Shown in pieces: positions 1-64,000 of a stretch of DNA of 64,000 bases. The notes below the pieces were generated by a model. That model was not told the origin of the DNA, made no database searches, and was given only the letters and a program-made list of their open reading frames with translations. Within the stretch, counting starts at the first letter, position 1, and every line of letters starts with the position of its first letter. The stretch comes from Prorocentrum cordatum. Taxonomy: Eukaryota > Sar > Dinophyceae > Prorocentrales > Prorocentraceae. Made by a program: the position numbers and the translations under genes. Location of the stretch: contig CAUYUJ010017837.1 of the NCBI GenBank assembly GCA_963575745.1, positions 799,190 to 863,189 of the forward strand, read 5' to 3'.

Positions 1-689
1 GATCCAGCCGCCCCCGCCGAACTCCTGCCCGCGACAGTGTCTTGCAATATCTTCAAGACCAGTTCCTGCACCTGGGCAGAGAGCTGGCGCCCTGATCAGG
101 AGACTCTCAGGGGCCGCCGCGGCGGAGGACGCCTTGGGCCTCCCCTGGCCCTTGGCTCCGCCACTCACCACACCGTACGTCCCGTCTCTCTCGGCCGGCA
201 TGCCGTCCACTGCCGTGGATCGCACACTGTCCGTCTCGTCGAGCGAGACCGGCCACGCCGCTGGAGCGGCGCGCCGCCACCTCCCACCGGCTGCGGTCCG
301 CGCCACCCGCGTCGGCCATGGCCAGCCCCGCTCCGCTAGCAACCATGGCAGGAGTAGGATACGCAGAAGCCTTTTTCCCTTGAGCCCACCCGGCAACGGA
401 CCAAACGTAACAATGTGGTTGGTTCATATGTTTTTGGGGTTTGACCCACTAGCAAAAACCTAAGCCCCTGAAACTGGCACCCCATCACACAAAGTTACTC
501 CACTGGCGCCCGCGGCTCACCGCTTGGATTGCACCAAATCAGAATAGCCAACCGACGTCCAAAAACCACCGACTGTTCCGTGCTCAACATACGCCGGTTT
601 GCGAAACCGACGAGGATAACACTTGTGCAACGCGAGCGTCAGTGTCGAGCGAACTGGCACAGAATTCCTGAATCGACTCGTCTGGGTGG
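1..689. other. GC-rich sequence without a recognisable gene
   Basis: Open frames exist on both strands but none shows a recognisable domain, and their composition follows the high GC content. I see no repeat array and no RNA gene here. Confidence 0.4.
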
Positions 690-1000
690 GCGTCATCCCA
701 GTGCCCGACCAGGGGCCTCCAATGTAGCCGAAAGGGGGACCAAGACGCCTCCAAGAAGCCGCAATGCGGCCCAAAAGGGCCCCAAGATGTGCCAAGAGGT
801 CCCGAATAAGGTCCAACAGACCTCCAGAACGGCCACACAACGCCCCAAGACAACCCAGGACTCCAATACGGCCTCCGAAAACGTCAGCAGGGCCGAGCGA
901 GCTCTAACACGGACAAAGGCCCAATACCTCCAACAGGTCCCAAAAGGCCCTTCGGAGGCCTCCAGGAGCTCCCAAGAGGCCTCCTCCCCCTCCTCCTTCC
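690..1000. repeat. Degenerate CCAAGA-type short-unit repeat, copy 1
   Basis: The plus strand repeats variants of CCCCAAGAGGCC and CCAAGACGGCC at roughly 11-15 nt spacing. Minus-strand translations are Leu/Gly/Trp/Ser-rich strings such as LLGASW, a by-product of the unit. The same family fills 5036-6020 and 6265-6372. Confidence 0.7.
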
Positions 1001-1156
1001 CCTCCTGCACCATCGGCTGGGGACACACATCTTCCAACGCTTTGGGTGGATTTTAGCCCCAAGGTTTGGCAGCCAGGGGGGCGGCGGTGGTTCGCAGCAG
1101 GCGGCTGCGATACAGGGGGAAAGCTTTCCAGCCGCAGGCAACCATGGCTAGGGCGA

Positions 1157-1405
1157 CATAATATATCTATATATAACTATGTAGATATATATGCATATAT
1201 AGATATATATATAATACACTGCTCTTGGCCAGGCTCATCCTGGGACAAGGAACGCTGTGTAAGCCCTCCTGCATTGGCCAGGAAAACAACTATGATCATA
1301 TATCGGGGGTTCACAGGGCCCCCCCTCCCGCCCAGATAGGATGCGCCCCAAACGACGACGACGACGATGACGACCACGCCCACAGGGCCACGACCACAGG
1401 GTGGG

Positions 1406-1468
<63 letters not shown>

Positions 1469-1640
1469 ACCACGCCCACAGGGCCACGACCACAAGCGGG
1501 GGGCTGGGGGGACCCATCGCTCGGGGGGGCGGGGCGGGGGGGGGGAGAAGGCATCAGCACGAGGGGGGGGATTGGAACCCTGGATCATATATATATATAT
1601 ACACACACCACTCCTGGGCCCAGGATGGGCCTGGCCAACG
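1157..1640. repeat. Composite microsatellite block with palindromic pieces
   Basis: The block holds AT-rich TATATA tracts (about 1160-1215 and 1588-1602), a perfect GAC run (about 1404-1467) and a second short GAC tract near 1352-1372. The palindrome CCTGGGCCCAGGAT lies at 1613-1626. A related TTGGCCAGG block lies near 1228 and again near 1274. Similar palindromic blocks build the foldbacks at 19216-19380 and 63590-63753, so this looks like a broken relative interrupted by microsatellite growth. Confidence 0.6.
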
Positions 1641-1676
1641 GACGCGGAACGTATGGTTTTCGTCGCCCTAATGAAC

Positions 1677-1931
1677 GGGTTGGCTATGGGCGCTAGGGCA
1701 GACACCGAGCGGTACAGGCCTGGACTCCTCAGCGCCACGGTGAGGGCGCCGTGTCCGCCCATGCTGTGGCCCATGATCCCACAGCGGTCCGGCAGCACAA
1801 GGTTGGACTCGGCCACCAGACCCCGCAACTCCTTCGTGACGTAGTCAAGCATGTGGTAATGCGTACAATACTTTTCCGTCGTCGCGTTCAAGTAATAGCC
1901 TGCCCCCTGGCCGAAACCCCACATCCAGAGC
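1677..1931 (-). CDS. S-formylglutathione hydrolase (esterase D) internal exon
   Basis: The translation contains [13 protein letters not shown] followed about 40 residues later by [14 protein letters not shown] and then [10 protein letters not shown]. These match the central part of S-formylglutathione hydrolase, the alpha/beta hydrolase that hydrolyses S-formylglutathione to formate and glutathione in formaldehyde detoxification. The serine in GHSMGG is the expected nucleophile. The Asp and His of the catalytic triad lie further along the protein and are not found here. I place the 3' edge at a GT donor just after the ANP codons (1677) and the 5' edge at an AG before the Leu-Trp-Met-Trp codons (about 1931); both are inferred. 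No neighbouring exons were recognised in the next kilobase on either side, so this is either one exon of a gene with long introns or a stranded fragment. Confidence 0.7.
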
Positions 1932-2299
1932 CTGGTCACCTCGGGGCGACGTGTCTGGCATCACGAAGACCTGCCTCTGCGCTGTCTGGTATATAGGCGG
2001 AGGATTTCATGCAGCAGCCACCCAGTGTGCTGCTAACGTGCTCATACCGCCGAAGCACCGCGACGACGAGATTTCCCCACAGCCTCTCCTCCCCCTCCGC
2101 CACTGGCAGCGGCCCAGGGCCCGTGGCCATGCGGCCACGGCGCGGGGCGGCCCTCTGAGCCCAGATAGGCAAGAACAACGACGACGACGACGATCACGAC
2201 TGCGGCGACGGCGACGGCGGCGGCAACGGCGACCTGGCGGCCTCGCGCGGGACGCTCGCGCGGCACACCGCCCGGAGAAGAGGACGCTTCTGCGAAACC

Positions 2300-2686
2300 T
2301 TACGAGGGCGTGTTGGGCGCGATGTTCCGCCTGCTCCCCAGGCCTCTCTCGTGGTGCGCTCTGCCGAAGGACCCGACGCGACAAGGGAACCCTACAAGAA
2401 GGCTCAAGAGCGCGAAATCGCGGGCATGGGCATCGGAATCGGTATAGGGGATATGTTCACGATAAGACGAGGACCCAAAGCACCGGACGATGTAAATGCT
2501 TTCATACGCGGCCCAAGAAGCCCGAAGCGGCTCCCTAAGCGCAATTTTGCGCTGCTCCATCGCTACGTCGGGATAGCTCAGCAAACTGTCGATGTCCTTT
2601 ACTGGGTGGGAATACTGTCGGAGGGCGGGAACGTAGTATGGTATCCAGTAGGTAAGCGCCTTCGCACTATGCCTGCACAAAAGCAA
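2300..2686 (-). other. Unrecognised open frame of about 128 codons
   Basis: This stretch is less GC-biased than its surroundings and stays open on the minus strand, with a natural-looking mixed composition (many Tyr, Ser, Leu and Arg). It has no motif I can name. It might be a piece of an LTR or retroelement leader; I only describe it. Confidence 0.25.
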
Positions 2687-2949
2687 AATGGTTCAGGCCA
2701 CTAAGTCTGGTTGGGTTTGGGATTGCGATGTGCTGCTGCGCGTGAAGCTGTACTGCTTTACCATGGGTGGTTGATATCACTGTTGGGTTTGTTGGCGTGT
2801 TGTTTGTGTTGCGTAGTGCTGTCGTGCTGGGACGGGCGGTTGCCTGTCGGAAATGGCAATGCTGTCTGCTGCTGTTCTCGCATGGTTGAGCTAGTTCCTC
2901 AAACCGTGCTTGCACGTACGGGTTCTCAGTTATCTTCTAAGGAACTGGG

Positions 2950-3215
2950 CCTGCGTGCCGCTCTGGCCGCCACGTAGCAGTCGTCGCCGCCTTGTCGCCG
3001 CCCGTCGCCGTCCGTCGCGTGGGCCTGCGTGCTGATCTGGCCGCCATGTCGCCGCCTCGTCGCCGCCCGCACGTACCCGCCCGTCGCATGGGCCCGCGGG
3101 CCGCTCTGACCGCCGTGTCGCCGCCGTCGCCGCCTCGTCGCCACCCGTCGCCTCGGCCTGCGAGCCGCTCTGGCCGCCATATCGCCGCCGTCGCCGCCTC
3201 GTCGCCGCCCGCTTT
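2950..3215. repeat. GTCGCCGCC-type tandem repeat
   Basis: Units built from GTCGCC and CTCGTCGCCGCC alternate with GGGCCTGCG and GGCCGCC blocks in a loose array of roughly 50 nt. All frames are open and Arg/Ala/Gly/Pro-rich, so ORFs here are repeat artefacts. Confidence 0.7.
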
Positions 3216-4220
3216 GCATTGCTTCGCATATGTTTGCCTAGTTTTTGTTACATTGCTTTGCATTGCTTGGCGTTGCTTTGCATTGATTGCATTGTGTTGC
3301 GTTGCTGCTTCCGCTTGTGGACCCTGCCCCGATGAGGCTGTGCGCGGCGAAGATGGCCGCGCTGCTTCGCCCCAGAGGCAGCTGGATGCTGCCGCCGCCC
3401 CCGTGCCCGATGACGGATCAAGATCCTCTGGCCGAGTTTTTCAATGTCATTGGTTGACCTGCCCCCGTCGTCGTCGCCCTTTCCCGCCCTCCCCCGCCGC
3501 ACACGTGGACTGCTACGGCGTGCAGTCGTGGCTGGAGGGCGAGGCTGGATCGGCCCGACGCGCGGGGAGGCGGGCCCTTCCCGCTCTTGCCCCTGGTGTT
3601 TGCCAGGGACTGAGCTCATCGAACTGGACCACCTCCTCGGGGCTTTCCCCTTGGTGGTGGCGCGGAATCTGCGCCCCCGCCTCCTCCTCCTCATCATCCG
3701 CCCTCTCATCCTCCTCGTCCGCCCTCTCCCCCTCCTCCTCCGCGTCGACCCCCCCCCCCGCCACCCGAGCAGGGCTCGACGGGCGCATTGGCCCCGCGGC
3801 GCGCGCCGCGCTCGCTGAGGCCTCGGGGGGCCCTCACGCCGCATCCACGGCCGCGGCCCTCGGGTGCCCCTTCGCACTGAGCTCCACCGTGAACCTCAGC
3901 GTGTCCGCCACCTTCGCCCACGGGCGACCGCCCCCCGCCTCGTGACGGCGGCTCGCTCCCGCCGCCGGCCTCCCGCCCGCCCGTCGCACGAGCCCCGCCC
4001 GCACGGAGGGCCCGTGGCTGTTGCTGCGCGGCCGTGGCCGCACGGGGCACCGCCACCGCCCGCCCGCCGCCCGCCGCAGCCCGTCGGCCGCCGTCGTCGC
4101 CGCCGTCGTCGCCGCCGCCCGTCGTCGTCCTCCACCTGCGCCCACGAGCAACACACAATGCCAGCGACGTGCCACCGTCGGGAACCCCTCGGCGCGTCGC
4201 CGGTGAAGAAGCACCGGGTC
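3216..4220. other. GC-rich region without a recognisable gene
   Basis: Long overlapping frames on both strands are low-complexity (Arg, Ala, Pro, Gly). A TCC/CTC-rich tract lies near 3675-3745 and a GTCGCC tract near 4090-4130. I see no supported gene. Confidence 0.4.
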
Positions 4221-4265
4221 TTCGGGCAGAAACGGGCTCCCAACGGCAGCCCGTTTCTGCCCGAA
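4221..4265. repeat. Perfect inverted repeat (18-bp arms, 9-nt loop)
   Basis: The left arm 4221-4238 (starting TTCGGGCAGAAACGGG) is the exact reverse complement of 4248-4265. The loop and arm tip CGGGCTCCCAACGGCAG recur at about 4325-4343, on the far side of the adjoining GAG run. Confidence 0.75.
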
Positions 4266-4308
4266 GGAGGAGGAGGAGGAGGAGGAGGAGGAGGAGGAGG
4301 AGGAGGAG
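4265..4308 (+). repeat. GAG/AGG trinucleotide microsatellite
   Basis: An uninterrupted run of AGG triplets. Confidence 0.9.
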
Positions 4309-4394
4309 TATCAATGACACGCTGACGGGCTCCCAACGGCAGCGTGCTACTCATGCTCTTCCTCCTTCCGGGATCCTCGACACAAGCACGACGC

Positions 4395-4558
4395 GGGAGC
4401 GGCCAAGAGGGGGGTGTCCAAGAGGGGGGGGGTGCAAATCATGACCGGCGGCACGTGCGCGGCCCAGCGGGGGGGCCAGGGACGCAATGAAACAAGAAGA
4501 GGCGCCATGGAATCTGGGGAAATGTCATGGCCCCCGCCGTGATATCCACCCCCCCCTA
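4395..4558. repeat. Dispersed repeat, copy 1 (partner 27946-28108)
   Basis: About 164 bp, from GGGAGCGGCCAAGAGG to GTGATATCC followed by a C run, is nearly identical to 27946-28108, with a handful of substitutions and one homopolymer length change. The partner lies just inside the 3' repeats of the tyrosine-recombinase element, so this copy may be a fragment of a relative of that element. Confidence 0.8.
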
Positions 4559-5035
4559 GTCATCACCCCCCTCCTTTCCGCCCCCGAACGACGGCGGGCT
4601 CTCGGCATCTCTCTGCCCCGGGCCGAACAAGCAGACCCGGGGCACGGAGTCGAGCTCTCCGGGACAAAAAAAAAACACGACGTCGGAGGTCGGGACCACG
4701 AGCGGCAGGCCCACCGTAGCACGGCCGCGCAACAGAGGTCTGGAGATCCACGGCGCGATCCCATCTGGGACTCCACGTTACAGTTTGATGGGCGCAAATC
4801 TAACCATCCTCGAACTTACACCCTGCGAAATGGTTAAGAAATCCGCCGACCCCTTGGGGTCATCGGCGTGTGAGATGCTTCCCCCCTCCCCAAACCCCTC
4901 CCCCCGGAGCCTGGTCCGGTCGTTTTGGAGGGGGGGGGGGGGGGGTCCGGCCGGATTCCCCGGGATCCGCCGGCGCGGTCCGGGGGGGGTCATCCGCTCC
5001 AGAGAGTCTGCTGGGGGGGCCGCAAACGAGCGAAG
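4559..5035. other. Sequence without a recognisable gene
   Basis: No domain or RNA gene is visible. Homopolymer runs (A9 at 4666-4674 and a G14 near 4929) interrupt all frames. Confidence 0.35.
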
Positions 5036-6020
5036 AGGCTCCCAAGAAGCTCTGCAGACGGTCCAAGAGGGCCCCGAGTCGCCGAAAAAACACTCGAAGA
5101 CGGTCAAGATGGCCTCCAGATGGCCCCAGATGCCTCCAAGACGCCCCAAGAAGCTTCCAAGACGCCTCCCAAGATGGCCCCAAGAGGCCAAAATCGTCGA
5201 TTTCCATTGGTTTTTTCAACGTTTTTGGCCTTCGCGTTTTTTCGGGCTTCCGACGCTCCAAGACGGCGAAAGAAGCCCCCAAGACGGCATCAAGACGACC
5301 CGAGAGGCTCCCAAGTGGGCCCCAACACGGCCCAAGAGCGCCTCAAAACGGCTCAAGAGGGCCTTCAGACAGTCCAAGAGGGCCCACAGAGGGGCCCAAG
5401 AAAGGCTCCAGACGGGGACCACGAACCTAAAATTCTAGCCTTCCGCCCCAAAAGGCGCCAAGGAGGCCCCAAGAGGCCTCCAAGAGGCTCCAAGAAGCCC
5501 CCAAGAGGCCCCCAACAAGCCCAAAAAAAGCCCCAAGCTGCCCCAAAACAGCTCCCCAGAAGCCTCCAAACTGCCTCCCGCAGGCCCCCGAGAGGATTCT
5601 CACGACGACGGCGCCAGAGGCTCCCACAACGGCTTTTTCGGCTTCCGGACGCTCCAAGACGGCCCAAGAGGCCCCCAAGACCGCCCCAAGACGGCCCACG
5701 AAGCTCCCAAGACGGCGCCGAAACGACCCAAGAGAGCCCTCAAGACGGCCCAAGTGCCGCCCAAGACGGACCAAGAGGCCCCAAGACGGGCCCAAGAGGG
5801 ACTCAGGAGGGATACCGAGAACTCAAAAATGGAGCCCTCCGTCCCAGAAGGCGCCCAGGAGGTCCCAAAGAGGCCCCAAGAGGCCTCCAAGAGGCCCCAA
5901 GATGTCGCCAAGAGGCCCCAGGAGACTCCCAGGAGGCCCAAAAGAAGCCCCAGAAGGCTTCAAACATGTCTCCCAGGCGCCCCCGAACGGCCTCTCAACA
6001 GACCCCAAGAGGCCCCCCAA
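5036..6020. repeat. Degenerate CCAAGA-type short-unit repeat, copy 2 (long)
   Basis: Nearly one kilobase of variants of CCCAAGACGGCC, CCAAGAGGCC and CTCCAAGA. Both strands stay open for hundreds of codons because of the composition; the predicted proteins (for example 4925-6199 plus and 5427-5795 minus) are repeat translations rather than genes. Confidence 0.8.
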
Positions 6021-6264
6021 AGAAGCATCTTGACGACGACTCTATTTCGCCCCATCGAGAGACGACCCCCAGGGAACTGCTTCACCATCAAAACTCCCCA
6101 CGCAACGCGTCCGAACGACACCCGCCCCCAAGAGCGCAACATGGGCAACGAACACACAGACAAAAACCAGCGATGCCATATCACGGGCCGGCGGAATGAG
6201 CGAAGCGATTCAATAATTCGTCGTGGGTTCTCGCCCCTTTCCCCATGCGTGCACGGCGAATACT

Positions 6265-6372
6265 GAAAATGTCAGCCCAAGAGGTCCCCGAAAAAGCTCC
6301 GAAAATGGCCCCGCGAAGCCCCAAACGAGCTCCAAGAAACCCCCCAAACAGCCCACAAGAGGCCCTCAGTAG
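6265..6372. repeat. Degenerate CCAAGA-type short-unit repeat, copy 3
   Basis: Short block of the same unit family as 5036-6020, including CCCAAGAGGTCCCCG and CTCCAAGAAACC. Confidence 0.65.
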
Positions 6373-6420
6373 CAACGCGTAACAACCGCCAGTTCCCCGG
6401 GGGGTCGGCGGTGTGGCGCA

Positions 6421-6994
6421 AGCCCAAGAATCATGGGTTAAGAAATTCATAGTCTCAGAACTTGAATACAAACCCACCATTTCTATTAAAATCTTGGGAT
6501 TTACGTTGAAACATTAAGAATAATCGAGACCCTGGCCGAAAACGTAGGTTTTCTTAAGCATCGCATACGGTGTATCCCTATCCCTAAGATTGACACGCCC
6601 AAAGGCGATGACAATCGTAGGGATGCACCCTCAGAAACTGAGGCAATCCCTAAGATCGCCATAGTGATGAGGCGATGGCCAACATTGGGATAGGGATAGG
6701 TTCCAGGCTGGTAAAAATCGGATTGAGCGACTTATCGGTTTGACTCGAGTGACTCGCACAGTCGGACTGCAGGACCCAGCTAGATCCTACAAGCACGACT
6801 GTCATAGTTTCATGAATCCTGCAAGCCATAAGTACTTGTCAAGTCAACCTCGGAAGAGGCACTGAGCATTTCAGCTTTTTCCTCGGCGGTGCCCGCTTGT
6901 CCTTCTGGTTTGCCCAGGTGCGCCAAGCGGGCGCCTCGTTCGCAGGCTAGGTTTCGACCCACACAGATTGCACCGCATATATTGGACCGCGTAG
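6421..6994. other. AT-balanced intergenic stretch with an inverted repeat
   Basis: Composition drops towards even GC. TATCCCTATCCC at 6573-6584 is the reverse complement of GGGATAGGGATA at 6687-6698, and two internal blocks (GGCGATG and CGCC-type) could extend a folded structure. I see no gene. Confidence 0.4.
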
Positions 6995-7002
6995 ATTGCA
7001 AA

Positions 7003-7573
7003 ATCACCCGGGTGACTCCAACCTAAGACCCATGGAGGCCCAACCGGAAAGAAAAAAAAATGGGGCGCGCCGAAGAACCCAGGGGGTCCGGTTTCCGCGG
7101 AGGAAAGAAAAAAACCCTGGCGATGGGGTTCGAGCACGGGGGTTACCCCCCCCTCAAATTCCGGAAGAGGAATGAACTCCCAGCCGCGGGGGTGCCCGCG
7201 CGAGGGGTCCCACCCCCCCAAGCGCAACCAGAGGAAGAAAAGCGTGAGAGCCGAGACTGTAAGTGCAATGCAACAACACCTTCATCGCGGTTGCACTAGG
7301 GATTTGCATTAGTACGGCAGGACAACGTGCTCTCTAGGAACAACTGCGCGATAGGACATGGTAGTACCAGTTGTACTCAAGTACGAGTTGTACGGTAGTC
7401 GGAGGGGTTCAGGGGTTCCAACGGCAACGCGCGCGGGGAAGAAGGAAAGAAATCCATGCGCCGCCAGGGGTCCCGGGTTTAACGGGTCGCCGCGAAGGTT
7501 GACCCCCCGCGGAAAGAAGAAAAGAAATCCGGCCGGGGGGTTGGGGGGTTGAGGGATGAGTCACGGGGGCGAT
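7003..7573. mobile_element. hAT-like non-autonomous TIR element (MITE), copy 1, internally deleted
   Basis: The element begins ATCACCCGGGTGACTC and ends GAGTCACGGGGGCGAT, imperfect terminal inverted repeats. It is flanked by an exact 8-bp target duplication ATTGCAAA (6995-7002 and 7574-7581), as expected for hAT-type insertion. It is 571 bp and lacks about 246 bp that copy 2 (16325-17141) has; the junction falls at a short ACGG shared by both deletion edges. It encodes no transposase. Repeated runs of AAAGAAAAAAA and CCCCCCC interrupt every frame. Confidence 0.88.
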
Positions 7574-7581
7574 ATTGCAAA

Positions 7582-8155
7582 CAAAGCGTGCCCCCCATAG
7601 ATTGCACCTCGCGGCTTGTACTCCATGGTTTGAACCACGTCGGTTGCACGGCATCGGTTACACCACACGGTTAGCCCTCAATATACATATATACAAATGC
7701 AGATACATACACACATATTTCACCTTGCCGTTTGCTCTGAATGCGCCCAGGCAGACGAAGCCGGCACTGCGGCAACCTCCACGGCAAACTTTGCGTCCGG
7801 AGCGGAGTTTGCCCTGGCTGCCGAACCGCCCTCCCCAAAAGTCAAGGCCGCGCGTCGGCGCAAACGGCGCGTCGACACATGTATAGGTGCGTAGATGCAA
7901 GACAGCCAACGCGGACTCCAAATAATATAATGTTGCACACAATGCAGGTCTGGCATGCTATGCGATGCGTTCTGTGTGTGGTGCAATATCGGCGCTCCCA
8001 GATATGCTGTGAACGCTACGCGGTGCAAGCTATGCGATGCAAGCTAGGCGGGGCAATGTACGCGTGCAAGCTATGCGAAGCGAGCTGCGATTTGCAAGAG
8101 AAATTGGTGCCAACAGTATGATGTAATCGACATGGCGCACCCTATGTGGTGCACG

Positions 8156-8156
<1 letters not shown>
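7582..8156. other. Short-period TGCAAGCTATGCG-type repeats, no gene
   Basis: Variants of GCAAGCTATGCGATGC recur between about 7955 and 8090, and AGATTGCACC-type words occur near 7598 (also near 6965, 32690, 49540 and 60070). I see no supported coding sequence. Confidence 0.4.

Positions 8157-8188
<32 letters not shown>
8157..8188. repeat. TA microsatellite inside an inverted repeat
   Basis: A perfect TA run is bordered by GCACGCTATA on the left and TATAGCGTGAGC on the right, so the whole block can fold. Confidence 0.85.
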
Positions 8189-8189
<1 letters not shown>

Positions 8190-8214
8190 CGTGAGCTACG
8201 TGGTGAAATATATG

Positions 8215-8620
8215 TGAACTCCCTTGAACAAAACCTGATGCATTACTCAAGGAGACGGGAACGGGGGAGCGGACATTTGTGGTGGACGCTTGGGATGAAT
8301 CCGAATTGGACCCTCGGGATGAGTCCGCATTGGACCCCCGCCCGTCGGCGGGGGAAAAACCTGCAGGGTGGGAGGGTGGAAAGGAGAAAGCAGCAGCAGC
8401 CGCTCTAGCCAGACGGCTGCCAGGGAGAGGGAAGGAAGAAGAGAGAGAGATGCACGGCAGGGGAAATTGCCCCGCCAACGGGAATACCCCCTAACATAAT
8501 CCGATTCTCCTGGACAAAAGCCGATGCAGTACTCAAGGAGAGGGGAGCAGGGGAGCCAACGTTTGCGGCGGACGCCCGGGATGAGTCCGCATTGGATCCC
8601 TGCCCCTAACGCCCGTCCGG
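8215..8620. repeat. Dispersed repeat sharing blocks with 31670-31850
   Basis: Two internal copies of GGGATGAGTCCGCATTGGA (near 8319 and 8579) and of a TACTCAAGGAGA block (near 8243 and 8533) show an internal duplication. The segment from GCAGCAGCCGCTC to the GAGAGAGATGC tract (about 8391-8453) closely matches 31758-31817. Confidence 0.6.
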
Positions 8621-9784
8621 GCCCGACCCCCATGCCCCCCCGTTCGAAAAGAACAGCGCGGCGCGGGCCGCGGGACTGACCGCGCGCGTCCCGCGCGCAC
8701 ATGCAGAGGTGCCAAGGGCAGAGCGAGCCCGCTCCTGGCGGGCGCCGAGGCGGGCCCCCCCGGGGCCGGCCTGCAAGCCAGACTGGCACCGAACGAGCAC
8801 CAGCGGGCTCGCCCCGCCACGCATCGGGTGCCATCGGGCGCCTCGGCCCAAAAGGTGAGCTCCCCCACGGGTTCTGTCGGTACCTGGGCTCCTCCCACGG
8901 GTTCCGTTGGTGCCCCGCCGTTATCCTTACTTTGACGCAGGCGCTCTTGCCGAGATCCACAAGGAGTGCGTGCCGTGGGTGCGGCCCCCCTTCTCGGCGC
9001 CCTCTCATCCCCCTCCTGGGGTGCCACCCATTCGAGATGCTGCCACCCATTCTGGTCATCGCTCCCGGCGCGCGCCGGGCTATCCAGCCACCCCTGGAGC
9101 GGGGCGGGGGGTCTTCCCAGCGGCAGTGCCCGATCTTGCGGGCCACCAGATCCTACGCATCTCCGGGCAAGCTCCCGCCCTGTGGGTCGAAATCCCCGCC
9201 CGCCCGGATGCCGCCCCTGGATTTCACCCCAGGGGGCGTCCATCCACCGCGGGGCCCGCCCTCGCAGGAGGAGGAGGAGGAGGAGGAGGAGGAGGAGGAG
9301 GATGAGGAGGAGGAGGAGGAGGAGGAGGAGGAGGAGGAGGAGCCGGCCCATGGGCGGCCCGGCTTCCTTCTCGTCCTCCAGCGCTGGTGCTGGGTTCTCT
9401 CCTGCGACCCAGGCCTCGGGCCGGCCCCCGCCTTCGCCGGCGGCCGTTGAAAACAAATGGCACGAGCGCCGCGCCTCTTGCGCAGAAGGGGGGGGGGAAG
9501 GCGGAGGAAGTGAACGGGGAGGGCGGGGAAGAAATATAGGGCGCGAGAATCGGAGAAGGCTGCCCAACGAGGGCCGCAAAATGGCCTCGACGGGGCGGGC
9601 TCGAGGAAGCCCCGGGGGCCCCCGCCGCGCTATGGCCTCCAAGACTTCCAACGTGCTCCCGGGGGGCCTCCAACAACCGCCCATCAAAAATCCTCCCGGC
9701 AAAGCAACCTAACAGCGATGTGTAGAAGCATATCTGGAAGAATTCCCCTTAAGATTGAAGTGAGAATCCAGTTGTAGATTTCTG
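8621..9784. other. GC-rich region with a GAG microsatellite, no gene
   Basis: A GAG/AGG run with one GAT interruption spans about 9268-9342. Long frames cross it on both strands but show only low complexity. I see no supported gene. Confidence 0.4.
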
Positions 9785-10790
9785 CTGTTCTCGCAGTCGC
9801 AGCCTCAGCCTGCCTCGGCTTGCCTCGGCCGCAGCCTCAGCCTGCCTCGGCCTCAGCCTCAGCCTCAGCCTGCCTCAGCCTCAGCCTCAGCCTGCCTCAG
9901 CCTCAGCCTGCATCAGCCTCAGCCTCAGCCTGCCTCAGCCGCAGCTTGCCTCAGCCTCAGCCATAGCCTCAGCCTCAGCCTCAGCCTGCCTCAGCTTCAG
10001 CCTCAGCCTCAGCCTGCCTCGGCTTGCCTCGGCCGCAGCCTCAGCATGCCTCGGCCTCAGCCTCAGCCTCAGCCTGCCTCAGCCTCAGCCTCAGCCTGCA
10101 TCAGCCTCAGCCTGCATCAGCCTCAGCCTCAGCCTGCCTCAGCCGCAGCTTGCCTCAGCCTCAGCCGCAGCCTCAGCCTCAGCCTCAGTCTGCCTCATTT
10201 TCAGCCTCAGCCTCAGCCTGCCTCGGATTGCCTCAGCCTCAGCCTCAGCCTGCCTCGGCCTCAGCCTCAGCCTCAGCCTGCCTCAGCCTCAGCGTCAGCT
10301 TCTCAGCCTCAGCCTGCATCAGCCTCAGACTCAGCCTGCCTCAGCCTCAGCCTCAGCCTCAGCCGCAACTTGCCTCAGCCTCAGCCACAGCCACAGCCTC
10401 AGCCTCAGCCTCAGCCTCAGCTTCAGCCTCAGCCTCAGCCTGCCTGGGTTTGCCTCGGCCTCAGCCTCAGCCTGCCTCAGCCTCAGCCTCAGCCTCAGCC
10501 TCAGCCTCAGCCTCAGCCTCAGCCTGCCTCAGCCTCAGCCTCAGCCTGCTCAGCCTCAGCCTCAGCTGCCTCAGCCTCAGCCTCAGCCTGCCCTCAGCCT
10601 CAGCCTGCCTCGGCTTGCCTCAGCCTCAGCCTCAGCCTGCCTCGGCCTCAGCCTCAGCCTCAGCCTGCCTCAGCCTCAGCGTCAGCCTCTCAGCCTCAGC
10701 CTGCATCAGCCTCAGCCTCAGCCTCAGCCTGCCTCAGGCTCAGTCTCAGCCTGCCTCTCAGCCTCAGCCTGCATCAGCCTCAGCCTCACA
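9785..10790 (+). repeat. CTCAGC/TGCCTC hexanucleotide satellite (about 1 kb)
   Basis: Almost pure tandem AGCCTC with periodic TGCCTC and GCATC variants, giving higher-order groupings of a few hexamers. The long plus-strand frames through it read as Ser-Ala, Gln-Pro or Leu-Ser dipeptide repeats depending on frame, so they are satellite translations. Confidence 0.92.
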
Positions 10791-11050
10791 GTTGGCTCCA
10801 GGCAATCAAAATGTAGTCTGGATATGGTGTTCTGGGAACACGAAGAACACGAAGTGGCCTACAGTTGGCTCCGGGCATTCAAAATGTGGCCCGGGAATGG
10901 TGTTCTGGGAACTTCTGGGAACTCGAAGGCCACGAAGTGCGTCACTGTTTGCTTAAAACGGATTCCCCGGCATCCCCCCGGATCCTGCCCGGACCCCCCT
11001 GGGGAGTCATGATGCTCTCTTTTGATCCTACTAGAAACCTATCAGTCTTC
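10791..11050. repeat. Imperfect direct duplication beside the satellite
   Basis: CAGTTGGCTCC followed by GGCA.TCAAAATGT and GGTGTTCTGGGAAC occurs twice (about 10791-10846 and 10861-10914). I see no gene. Confidence 0.55.
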
Positions 11051-11109
11051 GCTGTTTAATAAAAAACTGCAGAGGAGCCGAAGAACCCTCCCCGTTCCCG
11101 AAGCGGGGC

Positions 11110-11460
11110 GGGCGGGGGTTCGCGGGGCGCGGCGTGCGACGCGGGATAAAAACTGTCGGGGCGGAGGGGCGCGCCGGGGAGAGGTTCCACTGGGCTGCTG
11201 GGGAACGCCGGGAGAAAAGGGGTGGGGGGAGGAGGGGCGCAGTGCGACGTGGAATAAACTTGTCGGCGCGGAGGAGGCACTGGGGGCCAGTTCCACCGGG
11301 CCGCTGGGGAACGCCGAGGGGGCGGAGGGGGTCGGCGGAGAATGGGCGAGGGGTGCGGCGGGGCGGGGCGCAATGCGACGCGGACTATAGTGCGGTCGGG
11401 GCGGAGGGGCGGGGGCGCTGGGCTGGGCGGAGGTTCCACCGGGCCGCCGGGGAACGCTAG
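11110..11460. repeat. GC-rich tandem repeat of roughly 110-120 bp, three degenerate copies
   Basis: The series GTTCCACYGGGC, GCTGGGGAACGCC, GGGCGCARTGCGACG recurs three times. Open frames crossing it in both directions are repeat-derived. Confidence 0.65.
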
Positions 11461-12160
11461 GGCCCCCCGGGTCCTGGCAGTTCTGCTTCGGGAAGCCACT
11501 CCGACGTTGGAATGGGGGGCAGAATCGCCGCTTGCCTTCTCGGGGGGTGCCCGCGACGCTGGCCGTCTGTTCCGGGGGGGCCGGTCGGGTTGGCGGCCGC
11601 CCGCGCCTCTTGAGTCTGGGCGGCGGGCCCCCGGCCCCGCAGGTTGGCCGCGGCGTGCCGGCCCTTCTTCCTCTCCAGGATGACCTGTTGGCAGACCTCC
11701 TCCGGGTCTCGGGGGTCGAGCGGGCTGGGGAACCGGCGTCCCTGGGCCAGGACATATTCCGCGAGCTCCTCCTGTCGGGGATTCTGGGCGTCCAAGGCCG
11801 CGGGGGCGCCCCCGATCATCTGGCGAGGGTTGCCCCGCCAATCCGCGGTCAGCTCCTCCCCGAGGTCGAAGTTTTCTGCCTCCTTCCACTTGCGGGGCCC
11901 CTCCTCATGGAGTCGGGCCTCCTCCAGGGTGGCGAGGCGTTCTGCCTCGCGCCCCTCTCCGCAGATCGCGGCATGGCGAAGCACTTCCGGCGGGCGTTGT
12001 CCTCCCGCAGGGCCATCGCCCACGGACCTATGGTGGGTGCCTTTTCCTGAGTGGCCGGGTTCGGCGGGGCCGCGCACCGGTCGCGCTCCTCCCGGGCGGT
12101 CTTCGGGAAGTCGGCCGCCCCCGGCGACCGGGGGGTCGTCTGCGCGTCCCTGTCCCCCAA
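11461..12160 (-). pseudogene. Unrecognised frameshifted coding fragment
   Basis: Minus-strand frames read as a plausible charged protein: from 12160 a stretch containing REDNARRKC, then after a frame change near 11980 a segment with GEGREAERLATLEEARLHEE, GEELTADWRG and EEVCQQVILERKKGR. The Glu/Arg/Leu pattern suggests a helical or coiled segment. I do not recognise the family. The TIR element 12166-12343 sits immediately upstream on this strand. Confidence 0.35.
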
Positions 12161-12165
12161 GACCA

Positions 12166-12343
12166 TCGGGTCGGGCGAAAGGGGGGGATAGCAAAGGGGG
12201 GGTTTGAGAATCAGCTCACGTAGCTGATTTTCCCGGCGCGGCGCCGGAGGCGGCTATGTATCGAGGAATGGGCCCCTCGGTGGGCCGAAACCAGCTGCAT
12301 GCAGCAAATTTCGTTCCCAATCCCCCCCTTTCGCCCGACCCGA
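12166..12343. mobile_element. Short TIR element (MITE, introner family), compact copy
   Basis: 178 bp beginning TCGGGTCGGGCGAAAGG and ending CCTTTCGCCCGACCCGA, near-perfect terminal inverted repeats. An exact 5-bp target duplication GACCA flanks it (12161-12165 and 12344-12348). An internal palindrome AATCAGCTCACGTAGCTGAT and the block CATGCAGCAAATTTCG are shared with the copies at 60243-60385 and 62014-62385. Unlike the 62-kb copy, no offset within this duplication gives a GT...AG intron. Confidence 0.88.
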
Positions 12344-13396
12344 GACCAGGGCGCCATCCCCATGGCGATCCGGTCGAGAGCCCGCGCTGGGACTTCAGCC
12401 AGCTTCCACGACGACGCCGCGGGGTGAACGCCCCCGCTCCGGCAGGGCAGCGCGGAGGTCCTGCCCGACGCGCCCGAGGGCCAGGGCGACCCGGGCGACG
12501 TGCGCTCCTCCTCCTCCTCCTCCTCCTCCTCCTCCTCCTCCTCCTCCTCCTCCTCCTCCACATCGCGCTGGTCCTGCAGGCCCAGGTTCAAGCCCCTCGA
12601 TCCTACAGATGGTCCACCCTCGGCCTTCGGCTCGCCTCGCTCCTGTAGGGGCTCGCGCGAGCCGCGACTGCGCTTCTCACCCCCGTGGGGGCTGCGGGCT
12701 GTCTGGGTCCGCGAGCGCCCGCGCCGTGCCGGGAGCTGGCCAGGGGGGTCCGAAGCTCGTCGACGCAGTTGGGCCAGTAGGGCCCCCCCTCCCCCGGCTG
12801 TAGGTGGGGCAAGATTCGCCGCGCATCGGCCCGCCACTGCAGCCCGTCCTGGGCGGCGGGGCCCGTGCTCCGCCGGGCAATCCCGGGCCTGCAGGCGCGC
12901 GGGGAGCGCTGGGCCCGGGCGAGCGAGCCCTCCGGGGGGAACTCCTGGAGCGCCCGGGCGGCGTCTGCGGGGCTGCCCCCCGTCCGCATCTCGGTCAGCG
13001 CCCCCGTCCAACATGTGCTTCTCGTGGGGGTGCTCCGAAAGCTCCCTGGGCCCAGAGGTCTGGCGCGGGGTTCCTCCGAGGTGGGCGCCGGGGTTGCCCC
13101 CTCCCGCCGGGCGGATGCCCCTCGGCGAAGGGCTGGGGCGCTCTCGATCCCGCCTTGGGCGGATCCCGCATGGGGGAGGCGCGGGAGCTCTAGGGGCCAG
13201 TTCTACCCGGGTCCCGAGCCGGGCCCCGGCGACCTCCGCCAGCGTGGCGCGAGCCCCGCTGGGGGTGCACCCCCTCGAGAACCCTCCGGTCTGGTCGCGT
13301 GACCTCCTGGAAGCAGATAGGGGCCCCCTCCCACGTCAGGGCCGGCGCGGGCCCTGGGGGGGTGACCTCCCGCTTCCCTCGAGAATGCCCCGGGGG
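12344..13396. other. GC-rich region with a CTC microsatellite, no supported gene
   Basis: A CTC/TCC run spans about 12507-12557 (Glu-rich on the minus strand). Frames on both strands are long but low-complexity, so I call no gene. Confidence 0.35.
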
Positions 13397-13640
13397 CGTG
13401 GGAGTTTGAGCGTGCGTAAAGTGTAAGGTTTCAATGAGTAAGTGCCTGGTGAGGGGGAAAGGCCTTGCAAAAAAACCGGAACGAAGGATTGCAAAAAAAC
13501 CATGTTTTTTTTGCAATCCTTGTTTTTTTGCAATCCTTCGTGTAAGTGCCTGGTGAGGGGGAAAGGCCCTCTCCTGTCCTGTCCCTTTCCTCCTCTCCGC
13601 GGCCCTTTTGGGACTCAAGCTTCTCCTCGGGCCTCTGACG
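13397..13640 (+). repeat. Left terminal repeat (A1) of the tyrosine-recombinase retroelement
   Basis: From CGTGGGAGTTTGAGCGTGCG through CTCAAGCTTCTCCTCGGGCC this matches the beginning of the two right-hand units at 28542 and 28991. It contains an extra insertion that duplicates the AAGTGCCTGGTGAGGGGGAA block and adds a foldback built on GAAGGATTGCAAAAAAAC (about 13482-13542). Confidence 0.75.
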
Positions 13641-13990
13641 GGGCGGCCCGCGCGGGGGAGCGCGGCCCGCACGGGGGCCGAGAGCCATGCGGCGAGGTGC
13701 CGGGCCACCCGCTGTGGCTGGCCGGCGGAGGAGGACCGCAGGCAAGAGTCGGGCCTGCACCTCCGCATGATGGCCTTGCTGCCCATGATCATCGGGGCGG
13801 TGGCCGCAGCTGAGGTCGGCCGCCGATGGCGAGGGCAGCCCGCGACGCCCGCCCTGCCGTCAGCGGCCCGCGGCTCGGGCAGCGCGCTGCCTGCAGAGGC
13901 TGAGATATAGCCAGTGGAGGGGCGTGCGCGCCTCTGCCGCGGGCGCTGGAGGACGACCAGCGGCGCCGCAGCACGGCGGCGGCCACAGAG

Positions 13991-15763
13991 GTGCCGCATC
14001 GCCAAGCCGCCCCCCCAGCTGGGCCAGCGCCCGCCGCCGGGAGGGGGCGAGGATCGCCCCCGGGGCCGGCGGCGAGCCCACCCGCGGGGGGCAAGGGGCG
14101 CCGGCAGTCCCCGACGGCGTCGGCAGCGGCCAAGCCACCCCCTGAGGGGCCTCCGTCGCCGACGGGCGGAGGAGGCGAGGGCAGCCCGCGTCGGCGCAGG
14201 AGCGAGATGTGGAGCTGGTTCGCGGGTCGCAGACGGGAGCCCCCGATGCGACGGAGTCCCGCGGAGGCTGTCCCTGCTGATGAGCAGCAGGCCGAGCGGG
14301 AGGAGGAGGAGGAGGAGGAGATGCGAGGTTGGTTCAGCTCCGAAGTCGAGGTCGGGGTGAGCTGGCTCGGGGGCTGGATCACCGATTTGCCGCCCCAGGA
14401 GATCCAATGGACGGACCTGATGTGGAGTGGAGGCGGGCTGGTTGGAAGTGGGCTCAACACCGTGGGCTACGCGGCGTTCGGCACGGGCTGGCCACTGCTG
14501 TGCTGGACGACGTTCGCGGGTTTGATCGTGGCCCTCGTCATTGGCTTGGGCTACGGGCTTCACTCCATCGCGTCTGCGATCGACATGCTCGTCTGTGTAC
14601 CGCTCCGATGCGTGGGACGGGCGCTGGGATGGTGCTGTCCGACTGCGAAGCCACAAGTCGCAGCTGCGGAGGATGGAGTGGTCCCGGAGCTGCGAGGGCC
14701 AGCCACAACCATCGCGGTGGAGAACGACTTCTACGCCCAGCTCCGCGCCAAGGGGACAGACAAGGTGCCGCACCACCTCATCATTAAGGTGGGTGACACG
14801 GCAGCGAGGCTGGAGAGGCCGCCCCTGAACACCGGGATTAAGTACAAGAAGGCAGGGGTGGCCTGGCCGTATCGTGAAGTACTTGCCTCGCGACGGTTGC
14901 GTGGCTTGTTGGAGGACTCCCAGGACAAGGTGGTGCACTTGTGTAGGGACACCCCTTGCACTGACGAAGGCAACTACGCCGTGCACGCTCCCGCGTACGG
15001 TTACGTGACAGCGGAGACGGACACCAACTTGGAGGCGCTGGTGTCGGCTGCCCCGAGGCCCTGCTGGGCCGGGCGCGCCGTGGGTGCAGCTGCTGCGTCG
15101 TGCGGCCGGGGCTGTGCGGCGGTGGGGTTGAAGGGGTGTGCCAAGCTGTGCGGGTCCGTCAAGCGCTGTGGCCAGAGGGGCTGCCAGCGCGGGAGACGCA
15201 GTGGGGCCGACACACCAGCAGTATTGTTGAAGGACCCGAATTCGGAGACCGAGTCGGAGCCGGAACACCAGCGCTGCATGGCCCACGAGGTGCTGTACCA
15301 GGAAGGAGACACGATATTCCAGCTGTGCAAGGAGAAGTGTCGAGATCGAGCCCGAGGTGCCCCCGTGCGGCTGGTCACAGAGGACGGCGAGAAGTCGAAT
15401 GTCAAGGGGGCCGAGAAGGTGGTCAACCTGTGTTGGCAGCACACGAACACCTACGAGCGCGAGAGAGGGGCGAAGAAGTGTGCGCACCTCGGTTGCCACG
15501 CGCTGGGTCGGGTCATGAGTCGCGGGGTGCTGACATGTTTGGGGCGCGACTTGACGGCAGAGGAGGGGCCCCGCCTAGCCGCGGCCGCAGAGGGACCAGC
15601 GCCGGTCGCGGTGGGGATTGCTTCGGAGCAGCCCTACCGCTCCGGGTCGAGATCCCCCACTCCCCCAGCTGGGCGGGTCTCCCCGCAGGTGGCTTCCGCA
15701 AGCGGAGCATGGTTGACCGCAACGGTGCGGGGACCTCAGGGGACCGAGACAGCCAAGAAGTAA
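13991..15763 (+). CDS. Cys/His-rich membrane protein, first ORF of the YR element
   Basis: About 590 codons. The N-terminal third is Pro/Ala/Gly-rich and ends in an acidic EEEEEEEM run. A hydrophobic segment around GLIVALVIGLGYGLHSIA (14515-14570) predicts one membrane helix. Two zinc-like clusters follow: VVHLCRDTPC (about 14930-14960) and LCWQHTNTY ... KKCAHLGCHALG (about 15430-15510). The start is the first in-frame start-like codon and is not secure. The frame ends at a lone TAA (15761-15763), but the same frame continues with HFYGCQLVAEEDGWTTC, so this is probably a mutated or read-through codon. I take it as the Gag-position protein; its function is unknown. Confidence 0.6.
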   Translation: MPHRQAAPPAGPAPAAGRGRGSPPGPAASPPAGGKGRRQSPTASAAAKPPPEGPPSPTGGGGEGSPRRRRSEMWSWFAGRRREPPMRRSPAEAVPADEQQAEREEEEEEEMRGWFSSEVEVGVSWLGGWITDLPPQEIQWTDLMWSGGGLVGSGLNTVGYAAFGTGWPLLCWTTFAGLIVALVIGLGYGLHSIASAIDMLVCVPLRCVGRALGWCCPTAKPQVAAAEDGVVPELRGPATTIAVENDFYAQLRAKGTDKVPHHLIIKVGDTAARLERPPLNTGIKYKKAGVAWPYREVLASRRLRGLLEDSQDKVVHLCRDTPCTDEGNYAVHAPAYGYVTAETDTNLEALVSAAPRPCWAGRAVGAAAASCGRGCAAVGLKGCAKLCGSVKRCGQRGCQRGRRSGADTPAVLLKDPNSETESEPEHQRCMAHEVLYQEGDTIFQLCKEKCRDRARGAPVRLVTEDGEKSNVKGAEKVVNLCWQHTNTYERERGAKKCAHLGCHALGRVMSRGVLTCLGRDLTAEEGPRLAAAAEGPAPVAVGIASEQPYRSGSRSPTPPAGRVSPQVASASGAWLTATVRGPQGTETAKK

Positions 15764-17752
15764 CATTTCTACGGGTGCCAGCTGGTGGCTGAGGAGGATG
15801 GTTGGACTACGTGCCGCGTTCCAGGCATCGACGCCCAGGCGACAGTCCCGTCCAATCTCGGGCCGGTCATTGACGATCGTGTCCGCGCCGAGGCTGCAGC
15901 AGCAGGTGCGCCGGCCATCATCGTGCGGACGGGCAGCCAGATACCAGACGGGATGGACGAGTACGGCAAGACGGCGAGCCCGGTGGCTGTGGCGCTGGCG
16001 CGCGGAGCAGCGGGGAGGGAGGACCACCCCTTGTGCATCCTGACGCGAGGCGACGAGGAGGCTGGAGGAGGACGCGATGATCCACACACTCGGAGGGTGC
16101 CACCTCAAGGGACACCAGCGTTTCCGCCCCAGCCGCCGTGGAGAGACACGCTAACCCGTGGGGAGCTGGGTGGCCTGCTCAGCGGTGCAGCTCGAGAGCG
16201 CTGGCGACGCCGGGGTGAGGAGGCCCTGGCATTGGATTTCCTGAAGTCACGGGCGAGTGGGGACGACCACCCGTTGGACGTGGCCGAGAGGTACCAGCGC
16301 AACGAAGGCTTCGATGACCTGGGAATCACCCGGGTGACTCCAACCTAAGACCCATGGAGGCCCAACCGGAAAGAAAAAAAAATGGGGCGCGCCGAAGAAC
16401 CCAGGGGGTCCGGTTTCCGCGGAGGAAAGAAAAAACAACCTGGCGATGGGGTTCGAGCACGGGGGTTACCCCCCCTCAAATTCCGGAAGAGGAATGAACT
16501 CCCAGCCGCGGGGGTGCCCGCGCGAGGGGTCCCACCCCCCCAAGCGCAACCAGAGGAAGAAAAGCGTGAGAGCGGAGACTGTAAGTGCAATGCAACAACA
16601 CCTTAATCGCGGTTGCACTACGGATTTGTATTAGTACGGGAACAACTGAATTACAGCCGGTGAGGTTTGGGTTCGGGTTCGGGCTTATATATTGGGAACC
16701 CAGTATATTGGATCAGAGAATTGTTATAGTACCACTTAAACCGGGGAATTGTACGGGGGAGTTGTGCTCGGGAGTTGTACCATGGAGTTGTACTAGTACT
16801 GGGGATTGGCGATAGGGCGTTGTTCTAGGGGGCACAATTTTACCAGCTGTAATCTGATACCAGCTGCACTCGAATATTTGCACGGCAGGACAACGTGCTC
16901 TCTAGGAACAACTGCGCGATAGGACATGATAGTATCAGTTGTACTCAAGTACGAGTTGTACGGTAGTCGGAGGGGTTCAGGGGTTCCAACGGCAACGCGC
17001 GCGGGGAAGAAGGAAAGAAATCCATGCGCCGCCAGGGGTCCCGGGTTTAACGGGTCGCCGCGAAGGTTGACCCCCCGCGGAAAGAAGAAAAGAAATCCGG
17101 CCGGGGGGTTGGGGGGTTGAGGGATGAGTCACGGGGGCGATACCTGGGAGATGCTTGCGATGCGATCGTCGAGTCGCTGGAAGCCTTGGAGAGGGACCGC
17201 GGCTCCTTCATGTCCGACGACGAGGTGGAGAACCTCAGGCAGCTGGCAGAGGTCCTGAGGGAGCGGCGTGGCCTGAGCCAGGCGCACGAGGAGGAGATCG
17301 AGGGAGGAGCTTGGCGGGAGGGGCTTGCGCGACCAGTTCCTGGGCTCGCGCGGCCGCCCGCGCCTCCCGCGGCGCGCCCAGCGGCAGTGGAGACTCCTCC
17401 CGGCCTTGGGAGAGAGCCCGAGCCCACTCGACCCACCAGGGAGGAGGGAGGCTACGCCCGAGGGGTGGCGCCCAAGCGGCGTGCCGCAGACCTGGCGGCC
17501 CAGGGGGTCGACCTGCGGGGCAGCGCCGCGCGGGCAGAGCTGGGCAGAGGTCCGCCGTCGGGTCGGCCTGGGCAGGACCCCGCGCCACCGCCCATGGACT
17601 TCTTCGAGCACTGGGCTGGGCCCACCTTCGGAGTTCCCGCACGGCGATCGCGGGTGAGCTTCGACGAAGAGGACTGCGGCCCGTCGGAGAAGGTTCGGAG
17701 GTCGGCAGGGGCCCTCGGCGACCTGGATGGGGAAGGACAGCGACGGCATGGT
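15764..17752 (+). pseudogene. Continuation of the first YR-element ORF, split by a MITE
   Basis: After the TAA at 15761 the frame stays open to 16324, reading EEDGWTTCRVPGIDAQAT and later AERYQRNEGFDDLG. It is then interrupted by the 817-bp MITE (16325-17141). Removing the element and one 8-bp duplicate joins DDLG directly to GDACDAIVESLEALERDRG and leaves the frame open to 17752. This downstream part has a helical acidic segment (VENLRQLAEVLRERRGL) and a Pro/Arg-rich tail. It overlaps the next ORF by 26 nt. No family assigned. Confidence 0.6.
16325..17141. mobile_element. hAT-like non-autonomous TIR element (MITE), copy 2, full length
   Basis: 817 bp with the same termini as 7003-7573 (ATCACCCGGGTGACTC ... 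GAGTCACGGGGGCGAT). It is flanked by an exact 8-bp duplication ACCTGGGA (16317-16324 and 17142-17149). It carries a 246-bp centre missing from copy 1. It interrupts a coding frame that would otherwise be continuous. No offset in the duplication gives a GT...AG intron, so it is read as a disrupting insertion. Confidence 0.92.
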
Positions 17753-20700
17753 TAAGGTCATGGCCGACATCGCGCACAACCTCGACTTGACGAACAAGCG
17801 GGCGGAGGGCGCGGCGGCAGGAAAGATGGGCACACTCCAGTCGATCACGAAGGATCACGAGCTGCTGGTAATGGCGGCACGCGGGTGCGGGAGGTTCCGA
17901 GTGGCCATCTGCCCGGGCGACTTGGGCCGAGCACTGGTCAAGGCGCTCCTGCGCATGGCGGAGCACTCCTCGGCGCTGTTCAAGCATCACCGGTGGCCCA
18001 CCCTGATCAACTACAGGATTGCCTTCGCCATCGCGACGGGATCGTGGGGAGGCAAGAAGGTGGAGGCGCTGGCGGCACACGCGCTCGGTGTGGCGGACTG
18101 GGTGACCTGCCCAGAGGAACTCTTCGACAACTACGTGCCCACGACAGAGTGCAAGATCGAACCACGCCCGGAGCAGCCCGTGGACATGCTGAAGTGGGCG
18201 CGCCAGGCCCGCAACGGTATCTGGGCCGCGTGTCTCGCGCATGGGGCTGAGCACTGGCACGAGAGAAGCGAAGCCCTGGACTACCTCATCAGGCAGCACG
18301 AGGCGAAGCCGCGGAAGTACACCGCACGTTTCGTCCAAGACGCCTGGGAGGAGCTGAACGGGCGTTGGTGGGAGGAGCTGCGCTGGAAGGTCAAGGAGGT
18401 GCAGCGGTTCTGCAACAAGGAGCTGATGAGGAAGGATGACTTCATCTTCGCAGCCCGGACGCCGACGCCAGAGGGACCACCACTCCTGACTCTGCCTGCG
18501 ACGTTCGAAGTTGAAGACCCTGACGAGTACTTCAAGACGGTCATATTTCAGCGCCTGGTCAAGACCGCGGACAACGCCTACTGGGAGAACGCTCACCGCG
18601 CCCAGCTGCGGCCGCTGGCGGCAGGAGGGGTTGAGGAGATTGAGGAGCGCCACCCCGCAGGAGCTCTGCCCCAGGGGCCCCTGGGCGGTAGCGGCGGGGA
18701 GAAGGTGGGAGCGCTGACAGGAGGAGGAGGAGGAGGAGGAGGAGGAGGAGGAGAAGGAGGAGGAGTTCCGAAGGCCAGAGCGAGCAAGGTCAAGCTCCCA
18801 GCAGAGGTCCTGTCGGCACTGACCGGGCCCGAAGTCACGGAGTCGGTCAAACACGGGCCGAATGACTCCAAGGGAAAGCCCAAGTGCTGGGACGCGGCGT
18901 GCCACGATGGGCGCTCGAAGACGGCCGCTACATGTCAACGCTCCCACGCCGAAGGCACCCAGAGCGGCGAGAAGGCGCATTGGACGGTGCAGGCGCAGTA
19001 CGTCAAGCGGGGCGGGCTGCAGACCGGGCCGAAGATAAAGATTGAGGACCGGCTCGCGAAGATCAAGCAGCTCCGAGCGGACGCTCAGAAGGAGCAGGCG
19101 GCCAAGGTGCAGGAGGGGAAGGACCGGGCAGCGCAGCGAGGCGGCCGACGAGGAGGGGCACCTGGAGCCAACCGCCCCGCAGCAGTGGAAGAGGTGACCT
19201 GGCCGCCCGAGGATAGGGCGACGAGATCTATACATATCCACTGCTCCCTGGCCAATCCTGAACCCGCCAGCGGTGTATACGCCACGCGCTCCTGGCTTGG
19301 CCAGGAGGGCAGATACACAGCTGCTGGTTTCAGGATGGGCCTGGCCAGGGAGCAGTGGATATGTATAGATCTCGTCGCCCAAGAGGAGCATGCGGACATG
19401 GAGTGCACCGCCCAGGAGCGGGAGCTGCAGGAACTGGTGCAGGGGCCCGACAAGAGTTGGATGCCGGACTACGGGAGCCAGGAGGCTGTCGTGCTCCCCA
19501 GCGAGCTCCCGGGCGACGTGCCGGAGGTCGCAAAGGCTCGCCTGGCGATGGCGAACCGGGTCAGGGGTTCGCCTGAAGCGAAGCTGGTCGCGGGCGCGCC
19601 AAGCCGCCTGCGCTCGCACTGCCATGGCCGCTTGCTGGACGGATACCTCGGGGGGCAGGTCACACCGATCGAGGAGATCTGGCAGGATGCGGTGGAGCTG
19701 GGCGACGAGGGGTTGGCGAGCCAAGCCCGACCGTACCTGGCTTCACGAGTGGAGCGGGTCGGGGGCGAACTTGAAGGGCCAGAAGTGCACGTGGGTAAGG
19801 TGGTGTGGGGGCCGGCCGAGGAGCCTGGGCGCGGTCGAGTTCACATCAAGGGACGCATCTGGGACATTCTCGACTACCGGGACCAGCTGGCCGTCACCGA
19901 GGAGCTGGCGGAGTATCTGCCTGACTGCCAGGTCGGGGAGGCTGAGGAGAGGCAGTGCGTCTTTATCAACACGGCCGCGGCGCACCTGTGCTCGAACGGG
20001 AAGGGTGACCCATCCGTGGCGGAGGTGATGAAGTTGGCGCAGCAGTGGCGCGTCGCTATGTGGGAGGAGGCTAAGCAGGCCGAGACCTTCATGGGACCGC
20101 CCGACGCCTACATCCCCATTACCGAGTCGGACGTGAGAATGTTCTGCCACGACACCCTCCATGTGGCCCACGACAAAGACTACAGGACCTTGGCGGCTTT
20201 CCCGCCGCCGGCGTGGAGTGAGACGGCGGCCCACGTGGTCAGGGTTGACCCGTGGGGCCGGGCACGGCTCGAGGTCATCGCGGGGGCGAAATACGACCCG
20301 AAGGTCAACGGGCGGGACGTGTGGATGCTGTTTTACAAGGGTCACCTGCAGGTACTGATACCTCCCAAGGTGGATGCCGACACGCTGCGTGGGGACTTCA
20401 CGGGGGGACATCCGCCCCATGAGGTGCTAGCTGCTGGCTGGGACATCTACCTGGATGACGCGACGCAGGAGGACGCGAAGGTACCAGGTGACGTGGCGAA
20501 GAGATGTCCGCGGTGCCGAGCTGCAAGAGAGGCTGGGCGTGAGCGGAAGGCAGGAGAGCAGGACATCAGTGGAGAGGACCCGAGGTGGAGGATCCTCGGC
20601 AACTGGAGCAACCCAGCCTGGAAGCGGTACGAGCGCCACAGCCAGGCGACGGGAGGTACGAGGCCCTGCTGGAAAGGACGCGCCCTGACGGCGAAGGAGG

Positions 20701-22511
20701 TCTGGGCAGGCACCCAGGGGTGGTCCGATGCGCTCCGGGAGGCGGGCATGGAGGTCGGCCCAGCGGTCGAGCTGTACTCCGACCCTGAGCGTGGCAAAGG
20801 TTTACAGGAGGAGCACGACACCAGGCGTAAGGAGGTGCAGGAGGCGTTGCATGAGGAGGCCAAGCGCTGCGCATACCTGCTCTGGTGGCTCGGGTTCGAG
20901 CGCCGCACCTTCTGCCCGTGGATGCTGCGCAACGGGGGTACACGCACGTTCGACGCACCTGCTGGACGCCCTGATGGGCCGCAATGGGAAGTCGAGGGGG
21001 CGGCCATGGCCAACTTCGCAGGGCGCTTGTTCGAGGCCATCGCCGACGGGGGCGCGCTGCCGACGGCGGAGCACCCCGCCCCAGACGGCCGGTACCCCAA
21101 GGCGTACGACTTGGACCGGTGGCGCCAGATCCTGCGCAGGAAGGACGTCCTGGTGGTGCCCGTGGACCAGTGCGAGTACGGCCTCGGACCTCGGGAGGGC
21201 CTGGAGGGGGATGAGCGGTACCGGAAGCGATCGTGGTTGGTCACGTGCGTTCGTCAACTGCAGGAAGTGGCCCGCCGGTGCGCCCACCAGCACACGCATG
21301 TCGAGCTGAAAGGAGTCGACACGGTCACGAAGCACAAGCGCACGGCGGACGCGGGCCGTTACCCAGAGCAGTTGCTGCGCGCCATCACTCAGGCCATGAT
21401 CACCGAGGCCCTGGAGCTGGGTGCCACGCTGGCCAAGAGAAAGGGGGGGAGAGGCCCCCCACCGTCAACCATTTTTTCGGCGACCTCGGCGACGGCAGAG
21501 GGTTCGGGACCCACCGAGTCTTCGATCCTGCGGAGTTGGACGCTGGCTGGGCACATTTCCGAGGATGAGGAGGAGCAGGAGGAAGACACCAGGGAGACCG
21601 TCCACGTCGATCAGCAGCCAGGCGACCTACGCGATCGAGTCGGAGGAGTGGTCCCTGGGACCGACGGTGGTGCTGCCAATTTCTGGGCGGCTGCTCGGGC
21701 GGAGCCAGGGTACAGCGACGAGGCGTTCGGGCGCATGATCATGCGGGGCGCGGATCTGCTGGATGCGCATGGGGGCTGGCAGGAGGCCTCCACAGCGCTA
21801 CGCGCAGCCTGGAGAGCGGAACATGGGGACCACCTCCAGGGAGTTCACGACAGCTACCTGGAGGGGAAGGTGGAGCCGGAGCTCCTGGAGTACTTGAGGC
21901 GGGTCGCGACGAACGGGGTGGAGGTCAGGCACGAGGGGGAGATCACGAGGGTCAGGGCCAAGCCCCACCAGTCGGCGGCGCAGCATCAAGAGGAGGCGAG
22001 GCGTAAGATCTGGGACGACATCGTCAAAGGTAGAGCCTGGGCCGCCCCGTCCAGCCACCCAGGACTCGAGGGGATCATGGAGTCGCCCCAGGGCCGTGTC
22101 CCGAAGATGCGGCCTGACCGTACCATCGCCGACGAGGGTCGTTTCATCAACGACATGAGGGATGCCAACGAGGGATGCGACAAGCTGAATCACCCCCCGG
22201 CGAAGTTGCCGACCCACCGCGAGATTGCCCGGACAAATCCTTTGGCGGAGGTGCAGATGTCCGAAGGTGCGGATCTATCTGGCGAAGCGTGGCTTCCAGG
22301 CGGCGTTCAAACTGTTGTGGGTCGAGCTGCCCGGCCTCCGCATCATGGTGGTGAGTCTCCAAGGTCTGGCTGGGGCCGAACCGACGACGGTCCTCTACCT
22401 CACGATGGTGTTCGGGTGGACGGGTGCGCCAGGCGAGTGGGCAGTGTGGGGCCGCGGCGTGCAAGATGCATTCCAAGCCCACCGCCCGCCGGCAGAGGAG
22501 CTCCACGATGA
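17727..22511 (+). CDS. Large YR-element ORF with a methyltransferase-like domain
   Basis: About 1594 codons in one frame. Residues 1-290 are helical and unrecognised; a Gly run near 330-345 comes from a GAG microsatellite (18718-18760). A Cys/His cluster KCWDAACHDG ... CQRSHAEG (about 18880-18950) may bind zinc. The 165-bp foldback 19216-19380 is translated in frame. Residues about 990-1200 (20690-21330) resemble a SAM-methyltransferase-like module: VWAGTQGWSDALREAGMEVG, then NFAGRLFEAIADGG, AEHPAP, VVPVDQCEYGLG and RRCAHQHTHVELKG. The same E-H-P ... D-Q-C signature occurs in the copia element and the LINE of this window. The end overlaps the RT frame; RT begins after a frameshift near 22230, where RFINDMRDANEG on this frame leads into it. 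Confidence 0.75.
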   Translation: MGKDSDGMVKVMADIAHNLDLTNKRAEGAAAGKMGTLQSITKDHELLVMAARGCGRFRVAICPGDLGRALVKALLRMAEHSSALFKHHRWPTLINYRIAFAIATGSWGGKKVEALAAHALGVADWVTCPEELFDNYVPTTECKIEPRPEQPVDMLKWARQARNGIWAACLAHGAEHWHERSEALDYLIRQHEAKPRKYTARFVQDAWEELNGRWWEELRWKVKEVQRFCNKELMRKDDFIFAARTPTPEGPPLLTLPATFEVEDPDEYFKTVIFQRLVKTADNAYWENAHRAQLRPLAAGGVEEIEERHPAGALPQGPLGGSGGEKVGALTGGGGGGGGGGGEGGGVPKARASKVKLPAEVLSALTGPEVTESVKHGPNDSKGKPKCWDAACHDGRSKTAATCQRSHAEGTQSGEKAHWTVQAQYVKRGGLQTGPKIKIEDRLAKIKQLRADAQKEQAAKVQEGKDRAAQRGGRRGGAPGANRPAAVEEVTWPPEDRATRSIHIHCSLANPEPASGVYATRSWLGQEGRYTAAGFRMGLAREQWICIDLVAQEEHADMECTAQERELQELVQGPDKSWMPDYGSQEAVVLPSELPGDVPEVAKARLAMANRVRGSPEAKLVAGAPSRLRSHCHGRLLDGYLGGQVTPIEEIWQDAVELGDEGLASQARPYLASRVERVGGELEGPEVHVGKVVWGPAEEPGRGRVHIKGRIWDILDYRDQLAVTEELAEYLPDCQVGEAEERQCVFINTAAAHLCSNGKGDPSVAEVMKLAQQWRVAMWEEAKQAETFMGPPDAYIPITESDVRMFCHDTLHVAHDKDYRTLAAFPPPAWSETAAHVVRVDPWGRARLEVIAGAKYDPKVNGRDVWMLFYKGHLQVLIPPKVDADTLRGDFTGGHPPHEVLAAGWDIYLDDATQEDAKVPGDVAKRCPRCRAAREAGRERKAGEQDISGEDPRWRILGNWSNPAWKRYERHSQATGGTRPCWKGRALTAKEVWAGTQGWSDALREAGMEVGPAVELYSDPERGKGLQEEHDTRRKEVQEALHEEAKRCAYLLWWLGFERRTFCPWMLRNGGTRTFDAPAGRPDGPQWEVEGAAMANFAGRLFEAIADGGALPTAEHPAPDGRYPKAYDLDRWRQILRRKDVLVVPVDQCEYGLGPREGLEGDERYRKRSWLVTCVRQLQEVARRCAHQHTHVELKGVDTVTKHKRTADAGRYPEQLLRAITQAMITEALELGATLAKRKGGRGPPPSTIFSATSATAEGSGPTESSILRSWTLAGHISEDEEEQEEDTRETVHVDQQPGDLRDRVGGVVPGTDGGAANFWAAARAEPGYSDEAFGRMIMRGADLLDAHGGWQEASTALRAAWRAEHGDHLQGVHDSYLEGKVEPELLEYLRRVATNGVEVRHEGEITRVRAKPHQSAAQHQEEARRKIWDDIVKGRAWAAPSSHPGLEGIMESPQGRVPKMRPDRTIADEGRFINDMRDANEGCDKLNHPPAKLPTHREIARTNPLAEVQMSEGADLSGEAWLPGGVQTVVGRAARPPHHGGESPRSGWGRTDDGPLPHDGVRVDGCARRVGSVGPRRARCIPSPPPAGRGAPR
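19216..19380. mobile_element. 165-bp foldback inserted in frame in the YR-element ORF
   Basis: GGGCGACGAGATCTATACAT at 19216 is the reverse complement of the sequence ending at 19380, and the pairing extends for roughly 38 nt before mismatches. The centre GTGTATACGCC ... GGAGGGCAGATACAC also pairs. The length is 55 codons with no stop on the coding strand, so the ORF is kept. The building blocks (CCTGGCCAGG, GTGTATA.GCC) recur in the foldback at 63590-63753. Confidence 0.85.
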
Positions 22512-25500
22512 CGGGGTGGTCCTGGTCGACGACGGGGTGTTGGTGGAGCCGGCCTTGGGTGCGAGGCCGTGGCTGTCGGCGTGGACGTTCGACGCGATGT
22601 CGAAGCTGCTCCTCGGCGATAGCTCGATCAACCTGGAGAAGCTAGCGGGGGAAGGCGAGTTCAGCACCGAGAAGCTCATCTGGGGCTTGCTCGTTGACCG
22701 TGCGACGCTCCCGGAACCCAAGATCCAGAAGATGAGCTACTTGCTTCAGGAGGCGGAGCTCGAGCCGGGGCAGCGCGTGGTGCGGCTGAAGACGGTGCAG
22801 CGACTCCGTGGGTTGGGTACCCACTTCGCGGCGGTCAACCAGGCGCTGGGCACGGAGCTGGGGGCGCTGGACGCCCTGATGTGTCAGCCAGACGGGCCCA
22901 CCGCACGGGCGACGCCGAGAGGAGGTGAGGAGCAAGAGGTGGCGTGGCAGGAGTTCTGGGATAGCTGCGACATGCTACGGGTGATGGTCGCAAGACCGGA
23001 GACGCGGGGCACAACTTTCCTCACCTCGTTCGCGTGCATGCTCGAGCCGCGGGAGCGGTTGGCCATGCCGGGCACCATGGAGCAGGTGGCGTGGGTAGGT
23101 GGCGACTCGACCCTGGAAGTGGCGGGGCAGATCGACTGGGCGGCTAAGGTCTACGCGAGGCAGGAGCTCGCTGGCTACATGGACGCTTTGAAGGCGGCCG
23201 CTGGTCTGCCCGAGGAGTGGGTCATCATTGCGCTCGGGAAGCTGTCCTGTATCGTTGGCCTCGCAGTCGCCCGCGGACGAGAGTGGCGAGAGCGGCTGAT
23301 CATCTACGTGGGGGACAACCAGACGGTCCAGCGGTGGGTTGAGACCCGTCGCCCGAAGAACCGGATGGCGAGGCACCTGGTGAGGCCCCCCAACTACGTG
23401 GAGGCCAAATACCATTGTCGCGTCTTGGCGGCACCGTATATCAGGACGTACAGCAATGAGATGGCGGACATGATCACCAGGGCCGACGTGAGCGAGGTCA
23501 GGCGACGTATGGACGAGAAGGGTTTCGAGCTGATCGACCTGGCCGGCACGTGGGCAGAGGTGCTGTCCCAGAGCTACGAGAGGCGCGTCCACGCGGTCGC
23601 CCTCGTGGACCCCGAGGACTGGCAGGTTGCCGTGCAGCTCATGGCGCGCCGGTCGCCGGGAGAGGTCCCGCGCCCGCTGCTGCAGACGGCCTGGCGCGTG
23701 GTGGAGGAGGTGAGGAGCACGATGGCCCCGTGCGCCCGGGCCGCGGGCGCGCTGGGGGCACGCGGCGAGGCTGAGCTGGCGAGGGGATGGCCCGGCTTCC
23801 AGGCAAGCGGAGCAGCGAGCGGGAGCCACCTGACTCTGGCGGTGACTTCGCTCGGCCCGTCGCGAGTTGTTTCGCATTTGCAGGACTTCACCCAGGAACT
23901 GCGTGGGATGGCCGCACCGTGGGCGTTGGTCGATGCACCGCCGGGCCCTACGGTGGCAGACGTGCTGAAGTTCTTTCGAGACATGGGCTGGAGTGCGGTC
24001 GAGGACGGGCGCGTGTGCAGTGAGTTCGGTGACCCAGTTGCCCAGCGGAAGGTTTGGGTGCTGGCGTCGAAGGCTGGAACGCCGGTGCCAGCGGGATTGT
24101 TGAGGGGCCAGGGCGCGAAGCCCCCACCCCCACTGCCAATGGAGGGAGGAATGCTGAACGCGCGCCGAGTCGAGGAGAGCGAGTGGCTGGCGCCCGAGGA
24201 CGGGCGCCTGGTGGTGGACCCGCGGGCAGCGAGGTCACCGCACCACCTCCCACGCATCATTGGCCACTGGCACCCGCGGGGGCACACTGGCAGGCGCCCT
24301 GTGTACGGCAGTTCAGGTCCCGCACCGACCCCTAGGGTGGAGGAGAGCGGAGCGCTGGAGTCTGTCCTGGTCTATGACGCAAAGGGCCCCCCACCGGGCG
24401 CCCAGCCACTCCAGGCGCAGGAGGTGTGGCACATACGCAGGGGAGCCAGTGTCGATTGGGAGCACTTGCGCGCGCAGGTGAGCCAGGAGGACGTGCTGAG
24501 GGGAGTCCTCCGCGCGTGCCCACCGCGTGCTGCCGCGGCGGCGCTGACCGCCGCGCTCATGCAAGCGGAGGCGGCCACGGAGACAGGAGGGAGGACCGCG
24601 GGCATCTGCCGTCGGCCAGAGGAGGAGGAGAGGAGGCGAGAGCTCACGAGCTGGCTTCAGGCCGACGACAGGCGCAGGCAGGAAGCAGCGAGGAGGTGTG
24701 AGCGGCGCGGCGGCATGCTGCCAGGAGGGCCCACCTCGCCCACGACTCCGCCCCCGGGCACGCCGCGGCGGGAGGAGCCGTCACCGAGGCACCCCCCGCC
24801 CAAGGCGGCGCCGGGCGGCCGCCTGCCCCCCATCTGGGAGGAGCAGCAGCCCGTGGTGGCGAAGGCGCCGCCGCGCGCGGCCAAGGAGGGCCTGCCGCCC
24901 AAGGGGCCGCCCACCAAAGCTGCACCGTGCGGGCCAGCGGGAGGAGGAGGAAACCCGTCCTTCGGCCGGAGCCGACACGCTGGGGGCTCTGAGGACGAGA
25001 ACTGGGGCGACTGGACGCCGGCAGGGAGGCGTGAGAATGGCAAAGGGGCGGGGGCTGGCGCCAGCAGCGCGGGTCAGGCCCCTCCCCCCCCAGAGGCGAT
25101 GGACACCCTGCGCCCGTGTTTGCTCCCAGGTTGCCCCTACTTGGAGCATTCCCGACCTGCGACTGCCGTTGGCGGCGGGCCGCTGTGGCGGCCCGGGTTC
25201 TGCTGCAACAAATGTGCGGGGCGGTCGGAGGGGGGCGAATGGGCGGAAGGAGGCGCGAAGCACTTCAAGCACAGCGAGAAGATGCCTCACGGCCAGCCAC
25301 CTGCCGAAGGAGACGGGCCGCCAGTGGTTGCGGCGGCTGGCAAGAGGCGCAAGCAAGAAGTTGCTGAGGTGGCCGCCTGGGTGCTGGCCGCCGCCGCCCT
25401 GGCGGCGCCCGCTCCAGGACTGGGGGCAGTGGAGGAGCGAGGTGAGGAGAGCGGCAGCCGCGGCAGCCAGAGCGAGGAGTGCCCACCCCCGTCACCAGGA

Positions 25501-25686
25501 GAGCTCGTCGACGGGCGCGCGCAAAGCGGGCGGCAGCCCGGCAGCGGAAGGCGGAGGCGGACCGGCTCAAGAACGCAGCCAGGCGCTCGGGTGAGGGACA
25601 AGCTGGGCACATCCGACTCAGGGCGAGGACCCCCCCTGCGCCAGCAGAGGTCAAGCAGGCGGAGGCGTCAGAGTAAGAGCCCCTGA
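22225..25686 (+). CDS. Reverse transcriptase-RNase H of the YR retroelement
   Basis: RT motifs in order: RGFQAAFKLLWVELPG (about 22280-22330), VFGWTGAPGEWAVWGRG (about 22410-22460) and the catalytic VVLVDDGVLVEP (22517-22552). An RNase H-like domain follows with GGDSTLEVAGQIDW (23099-23140), IIYVGDNQTVQRWVE (23300-23345) and RTYSNEMADMITRAD (23443-23490). About 23890-24090 reads VDAPPG ... CSEFGDPVAQRKVWVLASK, which resembles the end of a C5-cytosine methyltransferase and is held weakly. The C-terminal part is Pro/Gly-rich with a Cys/His cluster RPCLLPGC ... FCCNKC (25110-25220). These proteins copy element RNA to DNA. The 5' edge overlaps the upstream ORF by 287 nt in another frame, so a -1/+1 shift is needed or has arisen by mutation. 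Confidence 0.85.
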   Translation: MPGQILWRRCRCPKVRIYLAKRGFQAAFKLLWVELPGLRIMVVSLQGLAGAEPTTVLYLTMVFGWTGAPGEWAVWGRGVQDAFQAHRPPAEELHDDGVVLVDDGVLVEPALGARPWLSAWTFDAMSKLLLGDSSINLEKLAGEGEFSTEKLIWGLLVDRATLPEPKIQKMSYLLQEAELEPGQRVVRLKTVQRLRGLGTHFAAVNQALGTELGALDALMCQPDGPTARATPRGGEEQEVAWQEFWDSCDMLRVMVARPETRGTTFLTSFACMLEPRERLAMPGTMEQVAWVGGDSTLEVAGQIDWAAKVYARQELAGYMDALKAAAGLPEEWVIIALGKLSCIVGLAVARGREWRERLIIYVGDNQTVQRWVETRRPKNRMARHLVRPPNYVEAKYHCRVLAAPYIRTYSNEMADMITRADVSEVRRRMDEKGFELIDLAGTWAEVLSQSYERRVHAVALVDPEDWQVAVQLMARRSPGEVPRPLLQTAWRVVEEVRSTMAPCARAAGALGARGEAELARGWPGFQASGAASGSHLTLAVTSLGPSRVVSHLQDFTQELRGMAAPWALVDAPPGPTVADVLKFFRDMGWSAVEDGRVCSEFGDPVAQRKVWVLASKAGTPVPAGLLRGQGAKPPPPLPMEGGMLNARRVEESEWLAPEDGRLVVDPRAARSPHHLPRIIGHWHPRGHTGRRPVYGSSGPAPTPRVEESGALESVLVYDAKGPPPGAQPLQAQEVWHIRRGASVDWEHLRAQVSQEDVLRGVLRACPPRAAAAALTAALMQAEAATETGGRTAGICRRPEEEERRRELTSWLQADDRRRQEAARRCERRGGMLPGGPTSPTTPPPGTPRREEPSPRHPPPKAAPGGRLPPIWEEQQPVVAKAPPRAAKEGLPPKGPPTKAAPCGPAGGGGNPSFGRSRHAGGSEDENWGDWTPAGRRENGKGAGAGASSAGQAPPPPEAMDTLRPCLLPGCPYLEHSRPATAVGGGPLWRPGFCCNKCAGRSEGGEWAEGGAKHFKHSEKMPHGQPPAEGDGPPVVAAAGKRRKQEVAEVAAWVLAAAALAAPAPGLGAVEERGEESGSRGSQSEECPPPSPGELVDGRAQSGRQPGSGRRRRTGSRTQPGARVRDKLGTSDSGRGPPLRQQRSSRRRRQSKSP

Positions 25687-26620
25687 TGGAGACGACGCGG
25701 GCGGTCGGTCAGGCCTACCGTGCACTCGCCCAACGAGTGGATTTCCAGAGGACAGGGGCCTGGGCGGCCCCCGAGGAGGGTCGAGGCCCGGGGCGGGCCA
25801 CCAGGGCGGAGACACCAGCCGCCACCCCTCGGCCTGGCCGAGAGCCGCTCCCGCAGCCGGAAGGCCCGGCTGGCCGAGAGCCGCTCCCGCAGCCGGAAGG
25901 CCAGGCACCTCCCCCTGGGGGGTCGAGCGGGTCGGGTGGGCCGGCAGTGTTGCCGCAGCCCGCTCGCTACAGAGCGCAGCACGATCCGCTCGGGCACCCG
26001 ACGAGGGCACAGCCGCCGCGAGGGGCAGGAGAGCCGGGTCAGGATGCGCGCCCAGGAAGGCTCGGCGGACCGGCGCACTCGGCTGAGGACACGAGGGACT
26101 CCCGGTCGCCTGATTCCTACTCGGAGGAGGAGGAGTCTGAGGGCGCAGAGGAGGAGGCCCCGACGCGTGCGCGGGCGCGGGCGTTCGACAGGGGCCCAGC
26201 GGAGCGCCCCCGGGAGGAGGAGGAGGAGACGCCGCCAGGGGCGGCTGCACGGACCGCCCGCGGCCCCACCGAGGGCCAGCCGGGTGGGCGCCCCCGCTCG
26301 CCGCGCCGCGTCGCCCATCGGCGTGAAGAAGGAGAGGAGCCTGGGCGTGAGGAGGTGGTGCTGCGGGAGGCGCCGGCGGCTAGGCCGCCCGGGGACATCG
26401 ACCCGGAGGCGGTGAGCCGGTACTTGGCGGCAGCAGAGGGCAGCGGCCAGGGCAGTGAGGGTCTAGGGCGGCAGCTGAGGCGGATCGCCAGGGATGACTC
26501 CAGGCGCGCTGGCGGGCGCGCGGATGCAGGTTACGCGCCAGAGCTCCAGAGGTTGGTGGACGCAGCAGTGGTGGCTTCGGTGGCCAAGGGAACGAAGGCG
26601 ACCTACGGACCTACGGGGTG
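25686..26620 (+). CDS. Low-complexity linker ORF leading into the YR integrase
   Basis: An open frame of about 310 codons follows the RT stop directly. It is rich in Pro, Arg, Gly and Glu with an acidic SEEEESEGAEEEAPT block, and ends LQRLVDAAVVASVAKGTKATYG, which looks like the start of the SAM-like N-terminal domain of tyrosine recombinases. The natural continuation then moves to another frame near 26615. Confidence 0.5.
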
Positions 26621-27695
26621 GCTTGGAGGCAGTGGACGACTTTCAGTCGAATCCGCCGGAGGTCGCCGATTCTGCGTGGTGAGACGCGCGAGGAGCGCCA
26701 CCAGGATGAGGAGGAGCTGCTGCTGTTCATGGTACACCTGTACAACAGCCTGAAGCGATCGCACGGCGCGATACGGTCGAAGTTTCTGGGGATCCGCTCG
26801 CAGCACGTGATGTTGGGGGAGCCCGACCCCTTGGCGGGTAAGCCGCGGCTGTGGATGGCGCTGAACGGGATCGGAACTGGCAGGGCCCAGGGCGGAGGAA
26901 GCTCCCAGTCACGACCAAGATGCTGAGGAGGATCCGAGGCATGCTGAAGCCGGACACCTGCGCGGACGACGCGGCCCTGTTCCTCTGCGTGATCTTCGCT
27001 TTCTTTTTCATGATGCGGATCGGGGAGTATGCCCACTCGGGCACTGGGACTTGAAGAAGGTCCTGGCCGGACTGGACATTGCCCCGAAATGCAAGGGTGA
27101 GCAGGTGGGCCACTTCGCCGCGGCGGATGAGGTGGTGCTGTCGTTCAAGTCGTCGAAGGCCGACCAGAAGGGAGCAGGGCAGGCTAGGAACCACTACCGC
27201 TCGAGCGACCCGTTCGGCATATGCCCAGTGTGGGCGGCGGAGTGCTACAACCAATGGTTCCCGAGCCGCATCTCAGGCAAAGAGGCGCACTTGCCGCTCG
27301 CGAGGTGGGCGGACGGCAGCCCGATCACGCGGGGGCGCATCCAGGACCTGCTCCAGAGGGCAGCGGCGCTGGAGGGCTACCCGCCGGACAGGTTCAAGAG
27401 CCACTCGCTCCGCATCGGCGGAGCGACCGCCCTGTACCACTGTTTCCAGGACGCCGAGCTGGTGAAGCGGTGGGGGCGGTGGAACAGCGGCGCCTTTCAC
27501 CAGTACCTGTGGGAGGCAAACAAGGATGCAGCCGGCGTGTCGGAGGCGATGGAGAAGTCCGTCGCAACCTTGCACGTGGGCTACAAGGCGTCGGCGGCCA
27601 GCGAAGGTATGGCGGCGGACGCGAAGGGAGAGCTGTCCAGTGAGGGCGGCTGGAGGTCTGACCATCTGGGTCAGGTCGAAGATTGGACAGCGTGA
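26550..27695 (+). pseudogene. Tyrosine recombinase (integrase) of the YR retroelement, frameshifted
   Basis: The recombinase is spread over three frames (joins near 26615, 26890 and 27052). The N-terminal part includes LLLFMVHLYNSLKRSHGAIR and the core part FAFFFMMRIGEYAHS, whose Arg fits catalytic Arg I. The final frame (27051-27695) contains FKSHSLRIGGATALY, matching the H-x-x-R box, then KRWGRWNSGAFHQYLWEAN with the nucleophile Tyr. Such enzymes insert circular element DNA through a covalent 3'-phosphotyrosine. The catalytic residues are visible but the frameshifts make this copy unlikely to be active. Confidence 0.8.
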
Positions 27696-27945
27696 GGCCC
27701 AGCGAAGGCGAGGCCAGAAGTTTCGCGCCGCGGTGCGGCGCCGCTGAGGAGGTCAGCGCTGGATTGCCCGCGCTCCGGTGGGGCGGCGGCCTGGGGGCAG
27801 CGGTGGCCGTCAGGAGCGGCGGAGGTGAAGAGCTCGAGGGCCGGGGCGCCCCGCCAGCGCGGCCCCCGAGGAGAGGTGGAGGAGGTCTGTGCCGCGCGGC
27901 GTGAGGAGCGGCGGAGGTGAGGAGCTCGGGGGCGCCCCGCCAGTG

Positions 27946-28108
27946 GGGAGCGGCCAAGAGGGGGGTGTCCAAGAGGGGGGGGTGCAAATCATGACCGGCG
28001 GCATGTGCGCGGCCCAGCGGGGGGGCCAGGGACGTAATGAAACAAGAAGAGGCGCCGTGAAATCTGGGGAAATATCATGGCCCCCGCCATGATATCCCCC
28101 CCCCCCCT
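27946..28108. repeat. Dispersed repeat, copy 2 (partner 4395-4558)
   Basis: Nearly identical to 4395-4558, including GTGCAAATCATGACCGGCGG and the GATATCC-poly-C end. It lies between the recombinase stop and the B1 repeat, in the 3' non-coding part of the YR element. Confidence 0.8.
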
Positions 28109-28295
28109 CTTTGCCGCCCCCGACAGTGCGGTCCCCGAGGAGAGGTGGAGGAGGCCGCCGGGGCGCCCCGCCAGCTGCGGCCTCCGATGGGGAGGCGGAG
28201 GAGGTCTGTGCCGCGCGGCGCGAGGCGCCCAGCGGCGAGCCCCGTTCGGCAGCTACCCGCAAGTCACGGGCGCCGAGGGTGTGTGAGGAGCTGGG

Positions 28296-28541
28296 TGGCC
28301 GCGGGGCCGCCGGTCCGGCGGCGCAGCTGGGCCTCCGCCGAGGCCCAGCACGAGCAGAGGAGGGCGGAGCGCGTGGGCCTGTGGTTGCCAAAACGCGCGC
28401 GCCTGCTCCTGCCGCTAGCGCTTGAGTATGTTTAGCCCAAACAGTGTTCGTGTTCTCGGCCGTGTGCGCGTGAGCGCGAAGATTGCCGCGCCGTCTCGGG
28501 CGCTCACTGTTTGGTTTCTGCCGGGCACTCTCTCACTTAAA
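28296..28541 (+). repeat. B1 repeat of the YR element
   Basis: From GGCCGCGGGGCCGCCGGTCC to TCTCTCACTTAAA. The same block recurs as the second half of each unit starting at 28542 and 28991. Confidence 0.8.
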
Positions 28542-28990
28542 CGTGGGAGTTTGAGCGTGCGTAAAACGCAAGGTTTCAGGGAGTAAGTGCCTGGTGAGGG
28601 GGAAGGGCCCTCTGCTGCCCTCTGTCCCTTTCCCCCTCTCCGCGGCCCTTTTGGGGCTCAAGTTTCTCCTCGGGCCCTTCCCTCCCGGGCCCTCCCTGGC
28701 CCTTCGTAGGACCTTTTTTCGGCCTTGACCGCGGAGCGGTTCGGGCCGGCCGCGGGGCCGCCGGTCCGGCGGCACAGCTGGGCCTCCGCCGAGGCCCAGC
28801 ACGAGCAGAGGGGGGCGGAGCGCGTGAGCCTGCGGTTGCCAAAGCGCGCGCGCCTGCTCCTGCCGCTAGCGCCTGTATATGTTTAGCCCAAACAGTGTTC
28901 GTGCTCTCGGCCGCGTGCGTGAGCGTGAAGATTGCCGCGCCGTCTCGGGCGCTCACTGTTTGGTTTCTGCCGGGCACTCTCTCACTTAAA
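28542..28990 (+). repeat. A2-B2 terminal unit of the YR element
   Basis: 449 bp starting CGTGGGAGTTTGAGCG. The first half matches the left repeat A1 (13397); the second half matches B1. The A half contains GGCCCTTTTGGGGCTCAAG, which resembles the dinoflagellate spliced leader end with substitutions. Confidence 0.85.
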
Positions 28991-29441
28991 CGTGGGAGTT
29001 TGAGCGTACGTAAAACGAAAGGTTTCAGGAAGTAAGCGCCTGGTGAGGGGGAAGGGCCCTCTCCTGCCCTCTGTCCCTTTCCCCCTCTCCGCGGCCCTTT
29101 TGGGACTCAAGTTTCTCCTCGGGCCCTTCCCTCCCAGGCCCTCCCTGGCCCTTCGTAAGACCTTTTTTCGGCCTTGACCGCGGAGCGGTTCGGGCCGGCC
29201 GCGGGGCCGCCGGTCCGGCGGCACAGCTGGGCCTCCGCCGAGGCCTAGCACGAGCAGAGGAGGGCGGAGCGCGTGAGCCTGCGGTTGCCAAAACGCGCGC
29301 GCCTGCTCCTGCCGCTAGCGCCTGTATATGTTTAGCCCAAACAGTGTTCGTGCTCTCGGCCGTGTGCGCGTGAGCGTGAAGATTGCCGCGCCGTCTCGGG
29401 CGCTCACTGTTTGGTTTCTGCCAGGCACTCTCTCACTTAAA
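28991..29441 (+). repeat. A3-B3 terminal unit of the YR element (tandem copy)
   Basis: 451 bp, nearly identical to 28542-28990, ending TCTCTCACTTAAA. The third copy extends the usual split direct repeat structure. Confidence 0.85.
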
Positions 29442-30860
29442 CCGAATGCATTCCACTGAAGACCGGGGCCTCCGCGCAGCCTGCCAGTCGGGGCGGCTAG
29501 CGGCCCGCTCGAGGCCGAGCCCCAGGCGCGCCCGGCGCGTCCCATCCTCTGACCGCGCCGCGCGGTTGGAGCTGGCACCCGCCTCTCCGCCGGTTCGTCG
29601 CGCCAGGGCTTGGAAGCGCCGACCCGCGGCGTTCGCGGGCGGCGCCGGGGGGGCGAACGCGGGGGCGGGCGCTGGGCGGGCCCCCCGAAGAGGCAGGTGG
29701 CCTTTCCCGCTGGGCGAGTCGCCGTCCAGCTTCAGGGTTGGCGGCGCGGGCGTCGCAGACCCGCCGCCCCTGGGCCGCCCTTCGGCCCCGGCGATGGCAG
29801 CCCTCCTCGACGCGCCCCGCGCGCCAGCTCGCAATAGCTTGCGGACGGAGCCCGCGCAGGAGGACCAACGCCTCTCCATCGGGGCCCGGCCCCCGCCCGG
29901 CGGCGTCGGAGTGGGGGGCGCCCTCGTGGAACAGTGGCGCGGGTGGCTCTGTGCGGATTGTCTACAGCGCCCTGGGGGGCGCAGCGCTGCCGGGCCCCCG
30001 CTGCTCGCGGGCCTGGCCGCATGGGCCACCTCCGCAGCAAAGCCCATTTGGGCCCTCGCTCTCCGAGTCGCCCGAAGAAGCGCGCCGGCCGGCTCCCCGG
30101 CGGCCCCTCCGGGCGCAGCAACCGCAGCCGGCGCGGGCGCGGTGGGCCATCGCCGCGACTAATCCCCCCCGTGCCAGCGCCACCAGGGCGAGTCCTAGGT
30201 CCTAGGCCAAGGACCAGGCCACAGCAGCCGCAGAGAGGGCTGCCAAAGGGCGCCGCCGCTGCAATATCCATGCGGGCGTCTGCGTCGGCGCAAGCGCAGT
30301 GGTAGCTGGTGAGGCCCCCCTTCCGTGCGCGGCTGCTCTGGCTCCAAGCCAGGAGCGCCGCCCTCTCCTCCGCGTTCTCCAGGCGGTGGCGCAGCCGCGG
30401 GGAGCTGCCGGAGTGGGCGGCCTGGTTGTCCCACGCGATTGGCCCCGGCTGGGGCTCCTCCCGCGGCCCAGGGCGGGCTCGCCCTCCCTCGATCACGACC
30501 GCGACGTGGTCGCGGGTTCTGTGGGCCCCCCTGCCCCGACCCATGATCACCCGTTTGCAGGAGGGTAGATCGGGTTTGGTAGCTCCCTCCCTACGCCAGT
30601 CGAGGCTCTCCAAGGGGGTCGCCACCTCTGGGTGGAAGTCAGAGCCGCTCCCCCCGCTAAGCCGCCCTCCCAGATAGAGGAATAGGTTGGCCCCCCCATG
30701 ATGGAACGATCCAACAGGAAGAACACCAGGGCCCCCAAGGCCCACGTCTCCAAAGGCGCTGCCCAGTCGGGGCGAGGCTGCGCCAGCGCTCGCGCTCCCC
30801 GAACCAAGCGCCGAGGCGGCTGGCACGTCGAAGCGCCGTGCCCCCCGCCCACCACGATTG
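29442..30860. other. GC-rich region without a recognisable gene
   Basis: Frames are open on both strands with Arg/Ala/Gly/Pro composition. A minus-strand stretch near 30260-30420 (LENAEERAALLAW) looks protein-like, but no family is evident. Confidence 0.35.
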
Positions 30861-30862
30861 GT

Positions 30863-31636
30863 TCATAAGGTCGGTCGCATTGGCGTCACAGGCGTCGATG
30901 AGCCCTGCCCCGATCTCCGTCGGGCCCCGATGGGGCAACAAGTCCTCCCATCGGCTTGACCACGCCGCCCATGGCCAGGAGCCGTTGGCAGGAGGCTAGA
31001 CGCTCGGTCCTCCGCCCCTTGGGCGGGGTCCTCCGAAGCGGGTCCGCACCTCCCCGGCGGACCCTTTACCCCCGCCGGGGGGCTTTCTTCCGCGGCCCGC
31101 TCCTCCCGAATGGTTTCTCGGACGGAGTCGAGCACTGTGTCCGTGAAGGCCTGCAGGAGAGAATCTTCACCACCTGCTGCGGGACCCTCCTCCTCCTCCT
31201 CCTCCTCGTCCCCCCCCCCCCTTCCTACAGAATTGGTGTTGGCATGCCAGTCAAGGCTCTGCGGCCCGACGTCCTCCTCCGCCGCTCCCTCGTCGCCCGA
31301 AGGAGGAGGAACTGCTGGGCCAGCGGCGAGGGAAAGTTCGTCCCGCCCAGTGTCCTCTTTCGGGGCTGAGGGCCCTCGTGGGCCCACCCCCTGACGGCCC
31401 GCTCCGCGGCTGGGCCCGCCGCCGACTGGGGCATCCCTTCCGAAGAGCAGCGGGGTCCCTGCATCGGCGACCCCCCCCGGATACCCGATGCTGCCCCCGC
31501 TGGGCCGCTCCCTTGATGGTCTGCCTCCCAGGCAAGACTTGGGGGATCCCTTCCGGTGCCAAAGGCAGCCCCCGCGACGGCGACCGCCGCCGCGCACTCC
31601 ACCGCGCCCCGGGGGGCGCTCTCTCTCCGGCCCCAC
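30863..31636 (-). CDS. Uncharacterised open frame
   Basis: About 257 codons with an acidic run (GGGDEEEEEEEGP) from a microsatellite near 31190, followed by SLLQAFTDTVLDSVRETIRE, which would form an amphipathic helix. The rest is Gly/Pro/Arg-rich. I do not recognise it and both ends are uncertain. Confidence 0.25.
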   Translation of the reverse strand: MGPERERPPGRGGVRGGGRRRGGCLWHRKGSPKSCLGGRPSRERPSGGSIGYPGGVADAGTPLLFGRDAPVGGGPSRGAGRQGVGPRGPSAPKEDTGRDELSLAAGPAVPPPSGDEGAAEEDVGPQSLDWHANTNSVGRGGGDEEEEEEEGPAAGGEDSLLQAFTDTVLDSVRETIREERAAEESPPAGVKGPPGRCGPASEDPAQGAEDRASSLLPTAPGHGRRGQADGRTCCPIGARRRSGQGSSTPVTPMRPTL

Positions 31637-31669
31637 CGGGGCCGGTTTCCGTCACAACCGCAACCGCGA

Positions 31670-31850
31670 CGGGCCACCACCACATGGCAGGCGCGCGCGT
31701 GCGCGCGCGGGATGAGGGGATGGGGAAGCCACTCCCGACCCTTTCGCAAAAAAGGAAGCAGCAGCAGCCGCTCAAGCCAGACGGCTGCCAGGGAGAAGGA
31801 GGGAAGAAGAGAGAGATGCGCTGCAGAGGGGGAAGTACCCCGTTAATGGG
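31670..31850. repeat. Dispersed repeat sharing blocks with 8215-8620
   Basis: GCAGCAGCCGCTC, AGCCAGACGGCTGCCAGGGA and the GAAGAGAGAGATGC tract appear in the same order as near 8391-8453. Confidence 0.6.
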
Positions 31851-31899
31851 AAGAGCCTGTCGCAGAGTCAGCACAAGCTGCGTGGAGCAATATACGTGG

Positions 31900-32740
31900 T
31901 GCAGTCGGGCCGCTGAAAGAAGGAACGCAAAATAAGGAACGAAGCCCCTTCTTGGCCCTGTAAGCGCCTCCGTGCCCCAGGAGGGCAAGAGGAACAGCAC
32001 TCGAGGAACCCAAGGAACATCAAGCCCCTCCCGAACCCAATCTGCTCTTTGTTTCAGCGTCTTGACTGTACAAGCTATGCGGCGCCACCTGTGGCGCAAG
32101 CTGTGCAGTGCAAACTCTACGCGCGCCCGCGAGGCGTTCCAGGGGTGCCGCCCGCGGGGCACCCACGAGGCGCCCACCGCGGGCACCGGGTGGGATCCTG
32201 GCGGACCCACCCAGCGCACGGGGCGCCCACGAGGCGACCACGGGCGGCCACCAACTGGGCACCAGGCGAAACCACGGCACACCGCCCGACCCGGCAACCA
32301 CCCCCGAACGCAAGAAGCGGCGGGCGGGCGGTCGGGAAAGCGTCCGCTTCCGGCGCGCGCCGCGGCGGCGGCGCACAGCGGCGCGCCGTGCCGCGAGGAC
32401 CTGGCGGCTGCATGCCGCTCGGACTTCGCGGGGCGGGGGGCGGGGAAGCAACTGCGCGGGGAGTCGATGATTGGCACCGCGTGGGGTGCACCACATATAC
32501 AGTCGGGGCGTTGACCTAAGGAACCCTAAATAAGGAACAAAGCCCTTTTTTCCAATAAGTGAAACTTCGGTTTTCTGATCGAAAACATAAGGAAGACGTG
32601 GGGCAAGCTGCGAACCACTTAAGGAACGCGGAACCCCTCCCCAACGAAAAGGGTTCCTTCTTCAGGGCCCCGACTGCATTGCCCCGCTTGCACCGCATAT
32701 ATTGTACCTATGCGACCGCCCTTCGGGTGATAGAGGAGGT
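31900..32740. repeat. Region with a duplicated AAGGAAC-rich block, no gene
   Basis: GGAAC.C.AAATAAGGAAC.AAGCCC occurs near 31922-31947 and again near 32520-32545, each preceded by CAGTCGGG.CG. The sequence between is GC-rich with open frames in several directions and no recognisable domain. Confidence 0.4.
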
Positions 32741-32741
32741 T

Positions 32742-32746
32742 GGGGG
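32742..32746. other. Left target-site duplication of the copia element (GGGGG)
   Basis: GGGGG abuts the outer edge of the left LTR, and GGGGG also abuts the right LTR at 48831-48835. The right flank is a long G-rich tract, so a chance match is possible. Confidence 0.45.
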
Positions 32747-33010
32747 AGTCGAAAGTGAGCCTGGTAACTCAAATAGCATCCGATTCCGTAGACATCGGAT
32801 GGCAAATAGCGTCCGGTATCGTACTGACGTGGTTCAGTAAGAGGAATGGACGGATAAGATAGGATAAGATCGATGTATCGGTCTTTCCAGCACATAGCGA
32901 ACACTCGCGGTGTCCGGGCAAATAGGGCGCGCGTGCCTTGAGCCAAAGGCAACGGCGCGCGAGCTATGCTCCCGATACTATAACATCTCCCAAAGAGCTA
33001 CCCTTAAAGT
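32747..33010 (-). repeat. 3' LTR of the copia element
   Basis: AGTCGAAAGTGAGCC ... ACCCTTAAAGT on the plus strand, with no difference seen from 48567-48830 on reading. The termini are not the usual TG...CA. The element-side neighbour on the coding strand is a pyrimidine-rich tract (complement of 33011-33033) instead of an obvious polypurine tract. Confidence 0.9.
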
Positions 33011-33131
33011 CGGGAGGGGAGGAGACGGAGAGCATAGCCGCGCAGCCGTTAGGCTCTACAAAGGCCGCGCGCACAACTGTTTGCAAGAAAGAAAACAGCG
33101 TGTACAGTCTGGCCTAACACCAGACTGTAAG

Positions 33132-33145
33132 GCGAGTTTCCTCGC
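33132..33145 (-). repeat. Hairpin GCGAG-GAAA-CTCGC (3' non-coding)
   Basis: Perfect 5-bp stem and GAAA loop on the coding strand, downstream of the last ORF. Confidence 0.85.
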
Positions 33146-33281
33146 AAAGCATTTCACGCAAATACAAGATAGCCCCTTCGAATGATGAAGGGCTATCGGC
33201 TCAGTTAGAGGTAAGCCAAACGGGCCATACCTCACCGAGCAAATATGTATTAAGGCAAAGAGCCTGAGTCATATAAAGCCG

Positions 33282-33295
33282 GCTCGTTGCCAGGC
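33282..33295 (-). repeat. Degenerate hairpin GCCTG-GCAA-CGAGC (3' non-coding)
   Basis: One mismatch and one wobble in the stem; GCAA loop. Probably a decayed copy. Confidence 0.45.
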
Positions 33296-33307
33296 GTGAA
33301 ATGTAAG

Positions 33308-33321
33308 GCTCGTTTCCGAGC
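33308..33321 (-). repeat. Hairpin GCTCG-GAAA-CGAGC (3' non-coding)
   Basis: Perfect 5-bp stem and GAAA loop, downstream of the last ORF. Confidence 0.85.
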
Positions 33322-33329
33322 AACTAGAA

Positions 33330-33352
33330 GGGCGCCTCTGTAGTAGGCGCCC
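33330..33352. repeat. Larger hairpin, 8-bp stem and 7-nt loop
   Basis: GGGCGCCT pairs with AGGCGCCC around CTGTAGT (plus strand). It lies 9 nt from the hairpin at 33308 in the 3' non-coding part of the copia element. It is not of the 14-nt type; a role in 3' end formation is only a guess. Confidence 0.6.
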
Positions 33353-33392
33353 ATGCTGGCAAATTGGACCGCGGAGGGGCAACAAGGACAGA

Positions 33393-34583
33393 CTAACATT
33401 GATTAGATTTGGGTTTGTTTCTGTCCTCGGGACCCCGAAATGGAACAAACTGCTTCACGTCATGCTTGAATGACTGAGTGCCTGACATCACTTCCAGAAG
33501 CAGCTCCCGATCGATGCTTCCCTTTGTATGCCCGTCTGCGGTCATATCCCTAGTATCACACCACTGCACGTTATGTACTATACCTATATCCATGAGCTCA
33601 CGTATCCAACTGATATGTCCAAGCAGAGTCCGTTCTGTCGGTATATTAAGATCCCTGCTTGATAATGATTTATAAACGGACTCGGCGTCTATGGTAAGAG
33701 AGACTTTGATAGCTAGGCCTCCAACTTCACGCATATCTAGTAGTTGTCGTGGAGTCAGAGCTCCTGCCTTAAGCTCGTGGAGAGTGATGAGCGTAGGGTA
33801 ACACTCATCGAGGTTATGCGCAGCTGCGAGTGCCTCCGCAGCATAGCTGGACCTCACCTGCAGTCGGTGTGATTTGCATAGTCCGTCACAGAGGTGAACG
33901 ACGGACTTGCCTTGAGGCGAGTTTCCTCGCCGTAGTACATTAGCCCCGCGTATGCCGTAGCCCTTGGTCTCATCATCCTCCTCCCCGGTAAGCTTCCGAT
34001 ACCCCGAATCGCTGTGGATGTCAACTTCATTCGTCGGCTTCATCCGAGGGAAGGTGATGCGTTTCGGGCTGCTGATCAGCTTTCGCGTCACAGCATTCAG
34101 ACGTCTGACTTGCAGATTGGTGGGCTCTTGAATTTTCTGGAGAGAGACCACGTATACCATGAGCCAGATTTGGGTAAGGAGGGCATAGGCGAGGGCTCCT
34201 CGCAAGCTGACGAACATGTCGGTAATGAGTTTCGTGGCTTTGGCATCGGCCGCCGCTCCTGTAAGTTCTGGGTGTGTGATAGGACGTAGTTGTTTGATAT
34301 ACTCGTCCTGATCCATGATCACATCCCCGTGATCATTCTTAGTGTAGCGAACGGCGCAGTTCGTATATGTGTGTTTATTGAGCTTGCATTTACCAAACAC
34401 CTTTTCGACACGCTGTACATAGTCGTCTATATTTTTCTCCAGGCCTGTCATGTTAATATCATCGACATGTTTTGCCGTTAGCAGATCTTGGCTGAATTCA
34501 AATTCAGGATCGTAGCTGGTCGGTGCAAGGCCTATAGCTCGTGTGGTCGTACGAAGTTTGAGAGAGAACGCTCTTGGAGCGTC
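33393..34583 (-). CDS. Copia RT C-terminal half plus RNase H
   Basis: The frame continues that of 34584-35228 after a lone TAG. It opens with DAPRAFSLKL, then LLTAKHVDDINMTGLEK holding the catalytic Asp-Asp pair of RT (about 34450-34490). RNase H follows: VDIHSDSGYRK (about 34010), SSYAAEALAA (about 33840), LTIDAESVYKSL (about 33680) and QWCDTRDMTADGHTKG (about 33545), the usual Ty1/copia signature. RNase H removes the RNA template during cDNA synthesis. The frame ends about 380 bp from the 3' LTR. The first ATG in the frame is at 34451, but the protein must start upstream. Confidence 0.9.
   Translation of the reverse strand, partial: DAPRAFSLKLRTTTRAIGLAPTSYDPEFEFSQDLLTAKHVDDINMTGLEKNIDDYVQRVEKVFGKCKLNKHTYTNCAVRYTKNDHGDVIMDQDEYIKQLRPITHPELTGAAADAKATKLITDMFVSLRGALAYALLTQIWLMVYVVSLQKIQEPTNLQVRRLNAVTRKLISSPKRITFPRMKPTNEVDIHSDSGYRKLTGEEDDETKGYGIRGANVLRRGNSPQGKSVVHLCDGLCKSHRLQVRSSYAAEALAAAHNLDECYPTLITLHELKAGALTPRQLLDMREVGGLAIKVSLTIDAESVYKSLSSRDLNIPTERTLLGHISWIRELMDIGIVHNVQWCDTRDMTADGHTKGSIDRELLLEVMSGTQSFKHDVKQFVPFRGPEDRNKPKSNQC
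33917..33930 (-). repeat. Hairpin GCGAG-GAAA-CTCGC, encodes RGNSP
   Basis: Perfect stem, in the preferred phase, inside the RNase H region. Confidence 0.9.
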
Positions 34584-35228
34584 CTATGTACCCGTTCCTG
34601 GTTTGAGGCATCTGAGGCAGTGTCGGCTTTCGTCATAAGATGAAAAGCCGGGTAGTGTACGAAGTACCTGGGCGCTTCCCGGTGGAAGAGTGAAGCAGGC
34701 CATGCGAGTTTCCTCGCCGGTGGCATGGGCAAGTTCCTCATAGGTCAAACCCTTGAGGAACGCCTTGTCGATATCCATGGATGCTAAAATCCACTCTGGA
34801 TGGCATGCCGCCTCACTTGCCAGGAGTCGTTGGGATTGCCTTCGGGCGGTTCCCGAGAATGTTTCCACATCAAAAGCCTCAGTATCCATAAATCCGCGAA
34901 GAACAAGTCTGAGACAAATGGTTTTAACGTTCTCGGTACCCACCTTTACAAACTTCCACTTGTATACATACCTGGATGTCATGATGTTGGAAGCTTTGGA
35001 TAAATCGTACATCTCAAAGCATCGGTTGTCAATCCAGATTTTGAGCTCAGTATACAAAGCTTCACTAACCTCCTTTGGATGTGCTGCTATGTCGGCTTTG
35101 GTCAGTAGATCATCTTCTTTAACGACCACAGCACGTTTAGCAGCAGAGGACACATAAACTCTCATCGTTGCGACCATATCGGTGTCGAGCTGTACAAGTT
35201 GGGTCTGATCCAACACTACTTTTGACAT
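34584..35228 (-). CDS. Copia reverse transcriptase N-terminal half
   Basis: About 214 codons. Visible RT features are FVKVGTENVKTICLRLVLRGF, the motif A-containing WILASMDIDKAFLKGLTYEE (about 34740-34800), FTLPPGSAQVLRTLPGF, and CLKPGTGT just before a lone TAG (34584-34586). The same frame continues on the other side with DAPRAFSLKL, so the TAG sits inside the polymerase domain. The upstream join to 35216-36268 needs a frame change. RT copies element RNA into cDNA inside the Gag particle. Confidence 0.9.
   Translation of the reverse strand: MSKVVLDQTQLVQLDTDMVATMRVYVSSAAKRAVVVKEDDLLTKADIAAHPKEVSEALYTELKIWIDNRCFEMYDLSKASNIMTSRYVYKWKFVKVGTENVKTICLRLVLRGFMDTEAFDVETFSGTARRQSQRLLASEAACHPEWILASMDIDKAFLKGLTYEELAHATGEETRMACFTLPPGSAQVLRTLPGFSSYDESRHCLRCLKPGTGT
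34704..34717 (-). repeat. Hairpin GCGAG-GAAA-CTCGC, off-phase in RT
   Basis: Perfect stem; read as G-E-E-T-R, so the nucleotide hairpin is present without the Gly-Asn coding phase. Confidence 0.8.
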
Positions 35229-36268
35229 TTCTGATGTAAAACATAACTCAACGTAAGGACCATGTTCATCACTGTCAAGAGTGTAGCTCTCGTCAGGTGT
35301 GGTTGAGCAGAGAGAGAGACTAGACAGGACTCTCGTGGTTCAGGCTCGTCTCCGAGCGTGTCCGATGATACGATATCTTCTTCGTCCACAGATGCTGAAA
35401 CCAAAACACATTGGTCGGGCAGCATGGTTGTTGGGACGCAGTAGAGATAATCGTCGGTAGTCGTCGTAGGATGAAGGTCCATACGTAGCTCGTCGTACCA
35501 CTCTTCCAGCATCATAGCTTCGATATTATGTTCCTCATTTTCCTCATAGATTGTCGACAGACGACCTTCACTCGGCGATGAAGCACCTGGGGTGTCTGGA
35601 GGAGGCCTGTTTCCAGGCGAATCGTGTTCTCCAGACGTATTGCTTGAGTGCTGATAGTTTGCCAAGTCGTCGTGAAATCCTAAGGAAGGGACACGTGAAA
35701 TCAAGCATTGAATAAGTCTGGAATGAGTGCTACCAGTGATCTGAGAAATGTTTAGGCCGGTGCCCACACACTCGTAGTAGTGGAAAGCCGGGCTGATATC
35801 GTTGTCATAGTGGATCAGCGTAGACCCGGTGGCGTACTTTACTGCAGGAAGGCTTGACACACTTTTGGCCAATCTAACTGCTACTACATGTTCTACTCGG
35901 AAGTAGTTCCGCACGAGATACTGTAGTGCTAAATGTACGCGCGGGTGAAACTTGCTGTCGTCTGAAAGATTGAGGTTTCCCTTGTAATCGGGGATATAGC
36001 CGAAAATTTTGGCAGGTTTCCCTGCGCCGAGGTGTGCCACATATGTAAGGACGGCTTGCGTGGCCATATTATCCATGCCAAGTTCTCGTGTGAGGAGACA
36101 TTCAATGTACAGTGTGTGACGAGCATCAGGATACATCACAACTACCTCACGAGATCCAGCCTTGACAACAATATGTCCTCTTTCAGGCACATTGCGGATC
36201 ACCGGGAATGGGCCATTCCAGCCTCCACGATCGTCCTTAGTGGCAGTGGGTCGGTGGTAATCGACCAA
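35216..36268 (-). CDS. Copia integrase C-terminal region and linker to RT
   Basis: About 350 codons. It begins VDYHRPTATKDDRGGWNGPF followed by VIRNVPERGHIVVK, the small beta-rich C-terminal DNA-binding part of integrase, which the upstream integrase frame reaches after a frameshift near 36310. The remainder is an unrecognised, partly acidic linker with SPSEGRLSTIYEENEEHN. It ends overlapping the RT start region by 13 nt in another frame. Confidence 0.7.
   Translation of the reverse strand: MVDYHRPTATKDDRGGWNGPFPVIRNVPERGHIVVKAGSREVVVMYPDARHTLYIECLLTRELGMDNMATQAVLTYVAHLGAGKPAKIFGYIPDYKGNLNLSDDSKFHPRVHLALQYLVRNYFRVEHVVAVRLAKSVSSLPAVKYATGSTLIHYDNDISPAFHYYECVGTGLNISQITGSTHSRLIQCLISRVPSLGFHDDLANYQHSSNTSGEHDSPGNRPPPDTPGASSPSEGRLSTIYEENEEHNIEAMMLEEWYDELRMDLHPTTTTDDYLYCVPTTMLPDQCVLVSASVDEEDIVSSDTLGDEPEPRESCLVSLSAQPHLTRATLLTVMNMVLTLSYVLHQKCQK
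35344..35357 (-). repeat. Hairpin GCTCG-GAGA-CGAGC, encodes LGDEP
   Basis: Perfect stem, GAGA loop; preferred phase with Asp in place of Asn. Confidence 0.85.
35605..35618 (-). repeat. Hairpin GCCTG-GAAA-CAGGC, encodes PGNRP
   Basis: Perfect stem, preferred phase. Confidence 0.9.
36012..36025 (-). repeat. Hairpin GCAGG-GAAA-CCTGC, off-phase
   Basis: Perfect stem; read as A-G-K-P-A. Confidence 0.8.
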
Positions 36269-37113
36269 ATCCCCTGCAGAGTAAAGGCGAGCACCATCAG
36301 GAGTCGCTTTAGCCTAAGAGCCCCATTTGTCTTGGCCACAGCAGTGGCCTGAGTTATGGCTTCTAGGCTGACTTCCCTCACACGACGTTCTCGTTCGTGT
36401 CCTGAAGTCTCGGGTCCCTTGGAAAAGTCAAGGGTGTCGAGATCAGGGAGAAAGGAGGGCTGGCGTCCTGTGTGTGCTTGGCATGGCGATACTCCGTTAT
36501 AAAACGTAAAAGCATTAGTAACGAAGATGCCTTCCGCAAATACTCTAGTGAATACAACAGGGATGTTGTGTCTATTCAGTTCTTCCTCAATCATGTGGAG
36601 GACGCCTCTGAGAATGCCGTTTCGTGACTCAATTGAAGTCGCGTGTTGGCCAGGTGCTCGGATACGAAGTTCTGTGCCCTTATTGGCCATCATGGCTTTA
36701 GCGGCATCATTGTTCAGGGCGCCTTCTCCGTCTGAGTATAAGACTTTGAAGGGTCCGTGATAGGCAATCCAGCAGTAGTGGTAGGCGTCGAGGATAGCGT
36801 CACGTTCTCTGTCGGAAATTTCTAGGCCTGCTGCCAGGCGAATACAACGATCCATAATGTGAAATATGGTCCGTTTCTTGTAGAACATGAGGTCCATTTC
36901 GCCTTCGTCGAGCCAGTTACCGGGAAGGCTCACCGAGGGTAATGTTGAGTTTCCTGGACGTTCCCATGCTCTGCATTCCCGACAGGTGTCGCAAACTTCC
37001 TTGATCATGTTCAGTCGAACGTTATCCAGCCCCACTTTGTCGAGGATTAGCCTCATCTTAGGTTCCTTCGCATGATGCCATCGCAGATGCAGTTTTCGGA
37101 GTTCCTTTTTCAC
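36199..37113 (-). CDS. Copia integrase (zinc finger and catalytic core)
   Basis: The N-terminal HHCC finger is LHLRWHHAKEP ... EVCDTCREC (about 36970-37090). The catalytic D,D,E core is visible as EGEMDLMFYKKR (about 36890), VLYSDGEGALNN (about 36735) and ATSIESRNGIL (about 36620), with ordinary retroviral-type spacing. Integrase inserts the cDNA into chromosomal DNA. The frame runs in from 37141-37713 after a TAA (37141-37143), and the true C-terminal part is in another frame from about 36310. Confidence 0.92.
   Translation of the reverse strand: MKKELRKLHLRWHHAKEPKMRLILDKVGLDNVRLNMIKEVCDTCRECRAWERPGNSTLPSVSLPGNWLDEGEMDLMFYKKRTIFHIMDRCIRLAAGLEISDRERDAILDAYHYCWIAYHGPFKVLYSDGEGALNNDAAKAMMANKGTELRIRAPGQHATSIESRNGILRGVLHMIEEELNRHNIPVVFTRVFAEGIFVTNAFTFYNGVSPCQAHTGRQPSFLPDLDTLDFSKGPETSGHERERRVREVSLEAITQATAVAKTNGALRLKRLLMVLAFTLQGIWSITTDPLPLRTIVEAGMAHSR
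36826..36839 (-). repeat. Hairpin GCCTG-GCAG-CAGGC, off-phase in integrase
   Basis: Perfect stem, but the loop is GCAG instead of GNRA and it sits in a conserved integrase segment. It may be a coincidence or a mutated copy. Confidence 0.45.
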
Positions 37114-37140
37114 GACATGAGGTTCGTGACTACGGAGACT

Positions 37141-37713
37141 TTATAGACTGTGTTGGATGTCGAATCTCGTCCAGTCGGGTAGTCGTGGAGCCCCAGAGCC
37201 GGTCGAGGCAAGAGGGTTCCTTGTAGCTCTCCGTAGTTGGTCCCCTGCATTGACTGCATCTGGAGGTGGTGGTACGCCTTGTAGGCGGCCGCGACGGGCC
37301 GCTACCTGTGGCGCTTCGCTGGAGGACGCGGAAGGCGTGTTTCCACGCTCGGGGGCGTCTCGTAGCATGTCGTAACTGCTGGCACCAGATGTCGGATCGA
37401 CGTTACCGAAGGATCGTGGTCGCGGTGGCCTGGCGTGTGCGCCTTGGCGGCCACCTGAAGCTGAAGCTTGGCCCTCACCAGGTTTAGGTAAGGGTTTCCA
37501 CCAAGCTGGCACGGTTTTGCCTTCGGGGTCGTGGTCGTCTGGAAGTTTAAATGGTTCAGCAAAACGACATTTACCAGGTTCGGTATCGAGGTGGTTCTTA
37601 ACACCCTTGCTTCTCGTAAGATCCCTCTGGCATGCGGGACATGGCCAATATACAGAGATGGAATCATGATATTTACACTGCGTAGGGTCTCTGTTATGGC
37701 TAGGACGGTCCTT
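37141..37713 (-). CDS. Cys/His-containing segment before copia integrase
   Basis: Open frame between a TGA (37714-37716) and a TAA (37141-37143), in the same frame as the ORFs on both sides. It reads RDPTQCKYHDSISVYWPCPAC followed by KNHLDTEPGKCRFAEPF, a Cys/His arrangement suggesting zinc binding, then a Pro/Gly-rich linker. It is best seen as part of one polyprotein broken by isolated stops. Confidence 0.6.
   Translation of the reverse strand, partial: KDRPSHNRDPTQCKYHDSISVYWPCPACQRDLTRSKGVKNHLDTEPGKCRFAEPFKLPDDHDPEGKTVPAWWKPLPKPGEGQASASGGRQGAHARPPRPRSFGNVDPTSGASSYDMLRDAPERGNTPSASSSEAPQVAARRGRLQGVPPPPDAVNAGDQLRRATRNPLASTGSGAPRLPDWTRFDIQHSL
37335..37348 (-). repeat. Hairpin GCGTG-GAAA-CACGC, encodes RGNTP
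   Basis: Perfect stem, preferred phase. Confidence 0.9.
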
Positions 37714-38154
37714 TCAGACGTTGTCGATGCATGCCGGGCAAGTGGCCACCTTTGGGATGATACGGTCACCGATGCGTCTCATACCTTCGCCTGGTTCAGC
37801 TTGATCGGGAAGGTCTGCAGGGTAAGCATGTGCGGTACTTATAGGCGCGTTTCCGCGCGTAGTATCAATGGCTTTCGCCAGATAGACGGCTTCCACGAAG
37901 GCAGACTGCAGTCGTCGAGTGTATTTTTGTGCCAGTGAAAGCTCTTTATTGCACGGTTGTGCGTGCACATGCTGACCGTTGCATTTGAGTCGCTCAAAGG
38001 GTTTAAGAATTGTCTCGTCGTTGCTGGTGATATTTGTCGGCTTCTTAATATAGTCACCAGCCGTATCTTTGAGTCCCGTAGCACATTGATCAATGCGTAC
38101 GGTTGTAATGTGTGGTCGGTTGGCAAGTTCCTTCCATGGGGAAATATCATCCAC
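37714..38154 (-). CDS. End of the methyltransferase-like module of the copia polyprotein
   Basis: The frame is open from 38247, just after a TAA, and reads DALRWFIREQPTGTWVDDIS, then HITTVRIDQCATGL and KPTNITSNDE ... KCNGQHVHAQPC. The E-Q-P ... D-Q-C ... K-P-T ... C.G.H.H series matches that at 21100-21320 in the YR element and 58534-58770 in the LINE. I read it as the C-terminal half of a SAM-methyltransferase-like domain; enzymatic activity is unproven. Confidence 0.65.
   Translation of the reverse strand: MDDISPWKELANRPHITTVRIDQCATGLKDTAGDYIKKPTNITSNDETILKPFERLKCNGQHVHAQPCNKELSLAQKYTRRLQSAFVEAVYLAKAIDTTRGNAPISTAHAYPADLPDQAEPGEGMRRIGDRIIPKVATCPACIDNV
37845..37858 (-). repeat. Hairpin GCGCG-GAAA-CGCGC, encodes RGNAP
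   Basis: Perfect stem, preferred phase. Confidence 0.9.
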
Positions 38155-38247
38155 CCATGTTCCTGTAGGTTGTTCGCGTATAAACCACCTCAGAGCGTCA
38201 TCTTGGGTTACAGCATTTTTACCACAATAAGTTATGTGTGGTAAATC

Positions 38248-39858
38248 TTATTTGTGGTGCTGTTCCCAAGTGTTGTAATTGACTTTGTAGTTGTAGTAGG
38301 ATGGTGGTCCTGTGGTGCGGCAACTGGGTTGTAGCATGGCAACTCGTACGTAGCATATAGCGAAGTAATGGTCTATAACCCGCTGCACCGAGGGGTCTCC
38401 CAGGTCGACATATGTAGTCTTGTCTAGGTTGCCTCCTGAGGAGAGTCCCCTTGAGAAGGCAAGCTCTGAGATACCACCTTCACCGCCACAAAGCTCCAAC
38501 ATATCCACGCAGTTGTTATGACCATAGCATAGTGTAGCAGCTATGCTGTATATGTTAGCGTGTGTGTCGGGCATAGATGTGGGGAGGGTAAGGAACAGGT
38601 CATCGTCCTCATCGGAGCTTATCAGCTCAATAGGGACGTCAGTACTCCAGGTTGCCATAAGATCCTGTCCGAGTCCTGACAAGTCGTCGCCGCAATCATC
38701 GTTTCCGTCTTCAACGTGCTTTTTAATGCGGCGAGGCTTGATGCCTGCTTCCTTTTCGGCTTTGAGCCTTTCCTTCTGCTTGATACGCGATTCTGTGGGT
38801 AAAACTTGCTCATCTTGTTCGCCGGTCTGTGTGCCCATTGTCGTGGTTGAGTGGGTACATGCGTCAATCGCCAGAGTCGGGAGGGGGAGAGAACAGTCAT
38901 CTATGATGACGCGTCGAGGTTTCTGTGGTGATTGAGTAGGCTCGTTTCCGAGCAAGACCGGTTCCTCGGGTTGCCAATACAACCGAGTGCTGATGTTGGC
39001 AACCCCTGCAGGTAGTGGTGCATGCCAATCATACCCTGTTGGTTGATCGGTAACTGAGATATCCTGAATAACCGCATTGGTATCCAGGTTAATCGTTACA
39101 CGTCGGATAACATCAGACCATTTCGGTCCTCCCTTGTTGGTCGTCACATAGTGATGGATGTTGTGGTCCGTACGTGTATAAGTGTTTAAATATACAGGCA
39201 CGTTTCCGTGCGTGGTGGTGCTCCCCAGGATGTTGTCGTTCAGATGACGGATGAGTGTAGTGCGTGTCTGAGCTCGCCATTCAGCATGCCGTACTGTATG
39301 ACCGTACCAATCCAACACATGTTGTGGTATTGCCTGTTTGCATGTACATGCCCACAGCTTCGAGCTAATCGGTATTGATGACGCTACCTGCATATAAGTA
39401 CCACTCGGTGCACTGTCTTGCATATTGAACCGAATACCGAAATGACACAGACGCATCCGTATCACTGACAACTTAAGATCTTCCAGGGTATCACGTACTG
39501 GAGATAACTTCCAAACATATCCTGGGGGACCAAATATAATGATTTTCATACGGAGTTTCTTGGCTTTTATCAACAGGTTCTGGATACGTGACCAATGTGG
39601 GGCCACTCTCTTTCCTGGAGCTCGTACATACCAGTCACCCGGGGTACTAATCCATATGAGAGTGTAATCTCCACTAATCACCGCACCCAGGTAATCTGTG
39701 CCCACGCTTGTCATAAGCTCATTGTGGGAAATACGATCACAGATATAACCTCGGGCGCGGAGGTCGGCACAAGCCTCTCTCGTATCTTCAATGACAAAAG
39801 CCCTCTTACTAAGGCAGGTTACCCCGCTGTCCTTGTTACCCCCCGGCTTTTCGGCCAA
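38248..39858 (-). CDS. Methyltransferase-like region of the copia polyprotein
   Basis: About 536 codons. The first part has a Rossmann-like appearance (DYTLIWISTPGDWYVRAPGK, then KKLRMKIIIFGPPGYVWKL), and a second starts VDMLELCGGEGGISELAF with a Gly-rich loop typical of SAM binding, followed by VAMLQPSCRTTGPPSYYN. The middle is a charged linker. Cytosine methyltransferases have been reported inside dinoflagellate retrotransposons, but this domain lacks a clear PCQ-type catalytic motif, so I only call it methyltransferase-like. The frame continues upstream across a TGA (39898) and downstream across a TAA (38248). Confidence 0.6.
   Translation of the reverse strand: MAEKPGGNKDSGVTCLSKRAFVIEDTREACADLRARGYICDRISHNELMTSVGTDYLGAVISGDYTLIWISTPGDWYVRAPGKRVAPHWSRIQNLLIKAKKLRMKIIIFGPPGYVWKLSPVRDTLEDLKLSVIRMRLCHFGIRFNMQDSAPSGTYMQVASSIPISSKLWACTCKQAIPQHVLDWYGHTVRHAEWRAQTRTTLIRHLNDNILGSTTTHGNVPVYLNTYTRTDHNIHHYVTTNKGGPKWSDVIRRVTINLDTNAVIQDISVTDQPTGYDWHAPLPAGVANISTRLYWQPEEPVLLGNEPTQSPQKPRRVIIDDCSLPLPTLAIDACTHSTTTMGTQTGEQDEQVLPTESRIKQKERLKAEKEAGIKPRRIKKHVEDGNDDCGDDLSGLGQDLMATWSTDVPIELISSDEDDDLFLTLPTSMPDTHANIYSIAATLCYGHNNCVDMLELCGGEGGISELAFSRGLSSGGNLDKTTYVDLGDPSVQRVIDHYFAICYVRVAMLQPSCRTTGPPSYYNYKVNYNTWEQHHK
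38940..38953 (-). repeat. Hairpin GCTCG-GAAA-CGAGC, encodes LGNEP
   Basis: Perfect stem, preferred phase. Confidence 0.9.
39198..39211 (-). repeat. Hairpin GCACG-GAAA-CGTGC, encodes HGNVP
   Basis: Perfect stem, preferred phase. Confidence 0.9.
39814..39827 (-). repeat. Hairpin GCGGG-GTAA-CCTGC (one G-U), off-phase
   Basis: Stem held by one wobble pair; GTAA loop. Confidence 0.7.
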
Positions 39859-39897
39859 CAGGCAAGACGACGAGGGGGCGACGTCGCCCTGCCATCT

Positions 39898-41115
39898 TCA
39901 AGATAAAGAAGATGTGCCTGCAATGTCTGCCAGCATCTGGGCTTCCCTCAGATGCTGTAGCTCAGCACTGCAGCGCGCCGTGGCCTCAGAGGCGGATTGC
40001 TCCGCAAATGCTGTCAGCATGGATGGATTATCCATCAGCTGTTTCAGCACGCCTTTGGACCTAGCGTCGCTGACCGTCTGCAGCTCATGGTTAGTGTACC
40101 CCATTACTATCTTCCGGCGGGACCGCACATCGTCCATGGGTACACTTCCACCATGCTGGGCCAGTTTCCTGGCAACGAAGCAGTCGAACGATTCAAGATC
40201 GTCGATGTTATCGCCTCGCATAGTGGCCTTGGCGAGCGTCTCCATCAACCCCTGAGGCAGGTTTCCCTGCAATTGCTCGCGCTCCTGCGCCGGGGTCGGC
40301 TCGCCCGTCAGCACTGTCTGAAATGACGTGCTGCTTGAGCTCGAGGCGGGTTGCCCCGCAGCTCCAAAACGATCACACCTGATCGACAGATGCCCTGACG
40401 GCAACTTCGTCGTCGGCATGATCTTGGAGACCTCGGGGAGCTCCATCTTGACCTGCCCCTTACCAGGGAATATCAGTTTCTCCTGGCCTCGTTCAAGCAC
40501 GATGATCGTGCGTTTGTCCTGCATACTATCGAGGCCTAGGATGGCTGGCAGGTCTTTGCCACAGCCTGAAACAATGTTCGTCTTATATGAATCGAGCTGG
40601 GTCGACCCCTGGTACTCGCAGGCAATACTGAATGTGCCTACGGTATCCGCTGGGGCCGACCCTTCTCCCACTCCGTTGATATTCAAACGAGAGCGGGGCT
40701 CGAACGTACAAGTACGGCCATGTGCCTCAGCAGCCTGGACGAACTTGCGGCTCGTGTTTTCGCCCATGATGTTGATCTTCGAGCCGACATCGATGAGGAT
40801 GGAATTTCCACCATCATCCAAGAACGTCTTACTCGGCTGCTTGATGTGCACCGTTTCTGAAGTGTCGGCTGTGCTGTTAGGCGGGTTTCCCCGCAGCTCA
40901 GTCGTACTCCCTGGCGGGTTACCCCGCATGACGCTGGCATGTGACCTGCTTTCGGCCATGCGTGCCAGGTCGATGTGCTGGAAGTACGACACGTGCTGGG
41001 CATGATCGCCACGCTCCTCCCGCCAGTTGGCATATTCATCACGTATGCTCTTATACTGCTCGCGGGTCGTGCGTCTCGTCAGCGTCAGGTACGAGTGAAG
41101 GGCAATGTCCTGCAA
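39898..41115 (-). CDS. Retropepsin-like protease of the copia polyprotein
   Basis: About 405 codons. SILIDVGSKINIMGENT (about 40770-40815) is at the flap-to-active-site position of a retropepsin with D-V-G in place of the common D-T/S-G. LPAILGLDSMQ (about 40530) corresponds to the hydrophobic ILG strand. The N-terminal part is charged (TREQYKSIRDEYANWREE) and the C-terminal part helical. Such proteases cleave the Gag-Pol polyprotein. The start of the listed ORF is a non-ATG codon; the protein most likely enters from 41085-42755 through a frame change at about 41110. It ends at a lone TGA. Confidence 0.7.
   Translation of the reverse strand: MQDIALHSYLTLTRRTTREQYKSIRDEYANWREERGDHAQHVSYFQHIDLARMAESRSHASVMRGNPPGSTTELRGNPPNSTADTSETVHIKQPSKTFLDDGGNSILIDVGSKINIMGENTSRKFVQAAEAHGRTCTFEPRSRLNINGVGEGSAPADTVGTFSIACEYQGSTQLDSYKTNIVSGCGKDLPAILGLDSMQDKRTIIVLERGQEKLIFPGKGQVKMELPEVSKIMPTTKLPSGHLSIRCDRFGAAGQPASSSSSTSFQTVLTGEPTPAQEREQLQGNLPQGLMETLAKATMRGDNIDDLESFDCFVARKLAQHGGSVPMDDVRSRRKIVMGYTNHELQTVSDARSKGVLKQLMDNPSMLTAFAEQSASEATARCSAELQHLREAQMLADIAGTSSLS
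39992..40005 (-). repeat. Hairpin GCGGA-GCAA-TCCGC, off-phase
   Basis: Perfect stem, GCAA loop. Confidence 0.75.
40160..40173 (-). repeat. Hairpin GCCAG-GAAA-CTGGC, off-phase
   Basis: Perfect stem, GAAA loop; read as A-R-K-L-A. Confidence 0.8.
40257..40270 (-). repeat. Hairpin GCAGG-GAAA-CCTGC, encodes QGNLP
   Basis: Perfect stem, preferred phase. Confidence 0.92.
40346..40359 (-). repeat. Hairpin GCGGG-GCAA-CCCGC, off-phase
   Basis: Perfect stem, GCAA loop; read as A-G-Q-P-A. Confidence 0.8.
40881..40894 (-). repeat. Hairpin GCGGG-GAAA-CCCGC, encodes RGNPP
   Basis: Perfect stem, preferred phase. Confidence 0.92.
40914..40927 (-). repeat. Hairpin GCGGG-GTAA-CCCGC, encodes RGNPP
   Basis: Perfect stem, GTAA loop, 33 nt from the previous copy, so the protein reads two RGNPP motifs in close succession. 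Confidence 0.92.
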
Positions 41116-42755
41116 CCCTCATTCGTGATGTGATCCCTGTATTGCAACCACTCCTCGAACTCCTCGTTCGTCGCTGTGATGTCGACGACCCTAGCTGCTG
41201 TGGCTGCGGTTGCCACTGAGGAATCTGAGAGGTCAAACGACGCACTCTCAGTCTCAGGATTGTCGGCATCCAGCATAAATGTTGTGTGCGCATTATCCAT
41301 CTGATTCTGGAAGTGCCGAACACGCAACTCACGCAGCTGGTCAGGGCCCAGTGCCATCTCAGCCCCACCCCCACTCTGGGGAGACATCTGAGGAGTATTA
41401 GGCAGGTTTCCCTGCTGAGGCGCCGTCATCGGGATAAGCTGATCGAAGTATCCCGTCTCCATCGGCGGCCTTACCTCCTCTGGCAGGTTTCCCTGCTGTT
41501 GGGGCTGAGCTGTCTGCCTATCTAGCATCCTGGCCGTCATCTCCTCCACCATGCTCCTCAACTCCCGCAGCTCCCTCGCTGCTTGCTCAGGAGTCTGAAT
41601 GAAGGAGCCGGTCCACGGAAATGATGACGCTATGATGCCAGGTGCTCGGCAGATAGCACATGGTGGCTGCTGAGGATCTCCCTCGCGCTGATTTGTGACA
41701 TGGCCCACCACATTTGAATTCCAGCACCCTTCATGGAACAAGTGATTACACCTCAAACGGTAAACACTTTCCCTGGGCTGAAATTCTTCGAGGCATACCG
41801 CACAGGCATCTTCCATCCCAGTGAAAACCTCTACATCTGCTGCTCTGGGATATACCCGTCGCTGTCTCTCCAATACCGTCTCGGAGGGCATGAAGGCAGC
41901 TGGGGGAGTCCCTGTTGGATCCAGCACCTCCGGCACTCCGGCATTTGGCACGGAAGTGGTAGGAGTCGCAGCGGGCGAGTTTCCTCGCAAAGGTGAGCCT
42001 CTGTTTCTCACAACCTCAAGTGCAGCTGCACGTGAATGATCTCGTACGCTCTGCACGGCCTGCCTTCGCCTGAAGCATGCCTGTTGAGTGTGGTATGTCT
42101 GCCTGATATAATCAGGAACGCCCCTACTGCCCGACGATATCGAATGGGCAGTGGGCTGGACAGCCACATCTGGCGTCGTCGGTGAAGGCATAAAGGCCAT
42201 GTGAGGATACATAGATTGGTCACTGCAGCGCACGTTAGTGAGGCTGTGGAGCTGATCCGCCAATTCGCGAACAAACTTGTTCGGAACTCTGGACCCATCA
42301 GGGTACAATGGCGGATTCATGTGCGCTGGCGGTGGCCTCTGGCCCTGGGCCATGCTCGGGTGAGCATTGAACGCTGGGATGAAGGCTCGTTGCCGAGCAG
42401 GATCCCTTGGGTTGGGACCCTCAGGCTCCCAGGACCAGGCCGGCCTCCACCTCTGACCACTTGGGTGAGGCAGATTATGGCTCTGCACCTGCTGCACAGC
42501 GGCCGCAACTCTTGCACGGTAGTCATCAGGCACACCAGCTACTGTGGTTCGTCCAGCAGACGGCCGATGATGGCTTGGGGTGCCGGGCAGGTTTCCCTGC
42601 TGACTCGTTGGAGTGCCGGGCGGCATCATGTTCAGGAGAGCTGTACCATGCTCAGCCCTAGCCGCAGCGATCCTCTCCATGAGGGTGCCGTTTGTGGCAG
42701 GGCGGCCAGGAGTCCCGAACGGTGACTGCGCAGGTGGTGTAGCCATTGGAGTCAT
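41085..42755 (-). CDS. RING-H2 domain segment of the copia polyprotein
   Basis: About 556 codons. A RING-H2 finger lies at residues about 317-372: CAVCLEEF ... RLRCNHLFHEGCW ... CAICRAPG, giving C-x2-C, C-x-H-x2-H-x2-C and C-x2-C in the right order. RING-H2 fingers are normally E3 ubiquitin ligase modules. The flanks are Pro/Gln/Ala-rich with no other domain. The ATG overlaps the stop of the upstream ORF as ATGA (42752-42755), a stop-start arrangement that could allow reinitiation. RING is not a standard copia component. Confidence 0.8.
   Translation of the reverse strand: MTPMATPPAQSPFGTPGRPATNGTLMERIAAARAEHGTALLNMMPPGTPTSQQGNLPGTPSHHRPSAGRTTVAGVPDDYRARVAAAVQQVQSHNLPHPSGQRWRPAWSWEPEGPNPRDPARQRAFIPAFNAHPSMAQGQRPPPAHMNPPLYPDGSRVPNKFVRELADQLHSLTNVRCSDQSMYPHMAFMPSPTTPDVAVQPTAHSISSGSRGVPDYIRQTYHTQQACFRRRQAVQSVRDHSRAAALEVVRNRGSPLRGNSPAATPTTSVPNAGVPEVLDPTGTPPAAFMPSETVLERQRRVYPRAADVEVFTGMEDACAVCLEEFQPRESVYRLRCNHLFHEGCWNSNVVGHVTNQREGDPQQPPCAICRAPGIIASSFPWTGSFIQTPEQAARELRELRSMVEEMTARMLDRQTAQPQQQGNLPEEVRPPMETGYFDQLIPMTAPQQGNLPNTPQMSPQSGGGAEMALGPDQLRELRVRHFQNQMDNAHTTFMLDADNPETESASFDLSDSSVATAATAARVVDITATNEEFEEWLQYRDHITNEGCRTLPFTRT
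41402..41415 (-). repeat. Hairpin GCAGG-GAAA-CCTGC, encodes QGNLP
   Basis: Perfect stem, preferred phase. Confidence 0.92.
41483..41496 (-). repeat. Hairpin GCAGG-GAAA-CCTGC, encodes QGNLP
   Basis: Perfect stem, preferred phase; 81 nt from the previous copy. Confidence 0.92.
41975..41988 (-). repeat. Hairpin GCGAG-GAAA-CTCGC, encodes RGNSP
   Basis: Perfect stem, preferred phase. Confidence 0.92.
42385..42398 (-). repeat. Hairpin GCTCG-GCAA-CGAGC, off-phase
   Basis: Perfect stem, GCAA loop; read as A-R-Q-R-A. Confidence 0.8.
42587..42600 (-). repeat. Hairpin GCAGG-GAAA-CCTGC, encodes QGNLP
   Basis: Perfect stem, preferred phase. Confidence 0.92.
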
Positions 42756-45700
42756 GCCCCTCGGTGTGACGGTGTGTGCGTGCTCTGCGAGGGGCTTCCA
42801 TGCATCTGCTCAAATCGAGCAGGCTCTCCAAAGATGCGGCCGAACGTCTGCGGGTCTCCCTGCGGCTCAGGCATCTCAGCTCTGAGTCCGTTTATAGGCA
42901 GGTTTCCCTGCATGGCCTGACGATTTCGCGTCGCCATGGCGGACATTGCTCCCTGGCCTGCAGCCCAGGGGTCCTGCTGATATAACCTATCCGCCAGTTG
43001 CTCCACCTGTTCAGGGTTCAGAGCGGCCGCTATCTGGTCCAAGTCCGAGGTGCTGATGGCCTGCCAAGACACGGCGCTAGGCCCTTGGCTTGGGGCGCGG
43101 CTTGGAGCCGCGCTCCCGGCCTCACTCTCGGTGATCATGAAGATCTGGTGGACCTCAGGCTGGTTTCCCAGCTTGGCGGGACTGTAGTGGTCCCCAACCT
43201 CCCTGTGGAGGTAGACCATGGGAGGGTCGACGCCCTCTTGGTCTCGGGACCATTGGTATTTGACGCTGGCACTGCCAACGTCAGCCCACCTGTCAGGGGC
43301 AGACATCACGGAAATGGGGACTCGCGCCCGGCGATTCCCCAGATGCTCTGGATTACGCCAGTGCTTTCCCGTGGCAAGGTCCTCTATATGAGAAATGTAG
43401 TACGGTTCAATGATACCGTTGTCTCCCTCGGACAAAAGGACTCCGTTATCAGACCAACAAAACTTCATACCGTCTTGCATGGCCTTGTGCCAATCCACGA
43501 AGATGATGATGTCTGAGTCCGGGTCCCACCCACTGTTCACGGCACGACGGCGAACCGTCGGCACGAAGTGGATGTGCGACCGGCCTGTCCCCTGTTTCTT
43601 CGTGTTGTGCTCGGGTCTACAGGACAAGCCGTGCCACATAATGCCTTCGAAGGCATGCCACCGAGTGCCATGCATGGCGACTTCGGGGTACGGGGCCGGT
43701 CTCCCGGCAGGTTGGTCGCACAGTACAATATAGTTGTACAGCGACCATGGAGCTTTCAATGTCCATGAATGCCCCTGAGAGGCGCGGATGAAGATATCGG
43801 GCTCACCGGAGTCCCGCATCAACACCTTGAACTGAAGGCGCTGTGTTTCTTCTCCGTCTGGTTCACGGACATGAACAACTTCCATCATGATGGCGGCCAG
43901 TTGGTCAACCGTGCGAGCATATAGGTTCGCATTGATGACTTTGGCCTCGTCATGTCTGGGATTATATCCGTCGTGTCTCGATTTTCCTGTGTTCCACGGA
44001 TAATCATTCACGAGTTCCACGAGGTTGACCCAGCCATCATGATCATCGAAGGAAGCCAGGTCCCACACAGGATTGTGTGGTTTGTCTGGCGCATGTCTGC
44101 ATATCCTGCTGAGAGCTTTACTCAGCTGCTTGAGAGTGTGATTGGATGTAGGAAGGATGTTAGCTCGCCTGCATTTCTTCATGAATGCCTCATCCACCGA
44201 GCGTATCGGTGGGAGCTTCCGCAGAGCAAGTCTATCCCTGATCACACTCGGAGCCCCACTGGTGAAGGACGTGCCCCCTGGGTGGTGCAGCTGATCCACG
44301 GGCGGGTTTCCCCGCATAGGAGCCTCTGTTGCTGAAGAGGCTGCGGCTCCTGAAGAGGAGGTAGCTGCAGCGGCAGCGCCTGGCGGGTTTCCCCGCGGTG
44401 ATCCGCGACTGGCGCTGCCCCTAATCGTTGGCACCCAGGTACCCCTAGACATGGCACCTTCGTCGGACCTTTTGGAACGAGCCGCCACAGGCGAGGCTGG
44501 CGCAGGGGCATACCCGGTGCGCTCGAAAGCTGCCGCCCTTTTAGCAATGGAGCTGCTACGACTGGGCTGGCGTCTCCGTTCCTCCACAGGGTCCTGAGGT
44601 TGCTGCTTGGGCTCAGACGCTTGTGCAGGAGTTGCGCCACTCGGCGGTCTCGGAGTTGCAGAGCGAGGCGCCTCCATCTGCACATCTGGCCCAGGATCCT
44701 GAGAGCGCGCCTTCGGTTTCACCTCCGAAGACGACTTCGGTGCCGGGGTTTCACTCTTAGCCTTCGAAAGTAGTGGGAGCGGGGGTTTCCTAGCCCCCTT
44801 CATGTAAATCTTGTTGGAATCCTCCAACATCTTGCGAGTTGCCTCGCGTGCGCGTTCGTCTGCTATCCGCATGCGTTCCTCGTCCTCCGCCACACGTTGG
44901 GCCTTCTGTTCGTCCTTGGATGTCAGTTCTGGTTGTTGGGACTGACTAGAAACGCCGGGCGAGTTTCCTCGCATACCAGGAAGACTAAAGAGCGCGTCTT
45001 TCTCTTCCTGGGTCATGGGCACCAGTCCCCCCCTTGGAACCGGGGTAGACTTCTCCTCTTCCTCTTTCGGATCCAAGTGGCCCAGGATCCCGAGACGACG
45101 ATTCACTTCTGCGATCTCGTCCTGTGTCATCGGGATAAGTGGCGGATGTCCCTCTTTATGAAGGGTTTTGCCCCTGTCGGGGCTCAGACCTTCATTGTTG
45201 CCAACGGGGCATCCCGGCCTGTGGTTCTGGAACCTCTCGGAACAAGGTCCGCAAGCTGCTTGAGGCCTATACTGCTTGCGAGCCGCGATGATGTTTCGCA
45301 GCTGGGTCCGCACTTCTTCAATTTCAGGGCGGCGGATGTTTGTTGCAATCTGATAGCCTCCGCGGATGGCCTTGCCCTCAGCGTCCCTATAGGCAGGGTT
45401 GCCCTTGCCGAAGGCCGAGTGTTCCCCTTTTCGGCGTCTTGGGTCATTATACGGAAGCAGCTGGCCACCTCGCCTGAGAGCGTGTTCTTTCGGGCCAGCC
45501 TGCCTCCACTCACGAGGAAGCCGAGCCTGTGGGCGTGGCTCTCCTCTGACGCGCGTATGGGAACGGGACCTACCAGCGTTCTCATCAGAAGAGGCCGCCG
45601 AAGCAGCCTGAGTGGTAGCCGGCGGAGGCGCCTGCGGAGGCTCCTGTGCGATCCCAGGTGGATCGGCCAATAGAGGCAGGTTTCCCTGCTGGCTGGAGCT

Positions 45701-46750
45701 CGGCTCAAATGGCGCTTGTGCCGATGGTGATGGTGCTTCAGGCTCGTCAGGATCAAAGTCAACCTCTTCCTCACCATTGACTTCCATCATGAGGACTGGC
45801 CCGCAACCATCGCCTTCTTCTTCTTCTGATGTAGAACTACCAATGCTGATGGCCATTGGCGCAGCCGGGACAGGCAGGTTTCCCTGCATAGCCGGCATCT
45901 GTGCGTCGCTCGGCTGTCCCGGGGTAGACGGCACGGTTGTCGGTTCAGGCTCGTTGCCGAGCACAGGCTGCCCAGCAATGTTGCGCATGGCCGCATGGTT
46001 TGGCCACAGTCCCACCGCCTGGAGACCCCATCCTGGCGGAGGAAGATCATGACCGCGCATGGCGATAGCCATTTCCAGAGCATTGCGCCATCTACCGCGG
46101 GAGTATATCAGGTGTCTCTGCACGTCCTCAGGATGCACGCTGTCAATGAGAGTCAGAGCTGCCAACAGCAACTCCGAGCTACCGCAGGCGTCGGTATCCT
46201 GCAGCATCATGATGTCAGCTTCGATGTTCTCTTGACTCTCGGGATAAGCGATGATAAGTATCTCATGCATCCTCATGAGGGTTTGCAGGAGAGTACGTGG
46301 TCCGTATTCGCCTAGAGCAAGCGAACCAGGGGGTACAAATGGGATCTCTGGTTCACCTGCAATGAAAGCTTGAACGAACGCCTGAGACTCCAGATCTAGT
46401 AGGTCTTCATCAGTTTGGGGATAGTCTCCCATCAAGGTAGGCCTGTTTCCAGGCGGGAGTTCAGGTGGAGGTTGGAGGTTGCGTTCAACCTCGGAAGGCG
46501 AGGCCTCCAAAGTGGTGTCCTCGTCACTGTTTTCGTAGGCCATGATGTTGCCTGGGTTCCCGAACATCCAGTCGAAGAAAGAAAGAGGCTGGTTTCCCAG
46601 CGTACAGTGATCCACGGGAGTGAGCTCGTTGTTTCCAATAACGAACCGGCGGACGTACTCGAGGTAGTACGCGTACAGTCCGTGACCATACGCCTCGAGC
46701 TCGTCGACGTTGTCCATGCAACTGACCCAAGTGTAAAATATCTGCTCCAT
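42752..46750 (-). CDS. Copia polyprotein segment with RNA 2'-phosphotransferase (Tpt1/KptA) domain
   Basis: About 1332 codons. Most of the N-terminal two thirds is disordered, Pro/Gln/Ser-rich, with a possible Cys/His site (ACGPCSERFQNHRPGC). Residues about 863-1125 (43375-44165) match Tpt1/KptA: LKQLSKALSRICRHAPD, IFIRASQGHSWTL, AMHGTRWHAFEGIMWHGLSC, GRSHIHFVP and IIIFVDWHKAMQDGMKF with SDNGVLL. The Arg-His pair of RHAP, the Arg of IRASQGHS and the Arg of RSHIH correspond to the four catalytic residues of the family. Tpt1 uses NAD to remove a 2'-phosphate from RNA, classically the splice junction of tRNAs. The frame is the same as Gag and is open upstream to the TAG at 46826. I list the first ATG (46750); a 15-nt spliced-leader match lies 44 nt ahead of it. 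Confidence 0.88.
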   Translation of the reverse strand: MEQIFYTWVSCMDNVDELEAYGHGLYAYYLEYVRRFVIGNNELTPVDHCTLGNQPLSFFDWMFGNPGNIMAYENSDEDTTLEASPSEVERNLQPPPELPPGNRPTLMGDYPQTDEDLLDLESQAFVQAFIAGEPEIPFVPPGSLALGEYGPRTLLQTLMRMHEILIIAYPESQENIEADIMMLQDTDACGSSELLLAALTLIDSVHPEDVQRHLIYSRGRWRNALEMAIAMRGHDLPPPGWGLQAVGLWPNHAAMRNIAGQPVLGNEPEPTTVPSTPGQPSDAQMPAMQGNLPVPAAPMAISIGSSTSEEEEGDGCGPVLMMEVNGEEEVDFDPDEPEAPSPSAQAPFEPSSSQQGNLPLLADPPGIAQEPPQAPPPATTQAASAASSDENAGRSRSHTRVRGEPRPQARLPREWRQAGPKEHALRRGGQLLPYNDPRRRKGEHSAFGKGNPAYRDAEGKAIRGGYQIATNIRRPEIEEVRTQLRNIIAARKQYRPQAACGPCSERFQNHRPGCPVGNNEGLSPDRGKTLHKEGHPPLIPMTQDEIAEVNRRLGILGHLDPKEEEEKSTPVPRGGLVPMTQEEKDALFSLPGMRGNSPGVSSQSQQPELTSKDEQKAQRVAEDEERMRIADERAREATRKMLEDSNKIYMKGARKPPLPLLSKAKSETPAPKSSSEVKPKARSQDPGPDVQMEAPRSATPRPPSGATPAQASEPKQQPQDPVEERRRQPSRSSSIAKRAAAFERTGYAPAPASPVAARSKRSDEGAMSRGTWVPTIRGSASRGSPRGNPPGAAAAATSSSGAAASSATEAPMRGNPPVDQLHHPGGTSFTSGAPSVIRDRLALRKLPPIRSVDEAFMKKCRRANILPTSNHTLKQLSKALSRICRHAPDKPHNPVWDLASFDDHDGWVNLVELVNDYPWNTGKSRHDGYNPRHDEAKVINANLYARTVDQLAAIMMEVVHVREPDGEETQRLQFKVLMRDSGEPDIFIRASQGHSWTLKAPWSLYNYIVLCDQPAGRPAPYPEVAMHGTRWHAFEGIMWHGLSCRPEHNTKKQGTGRSHIHFVPTVRRRAVNSGWDPDSDIIIFVDWHKAMQDGMKFCWSDNGVLLSEGDNGIIEPYYISHIEDLATGKHWRNPEHLGNRRARVPISVMSAPDRWADVGSASVKYQWSRDQEGVDPPMVYLHREVGDHYSPAKLGNQPEVHQIFMITESEAGSAAPSRAPSQGPSAVSWQAISTSDLDQIAAALNPEQVEQLADRLYQQDPWAAGQGAMSAMATRNRQAMQGNLPINGLRAEMPEPQGDPQTFGRIFGEPARFEQMHGSPSQSTHTPSHRGA
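42850..42863 (-). repeat. Near-perfect hairpin GCAGG-GAGA-CCCGC, encodes QGDPQ
   Basis: One A-C mismatch; GAGA loop; preferred phase with Asp. Probably a mutated copy. Confidence 0.55.
42898..42911 (-). repeat. Hairpin GCAGG-GAAA-CCTGC, encodes QGNLP
   Basis: Perfect stem, preferred phase. Confidence 0.92.
43159..43172 (-). repeat. Hairpin GCTGG-GAAA-CCAGC, encodes LGNQP
   Basis: Perfect stem, preferred phase. Confidence 0.92.
43695..43708 (-). repeat. Hairpin GCCGG-GAGA-CCGGC, off-phase, inside the Tpt1 domain
   Basis: Perfect stem, GAGA loop; read as A-G-R-P-A between the QGHS and HGT motifs. Confidence 0.75.
44302..44315 (-). repeat. Hairpin GCGGG-GAAA-CCCGC, encodes RGNPP
   Basis: Perfect stem, preferred phase. 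Confidence 0.92.
44393..44406 (-). repeat. Hairpin GCGGG-GAAA-CCCGC, encodes RGNPP
   Basis: Perfect stem, preferred phase. Confidence 0.92.
44834..44847 (-). repeat. Hairpin GCGAG-GCAA-CTCGC, off-phase
   Basis: Perfect stem, GCAA loop; read as R-E-A-T-R. Confidence 0.8.
44959..44972 (-). repeat. Hairpin GCGAG-GAAA-CTCGC, encodes RGNSP
   Basis: Perfect stem, preferred phase. Confidence 0.92.
45170..45183 (-). repeat. Hairpin GCCCC-GACA-GGGGC, off-phase
   Basis: Perfect stem, GACA loop (not strict GNRA). Confidence 0.6.
45393..45408 (-). repeat. Degenerate hairpin around GCAA, encodes KGNPA
   Basis: Six-pair stem with one mismatch around a GCAA loop; keeps Gly-Asn in the preferred phase. 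Confidence 0.4.
45676..45689 (-). repeat. Hairpin GCAGG-GAAA-CCTGC, encodes QGNLP
   Basis: Perfect stem, preferred phase. Confidence 0.92.
45874..45887 (-). repeat. Hairpin GCAGG-GAAA-CCTGC, encodes QGNLP
   Basis: Perfect stem, preferred phase. Confidence 0.92.
45949..45962 (-). repeat. Hairpin GCTCG-GCAA-CGAGC, encodes LGNEP
   Basis: Perfect stem, GCAA loop, preferred phase. Confidence 0.92.
46441..46454 (-). repeat. Hairpin GCCTG-GAAA-CAGGC, encodes PGNRP
   Basis: Perfect stem, preferred phase. Confidence 0.92.
46588..46601 (-). repeat. Hairpin GCTGG-GAAA-CCAGC, encodes LGNQP
   Basis: Perfect stem, preferred phase. Confidence 0.92.
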
Positions 46751-46793
46751 GGCTTCAAAATCCTGGAGGCTCAGATATTCGATGAATGGTTCA

Positions 46794-46808
46794 CTTGAGC
46801 CAAAATGG
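46794..46808 (-). other. 15-nt match to the 3' end of the dinoflagellate spliced leader
   Basis: The coding strand reads CCATTTTGGCTCAAG, identical to the last 15 nt of the conserved dinoflagellate spliced leader as I know it; the bases further 5' do not match. It lies 44 nt upstream of the ATG at 46750, within a frame that is open through it. It is probably a relic of a trans-spliced, reverse-transcribed mRNA. Confidence 0.65.
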
Positions 46809-46825
46809 ACTTCTGTCGACCTGCC

Positions 46826-47302
46826 CTATCCATTTCCCTTCGCTGGACAATCTCGCACAAGATGGTCGGTACTGTCGCACTCATGGCACTTAAGAACCTG
46901 GCCGTCTCTACCTCGCGGGTTTCCCCGCCTACCCTTGCCTTTTCCTGAGGTCTCTCTACGGCCCTTGCCACGGCCCTTTCCCCCAAAGAATATCTCATCA
47001 TGTTGTTCATCTGAGAGCCTCTGGAGAAATGCCGTGATGCCTCGTCCGTTCAACCTCCGACGACCTCGTTTACCTTTACCTTTTCCCTTAAAGCTCCTCC
47101 GTATCCTCCTCCTAACACGACGCACTGGTTTTCGCGTGAACCTCCCCCACCTCCGTTTGGCCTGTTGTAATAACCAGAACAAATGTTCAGCACGCTGATT
47201 GTCATTATCCATATTCATAATATCTGACCAATCTAAAGCTTCAACACCGTCTGATGATATAGTATGTGTGCCGGTGCCGGAGTCGAAATCCTCGTCTCCC
47301 AA
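46826..47302 (-). CDS. Gag nucleocapsid-like segment with CCHC zinc knuckle
   Basis: About 158 codons in the same frame as Gag upstream and the Tpt1 ORF downstream; separated only by a TAA (47432) and a TAG (46826). It is strongly basic (FKGKGKGKRGRRRLNGRG, GGKGRGKGRRETSGKGKG) and ends with a zinc knuckle CHECDSTDHLVRDC that fits C-x2-C-x4-H-x4-C. Such segments bind and package the element RNA. The listed start is the first ATG; the frame itself is open from 47431. Confidence 0.85.
   Translation of the reverse strand: MGDEDFDSGTGTHTISSDGVEALDWSDIMNMDNDNQRAEHLFWLLQQAKRRWGRFTRKPVRRVRRRIRRSFKGKGKGKRGRRRLNGRGITAFLQRLSDEQHDEIFFGGKGRGKGRRETSGKGKGRRGNPRGRDGQVLKCHECDSTDHLVRDCPAKGNG
46916..46928 (-). 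repeat. Variant hairpin GCGGG-GAA-CCCGC (triloop), encodes RGNPR
   Basis: The loop is one base shorter than in other copies, which shifts the phase after Gly-Asn-Pro. Confidence 0.65.
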
Positions 47303-47380
47303 GTAGGTGGATACACCGTCGGTTAGGGGATTTGATTCACCCCATAAGGAACGGTGTGGTTGTGGTTCTCTAGAAGGAGG

Positions 47381-47394
47381 GCTGGTTGCCCAGC
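47381..47394 (-). repeat. Hairpin GCTGG-GCAA-CCAGC, between Gag segments
   Basis: Perfect stem, GCAA loop; read as W-A-T-S if the TAA at 47432 is passed, so off-phase. Confidence 0.8.
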
Positions 47395-47431
47395 TCGGTT
47401 GTGATCGATCTCCTGCTAGTAGAGCAGTGGA

Positions 47432-48772
47432 TTATCCAGGATCATCGGCCCATATGCTTGAGGGCCCGTTCCCAGGCTGGGCTTCAGTGGTCAAGGTAGT
47501 GTAGAAATTTCCACTACCAGATCCCCTTCCCCTTCCAAACGCAGATCCTATATTGCCAGGAGACCGTTCAGATAGGTGACCTATCGAACGCATCCTCTCC
47601 AGCAACTCATCATACTGTTGTTGTGTTCGGGGCATTTGGTGATTGAGTGGCTGTAAGAGTTGCATGGCTCGCTGGTTGCCGACGCCTAAGGCGCGGAACA
47701 GGATCGTGGTTAGTAGTTGGAAGTTGGGAAGGTCAAATCCCACCGACTGTGCCTCAAGTCGGGCCATTTCGAATCGGGCAAGGGTGACATCGATTCGTTC
47801 CCCGTGAGGCACGTGGAAGTCGATGAGTTGTGTGCCGGAAGTGAGCTGTCGCTCATCTTCCAGGCGTTCGAACTTCATGCTTAGGAGGAACATGATGTAG
47901 GTCGCTGGGTCGGTGTGGACCCCATCGATGTCAGCACCATAATTTATAATGTCAGGCGGTACCCTCATGGCGAGTGTCCTCGCTAGGCCACCCAGGCCGC
48001 GTTGTATGGCGGCCGCTTGGGCCTGCGGCGTCATGCGCCCGCTTGTGACGTTGAGCCATGCGTTGACCTCATAAACGTACTCGCGGAAAGGTACGTTGCC
48101 TTGAGGGTCCCAATATGGGCCATGTGTTTGCCCATCGGTGCTGTTTTCTCCACGACGCATGCGTCCGATTGCTGCCCCCAGCGCGAGCCATATGATAGCG
48201 AAGATAACCAGCCCGAGGCTGTGTAGATAGGGGTGGTTATTAGGCGCGTTGCCGCGCTGGGGCAGCGCCTTGTCGAGTCTTCGAGGCGCTCTATCTGGCG
48301 GATCTCTCCGCCCATGCTTCAGGTATTGCGCTTTTGGCTCGTTGCCGAGCGGTTGGTGGTAGCGCAATGATGAAGCGTATATGGTACCAATGTCGTTGTC
48401 TAGACGTCGTACCTCTCGTGGCGCTTCTTGCTCTTGGATAGATCCTCGTAAACGTACTGGGAGTGATAGCGCAGGGCGGTAGGTGTTCACGAAGATCGCG
48501 CCGAAGAGTATGAGGCTAAGAAGAGCAAGAGCTGACCACACGAGAGTGCGGCCAGCTCCGCTACCAAGTCGAAAGTGAGCCTGGTAACTCAAATAGCATC
48601 CGATTCCGTAGACATCGGATGGCAAATAGCGTCCGGTATCGTACTGACGTGGTTCAGTAAGAGGAATGGACGGATAAGATAGGATAAGATCGATGTATCG
48701 GTCTTTCCAGCACATAGCGAACACTCGCGGTGTCCGGGCAAATAGGGCGCGCGTGCCTTGAGCCAAAGGCAA
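47432..48772 (-). CDS. Gag-like protein with two predicted membrane segments
   Basis: About 446 codons. The start-like codon (48772) is inside the 5' LTR and the frame crosses the primer-binding site. Two hydrophobic segments follow, LVWSALALLSLILFGAIFV (about 48490-48550) and LGLVIFAIIWLALGAAIG (about 48170-48225). The globular part (about 47550-48110) reads FREYVYEVNAWLNVTSGRM, QRGLGGLARTLA and TYIMFLLSMKFERLEDE, in the style of copia/dinoflagellate Gag capsid domains. The C-terminus is Gly/Ser/Arg-rich (GRGRGSGSGN). Gag forms the particle around the RNA. Membrane segments are unusual for Ty1/copia Gag. The true start could be elsewhere, because no other ATG precedes the capsid part. Confidence 0.72.
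   Translation of the reverse strand: MPLAQGTRALFARTPRVFAMCWKDRYIDLILSYPSIPLTEPRQYDTGRYLPSDVYGIGCYLSYQAHFRLGSGAGRTLVWSALALLSLILFGAIFVNTYRPALSLPVRLRGSIQEQEAPREVRRLDNDIGTIYASSLRYHQPLGNEPKAQYLKHGRRDPPDRAPRRLDKALPQRGNAPNNHPYLHSLGLVIFAIIWLALGAAIGRMRRGENSTDGQTHGPYWDPQGNVPFREYVYEVNAWLNVTSGRMTPQAQAAAIQRGLGGLARTLAMRVPPDIINYGADIDGVHTDPATYIMFLLSMKFERLEDERQLTSGTQLIDFHVPHGERIDVTLARFEMARLEAQSVGFDLPNFQLLTTILFRALGVGNQRAMQLLQPLNHQMPRTQQQYDELLERMRSIGHLSERSPGNIGSAFGRGRGSGSGNFYTTLTTEAQPGNGPSSIWADDPG
47464..47477 (-). repeat. Hairpin GCCTG-GGAA-CGGGC (one U-G), encodes PGNGP
   Basis: Wobble-containing stem, GGAA loop, preferred phase. Confidence 0.75.
47970..47983 (-). repeat. Hairpin GCGAG-GACA-CTCGC, off-phase in Gag
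   Basis: Perfect stem, GACA loop (not strict GNRA). Confidence 0.6.
48244..48257 (-). repeat. Hairpin GCGCG-GCAA-CGCGC, encodes RGNAP
   Basis: Perfect stem, GCAA loop, preferred phase; just before the second membrane segment. Confidence 0.9.
48337..48350 (-). repeat. Hairpin GCTCG-GCAA-CGAGC, encodes LGNEP
   Basis: Perfect stem, GCAA loop, preferred phase; the most upstream copy in the element. Confidence 0.9.
48555..48566 (-). promoter_or_regulatory. tRNA primer-binding site
   Basis: Directly inside the 5' LTR the coding strand reads TGGTAGCGGAGC. TGG complements a tRNA CCA end, and the word resembles the initiator-Met primer sites of eukaryotic copia elements (TGGTA.C.GAG). The perfect abutment supports the LTR boundary at 48567. 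Confidence 0.8.
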
Positions 48773-48830
48773 CGGCGCGCGAGCTATGCTCCCGATACTA
48801 TAACATCTCCCAAAGAGCTACCCTTAAAGT
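48567..48830 (-). repeat. 5' LTR of the copia element
   Basis: 264 bp with no difference seen from 32747-33010. On the coding strand it starts ACTTTAAGGG and ends CTTTCGACT, followed by the primer-binding site. It also encodes the first codons of the Gag frame. Confidence 0.9.
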
Positions 48831-48964
48831 GGGGGTGGGGTGGGGGGGGGGGGGAACCAACTGCTGGTGCATGCGATGGGTGTGATGATGACGATGCTAG
48901 TGGCGCGCCCTCGAATGAGCGACGACGCGTGATGACGCCAATGCGTTGCGGTGCAATGTCTCTA
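48831..48964. other. Right target duplication candidate (48831-48835) and G-rich tract
   Basis: GGGGG abuts the LTR and is followed by GTGGGGTGGGG and a long G run (about 48842-48853). I see no gene. Confidence 0.45.
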
Positions 48965-49545
48965 TCGTCCCCGCTTTCGATCTCACTTGATTGATCCCAC
49001 TATCGACATCGCAGGATCGATCACACTCGATAGACCTTACTATAGATGCCACTACAGATGTCACTTTCGATCTCACTCTCGCTCTCACTATCGATTCCTC
49101 GATCGATCCCAATTTCGATCGCACAATCGATCTCGCAATCCATGTCACAATCAACCTCTCTGTCAATCTCACTTGATCCCACCATCCATCCCATTCTAAT
49201 TCGCGATCTCATTTTCGATCTCATTATCGACCCACTGTCGATACCAAGTCTGGACACCCCAGGCCACCGCCCGCTCACCGCCGACGGGACACCAACGGGA
49301 CACCACAAGACACCACGGCGGGACACCCCGGGTCATCGCGCGCGCGCCGGAAGGGCGGGGGGGCGGTCCACTGCATCCGAATCGCCCTAGCAACGGCGGG
49401 GTCGTTCCTCTCGCGCGCCCACGCAACTCCGCCTCGTCCGCACGCGCGACACGAACACGAAACCGAAAACGATTTTACCGGTGGGGGGCTCTCCGTTCCG
49501 CTGCGGTCTCGCCCCCCAACCTCCGACGCCGCAGCTTGCACCATA
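48965..49545. repeat. Dispersed repeat with ATCGAT-type array, copy 1
   Basis: About 280 bp of loosely repeated ATCGATCTCACT and related words (ATCGAT, CACTATCGAT), then a GACACCACGGCGGGACACC block, then TCGTTCCTCTCGCGCGCCC and CTCTCCGTTCCGCTGCG. The same three-part order occurs at 60480-61290. Confidence 0.7.
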
Positions 49546-49761
49546 TAGATTCTCTTTTCTAAAAAAGAATAAACTCTACCCCCCCACCCGCGCGTTATCC
49601 CCATCCCTTTCGGGTATGTAAATCATATATGATTATGACCACATGTCCATCCGAAATATGAATTTACAGTATCCCAGAGGGGGCCGGCATCGGCCCCCCT
49701 GAGGTTCCCTTGTAAAAAACCATACGCGGGAACATGCTTTGTTCTAACATAAGACTTGTTC
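49546..49761. other. AT-balanced stretch without a gene
   Basis: Includes TTTTCTAAAAAAG and an AGGGGGGCCGGCATCGGCCCCCCT palindrome core (about 49678-49701). No coding evidence. Confidence 0.4.
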
Positions 49762-50235
49762 ACGAATCCCTTGCAACAGAATATGACGAAGTGCACGCGC
49801 GCGCGTCGTCGCGCGCGCATGCCGAAATCCTTCAAAAACCTTCGGTGTCGGAAGGATTTCGCAATCGAGTTCCCAGCAAACCTGCAAAAACACATGGTTT
49901 CGCAACGCTGATTCGCCAAAAAAACTCACGCGCGAGCTCTTGCGAAATCTTAAGAAAGCCATAAGTTGATGTTTCAATATTTCCACGACATTCAACTAAA
50001 CGGGCTTCGCGCGCGCATGTCGAATCTGTCGAGCGCCCTTGCGCGCGTGTCGCGAGAATCCTTTGCAACAGATATGACGAAGTGCAGACGCGCGCGTCGT
50101 CGCGCGCGCATGCCGAAACCCTTCAAAACCCATCGGCTTCGGAAGGATTTCAACATCGTGTGCCCAAAAAACCTACAAAAACACAAGGTTTCGCAACACG
50201 GATGTTCAACAAAAGCGTGCGCGCGCGTTCTTGCG
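49762..50235. repeat. Imperfect tandem duplication, period about 293 bp
   Basis: GAATCC.TTGCAACAGA, GACGAAGTGCA, CGCGCGCGTCGTCGCGCGC, CCTTCAAAA and ACACA.GGTTTCGCAAC occur in the same order from 49762 and again from 50055. Confidence 0.75.
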
Positions 50236-50640
50236 TCGTCGTCGTCGTCGCCGTCCTCCCTCCTCCCGCGTCGTCGTCGTCGTCGCCTACGTCGTCCTCT
50301 GTCTTTCCTCGTGTTCGTCGTCGTCGTCCTCTTTGGCGTCGTGGTCGTTTCCGTCGTCGTTGTCGCCGTGGTCGTCCTTCCTCCTCCTCCCTCGTCGTCG
50401 TCGTCGTCCGTCGTCGGCGTCTCGTCGTCGTCGTCCCTCCTATTTCGTCGTCGTCGTCGTTGTCGTTGTCGTCGTGTTCCCTCCTCCCTCGTCGTTGTCG
50501 TCGTCGGCGTCGCCGTCCATCCTCCCTCTTCGTCGTTCGCGTCGTCGCAGTCCTCCCTCCTCCCTCGTCGTTGTCGTCGTTGTCGTCGTCGTCGCCGTCG
50601 TCGTCCTCCCTCCTCCCTCGTCGTCGTCTTCAGCCGCCGT
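50228..50640. repeat. GTCGTC/CCTCCTCC microsatellite array
   Basis: Interleaved GTC and TCC triplets. Long frames on both strands (Val/Ser/Arg or Asp/Glu/Thr-rich) are repeat translations. Confidence 0.85.
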
Positions 50641-50907
50641 CCCGGTTCGAGGCTTTGGGTGCAGCGCCCAGGTACCCAGTGCCGACGCCTTGCGAGCCTC
50701 CTCGGGACTGCTGCCATACGTGCCCGCCCGCCGCGCTCAGCGCGCAGCGCGGCAGCCGTGTTTCAGTCGTTTGCCACGGAGACAGGCAGACGAACGCGGG
50801 TGGACCCCGCGTGGCATCGCCGCCAACGCCAAGCTCGCAGCCGAGCCAGAGTGCTAATACAAGTGGCAGCGGCAGCATAACTACTTCGACAGCACCATTC
50901 CAGTCCA

Positions 50908-51477
50908 ATGGGTGCCAGACAAGGATCACGGCAGTTCCAGCGCAGAGGGGGAGGCACTAAGTCAGTGCCATGGCAGCGCACGCAGCTGAATTTCAAGAAG
51001 TTATGGGAATGTCCAGCGTGCGCATGTGCCAACCCCTGGGATTCGTAGACATGCAAGAAGTGCTTTCCCTCCATGTCTCAGCAGTCGAGTGAGCGACCAT
51101 GGCTCACGAGATCAGCATCACGTGCCCCGAGAAGACGAGCCGCCTCAGCTCAGCCAACACATGGATATGCAGCAAAATCAACGGCAGGAGATCAGCAAGA
51201 GTCGCCGGACGATCTCATACCTTTGTTACCGGCCACGCCTGAGATTGCCACCAGTCACAAAAGATGGAGGGATCCGCCAGAAGATCCGAAATTGCTGGGA
51301 GAATATCGCAAAGCTCTAACATCCACCATGGAGTCGCTGGAGAGACAGATTCGTTGTGCAGATGCTCTCACATTAGATGCCCAACAATTTTCGGCTTTGC
51401 AAGACGAGTATGCAGTCGTGTCGCATCAGCTCACGCACGGCCGCTCGCCACAGGCAGGAGTGACCAAACAAAGGTGA
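50908..51477 (+). pseudogene. LINE ORF1 start: RanBP2-type zinc finger, internal TAG
   Basis: From the ATG at 50908 the frame reads to LWECPACACANPWDS, a lone TAG (51046-51048), then TCKKCF; W-x-C-x2-C ... N ... C-x2-C is the RanBP2-type finger pattern, which binds single-stranded RNA or ubiquitin. The frame continues to 51477 with a helical LLGEYRKALTSTMESLERQI. The TAG falls inside the finger. Confidence 0.6.
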
Positions 51478-51760
51478 TTCGTCAATCGTTGTCGCAGACG
51501 CCTGACAGATGCCACTGCGCAGTTGAATATATTGTATGAACAGATCGACGCAGCGGAAGTACAATGTCAGCATTTGCAGGAGGAAGTTACACTGGCAGAG
51601 CAGTTGCTCGAGCACTCCGAGGAGCTCGAAGACTCGCTACTAGTCACGTGGTCCCGCAGGGCACTTTCGATCAGGACATAGAGCTCCAACACCTCAGTCG
51701 CCAGGTAAGGCATCAGTTGCCTCAACCGCCGCGACCGCCCCCTCGCGCACAGGCCACCAC
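51478..51760 (+). pseudogene. LINE ORF1 coiled-coil continuation (shifted frame)
   Basis: A frame shift near 51480 leads into RRRLTDATAQLNILYEQIDA and LQEEVTLAEQLLEHSEELED, a heptad-like coiled coil such as those that trimerise LINE ORF1 proteins. Confidence 0.5.
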
Positions 51761-51805
51761 ACATGGCCCATGGCGTCAGGGAAAAGAGCCCGCCAAGCAG
51801 ATGTA

Positions 51806-52022
51806 TGGGATGCACAGAGACATACTAATACTATGCGTCCGCCTTGGAGGCGCGCGTCCGACCCGAACATATAGTATACCCATATTGTAGTATATCGTTG
51901 CTCGAGCGGCGTGGCCAGAAAGCGCCCGCCACGACGCATATACTACAAGATTTCTCGGTGCGCGCGTCGCCCCCTGGGGGGGGGGGGGGGGGGCGACGAA
52001 CGCATAATATAAGTATGTTGGG
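51806..52022. mobile_element. MITE-like insertion with imperfect terminal inverted repeats
   Basis: GACATACTAATACTATGCG (about 51819) pairs imperfectly with CGCATAATATAAGTATGTT (about 52000-52018). The centre holds a second inverted pair around GTAGTATAT and a G18 run. It separates the coiled-coil part from the next ORF1 segment. No clean target duplication was found. Confidence 0.5.
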
Positions 52023-52025
52023 GGG

Positions 52026-52664
52026 ATGCCGAATGTAGCAGCCACCCCTCCGAGGGCCGCTGCGCAGCCTCATCAGCAGGTAACATCACCTGGAGAGGCG
52101 CAGTCTGCGGCAGCGAGTGACATCGCCATGCCCACACTGCTCGCAGCATTGCAACAGAGCAATGCGCAGCTGCTCGCCAACATGAGGAACTTCCAGACCG
52201 CCGTGGCCACGCTGCAGACGGATATCACCGCGCTCAGGACGGAGAAGGAGGAGGACATGAACAAGATGCGCCAGGCCGCCGTGGAGGCAGCCCAGCAGGC
52301 CATGGCGGCGCAGTCGAACGGCCCCAAGAAGTACCAGCAGCCCGCCGACCCAGTGGCCCAGCAGGCAGGTCGTGCCCGCATGGCAGCGCTGCTACGAGGC
52401 CGTGGCACAGCGAGATCAGCATCCCCGCGTCGGCATGAAGATAGTGGGCAAGCAGGTGCCAAGACCATGCGCACAAGCACGGCAGGAGAAGGATCGGCGG
52501 GGGCAGGAGCAGCCGACATCGCCCAGCGAGAGGCTGCCCAGGCGGAGGCCGCAGCCAGGCAGGCTACGGAGGCTGAAGCCGAGCCTGCAGGCAAGGGTGA
52601 CAGCGACAGCGAGCTTTTGGCCGCTGTTGCTGCCGCGCCAGCCACCGCACAAGTTTTTCGCTAG
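52026..52664 (+). CDS. LINE ORF1-like protein, coiled coil
   Basis: About 212 codons, Ala/Gln/Glu-rich. A predicted coiled coil runs from LLAALQQSNAQLLANMRNFQ through DITALRTEKEEDMNKMRQAA, and an Ala/Glu-rich helix follows near the end. This looks like the RNA-binding ORF1 class rather than an enzyme. The C-terminus runs into ORF2 with a frame change. Confidence 0.5.
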   Translation: MPNVAATPPRAAAQPHQQVTSPGEAQSAAASDIAMPTLLAALQQSNAQLLANMRNFQTAVATLQTDITALRTEKEEDMNKMRQAAVEAAQQAMAAQSNGPKKYQQPADPVAQQAGRARMAALLRGRGTARSASPRRHEDSGQAGAKTMRTSTAGEGSAGAGAADIAQREAAQAEAAARQATEAEAEPAGKGDSDSELLAAVAAAPATAQVFR

Positions 52665-52872
52665 GGGTCGTGTCAGAAGCGCCTCGACCCGTCTTGAATT
52701 CAAATACTCCCATCCAACATCCTGATTTTCCAGCTGGCCCATTCCCCAGTGAAGAGGACAAGCCAACGGAAAATCGCTCGGAGCACCTCGGATACCAGAT
52801 TCACAGCTACCCAGTGGAATATACGCCAGGTGCTCCCTACTCTCCCATACCACCGCTCCACTCATCAAGAAG

Positions 52873-54432
52873 TTGCTAGAGAGGAAATGGCCCATCCAGC
52901 TTTCCAATGACTTGCTGTCGTGGGCTCAGTTTTGGCATTCATCTACAGTCTCAGCCTTCGCCAGCCTTGTTCCTTTCGACCCGAAGGCCCAGATCGACCA
53001 TCTCAAGATATACGCAGATGCGACGGCAGGGACTTTCAAACATCAGGGGCAGATGTGCTCACCTGCATGGGCTTTCTGTGTTCTCGCTGTCACCACTCTC
53101 GGGGTCTCCTTCCTAGGATATCTAGCTGGCCCATTGCATGGGCGGGATGCTTCTGATGCGAGAGTCCCGTTAAGAGCTGAGCTGGAAGCGGCCATTTGGG
53201 CCACAGCTTGGCTTCTGCAAGCACCATTGCGTTGCAGACAAACTCCGGTATGCTTTTACACGGATAATATGGACGTCCTCCGCATATACCAGGGAGGATA
53301 TGTGCATGGCGTGCTGCTACCTGCTAAGACACGACTTGACAGTCTTACTCAGATCATACGTGCGTGTGTGATTGTGGTGGCATACGAGCACGTGCGCGGA
53401 CACACTGCACATCCGTGGAACGAGTGCGTGGATACGCTTGCGCGCCTGTACGCCATGCGTGTATTGCCTGAGTTCATCGAGCCTGCGTGGAGATCCCTCC
53501 TACATCAGGACCCCCACCAGAAGGCCCTACCTTGGATTTGGCTACTTTTCTCCGACTCCAGCTCCCGACAGGCATACCCGCCCGACCACGGTACGCCTCT
53601 CCCTACGCCTCAGGTCTCCACTACGGGCATTCGAGAAATCTTACCGATCCCCAAGAGACCCCCGCGAGGCCGACATGCGTTTGCCATGGGCTGGATGGCC
53701 ATGGCCAATGTGCTCTCGCTGGGCCCCCGAGCCTACAAGGGTTCCCGACAGGCTCACGACAAGTTTCAAGGTTTCAACGCCACAGGCCGCATGATGCAGC
53801 TGGCGGGGCAGTTTGCGCAGCGGCCCTACTTCATAGTAGGCGCAGTTGAGACGCGTCTCCGACGGACAGGCACCTCCGAGCTTGGCCCGTACTTCCTCTT
53901 GCACGCCCAGGCTAACGACTCCGGAGGGGAAGGCTGTACTGCATGGATCAACACACATTGGGAGTACCAGGAGAAATGCAGCGCACAGCCTTCTCACTGC
54001 CAGGTGCTACATGCAGCGCCAGATATCATGATTGTGGCTGTTAGGGCCCCTTCGCTCTCAATTTGTGCATGTGTTGCTCATGCTCCGCATTCGCGCCGAC
54101 CCCCTGCACATATACGACAGTGGTGGAAACAACTACAGCAGCTTATTACACGGCACAGAGGAACTGCAGAGCATGTCGTTACACTGATCGATGCCAATCC
54201 AGCAGTGGGATCACACGCAGATGCACATGTGGGGCCCATGCATGCGGAGCCTGAAAACCTACCGGGATACAGTTTTCGCATGTGTTTCCAGGGCACAGCC
54301 CAATGGGCTCCATCCACCTTCTACGAGGACCCCTCGGGATCTGCAGGTACCTGGGCGGCCCCAGGAGCACGCGCCGCACCTAAGCGGCGTGACTACATAG
54401 CGGTGTCCTCTGATATACGTGTGCCTGCGTAA
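52873..54432 (+). CDS. LINE ORF2 N-terminal part: RNase H and AP-endonuclease
   Basis: About 519 codons. RNase H: IYADATAGTFKHQG (52999), RAELEAAIWATAWLL (53170), CFYTDNMDVLRIYQGG (53250) and HVRGHTAHPWNECVDTLARL (53390), giving D, E, D and the H-x-x-x...D tail. Then an EEP endonuclease-like domain from about 53690: YFIVGAVETRLRRTGTSE (Glu of motif), CACVAHAPHS, VVTLIDANPAVGSHAD (54176) and KRRDYIAVSSD near the end. These domains degrade template RNA and nick the target DNA for target-primed reverse transcription. The frame ends at a TAA (54430) while the likely continuation shifts frame. Confidence 0.75.
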   Translation: MLERKWPIQLSNDLLSWAQFWHSSTVSAFASLVPFDPKAQIDHLKIYADATAGTFKHQGQMCSPAWAFCVLAVTTLGVSFLGYLAGPLHGRDASDARVPLRAELEAAIWATAWLLQAPLRCRQTPVCFYTDNMDVLRIYQGGYVHGVLLPAKTRLDSLTQIIRACVIVVAYEHVRGHTAHPWNECVDTLARLYAMRVLPEFIEPAWRSLLHQDPHQKALPWIWLLFSDSSSRQAYPPDHGTPLPTPQVSTTGIREILPIPKRPPRGRHAFAMGWMAMANVLSLGPRAYKGSRQAHDKFQGFNATGRMMQLAGQFAQRPYFIVGAVETRLRRTGTSELGPYFLLHAQANDSGGEGCTAWINTHWEYQEKCSAQPSHCQVLHAAPDIMIVAVRAPSLSICACVAHAPHSRRPPAHIRQWWKQLQQLITRHRGTAEHVVTLIDANPAVGSHADAHVGPMHAEPENLPGYSFRMCFQGTAQWAPSTFYEDPSGSAGTWAAPGARAAPKRRDYIAVSSDIRVPA

Positions 54433-55240
54433 GGAGTCGATCACGGCATCGACCTCACTGTCACGCAGCCAGACCACAACGTGGTGGCAGCATGCTTGCT
54501 TTTCCCACCGTCCAGCTTTGTGCCAACAGCACCGAGGCCCTACAAGGTGCAGCACGATCCTGCCATGTACAAGGATCCAGTGTCCGCCAGGCTATTCCAA
54601 CACTTGCTTACGCAGTTCCGACAGCCCGACTTTGCCGTACACAGTACAGATCATGTCAAGGCCTGTGAAGAATACGTGAGATATGCCATGGAGACCGCAT
54701 TCCCAGTACGTACGACGGCGGCGGGACGGCAGCCTCGGCAATCTTGGATCAGCGTCATCGCACTCAGTATGCAGGATGAGCGAAGCATATACTTACGCCT
54801 AGCTCGCAAGATCGGGCTGCAGGCTCACAGAGCCATGATGCGTATCATCCTTTTCGCGTGGCAGCTGCATCTTGCAACGACAGAGGCAGATCATGCGAGG
54901 CCACGTGGACCCTAGCAAGAAAGCGCGCATGCCCTGCTTGCCTACGCTAGTACGACGCACGCGGAAGCTACAGCAGCCATGTCTCCTCCTCCCGCAAGCA
55001 ACGGCATCACTTTTGTGCCGAGAAGCCGACGTACGCACGCAGCAAGGCAACGGGAGAGGCATAGGCAAGTCACGCTTACTTGCGCACTGGGGTCACCAAG
55101 GGGTCTCGGCTATCATGCTACCTCCCATTTCAAACCACAAGAGTATCAAACGGGACATGGGGTGGAGACGGGAATATGGGACTACATTACCTGCTGTTGG
55201 GACTATGCGCATGGAGTGCGCGCTTGTGTCCTAGCACATC
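54433..55240 (+). pseudogene. LINE ORF2 linker between endonuclease and RT, frameshifted
   Basis: One open part (54481-54915) has a helical composition (KACEEYVRYAMETAFPV, LARKIGLQAHRAMMRI). It is followed by other frames without a recognised motif. This is expected linker sequence between the nuclease and RT domains. Confidence 0.4.
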
Positions 55241-57263
55241 GTGAGCTGCTCTTTTTTTCACACTACCCTATTGATCCGACACGCGACTACGCAGGATGCC
55301 ATGCAGCACTACAACAACCTTGTGCAGGGAGTATCGGATGCATGGGACCGCAGGCAGTACGATCAAGCTTTTGCCGAACTACGTGCTATGGGAATAGGTT
55401 CGCCCAAGAAGGTAAACACTAGAGCCCTACCCATCCTGGAGCTCGAGGATGGAGCAGCAGATAGAGGGCTTCGCCACTTTGCGGCGGAAGAGGTTGGAGT
55501 GGTAGTGCCAGTTGCCGACGCCAGCGCCCTTGCACGAAGTGCCCCATCCCTTCCTCAGGATCTGACACATGACATCCCATATGAGGAAATGTCTCTCCCC
55601 GCCCCCCCCCCCCCCCCCCCCAACTACCAGAGAGCTTGCCGCGCTGCCAAGCCCTCAGCTGCCAGCTTAGATGGCATCCCAGGGGCCCTTCTCAGAAGTT
55701 TTGCCACGGCCCTGGGAGCCCTGTTCTATCCTGTGGCGGTAAAAAGCATGCACCCGCATCGAGGAACCGTTCGAGTGGCTGGGGGGGGGGGGGGGGGAGG
55801 GGGGAATTACTGGAACATCTGGAAGAAGAAAGCTACCCCAGCCCTATGCAAGAATCATCGGTCTGTTATGAGATCCTCCCAACCTGGGAAACATACCGAC
55901 AACTACTGCGGGAGCCGCTTGCAGGAGCTCTCCCTGCATATGCAAGGGATGCACAGCATGGAGGAATTGCGGGGGGAGGCGTTGACCTTGCAGCGCTTGC
56001 TATACGCTCCTTCCAGGAACCCGCACAGACGCTCAAGCTACCAGCGCTCTTTTTCATGTTAGACGCAGTCTCAGCTTTTTTTTTATCGTGCCGTGCGAGA
56101 GCTGGTCATGCAGTTGGGCACCTCAGATGCGGACCTACACAGCACACTACAAACAGCGGGGCCCCCACCTGGTGCCATTGAGGACCCCAGGGCTCATATT
56201 GCAGCACAGCGCACACTACTGGAACAAGCGGGGATATCACGACACATACGCGCGCTCACAGCCTCTAGCTACTCAGGCAATTGGTTCTGGTACCGAGGAG
56301 CGTCAGCAGTCGCCTTCTCGCTTGAAGGAGCTGTTCCAGAACAGCAGCTAGGCGACGTAATTTCAACTACGCCATGACAGCATGTGTGAAGGAAGCTCAG
56401 CAGGGACTGCAGGAGCTGGAGCTAGACCTACGCATACCCATCTCATTACACGCTACCATGTCAGACATGATGCAGCAAGCCCCCGACGCTATGCGAGGAG
56501 GGCTCGAGGCATGCTTTTTCGATGACGGTGCGATTGTTGTCATAGGAGCAGCCCTGCACCTGCTCGAAGCAGCGCCCAAGGTAGCTGCAGTGGTCGCCGC
56601 CAGCTTTGTGAGAAGAGGCCTCCGGCTCAACTTCGCTGCAGGCAAGACGGAGGTGCTGTTTCAACTAAGAGGAGTTGGCGCCAAGCGTGCCAAACGGGAG
56701 TTGTGGCTCGAACGGGAAGGCCGCTTCGAGATCCAATCAGAGCTTCTAGGACGCTTCACCCTGCTCGCGGTGAGGACATACCCGCACTTGGGCACACAGT
56801 TGGACGAACTGGGATCTATCGGGCCCGACCTGGCCCATCGGGAAGCGTATGTGCGGTCGTCTGGTACACTACTACGTAGACGGGTCTTTGGCTCCCCTAT
56901 TGGGCTCCCGCAACAGGCCACACTGCACTTCGTGGACACACTTATTTTTGCGGGCCTCCTCTACAATGCAGGCACATGGCCCGAGCTCACGGAATCTCAG
57001 CACGCGCACCTCCAGCACCTGATCATCAGCAAATACAATCATGTTCTGAGGGCCCCTCAGAAGGACTCTGATGCAGACCCCGACAGGCTCATACTGGCAC
57101 GGGTACGACGGGCGGATCTGCACGCAGTGCTTAGAGTACACAAGCTTCGCTTGCTGGGTCGCCTCTTACACCATGGCACACCTACGCTGCGCAGCCTACT
57201 CACGCATGTATACCGCAAGGCACACATACGGAAAAAACATGGTAACACAAAGTACTACAGGAC
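55241..57263 (+). pseudogene. LINE reverse transcriptase, several frameshifts
   Basis: RT motifs are spread over several frames. SLDGIPGALLRSFATALGAL (about 55660) is an early RT motif. After a G-run, LLREPLAGALPAYARDAQHG and LKLPALFFMLDAVSAFF (about 56030, motif A) follow. ACFFDDGAIVVIG (about 56511-56550) is the F-x-D-D catalytic motif C and RRGLRLNFAAGKTEVLF motif D. The thumb-like part reaches about 57250. The breaks at poly-C (55602-55621) and poly-G (55783-55799) show that this copy is not intact, or that homopolymer lengths were misread. Confidence 0.8.
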
Positions 57264-58415
57264 TTGCAGTGGGTACGAACCACCAACTGCCGACTTCGTG
57301 ACATGCCAGATCAAGTTGAGGACTTCCAGGCATGGGAAGTTCGAATATCGCAGTCTCTCCCAACTTGGAAGAAAGTTTTGCATGCCACCCTTGCTGCGCA
57401 CGCAGATGCAGTGGCAAGAGCAGCTCGAGCCGACAAGGCGCAGCAGGATTTCTTTCAGCTTGTGCACCCGGCAGGAGTACCGATACCGATCACGAACGGG
57501 AATCACCCTCTCCATCCCCTCCCGCAGGTGCAAGAAGAATTTCGATGCATGTGGTGTGACTATGTGGGTACGGCAGCAAAGAGCACACGACAGCACATTG
57601 TGCGCGTACATTACAGCCAGGTACACGTGGTATCCTGGTTCATAGGAGAGGGGTCAGTATGCATGGCGTGCTCTATGGCTTTCTCCTCTCGGCGTCTACT
57701 CAGGGATCACCTAGCCTTTGGCGCTGCAGTGTGCCAGTTGGCCTACATTTTGCACGGAGCCACGGTCCCTCCAGAGAGGGCAGAGGAGCTGCGGCAAGCA
57801 GATCTCGACCAGCACGCGAAACAACGTCGTGCAGGACTAGGCAGGTGGAGAGCAGCATTCCTAGCACACATACAATATCCAGTGGACGGGCTGTACCCAG
57901 CAGCCATGTTTGCAGCAGCCTTTTTCTCTGAGAGTGAGGCCAAGGAACTTCTCCGTACGCATGCATACGAAATAGGGCCTACTGCACTATCAGCATACAC
58001 AGCTCTCTTTACAGACCCCCCCCAGCCAGCAGAGCAGGAAGGGCTTACATACAGTGACAGATACTACAGATATCGACCGCAGGATTTCAGTGGAACAGCC
58101 GCCGAGTGGATACCCATACGAGTGCACAGAAAGGAGATTTTTGTGCTCAACCTTTTCTCAGGCAGGCGCCGCGAAGGCGACGCGCAGGCCTGGATTGAGC
58201 AGGAGCACGTTGCGACAGCCTACCATATTATCATGCTCTCAGTGGACATTACCATTGACACAGATATGGGGGACATCATGCGCACAGATACTATCACACA
58301 GTGGGGTGAACACATCTTGGCCAGACGGGTGTGGAACACAGGGGGGGGACCCCCTTGTGAAACCTGGAGCGCGGCCAGATGGCTGGACGGGGGTCCCCCC
58401 TTTACGTACACATGA
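57264..58415 (+). CDS. LINE ORF2 C-terminal part: C2H2 fingers and methyltransferase-like start
   Basis: About 383 codons. Finger 1 is FRCMWCDYVGTAAK ... RQHIVRVH (C-x2-C-x12-H-x4-H, about 57540-57610); finger 2 is VCMACSMAFSS ... RDHLAFGAAVC (C-x2-C-x12-H-x6-C). They probably bind target DNA. From 58139, FVLNLFSGRRREGDAQAW resembles motif I of a SAM-methyltransferase and GGGPPCETWSAARW (58342) resembles the PPC motif of C5-cytosine enzymes but with E-T-W after the Cys. The frame stops near 58413 and the domain continues in other frames. Confidence 0.65.
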   Translation: MQWVRTTNCRLRDMPDQVEDFQAWEVRISQSLPTWKKVLHATLAAHADAVARAARADKAQQDFFQLVHPAGVPIPITNGNHPLHPLPQVQEEFRCMWCDYVGTAAKSTRQHIVRVHYSQVHVVSWFIGEGSVCMACSMAFSSRRLLRDHLAFGAAVCQLAYILHGATVPPERAEELRQADLDQHAKQRRAGLGRWRAAFLAHIQYPVDGLYPAAMFAAAFFSESEAKELLRTHAYEIGPTALSAYTALFTDPPQPAEQEGLTYSDRYYRYRPQDFSGTAAEWIPIRVHRKEIFVLNLFSGRRREGDAQAWIEQEHVATAYHIIMLSVDITIDTDMGDIMRTDTITQWGEHILARRVWNTGGGPPCETWSAARWLDGGPPFTYT

Positions 58416-58790
58416 GTGGTTCTGGGGCGTCCCTTGGGTTTCAGAACGACAGGCCCTACAACTCATGCGGCCAACATGTTTCTGCAGAACCTTGTGTTCC
58501 TCCTGGGCTGCCACATGGTGGCTGGGACCTCTGGGTGGATCGAACATCCCCTCCCGGCCCACTGGAGGCCAGAGGCCCCCAGTAGCTTCCACTGGGAGCC
58601 CCTCGAGGCCCTAGCTTCAGCGCCCATCACGATCACGGCCGACTTCGATCAATGCACGTTGCAGCCAACAGGTCGAGACCCAGCGGAGTTTGGCAGAGCT
58701 CCCACACGTCTCCTCGGATTGAGGATGCCATGTTTGCGACGACGCCTGTGCGACGGGCCAGGCAATGGCTGGTGTCACCACGGGAGATGA
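58416..58790 (+). pseudogene. LINE methyltransferase-like module, C-terminal half (frameshifted)
   Basis: Reads FLQNLVFLLGCHMVAGTSGW, then IEHPLP (58537), SSFHWEPLEALA, ITADFDQCTLQPTG (58630) and PTRLLGLRMP. The E-H-P ... D-Q-C ... P-T-R series is shared with the YR element (21100-21320) and the copia element (37990-38180). Confidence 0.6.
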
Positions 58791-59498
58791 GTGCACAAAA
58801 TACTGCAGGGGAAGGAGCAAGTTGGAGGACGCACGGTCTTTAAGACGCATGCTAAGAAAACATATCCTGAGGAGATGTGTGCACGTTTAGCAGCAGCCAT
58901 TGCAGCCTCCATGCAAAATATTTATGCAGATGCTGACAACGATGATCAGCAATTTGACGAGAGCGCACTGTGCGCCGACTTACGCAAGTTTTACCTGCCA
59001 GAGATAGGTGCGGACTTCAAGATTTCACCAGATTTCGCAGGAGGAATGACCAAGATGCAGAGAGCTGACCCAGAGATGCACAGGTTCCAGGACGATCCCA
59101 GTGAGACTCCCAAGGGCCCCATATGTGCTCCGACTCCAGCTCCCACCCCAGCTCCGACTCCAGCTCCTGACAGCCCCAGCATGAATATTCCCATGCATGA
59201 ACCAGGATCGGATGAGGAGTTAGAAGCTGAGAATTTGCTGGGGCTTTGCCCCTCCCTCCCCGCCTCTCCCCCGCTGCCGCCTCCGCCTCCCTCGCCCCCG
59301 CGGCCGCACCCCCTAACGGGAGAGCAGCTGGACCTCATCGCCGCCAAGCGCGCCGAGGCCCGCCGCCGCCGCGAGGCCAAGAGGGCCGAGGCGCACAGGC
59401 GGCGTGCGCCCTGGTCAGGCGCCATCTCGTTTTCCGGCTTCTTCGAGGCCGGGCCAATTCCCAGCTGCCCTCTCCCTCCCACAGGTTTGGAGGGATAG
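58791..59498 (+). CDS. Open frame with a Pro-rich region and a basic LTGEQ helix
   Basis: About 235 codons. The first 90 residues may still belong to the LINE. Then come repeated APTPAP dipeptides, a Pro-rich stretch (SPPLPPPPPSPPRPHP) and LTGEQLDLIAAKRAEARRRR, which resembles the short RPA-binding helix of some DNA-repair proteins (L-T-x-E-Q-x-x-x-I-x-x-x-R). That resemblance is weak. The end at 59498 is just before a microsatellite, where an exon could stop. Confidence 0.35.
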   Translation: MHKILQGKEQVGGRTVFKTHAKKTYPEEMCARLAAAIAASMQNIYADADNDDQQFDESALCADLRKFYLPEIGADFKISPDFAGGMTKMQRADPEMHRFQDDPSETPKGPICAPTPAPTPAPTPAPDSPSMNIPMHEPGSDEELEAENLLGLCPSLPASPPLPPPPPSPPRPHPLTGEQLDLIAAKRAEARRRREAKRAEAHRRRAPWSGAISFSGFFEAGPIPSCPLPPTGLEG

Positions 59499-59551
59499 GA
59501 GGCAGCGGAGGCAGGCGTGAACGCGGACCCAGGTCCCATGTCACCGTCCCA

Positions 59552-59936
59552 CCACCACGTCGTCGTCTTCGTTGGCGACGTCGTCGTCGTCTTCGTTGTC
59601 GTCGGCGTCGGCGTCGTCGTCTTCGTCGTCGTCGACGTCGGCGTCGTCATCGTCGCCACAATCGTCGTCGTCGTCGTCGGCGTCGTTGACGTCGTCGTCG
59701 TCGGTGTCGTCGTTGTCGTCGTAGTCGGCGTCGTCATCGTCGTCGTCACTATCGTCGTCGTCGTCGTCGTCGGCGTCGGCGTCGTCGTCGTCGCCGTCGG
59801 TGTCGTTGTCGTCGTCGTCGTCGTCGTTGTCGGCGTAGTCGAAGTCGTTGGAGACGTCGTCGGTGTCGTCGTAGTCGTTGTCGGCGGCGTCGTCGTCGTC
59901 GTTGTCGCTGTCGTCTTCGGCGTCGCTGTCGTTGCC
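59552..59936. repeat. GTCGTC microsatellite array
   Basis: Nearly pure GTC triplets with GGC and TTC variants. Frames of Val, Asp or Thr repeats on either strand are artefacts. Confidence 0.9.
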
Positions 59937-60242
59937 AAGTGCCATTTGGTACCCACCGTCACGGTCTTAAGAGATGTTGCAAACCAGGTTGCGGGTGGGT
60001 GGGTGGGATGTTTGCGCGAGCAGTGGAGTGGACAACGCACTGCGAAGAGAAACTACTTCCACCACATAGATTGCACCACGTGCAGCGCAAATCGTGCAAG
60101 AACCCAAGTTTGCGCGTCGGTGCTGGCAAACCCTGTTTTGGTACAACCCTGCGGAGGCCGCCAGGGACCTCCAGTTTAGCTCCGACGACTCCTGGTCAGG
60201 ATGTGAGGGCGCCGCGGGCGACGCGGAGGGCCGCTGGGAGGC
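59937..60242. other. Sequence without a recognisable gene
   Basis: No domain visible. It contains an AGATTGCACCACG word also seen near 6965 and 7598. Confidence 0.35.
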
Positions 60243-60385
60243 TCGGGCCGGGCGAAAGGGGGGGATTGGGAAAGGGGGGGTTACGAAATTTGCTGCATGC
60301 AGCTGGTTTCGGCCTCACCGAGGTGCCCATTCCTCGATACATGGCCGCCTCCGGCGCCGGGAGGCGCCAGGAAAATCAGCTACAC
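60243..60385. mobile_element. Introner-family TIR element, inverted and truncated copy
   Basis: Starts TCGGGCCGGGCGAAAGG and continues ATTTGCTGCATGCAGCTGG ... GAAAATCAGCTAC in the opposite orientation to 12166-12343. The distal end, including the second inverted repeat, is missing. Confidence 0.8.
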
Positions 60386-60479
60386 AATGCCACCACCTTA
60401 CCCGTGCGACCACCCTTCGGGTGATAAGGAGGTTGGGGGGCAGGAAGGAAAACCCATCGAGCACAACTGCGATGACCGT

Positions 60480-61290
60480 GATGGTGATGAGATGGCGCCA
60501 TCGATCTCACGAAATCCACAATCGATTTCACCATCGATGTCACCATCGCTCTCGATATCGATCGCACTATCGATCTCGCTATCGATCTCAATACCGATAT
60601 CATCATGAGAGATCTCACGAGATACCTTCGGGACAACGCTATGGGCCACCCCCAGCCACGGCGGGGCACACCCAGCCAACGATCTGTTGTGATCGATCTC
60701 GCTATCAATCTAACTATCGATCTCTCGATCTCCCGATCGATCTCACGATCACGGTCGATCACGCAATCGATCTCACTGACGATTTTATTATCGATCTCCT
60801 GATCTCACGCGCTACCATCAAGACACCACGGCGGGACACCTGGAGCCACCGTCGGGACATCCCGCGCCACCGACGGGGCAGCCCAGGATCGATCTCACGA
60901 TCACGATTGATCACGCAATCGATCTCACTATCGATCTCACAACTGATCTCACGAGCTACCATCGAGACACCAGGGCGGGACACCCACAGCCACCGTCGCG
61001 ACACCCCGCGCCACCGACAGAGCACCGACGGGATACCGACGGGACACCGACGCACCACTGACGGGACACCGACGCGCCACCGACGGGACAACCCCGGCCA
61101 CCGCGCGCCGGGAGGGGGCGGACAAACGGCTCCACCCCTAGCCCTAGCCACGGCGGCACCATTCCTCTCGTGCGCCCACGCAGCTCCGCCTCGCCCGCAC
61201 GCGCGATGCGAACACGAAACCGAGACCGGTTTCCTCGTGGGGCGCTCTCCGCTCCACTGCGATCTCGCCCCCCGACCTCCGACCCTTGAA
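60480..61290. repeat. Dispersed repeat with ATCGAT-type array, copy 2
   Basis: Loose array of ATCGATCTCACGATC words, then about 20-nt units CACCGACGGGACACC, then CATTCCTCTCGTGCGCCCAC and GGCGCTCTCCGCTCCACTGC. Same three-part order as 48965-49545, but longer arrays. Confidence 0.75.
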
Positions 61291-61298
61291 TGCACTTT

Positions 61299-61350
61299 TC
61301 TTCTTCTTCCTCCTCCTCCTCCTCCTCCTCCTCCTCCTCCTCCTCCTCCT
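61299..61350. repeat. TCC trinucleotide microsatellite
   Basis: TTC followed by a TCC run. Confidence 0.9.
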
Positions 61351-61560
61351 TTAGGCTTTCAGGGGGGCTCCCGTCGCTGCGCATGGATCAACCTCGAAAC
61401 TCTGGTCGGAAGCGCACTCTCAGGAGACGCCCGGAGGGGTCCATTTTGAGATTCGCTGCTGGCCGGTCCCGTCCTGGGCCCAAGATCGTACGCCCTCCTG
61501 TCTTAGGGAGCCACCCACACCGATCCTGGGGCCAGGATGGGCACAGGCAGGATCACGTCC

Positions 61561-62010
61561 TCACCAGCTACGCCACTCTTTGATTGGCCCTGCTGGGGTC
61601 TGTTCGATTTGTTTGTGGAGGGCCGAGACCGCGGTGGCCTTCGCGCCCTGGGGCAGCTGGTCCAACATCACGTAGACGTCGCGCCCGTAGAGCGCTCTGG
61701 TCTCCTCGCACGCGATGAACCCAAAGCTCGTGCTGCCACGCCTCGTGCTGATCGACTTCAGGCGCCCCACGTACTCGGCGGCCGCCCCGCCCTGCTGGCG
61801 GGGCTGTTTGTGGCCTCGACTCCACGTCCCGCACTGCAGCTCCGCGGCAGCGATCGCCGACGCCGAGGGCACGGGCAGCGCGGGCTGCGGAGGCGGCACG
61901 GCGCCGAACCTGCGGGCGCCCATCTCCGCCGCGGCGGCGATCGCCGCGCTACGTGCCGCGCTGTTGGCCCGGTGCATTGCCTCCTCCGCCATGGCCACGG
62001 CGGCACTGAC
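61561..62010 (-). CDS. Cold-shock-like domain protein, downstream exon
   Basis: The frame reads VSAAVAMAEEAMHRANSAAR at the exon start, an Ala-rich helix, then YVGRLKSISTRRGSTSFGFI and CEETRALYGRDVYVMLDQLP. The G.LKS.S ... GFGFI ... YGRDV pattern matches cold-shock-like nucleic-acid-binding domains that are common in dinoflagellates. The final beta strands are not found in the remaining frame (after QGAKA), so another exon is likely or the copy is incomplete. The 5' boundary follows the CAG at 62013-62011, in phase with the upstream exon. Confidence 0.65.
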   Translation of the reverse strand, partial: VSAAVAMAEEAMHRANSAARSAAIAAAAEMGARRFGAVPPPQPALPVPSASAIAAAELQCGTWSRGHKQPRQQGGAAAEYVGRLKSISTRRGSTSFGFIACEETRALYGRDVYVMLDQLPQGAKATAVSALHKQIEQTPAGPIKEWRSW

Positions 62011-62387
62011 CTGTCGGGTCGGGCGAAAGGGGGGGATAGCAAAGGGGGGGTTTGAGAATCAGCTCACGTAGCTGATTTTCCCGGCGCCTCCCCGCGCCGG
62101 AGGCGGCCATGTATCGAGGAACGGGCCCCTCGGTGAGGCCGACACCAGCTGCACGCAGCACATTTCGTAACCCCCCTTTTTCGGGGATGGACAGACCTCC
62201 CTTTAGTAAAACGTGGTTTAGTGAAAACGACTTCGGGCCCAAACCTGGCGGGCGCAAGCCTGGAAAATAACGGCCACGGCGCCCTCTCGAAAACCGAAAA
62301 CGGACAATTCACTAATCGACGTGTCACTGTTGGGGGTTCTGTCCACCCCCGACTTTTCCCAATCCCCCCCTTTCGTCCGGCCCGAAC
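62011..62387 (-). other. Predicted GT-AG intron created by the TIR element
   Basis: On the minus strand the upstream exon ends TACCAG, the intron starts GTTCGGGCC and ends CCCGACCCGACAG, and the next exon starts GTCAGTGCC. Both splice sites lie in the duplicated CAGGT. The last 40 nt before the AG are pyrimidine-rich. Removal joins the two exons in frame (phase 0). Confidence 0.75.
62014..62385. mobile_element. Introner-family TIR element, long copy (372 bp)
   Basis: Begins TCGGGTCGGGCGAAAGG and ends CTTTCGTCCGGCCCGA, flanked by the exact 5-bp duplication ACCTG (62009-62013, 62386-62390). The first 150 bp match 12166-12343; the rest is extra sequence not in that copy, including GACACGTCGATTAGTGAATT on the minus strand. 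It forms the core of the predicted intron. Confidence 0.9.
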
Positions 62388-63128
62388 CTGGTACGCCTGT
62401 GCCGCCAGGTGTTGCGCGACCGCCTGCGCGGCGGCACCCTGCGCCACCGGCGGCCAAGCCGCCGCCGCCCTGGACGGCGGCCACACGGTCACGGCAGAGG
62501 GCGCCCGCGGGTGCGCGAGCGCGGCGGAGGGCCCCAGCGAGCTGCTGCACGCCGCCCCCGCCCACCTCCCCTGCGCCGCCAGGCCGCCGTGGTGGACGCC
62601 CGGCGGGCCCCCCCGCCGCTGCGCCAGCCAGGCCTCGCCCTGCGTGCTCGCTGCGGGCGGCTGCTGGGGCAACAGCTGCTGCCGCTCGGCCTGCGGGGGC
62701 TGCCTCGAGGCGCTCGCGAGCTGCACCCACTGGCCGACCACCCGCTCATGCGCGGGCGCGTCCAGGCTGCTTGCTTGGCCGCGCGCCCCCCCCACGGGCT
62801 TCGCGCCGCCCTTACCGCTGGGGGCCGCACCTCTTGTGCCGCGGCCGCAGCCCTTGAAGCCCTGGGCGTCGCCCGCGGTGCCCTTCCCACGGCCCTTCGG
62901 AGCCGCGTCCCCGCCGCCGCCCGGCCCCCCTGGCGGCGCGCTCCACACGCCAGGCGCGACGCTGACCGCGCCAGCGCCAGCGGTGGCCGCGCACCCGCCG
63001 CTGGCTCTGCCTCGCCCTCGCCCTCCTCCCCCAGAGGTCCGACGACGTGCTTCTGACGACCTACCAGACCACCCCAACCCAACCCGAAGACCCGAATTTC
63101 GGGTTGGGGGGGGGGGTACGGGCTCCAT
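62388..63128 (-). CDS. Cold-shock-like domain protein, upstream low-complexity exon
   Basis: Minus-strand frame rich in Gly, Gln, Ala and Lys (GGRGRGRASGG, APKGRGKGTAGD, FKGCGRGTRGAAPSGKGG, QAERQQLLPQQPP), ending AAAQAVAQHLAAQAYQ before the intron donor. It reads as a disordered RNA-binding region, and the in-frame join to the downstream exon supports coding. The start is uncertain; a repeat (63269-63462) lies upstream. Confidence 0.5.
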
Positions 63129-63268
63129 TCGCGTTTCTGTCGATGTGCCCGGACCCCCCCCCCACTAGAAATCGAGGGTAAATCTGAGCCTTCGGGTTGG
63201 GTTGGGGTGGTTTGGTGGGTGGTGAGCTTCTGCCCCGCCCGCGGCCCCGCGGAGGGGCCCCGACCCGA

Positions 63269-63462
63269 GGCGGAGGCGGAGGCGGAGGCGGAGGCGGAGG
63301 CGGAGGAGGAGGAGGAGGGGGAGGAGGAGGAGGAGGAGGAGGAGGAGGAGGAGGAGGAGGAGGAGGAGGAGGAGGAGGAGAGGCGGAGGAGGAGGAGGAG
63401 GAGGAGGAGGAGGAGGAGGAGGAGGAGGAGGAGGAGGAGGAGGAGGAGGAGGAGGAGGAGGG
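63269..63462 (+). repeat. GAG/GGC trinucleotide microsatellite
   Basis: About 190 bp of AGG/CGG triplets; frames of Glu, Gly, Ser or Leu on either strand are artefacts. Confidence 0.92.
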
Positions 63463-63589
63463 GGGCCAGCTTCTTCCGCCCCGGATCCCCGCCGTGGCCG
63501 CGCGGGGCCCGACGGCGGGCCCGTGGAGGCCGAGATACCGAGCAGACTGCGCCGGGATGGGCAGAAGCCATTCTCTCGCCATCGCTCGG

Positions 63590-63753
63590 AGGGCACCAAC
63601 TATACACAAACACCGATCCTGGCCCAGGATCACCCTGGGCCCAGGATCGGTGTATATGCCTTCTTGCGCAAGGCAGGAGGGCGTATACACCGATCCTGGG
63701 CCCAGGGTGATCCTGGCCAGGATCGGTGTTGGTGTATAGTTGGTGCCCTCCTG
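63590..63753. mobile_element. Foldback element with nested palindromes
   Basis: GGGCACCAACTATACAC at 63591 pairs with GTGTATAGTTGGTGCCC ending at 63748. Inside are repeated CCGATCCTGG.CCAGG and CCTGGGCCCAGGATC blocks and the centre TATGCC ... GGAGGGCGTATAC. A direct repeat CATCGCTCGG flanks it (63580-63589, 63754-63763). Confidence 0.8.
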
Positions 63754-63763
63754 CATCGCTCGG

Positions 63764-64000
63764 GCGTCAATTCTTTGTGTTTTTTGGGCTTCGTGCGTGT
63801 GCTTTTTTCGCCCAATGGTCCAGGATGTTCCTCGAGGGCCCTCGCCGGAGGAAAAATGCACACGTCCGAGCGATGCCAAGTTATCGTCGGCAGTCCGGGT
63901 CCTCTCGCCGCCGCCGCGCGGGCATCCCCCTCGCCGGCGCCGCCGCCGCCCCGGCCTCGACCCCGCCCGCGGCCTCGACCCTCGGCCTCGACGCCGCCGC
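63764..64000. other. GC-rich end of the window, no gene
   Basis: The last 100 bp repeat CCTCGACCC and CGCCGCCGC words. No coding evidence. Confidence 0.4.

Follow-up and report, generated by a model that had tools for sequence, protein, structure and literature searches.

The window analysed here, 64,000 nucleotides of the dinoflagellate Prorocentrum cordatum (contig CAUYUJ010017837.1, positions 799,190 to 863,189), carries a copia-type LTR retroelement whose sense strand is studded with small hairpins of a common design, and this array is almost certainly kept by selection at the RNA level. A total of 39 perfect hairpins with a 5-bp stem, a GC base and a GNRA loop were found between positions 33132 and 48350, besides two with a GACA loop and one with a GCAG loop. 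Within this genome, a sister family bears an array of its own with mostly GNCA loops, and each of the two families thus has its own loop version. The modules have the look of a family-specific tag on the element RNA, one that could be recognized by a protein.

The element spans 16.1 kb (32747–48839) on the minus strand, as do all features given below, and was delimited by its LTR pair, its RVT_2 match and a layout repeated in other copies. Its two 273-nt LTRs, the 5′ one at 48567–48839 and the 3′ one at 32747–33019 in the sense direction, are 99% identical; these near-identical repeats and the RVT_2 reverse transcriptase segment (34734–35024, E 1.5e-7; E 1.1e-10 in the sister family) are features of Ty1/copia membership, to which a CCHC zinc knuckle of Gag (46838–46891) can be added as a weak Pfam match below the curated cut-off. 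The element differs from Ty1/copia in its hairpin array and in its giant ORFs, which encode a Tpt1/KptA RNA 2′-phosphotransferase domain (43424–44131, PF01885, E 8e-24, with PDB relatives 7yw3 and 7yw2) and a RING finger (41646–41807, by domain match), both of them also encoded by the sister family. The Tpt1 segments IRASQGHS and GRSHIHF align with solved Tpt1, as does CRH in a sub-threshold alignment only, and a protein search with the Tpt1 region yielded no relative at E ≤ 0.001. Matches to the integrase domain rve at E ≤ 0.01 were absent from nine ORFs of the window and three of the sister family and present in two ordinary copia loci. The segment 36199–37140 is integrase-like, as judged by eye only.

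A sequence-only reading of this DNA had reported an array of about 46 hairpins, confined to the copia element, with differing stems whose opposite arms change to match. The dense array proved real, although 42 hairpins were recovered, accompanied by several one-mismatch forms; stem variation with matching arms was borne out in the window scan, and confinement held except for one further GC-based GNRA hairpin per strand in the rest of the window. The module core can be written as GCNNG-GNRA-CNNGC-C, in which the GC base is fixed, the closing pair is mostly G-C and an unpaired C follows at +15 on the 3′ side in 36 of the 39. The loops are GAAA in 27 cases, GCAA in eight, GAGA in three and GTAA in one, which agrees with the earlier list apart from GGAA, a loop that no perfect GC-based hairpin of the element has; the few GACA and GCAG loops that it mentioned were also recovered. 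All GNRA loops are read on the sense strand of the element, and the antisense strand of the element contained no GC-based hairpin with a G..A loop.

The individual hairpins were placed by the window scan and the copy comparison. With a GAAA loop, the stem GCAGG/CCTGC was found at 45874–45887, 45676–45689, 42898–42911, 42587–42600, 41483–41496, 41402–41415, 40257–40270 and 36012–36025; GCGAG/CTCGC at 44959–44972, 41975–41988, 34704–34717 (in the reverse transcriptase region), 33917–33930 and 33132–33145; GCGGG/CCCGC at 46915–46928, 44383–44396, 44302–44315 and 40881–40894; GCTGG/CCAGC at 46588–46601 and 43159–43172; GCCTG/CAGGC at 46441–46454 and 35605–35618; GCTCG/CGAGC at 38940–38953 and 33308–33321; and GCCAG/CTGGC, GCACG/CGTGC, GCGCG/CGCGC and GCGTG/CACGC at 40160–40173, 39198–39211, 37845–37858 and 37335–37348, respectively. 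The GCAA loop closes GCTCG/CGAGC at 48337–48350, 45949–45962 and 42385–42398, GCGCG/CGCGC at 48244–48257, GCTGG/CCAGC at 47381–47394, GCGAG/CTCGC at 44834–44847, GCGGG/CCCGC at 40346–40359 and GCGGA/TCCGC at 39992–40005. The GAGA loop occurs with GCGGA/TCCGC at 48298–48311, with GCCGG/CCGGC at 43695–43708, inside the Tpt1 domain, and with GCTCG/CGAGC at 35344–35357, and the single GTAA loop with GCGGG/CCCGC at 40914–40927. The non-GNRA forms are GCGAG-GACA-CTCGC (47970–47983), GCCCC-GACA-GGGGC (45170–45183) and GCCTG-GCAG-CAGGC (36826–36839). Hereafter, sites are named by their upper coordinate.

Chance had been judged an insufficient source of such an array, with dinucleotide-shuffled sequence suggested as the control, and this judgment was sustained: when the region was shuffled 200 times with its dinucleotides preserved, GC-based GNRA hairpins averaged 0.055 and never exceeded 1 against the 39 observed, a count far above chance. 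With the codons of the ORFs shuffled synonymously, also 200 times, the mean was 2.0 and the maximum 6 against the 35 observed in ORFs, which speaks against codon bias. Most of the 15.5 kb separating the LTRs is covered by the array, with 489 nt between the 5′ end and the first hairpin and 385 nt between the last hairpin and the 3′ end, and this occurrence throughout the internal region, with none in the LTRs, is the pattern expected of a genomic-RNA signal. The spacing is weakly more even than chance (coefficient of variation 0.75 versus 0.96 at random, with 4.8% of simulations as low). Predicted folding in context gave a minimum pair probability above 0.5 for 34/39 hairpins with 50-nt flanks and 33/39 with 150-nt flanks, and the native flanks conferred no folding advantage, random element context being equally good (medians 0.98 and 0.96). 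At the gathering score, Rfam gave no match in 32600–49000.

The alignment of the window copy with four other copies, 77–95% identical, which the earlier reading had proposed as a means of looking for fixed sites, revealed hairpins at the same sites in all five copies, with 23 of the 39 perfect in every one (48350, for example). Among the 780 pair cells of the four other copies, 752 were unchanged, 8 were double Watson-Crick changes representing 4 events, 3 were G-U, 12 were single breaks and 5 were gaps. These compensatory events, which are few, replaced GCGGA/TCCGC by GCGGG/CCCGC in three copies (48311), GCTGG/CCAGC by GCTCG/CGAGC in copy C2 (46601), and GCGAG/CTCGC (44972) and GCAGG/CCTGC (41496) by GCGGG/CCCGC in two copies each. 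Several loop changes remained within GNRA: GTAA in two copies at 45962, GAGA in two copies at 37858, and GAAA or GCAA in other copies at 40927; site 40173 is GNRA in the window copy only and GACA in the other four. The hairpin at 33145 is interrupted in copy C15, and the sole missing one, 41415 in copy C2, disappeared together with adjoining bases. Identity reached 96.9% in hairpins (n = 2324) versus 85.8% in flanks (n = 8947), a conservation score favored by the selection of hairpins that are perfect in the window. At seven 3′ sites in 33 rows of the window family (C56 and L037 being one and the same copy), no compensatory event was seen: 208 of 228 readable cells were unchanged, and the rest were single, loop or +15 changes. 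The copy comparison and the two shuffle controls support selection acting on the structure, and not on the exact nucleotides or on the peptide that they encode. Of the two interpretations offered from the sequence alone, that of an RNA element is upheld by the shared sites, the compensatory and GNRA-preserving changes and the restriction to the sense strand.

The sister family, whose sharing of the array under another loop lay beyond the view of that earlier reading, carries 45 sense hairpins with a matching stem plan, largely at places other than those of the window. Its loop is mostly GNCA as opposed to GNRA in the window family (Fisher p = 2e-13), and C at +15 is not kept (10/40); 40 hairpins were counted in L051 and L020, three of which sit in one Ala-rich tract (L020:209–258) and may be by-products. 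Where the sister could be read at hairpin sites of the window, it presented GCGGG-GAAA-CCCGC at 36025, GCGTG-GCCA-CACGC at 33930, GCGAG-GCTA-CTCGC at 33321 and a 4-bp form, AGGG-GCAA-CCCT, at 46928. Nine window hairpins fall in protein alignments where the sister has no hairpin: three sites (39211, 38953 and 34717, the last unpaired in the sister) are ungapped at or beside the hairpin, and six (43708, 43172, 42600, 42398, 41988 and 35618) have gaps of 1–4 residues in or beside it, small length changes that are indistinguishable from realignment. Since the sister design recurs with another loop and mostly elsewhere, the number and type of hairpins seem weightier than their place. The Gag zinc knuckles of the two families are alike (window, CHECDSTDHLVRDC; sister, CHTCGSTEHLRDQC), and the loop switch is thus not accounted for by an obvious knuckle change.

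The preferred explanation, to which about an even chance is given, is that the modules are dispersed, family-specific binding sites for an element protein, most likely Gag, serving recognition, compaction and packaging of the genomic RNA. The full-length sense RNA would carry some 40 copies of one small module, with a 5-bp stem, a GNRA loop and a 3′ unpaired C; the element-encoded protein, most likely Gag with its zinc knuckle as the proposed reader, would bind them, and Gag would then recognize, compact and package the unspliced RNA ahead of reverse transcription. Many identical sites could confer high avidity for the element RNA and could distinguish the RNA of one family from that of its relatives and from host mRNA. 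Features of dispersed packaging signals were indeed found in the array, namely multiple stem-loops with a common loop motif over the genomic RNA and a structure under selection, with four compensatory events. A broader and slightly less probable proposal is that elements of a dinoflagellate copia clade carry, over their whole genome, a family RNA address of about 40 hairpins in a loop dialect (GNRA, GNCA and, in marine relatives, perhaps further ones). An element protein would co-evolve with this dialect and read it, and single hairpins would arise and vanish in place without a change of dialect or density.

Instead of packaging, the mark that the hairpins set on the RNA might serve another step: its export from the nucleus or its retention there, avoidance of splicing or SL trans-splicing, or control over how the giant ORFs are translated. 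The reader would then be a protein of the host or a different protein of the element, with Tpt1, RING or some unknown domain. This is somewhat unlikely, yet it fits the sense-only array, its coverage of the internal RNA and a density held while places turn over, as well as the unusual RNA- and protein-handling domains of both families; a host reader, however, should not need a separate loop for each element family. A function in the cDNA or during reverse transcription, as in strand transfer, pausing or recombination between co-packaged RNAs, is improbable: hairpins do lie along the whole template on a single strand, but pausing should require stem strength alone, and the GNRA/GNCA rule, the G..A loop ends and the +15 C, which the sister family does not keep, resemble recognition by a protein or an RNA fold more closely. 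If anything less probable is a scheme in which the RNA is cut and rejoined at the hairpins and the element Tpt1 clears the 2′-phosphate left at each junction, opening the way for reverse transcription. No 5-bp GNRA hairpin is known to act as a splicing substrate, and no sequence sign of cleavage was seen, both arms and the loop being retained in genomic copies, which counts against this proposal despite the Tpt1-like domain of both hairpin-bearing families and the match of its segments to solved Tpt1. Tpt1 removes the 2′-phosphate left by tRNA ligase (PMC6333775).

If near-palindromes were corrected by template switching while the RNA is reverse-transcribed, perfect arms with paired changes could be created and maintained, and a modest excess of non-GNRA 4-nt-loop stems in the region (27, when shuffles average 15 with sd 3.9 for 4-nt-loop stems of every kind) goes in favor of this. 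This mutational process is nonetheless very improbable, as it does not predict the family-differing loop class, the fixed GC base or the absence from six other copia families in 5 kb of each, and only 5 of 44 GC-based stems have a non-GNRA loop. More doubtful still is the dispersal of a mobile hairpin mini-element, the other interpretation of the earlier reading, for which the uniform units, the 20 of 38 spacings divisible by three and the gaps at six of nine sister sites could be invoked: the sites are identical in five copies, the loss at 41415 takes adjoining bases with it, three of the sister sites are ungapped, none of the nine has the 5-residue gap expected of a 15-nt insertion, and the isolated hits among the first 100 listed for the genome are paired at the chance rate (1 of 16). 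The least credible source is a repeated protein motif or codon bias. Within the large ORF most hairpins do share one phase and encode xGNyP, but x and y covary as reverse-complement codons, hairpins occupy all three reading phases, those of the sister mostly encode AGPPA or AGSPA, and the synonymous shuffles fall far short of the observed count.

As regards known systems, the dispersed-binding-site explanation has its nearest parallel in RNA virus packaging signals, described as multiple dispersed stem-loops with a common loop motif (PMC6281560), and in the assembly mediated by such signals in RNA viruses and hepatitis B virus (PMC6281560, PMC7612645, PMC4751978). The likeness lies in the many loop-motif stem-loops over the genomic RNA; the window array differs in that it lies in an LTR retrotransposon and consists of about 40 near-perfect modules of 14–15 nt, whose loop is particular to the family and whose binding is putative. 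Packaging signals of the known kinds show more degeneracy. Among retroviruses, the stem-loops of MLV and HIV-1 bind Gag for genomic RNA packaging and cluster near the 5′ end, unlike an array spread over most of 15.5 kb. The purine loop of MMTV is likewise a Gag-binding structure on the genomic RNA (PMC8096270). Structures on genomic RNA that serve packaging in a reverse-transcribing element are thus the point of resemblance, with the Gag reading putative for the window element. The boxB site of phage lambda, with its 5-bp GC-based stem and GNRA-like loop read by a short arginine-rich peptide of N, provides an analogy without claim of homology, and differs in its pentaloop, its one or two sites per operon and its role in transcription antitermination. 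DNA uptake sequences also consist of many dispersed short self-marks with species dialects, although they are DNA sequence motifs of another process and not covarying RNA structures. In the open-licence literature, judged by title and the start of the abstract, no description of such an array was found, which does not prove its absence.

The choice of its own genome by a retroelement or RNA virus, and the divergence of that choice among relatives, are difficult to follow, degeneracy being the rule among packaging signals. If the array is such a signal, each RNA repeats it about 40 times and one genome contains at least two dialects of it, making the co-evolution of an RNA motif and its reader directly testable and offering a natural dispersed-signal system beyond viruses. 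It also indicates that some 15 kb of mostly protein-coding DNA can bear a dense second layer of structural constraint.

Only two array-bearing families were seen, and the nearest families without an array are distant. Six copia loci of the same genome, each represented by one 5-kb piece and drawn from an RVT_2 list with 150 scored of 8,854 candidates, had no sense-strand hairpin; these loci are remote from one another and from both hairpin-bearing families (22–30% protein identity mutually and 20–25% to the sister), and one of them, L057, has a single antisense GNRA hairpin. A search of the genome with P0009, with 72 scored of 12,732 candidates, returned rows all of one kind, about 68% identical and including the sister copy of L020, and no third array family. 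Among the first 100 listed of 24,693 genome pattern hits, counted by eye, 84 fell in six element clusters, 81 of them paired, whereas 16 were isolated and 1 of these was paired, which is the chance rate. The first look gave 8,877 reverse transcriptase candidates, of which 150 were scored, and copies of the array element may number in the thousands. No related DNA locus was found in viral_contigs or genome_contigs. In many protein relatives the aligned site lacks GN (e.g., P0001 and P0002); those outside the genome present indirect codon-level traces of the same pairing, with a test value of 0.0006 that is not an exact probability because the sequences in the test are related.

The sense strand of the copia-type element was found to carry 39 perfect GNRA hairpins, each with a 5-bp stem on a GC base, plus three further GC-based hairpins, two with a GACA and one with a GCAG loop, while the antisense strand presented zero GC-based G..A hairpins. 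This bore out the hairpin array proposed by the sequence-only reading, with all 39 on the sense strand, and the shuffling comparison suggested there agreed: in 200 dinucleotide-shuffled runs, GNRA hairpins reached a mean of 0.055 and a maximum of 1, far under the observed 39. Moreover, synonymous-codon shuffles of the ORFs, which kept the proteins (200 runs), gave a mean of 2.0 and a maximum of 6 versus 35 observed. The motif reads G-C-N-N-G, GNRA, C-N-N-G-C, followed by C at +15, the base 3′ of the 14-nt hairpin, in 36/39 cases, and the base after that is G in 0/39. The folding model gave a minimum pair probability >0.5 for 34 of the 39 hairpins with 50-nt flanks and for 33 with 150-nt flanks, and hairpins placed in random element context formed as well as in their own flanks. 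Stems with other 4-nt loops were modestly in excess too (27 observed, against an average of 15 in shuffles for 4-nt-loop stems of every kind).

The hairpin sites, named here by their higher window coordinate, are fixed and under selection. In an alignment of the window copy with four other full copies, 77–95% identical over long stretches, a perfect 5-bp GNRA hairpin was kept in all five at 23/39 sites, and in the four other copies the 15-nt hairpin units were 96.9% identical to the window against 85.8% for the flanks; because perfect form in the window copy was the criterion for including a site, these values may lean somewhat toward conservation. Among the 780 pair cells of these four copies, 752 were unchanged, 12 broken, 5 gaps and 3 G-U, and the remaining eight showed both-sided change to another Watson-Crick pair, corresponding to four events, at 48311, 46601, 44972 and 41496. 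Loop changes stayed within GNRA at 45962, 45689, 40927, 37858 and 35618. Speaking against this reading, at some sites a single copy has a broken loop, such as C15 at 46928, C2 at 42911 and 41496, and C56 at 42398, and site 40173 was GNRA in the window copy only. Across 33 rows of the window family at seven 3′ sites, 208/228 readable cells were unchanged, and the changed ones were single, loop or +15 changes, none of them compensatory.

A sister copia family, with 73% of RNase H-region residues in common, has its own loop dialect on the common stem plan. One sister element, which spans about 16.4 kb from L058:1328 to L020:4736 and has 99% identical LTRs, bore 45 G..A hairpins on the sense strand and 3 on the antisense strand, and synonymous shuffles of the sister ORFs gave a mean of 0.99 and a maximum of 5 versus 39 observed. 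Three of the sister hairpins fall within a single Ala-rich tract, perhaps as by-products. In the sister loci L051 and L020 (n=40), the loops were GCCA in 20, GTCA in 8 and GACA in 4, with GNRA in 7/40; the third loop base was a purine in 39/41 window hairpins and a pyrimidine in 33/40 sister hairpins (Fisher p = 2e-13). The C at +15 was not kept in the sister (10/40). The sister pairs with other stems at window sites 36025, 33930, 33321 and 46928, the last with 4 bp only. Some sister hairpins form short tandem series (L051:910-983 and 6253-6338, with 30-nt and 24-nt spacing), a possible route of array growth. No GC-based G..A sense hairpin was present in 5-kb pieces of six further copia loci from this genome; these are distinct families, 22–30% identical to each other and 20–25% to the sister, too distant to show how near the edge of the trait lies.

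The sequence-only reading had left two origins open, an RNA element or repeated insertion of a mini-element. The first is favored by the structure retained in five copies and by the four compensatory events, whereas mobile insertion was not supported. In the proposed check for single hairpins present or absent at fixed sites, sites were common to the five copies, and the sole absent hairpin, 41415 in C2, was lost together with bases next to it. Nine window hairpins, none of them among the four sites where the sister pairs, fall within protein alignments to the sister where the latter has no hairpin, and the 5-residue gap expected of a 15-nt insertion occurred at none of them, three lacking any gap at or beside the site and six having gaps of 1–4 residues; hairpins therefore seem mostly to be gained and lost in situ.

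A protein search outside the genome yielded 117 relatives of the RNase H region, drawn from ena, jgi, ncbi, lgn and eukprot. In its main reading phase a hairpin encodes xGNyP, codon y being the reverse complement of codon x. In the relatives, 17/35 xGNy with x in R/H/Q/P/L were pairing-compatible versus 8.65 after shuffling y (P 0.0006, for sequences related to each other), and three control dipeptides showed no excess (16/106 versus 18.7; 0/19 versus 2.5; 8/152 versus 18.3). At the homologue of hairpin 33930, relatives having GN keep x as R with y as S (P0007), A (P0008) or T (P0048, P0102), changes matching the pairing prediction from protein sequences alone; P0001, P0002 and others have no GN there. 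Such codon compatibility is an indirect sign of the same pairing. HGNV, RGNA, GGNT or PGNR occur in P0028, P0030, P0009 and P0099, and may mark further hairpin arrays. P0007, from a EukProt green-alga dataset (Pyramimonas sp.), matches the RNase H region at 91% identity over 67% of the query, reflecting dinoflagellate contamination or transfer.

The evidence supports dense sense-strand hairpins of conserved structure throughout the internal region, each family having its own loop type. A protein of the element would read them, and a Gag-like protein would fit best, because only unspliced genomic RNA bears the whole array, many sites confer avidity, and selective packaging would need a family-specific loop. 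The main rival is that the hairpins serve another RNA-fate role, not packaging. Packaging by multiple dispersed signals that have a loop motif in common is a published idea (PMC6281560), and the array would work like such signals, a likeness that implies no class membership. Rfam gave no match at gathering score, and in the available text of open-licence papers among the matches listed no description of such an array in a retrotransposon was found; the array is taken as a variant of dispersed RNA recognition signals, with a fair chance of being a kind of its own.

The host element is a single LTR retroelement at 32747-48839 (minus), delimited by an LTR pair of 273 nt each, 99% identical to each other, with a copia reverse transcriptase, a weakly matching CCHC knuckle (minus), a RING finger at 41646-41807 (minus; profile match) and a Tpt1/KptA RNA 2′-phosphotransferase domain at 43424-44131 (minus; E 8e-24), in which the segments CRH, IRASQGHS and GRSHIHF are present; its reading frames are broken. 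RING and Tpt1 occur in the sister family too, the latter sitting in the polyprotein of both families (L051 residues 787-1018). The genome searched (4.13 Gb, 21,875 contigs) gave 2877 first-look Tpt1 candidates, 150 of which were scored. Among the element copies scored in the genome with RT and Tpt1 queries, the RT-bearing ORF is often open over 2167 or 2199 aa and the Tpt1-bearing ORF over 2926–2941 aa, and a 4482-aa frame holds two of the Tpt1 matches. Two long ORFs of L051 lie in the same frame, separated by one stop codon, which recalls gag-pol readthrough. The genome contains 14,218 copies of the dinoflagellate 21-nt spliced leader and 0 of the reversed control, which marks it as a dinoflagellate's, and 15 nt on the element sense strand (46794-46808, minus) are identical to the 3′ end of the leader; this match varies among copies and so may be chance or relic. 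Outside the element, long open frames of 1594, 1153 and 355 aa lie at 17727-26753 (plus).
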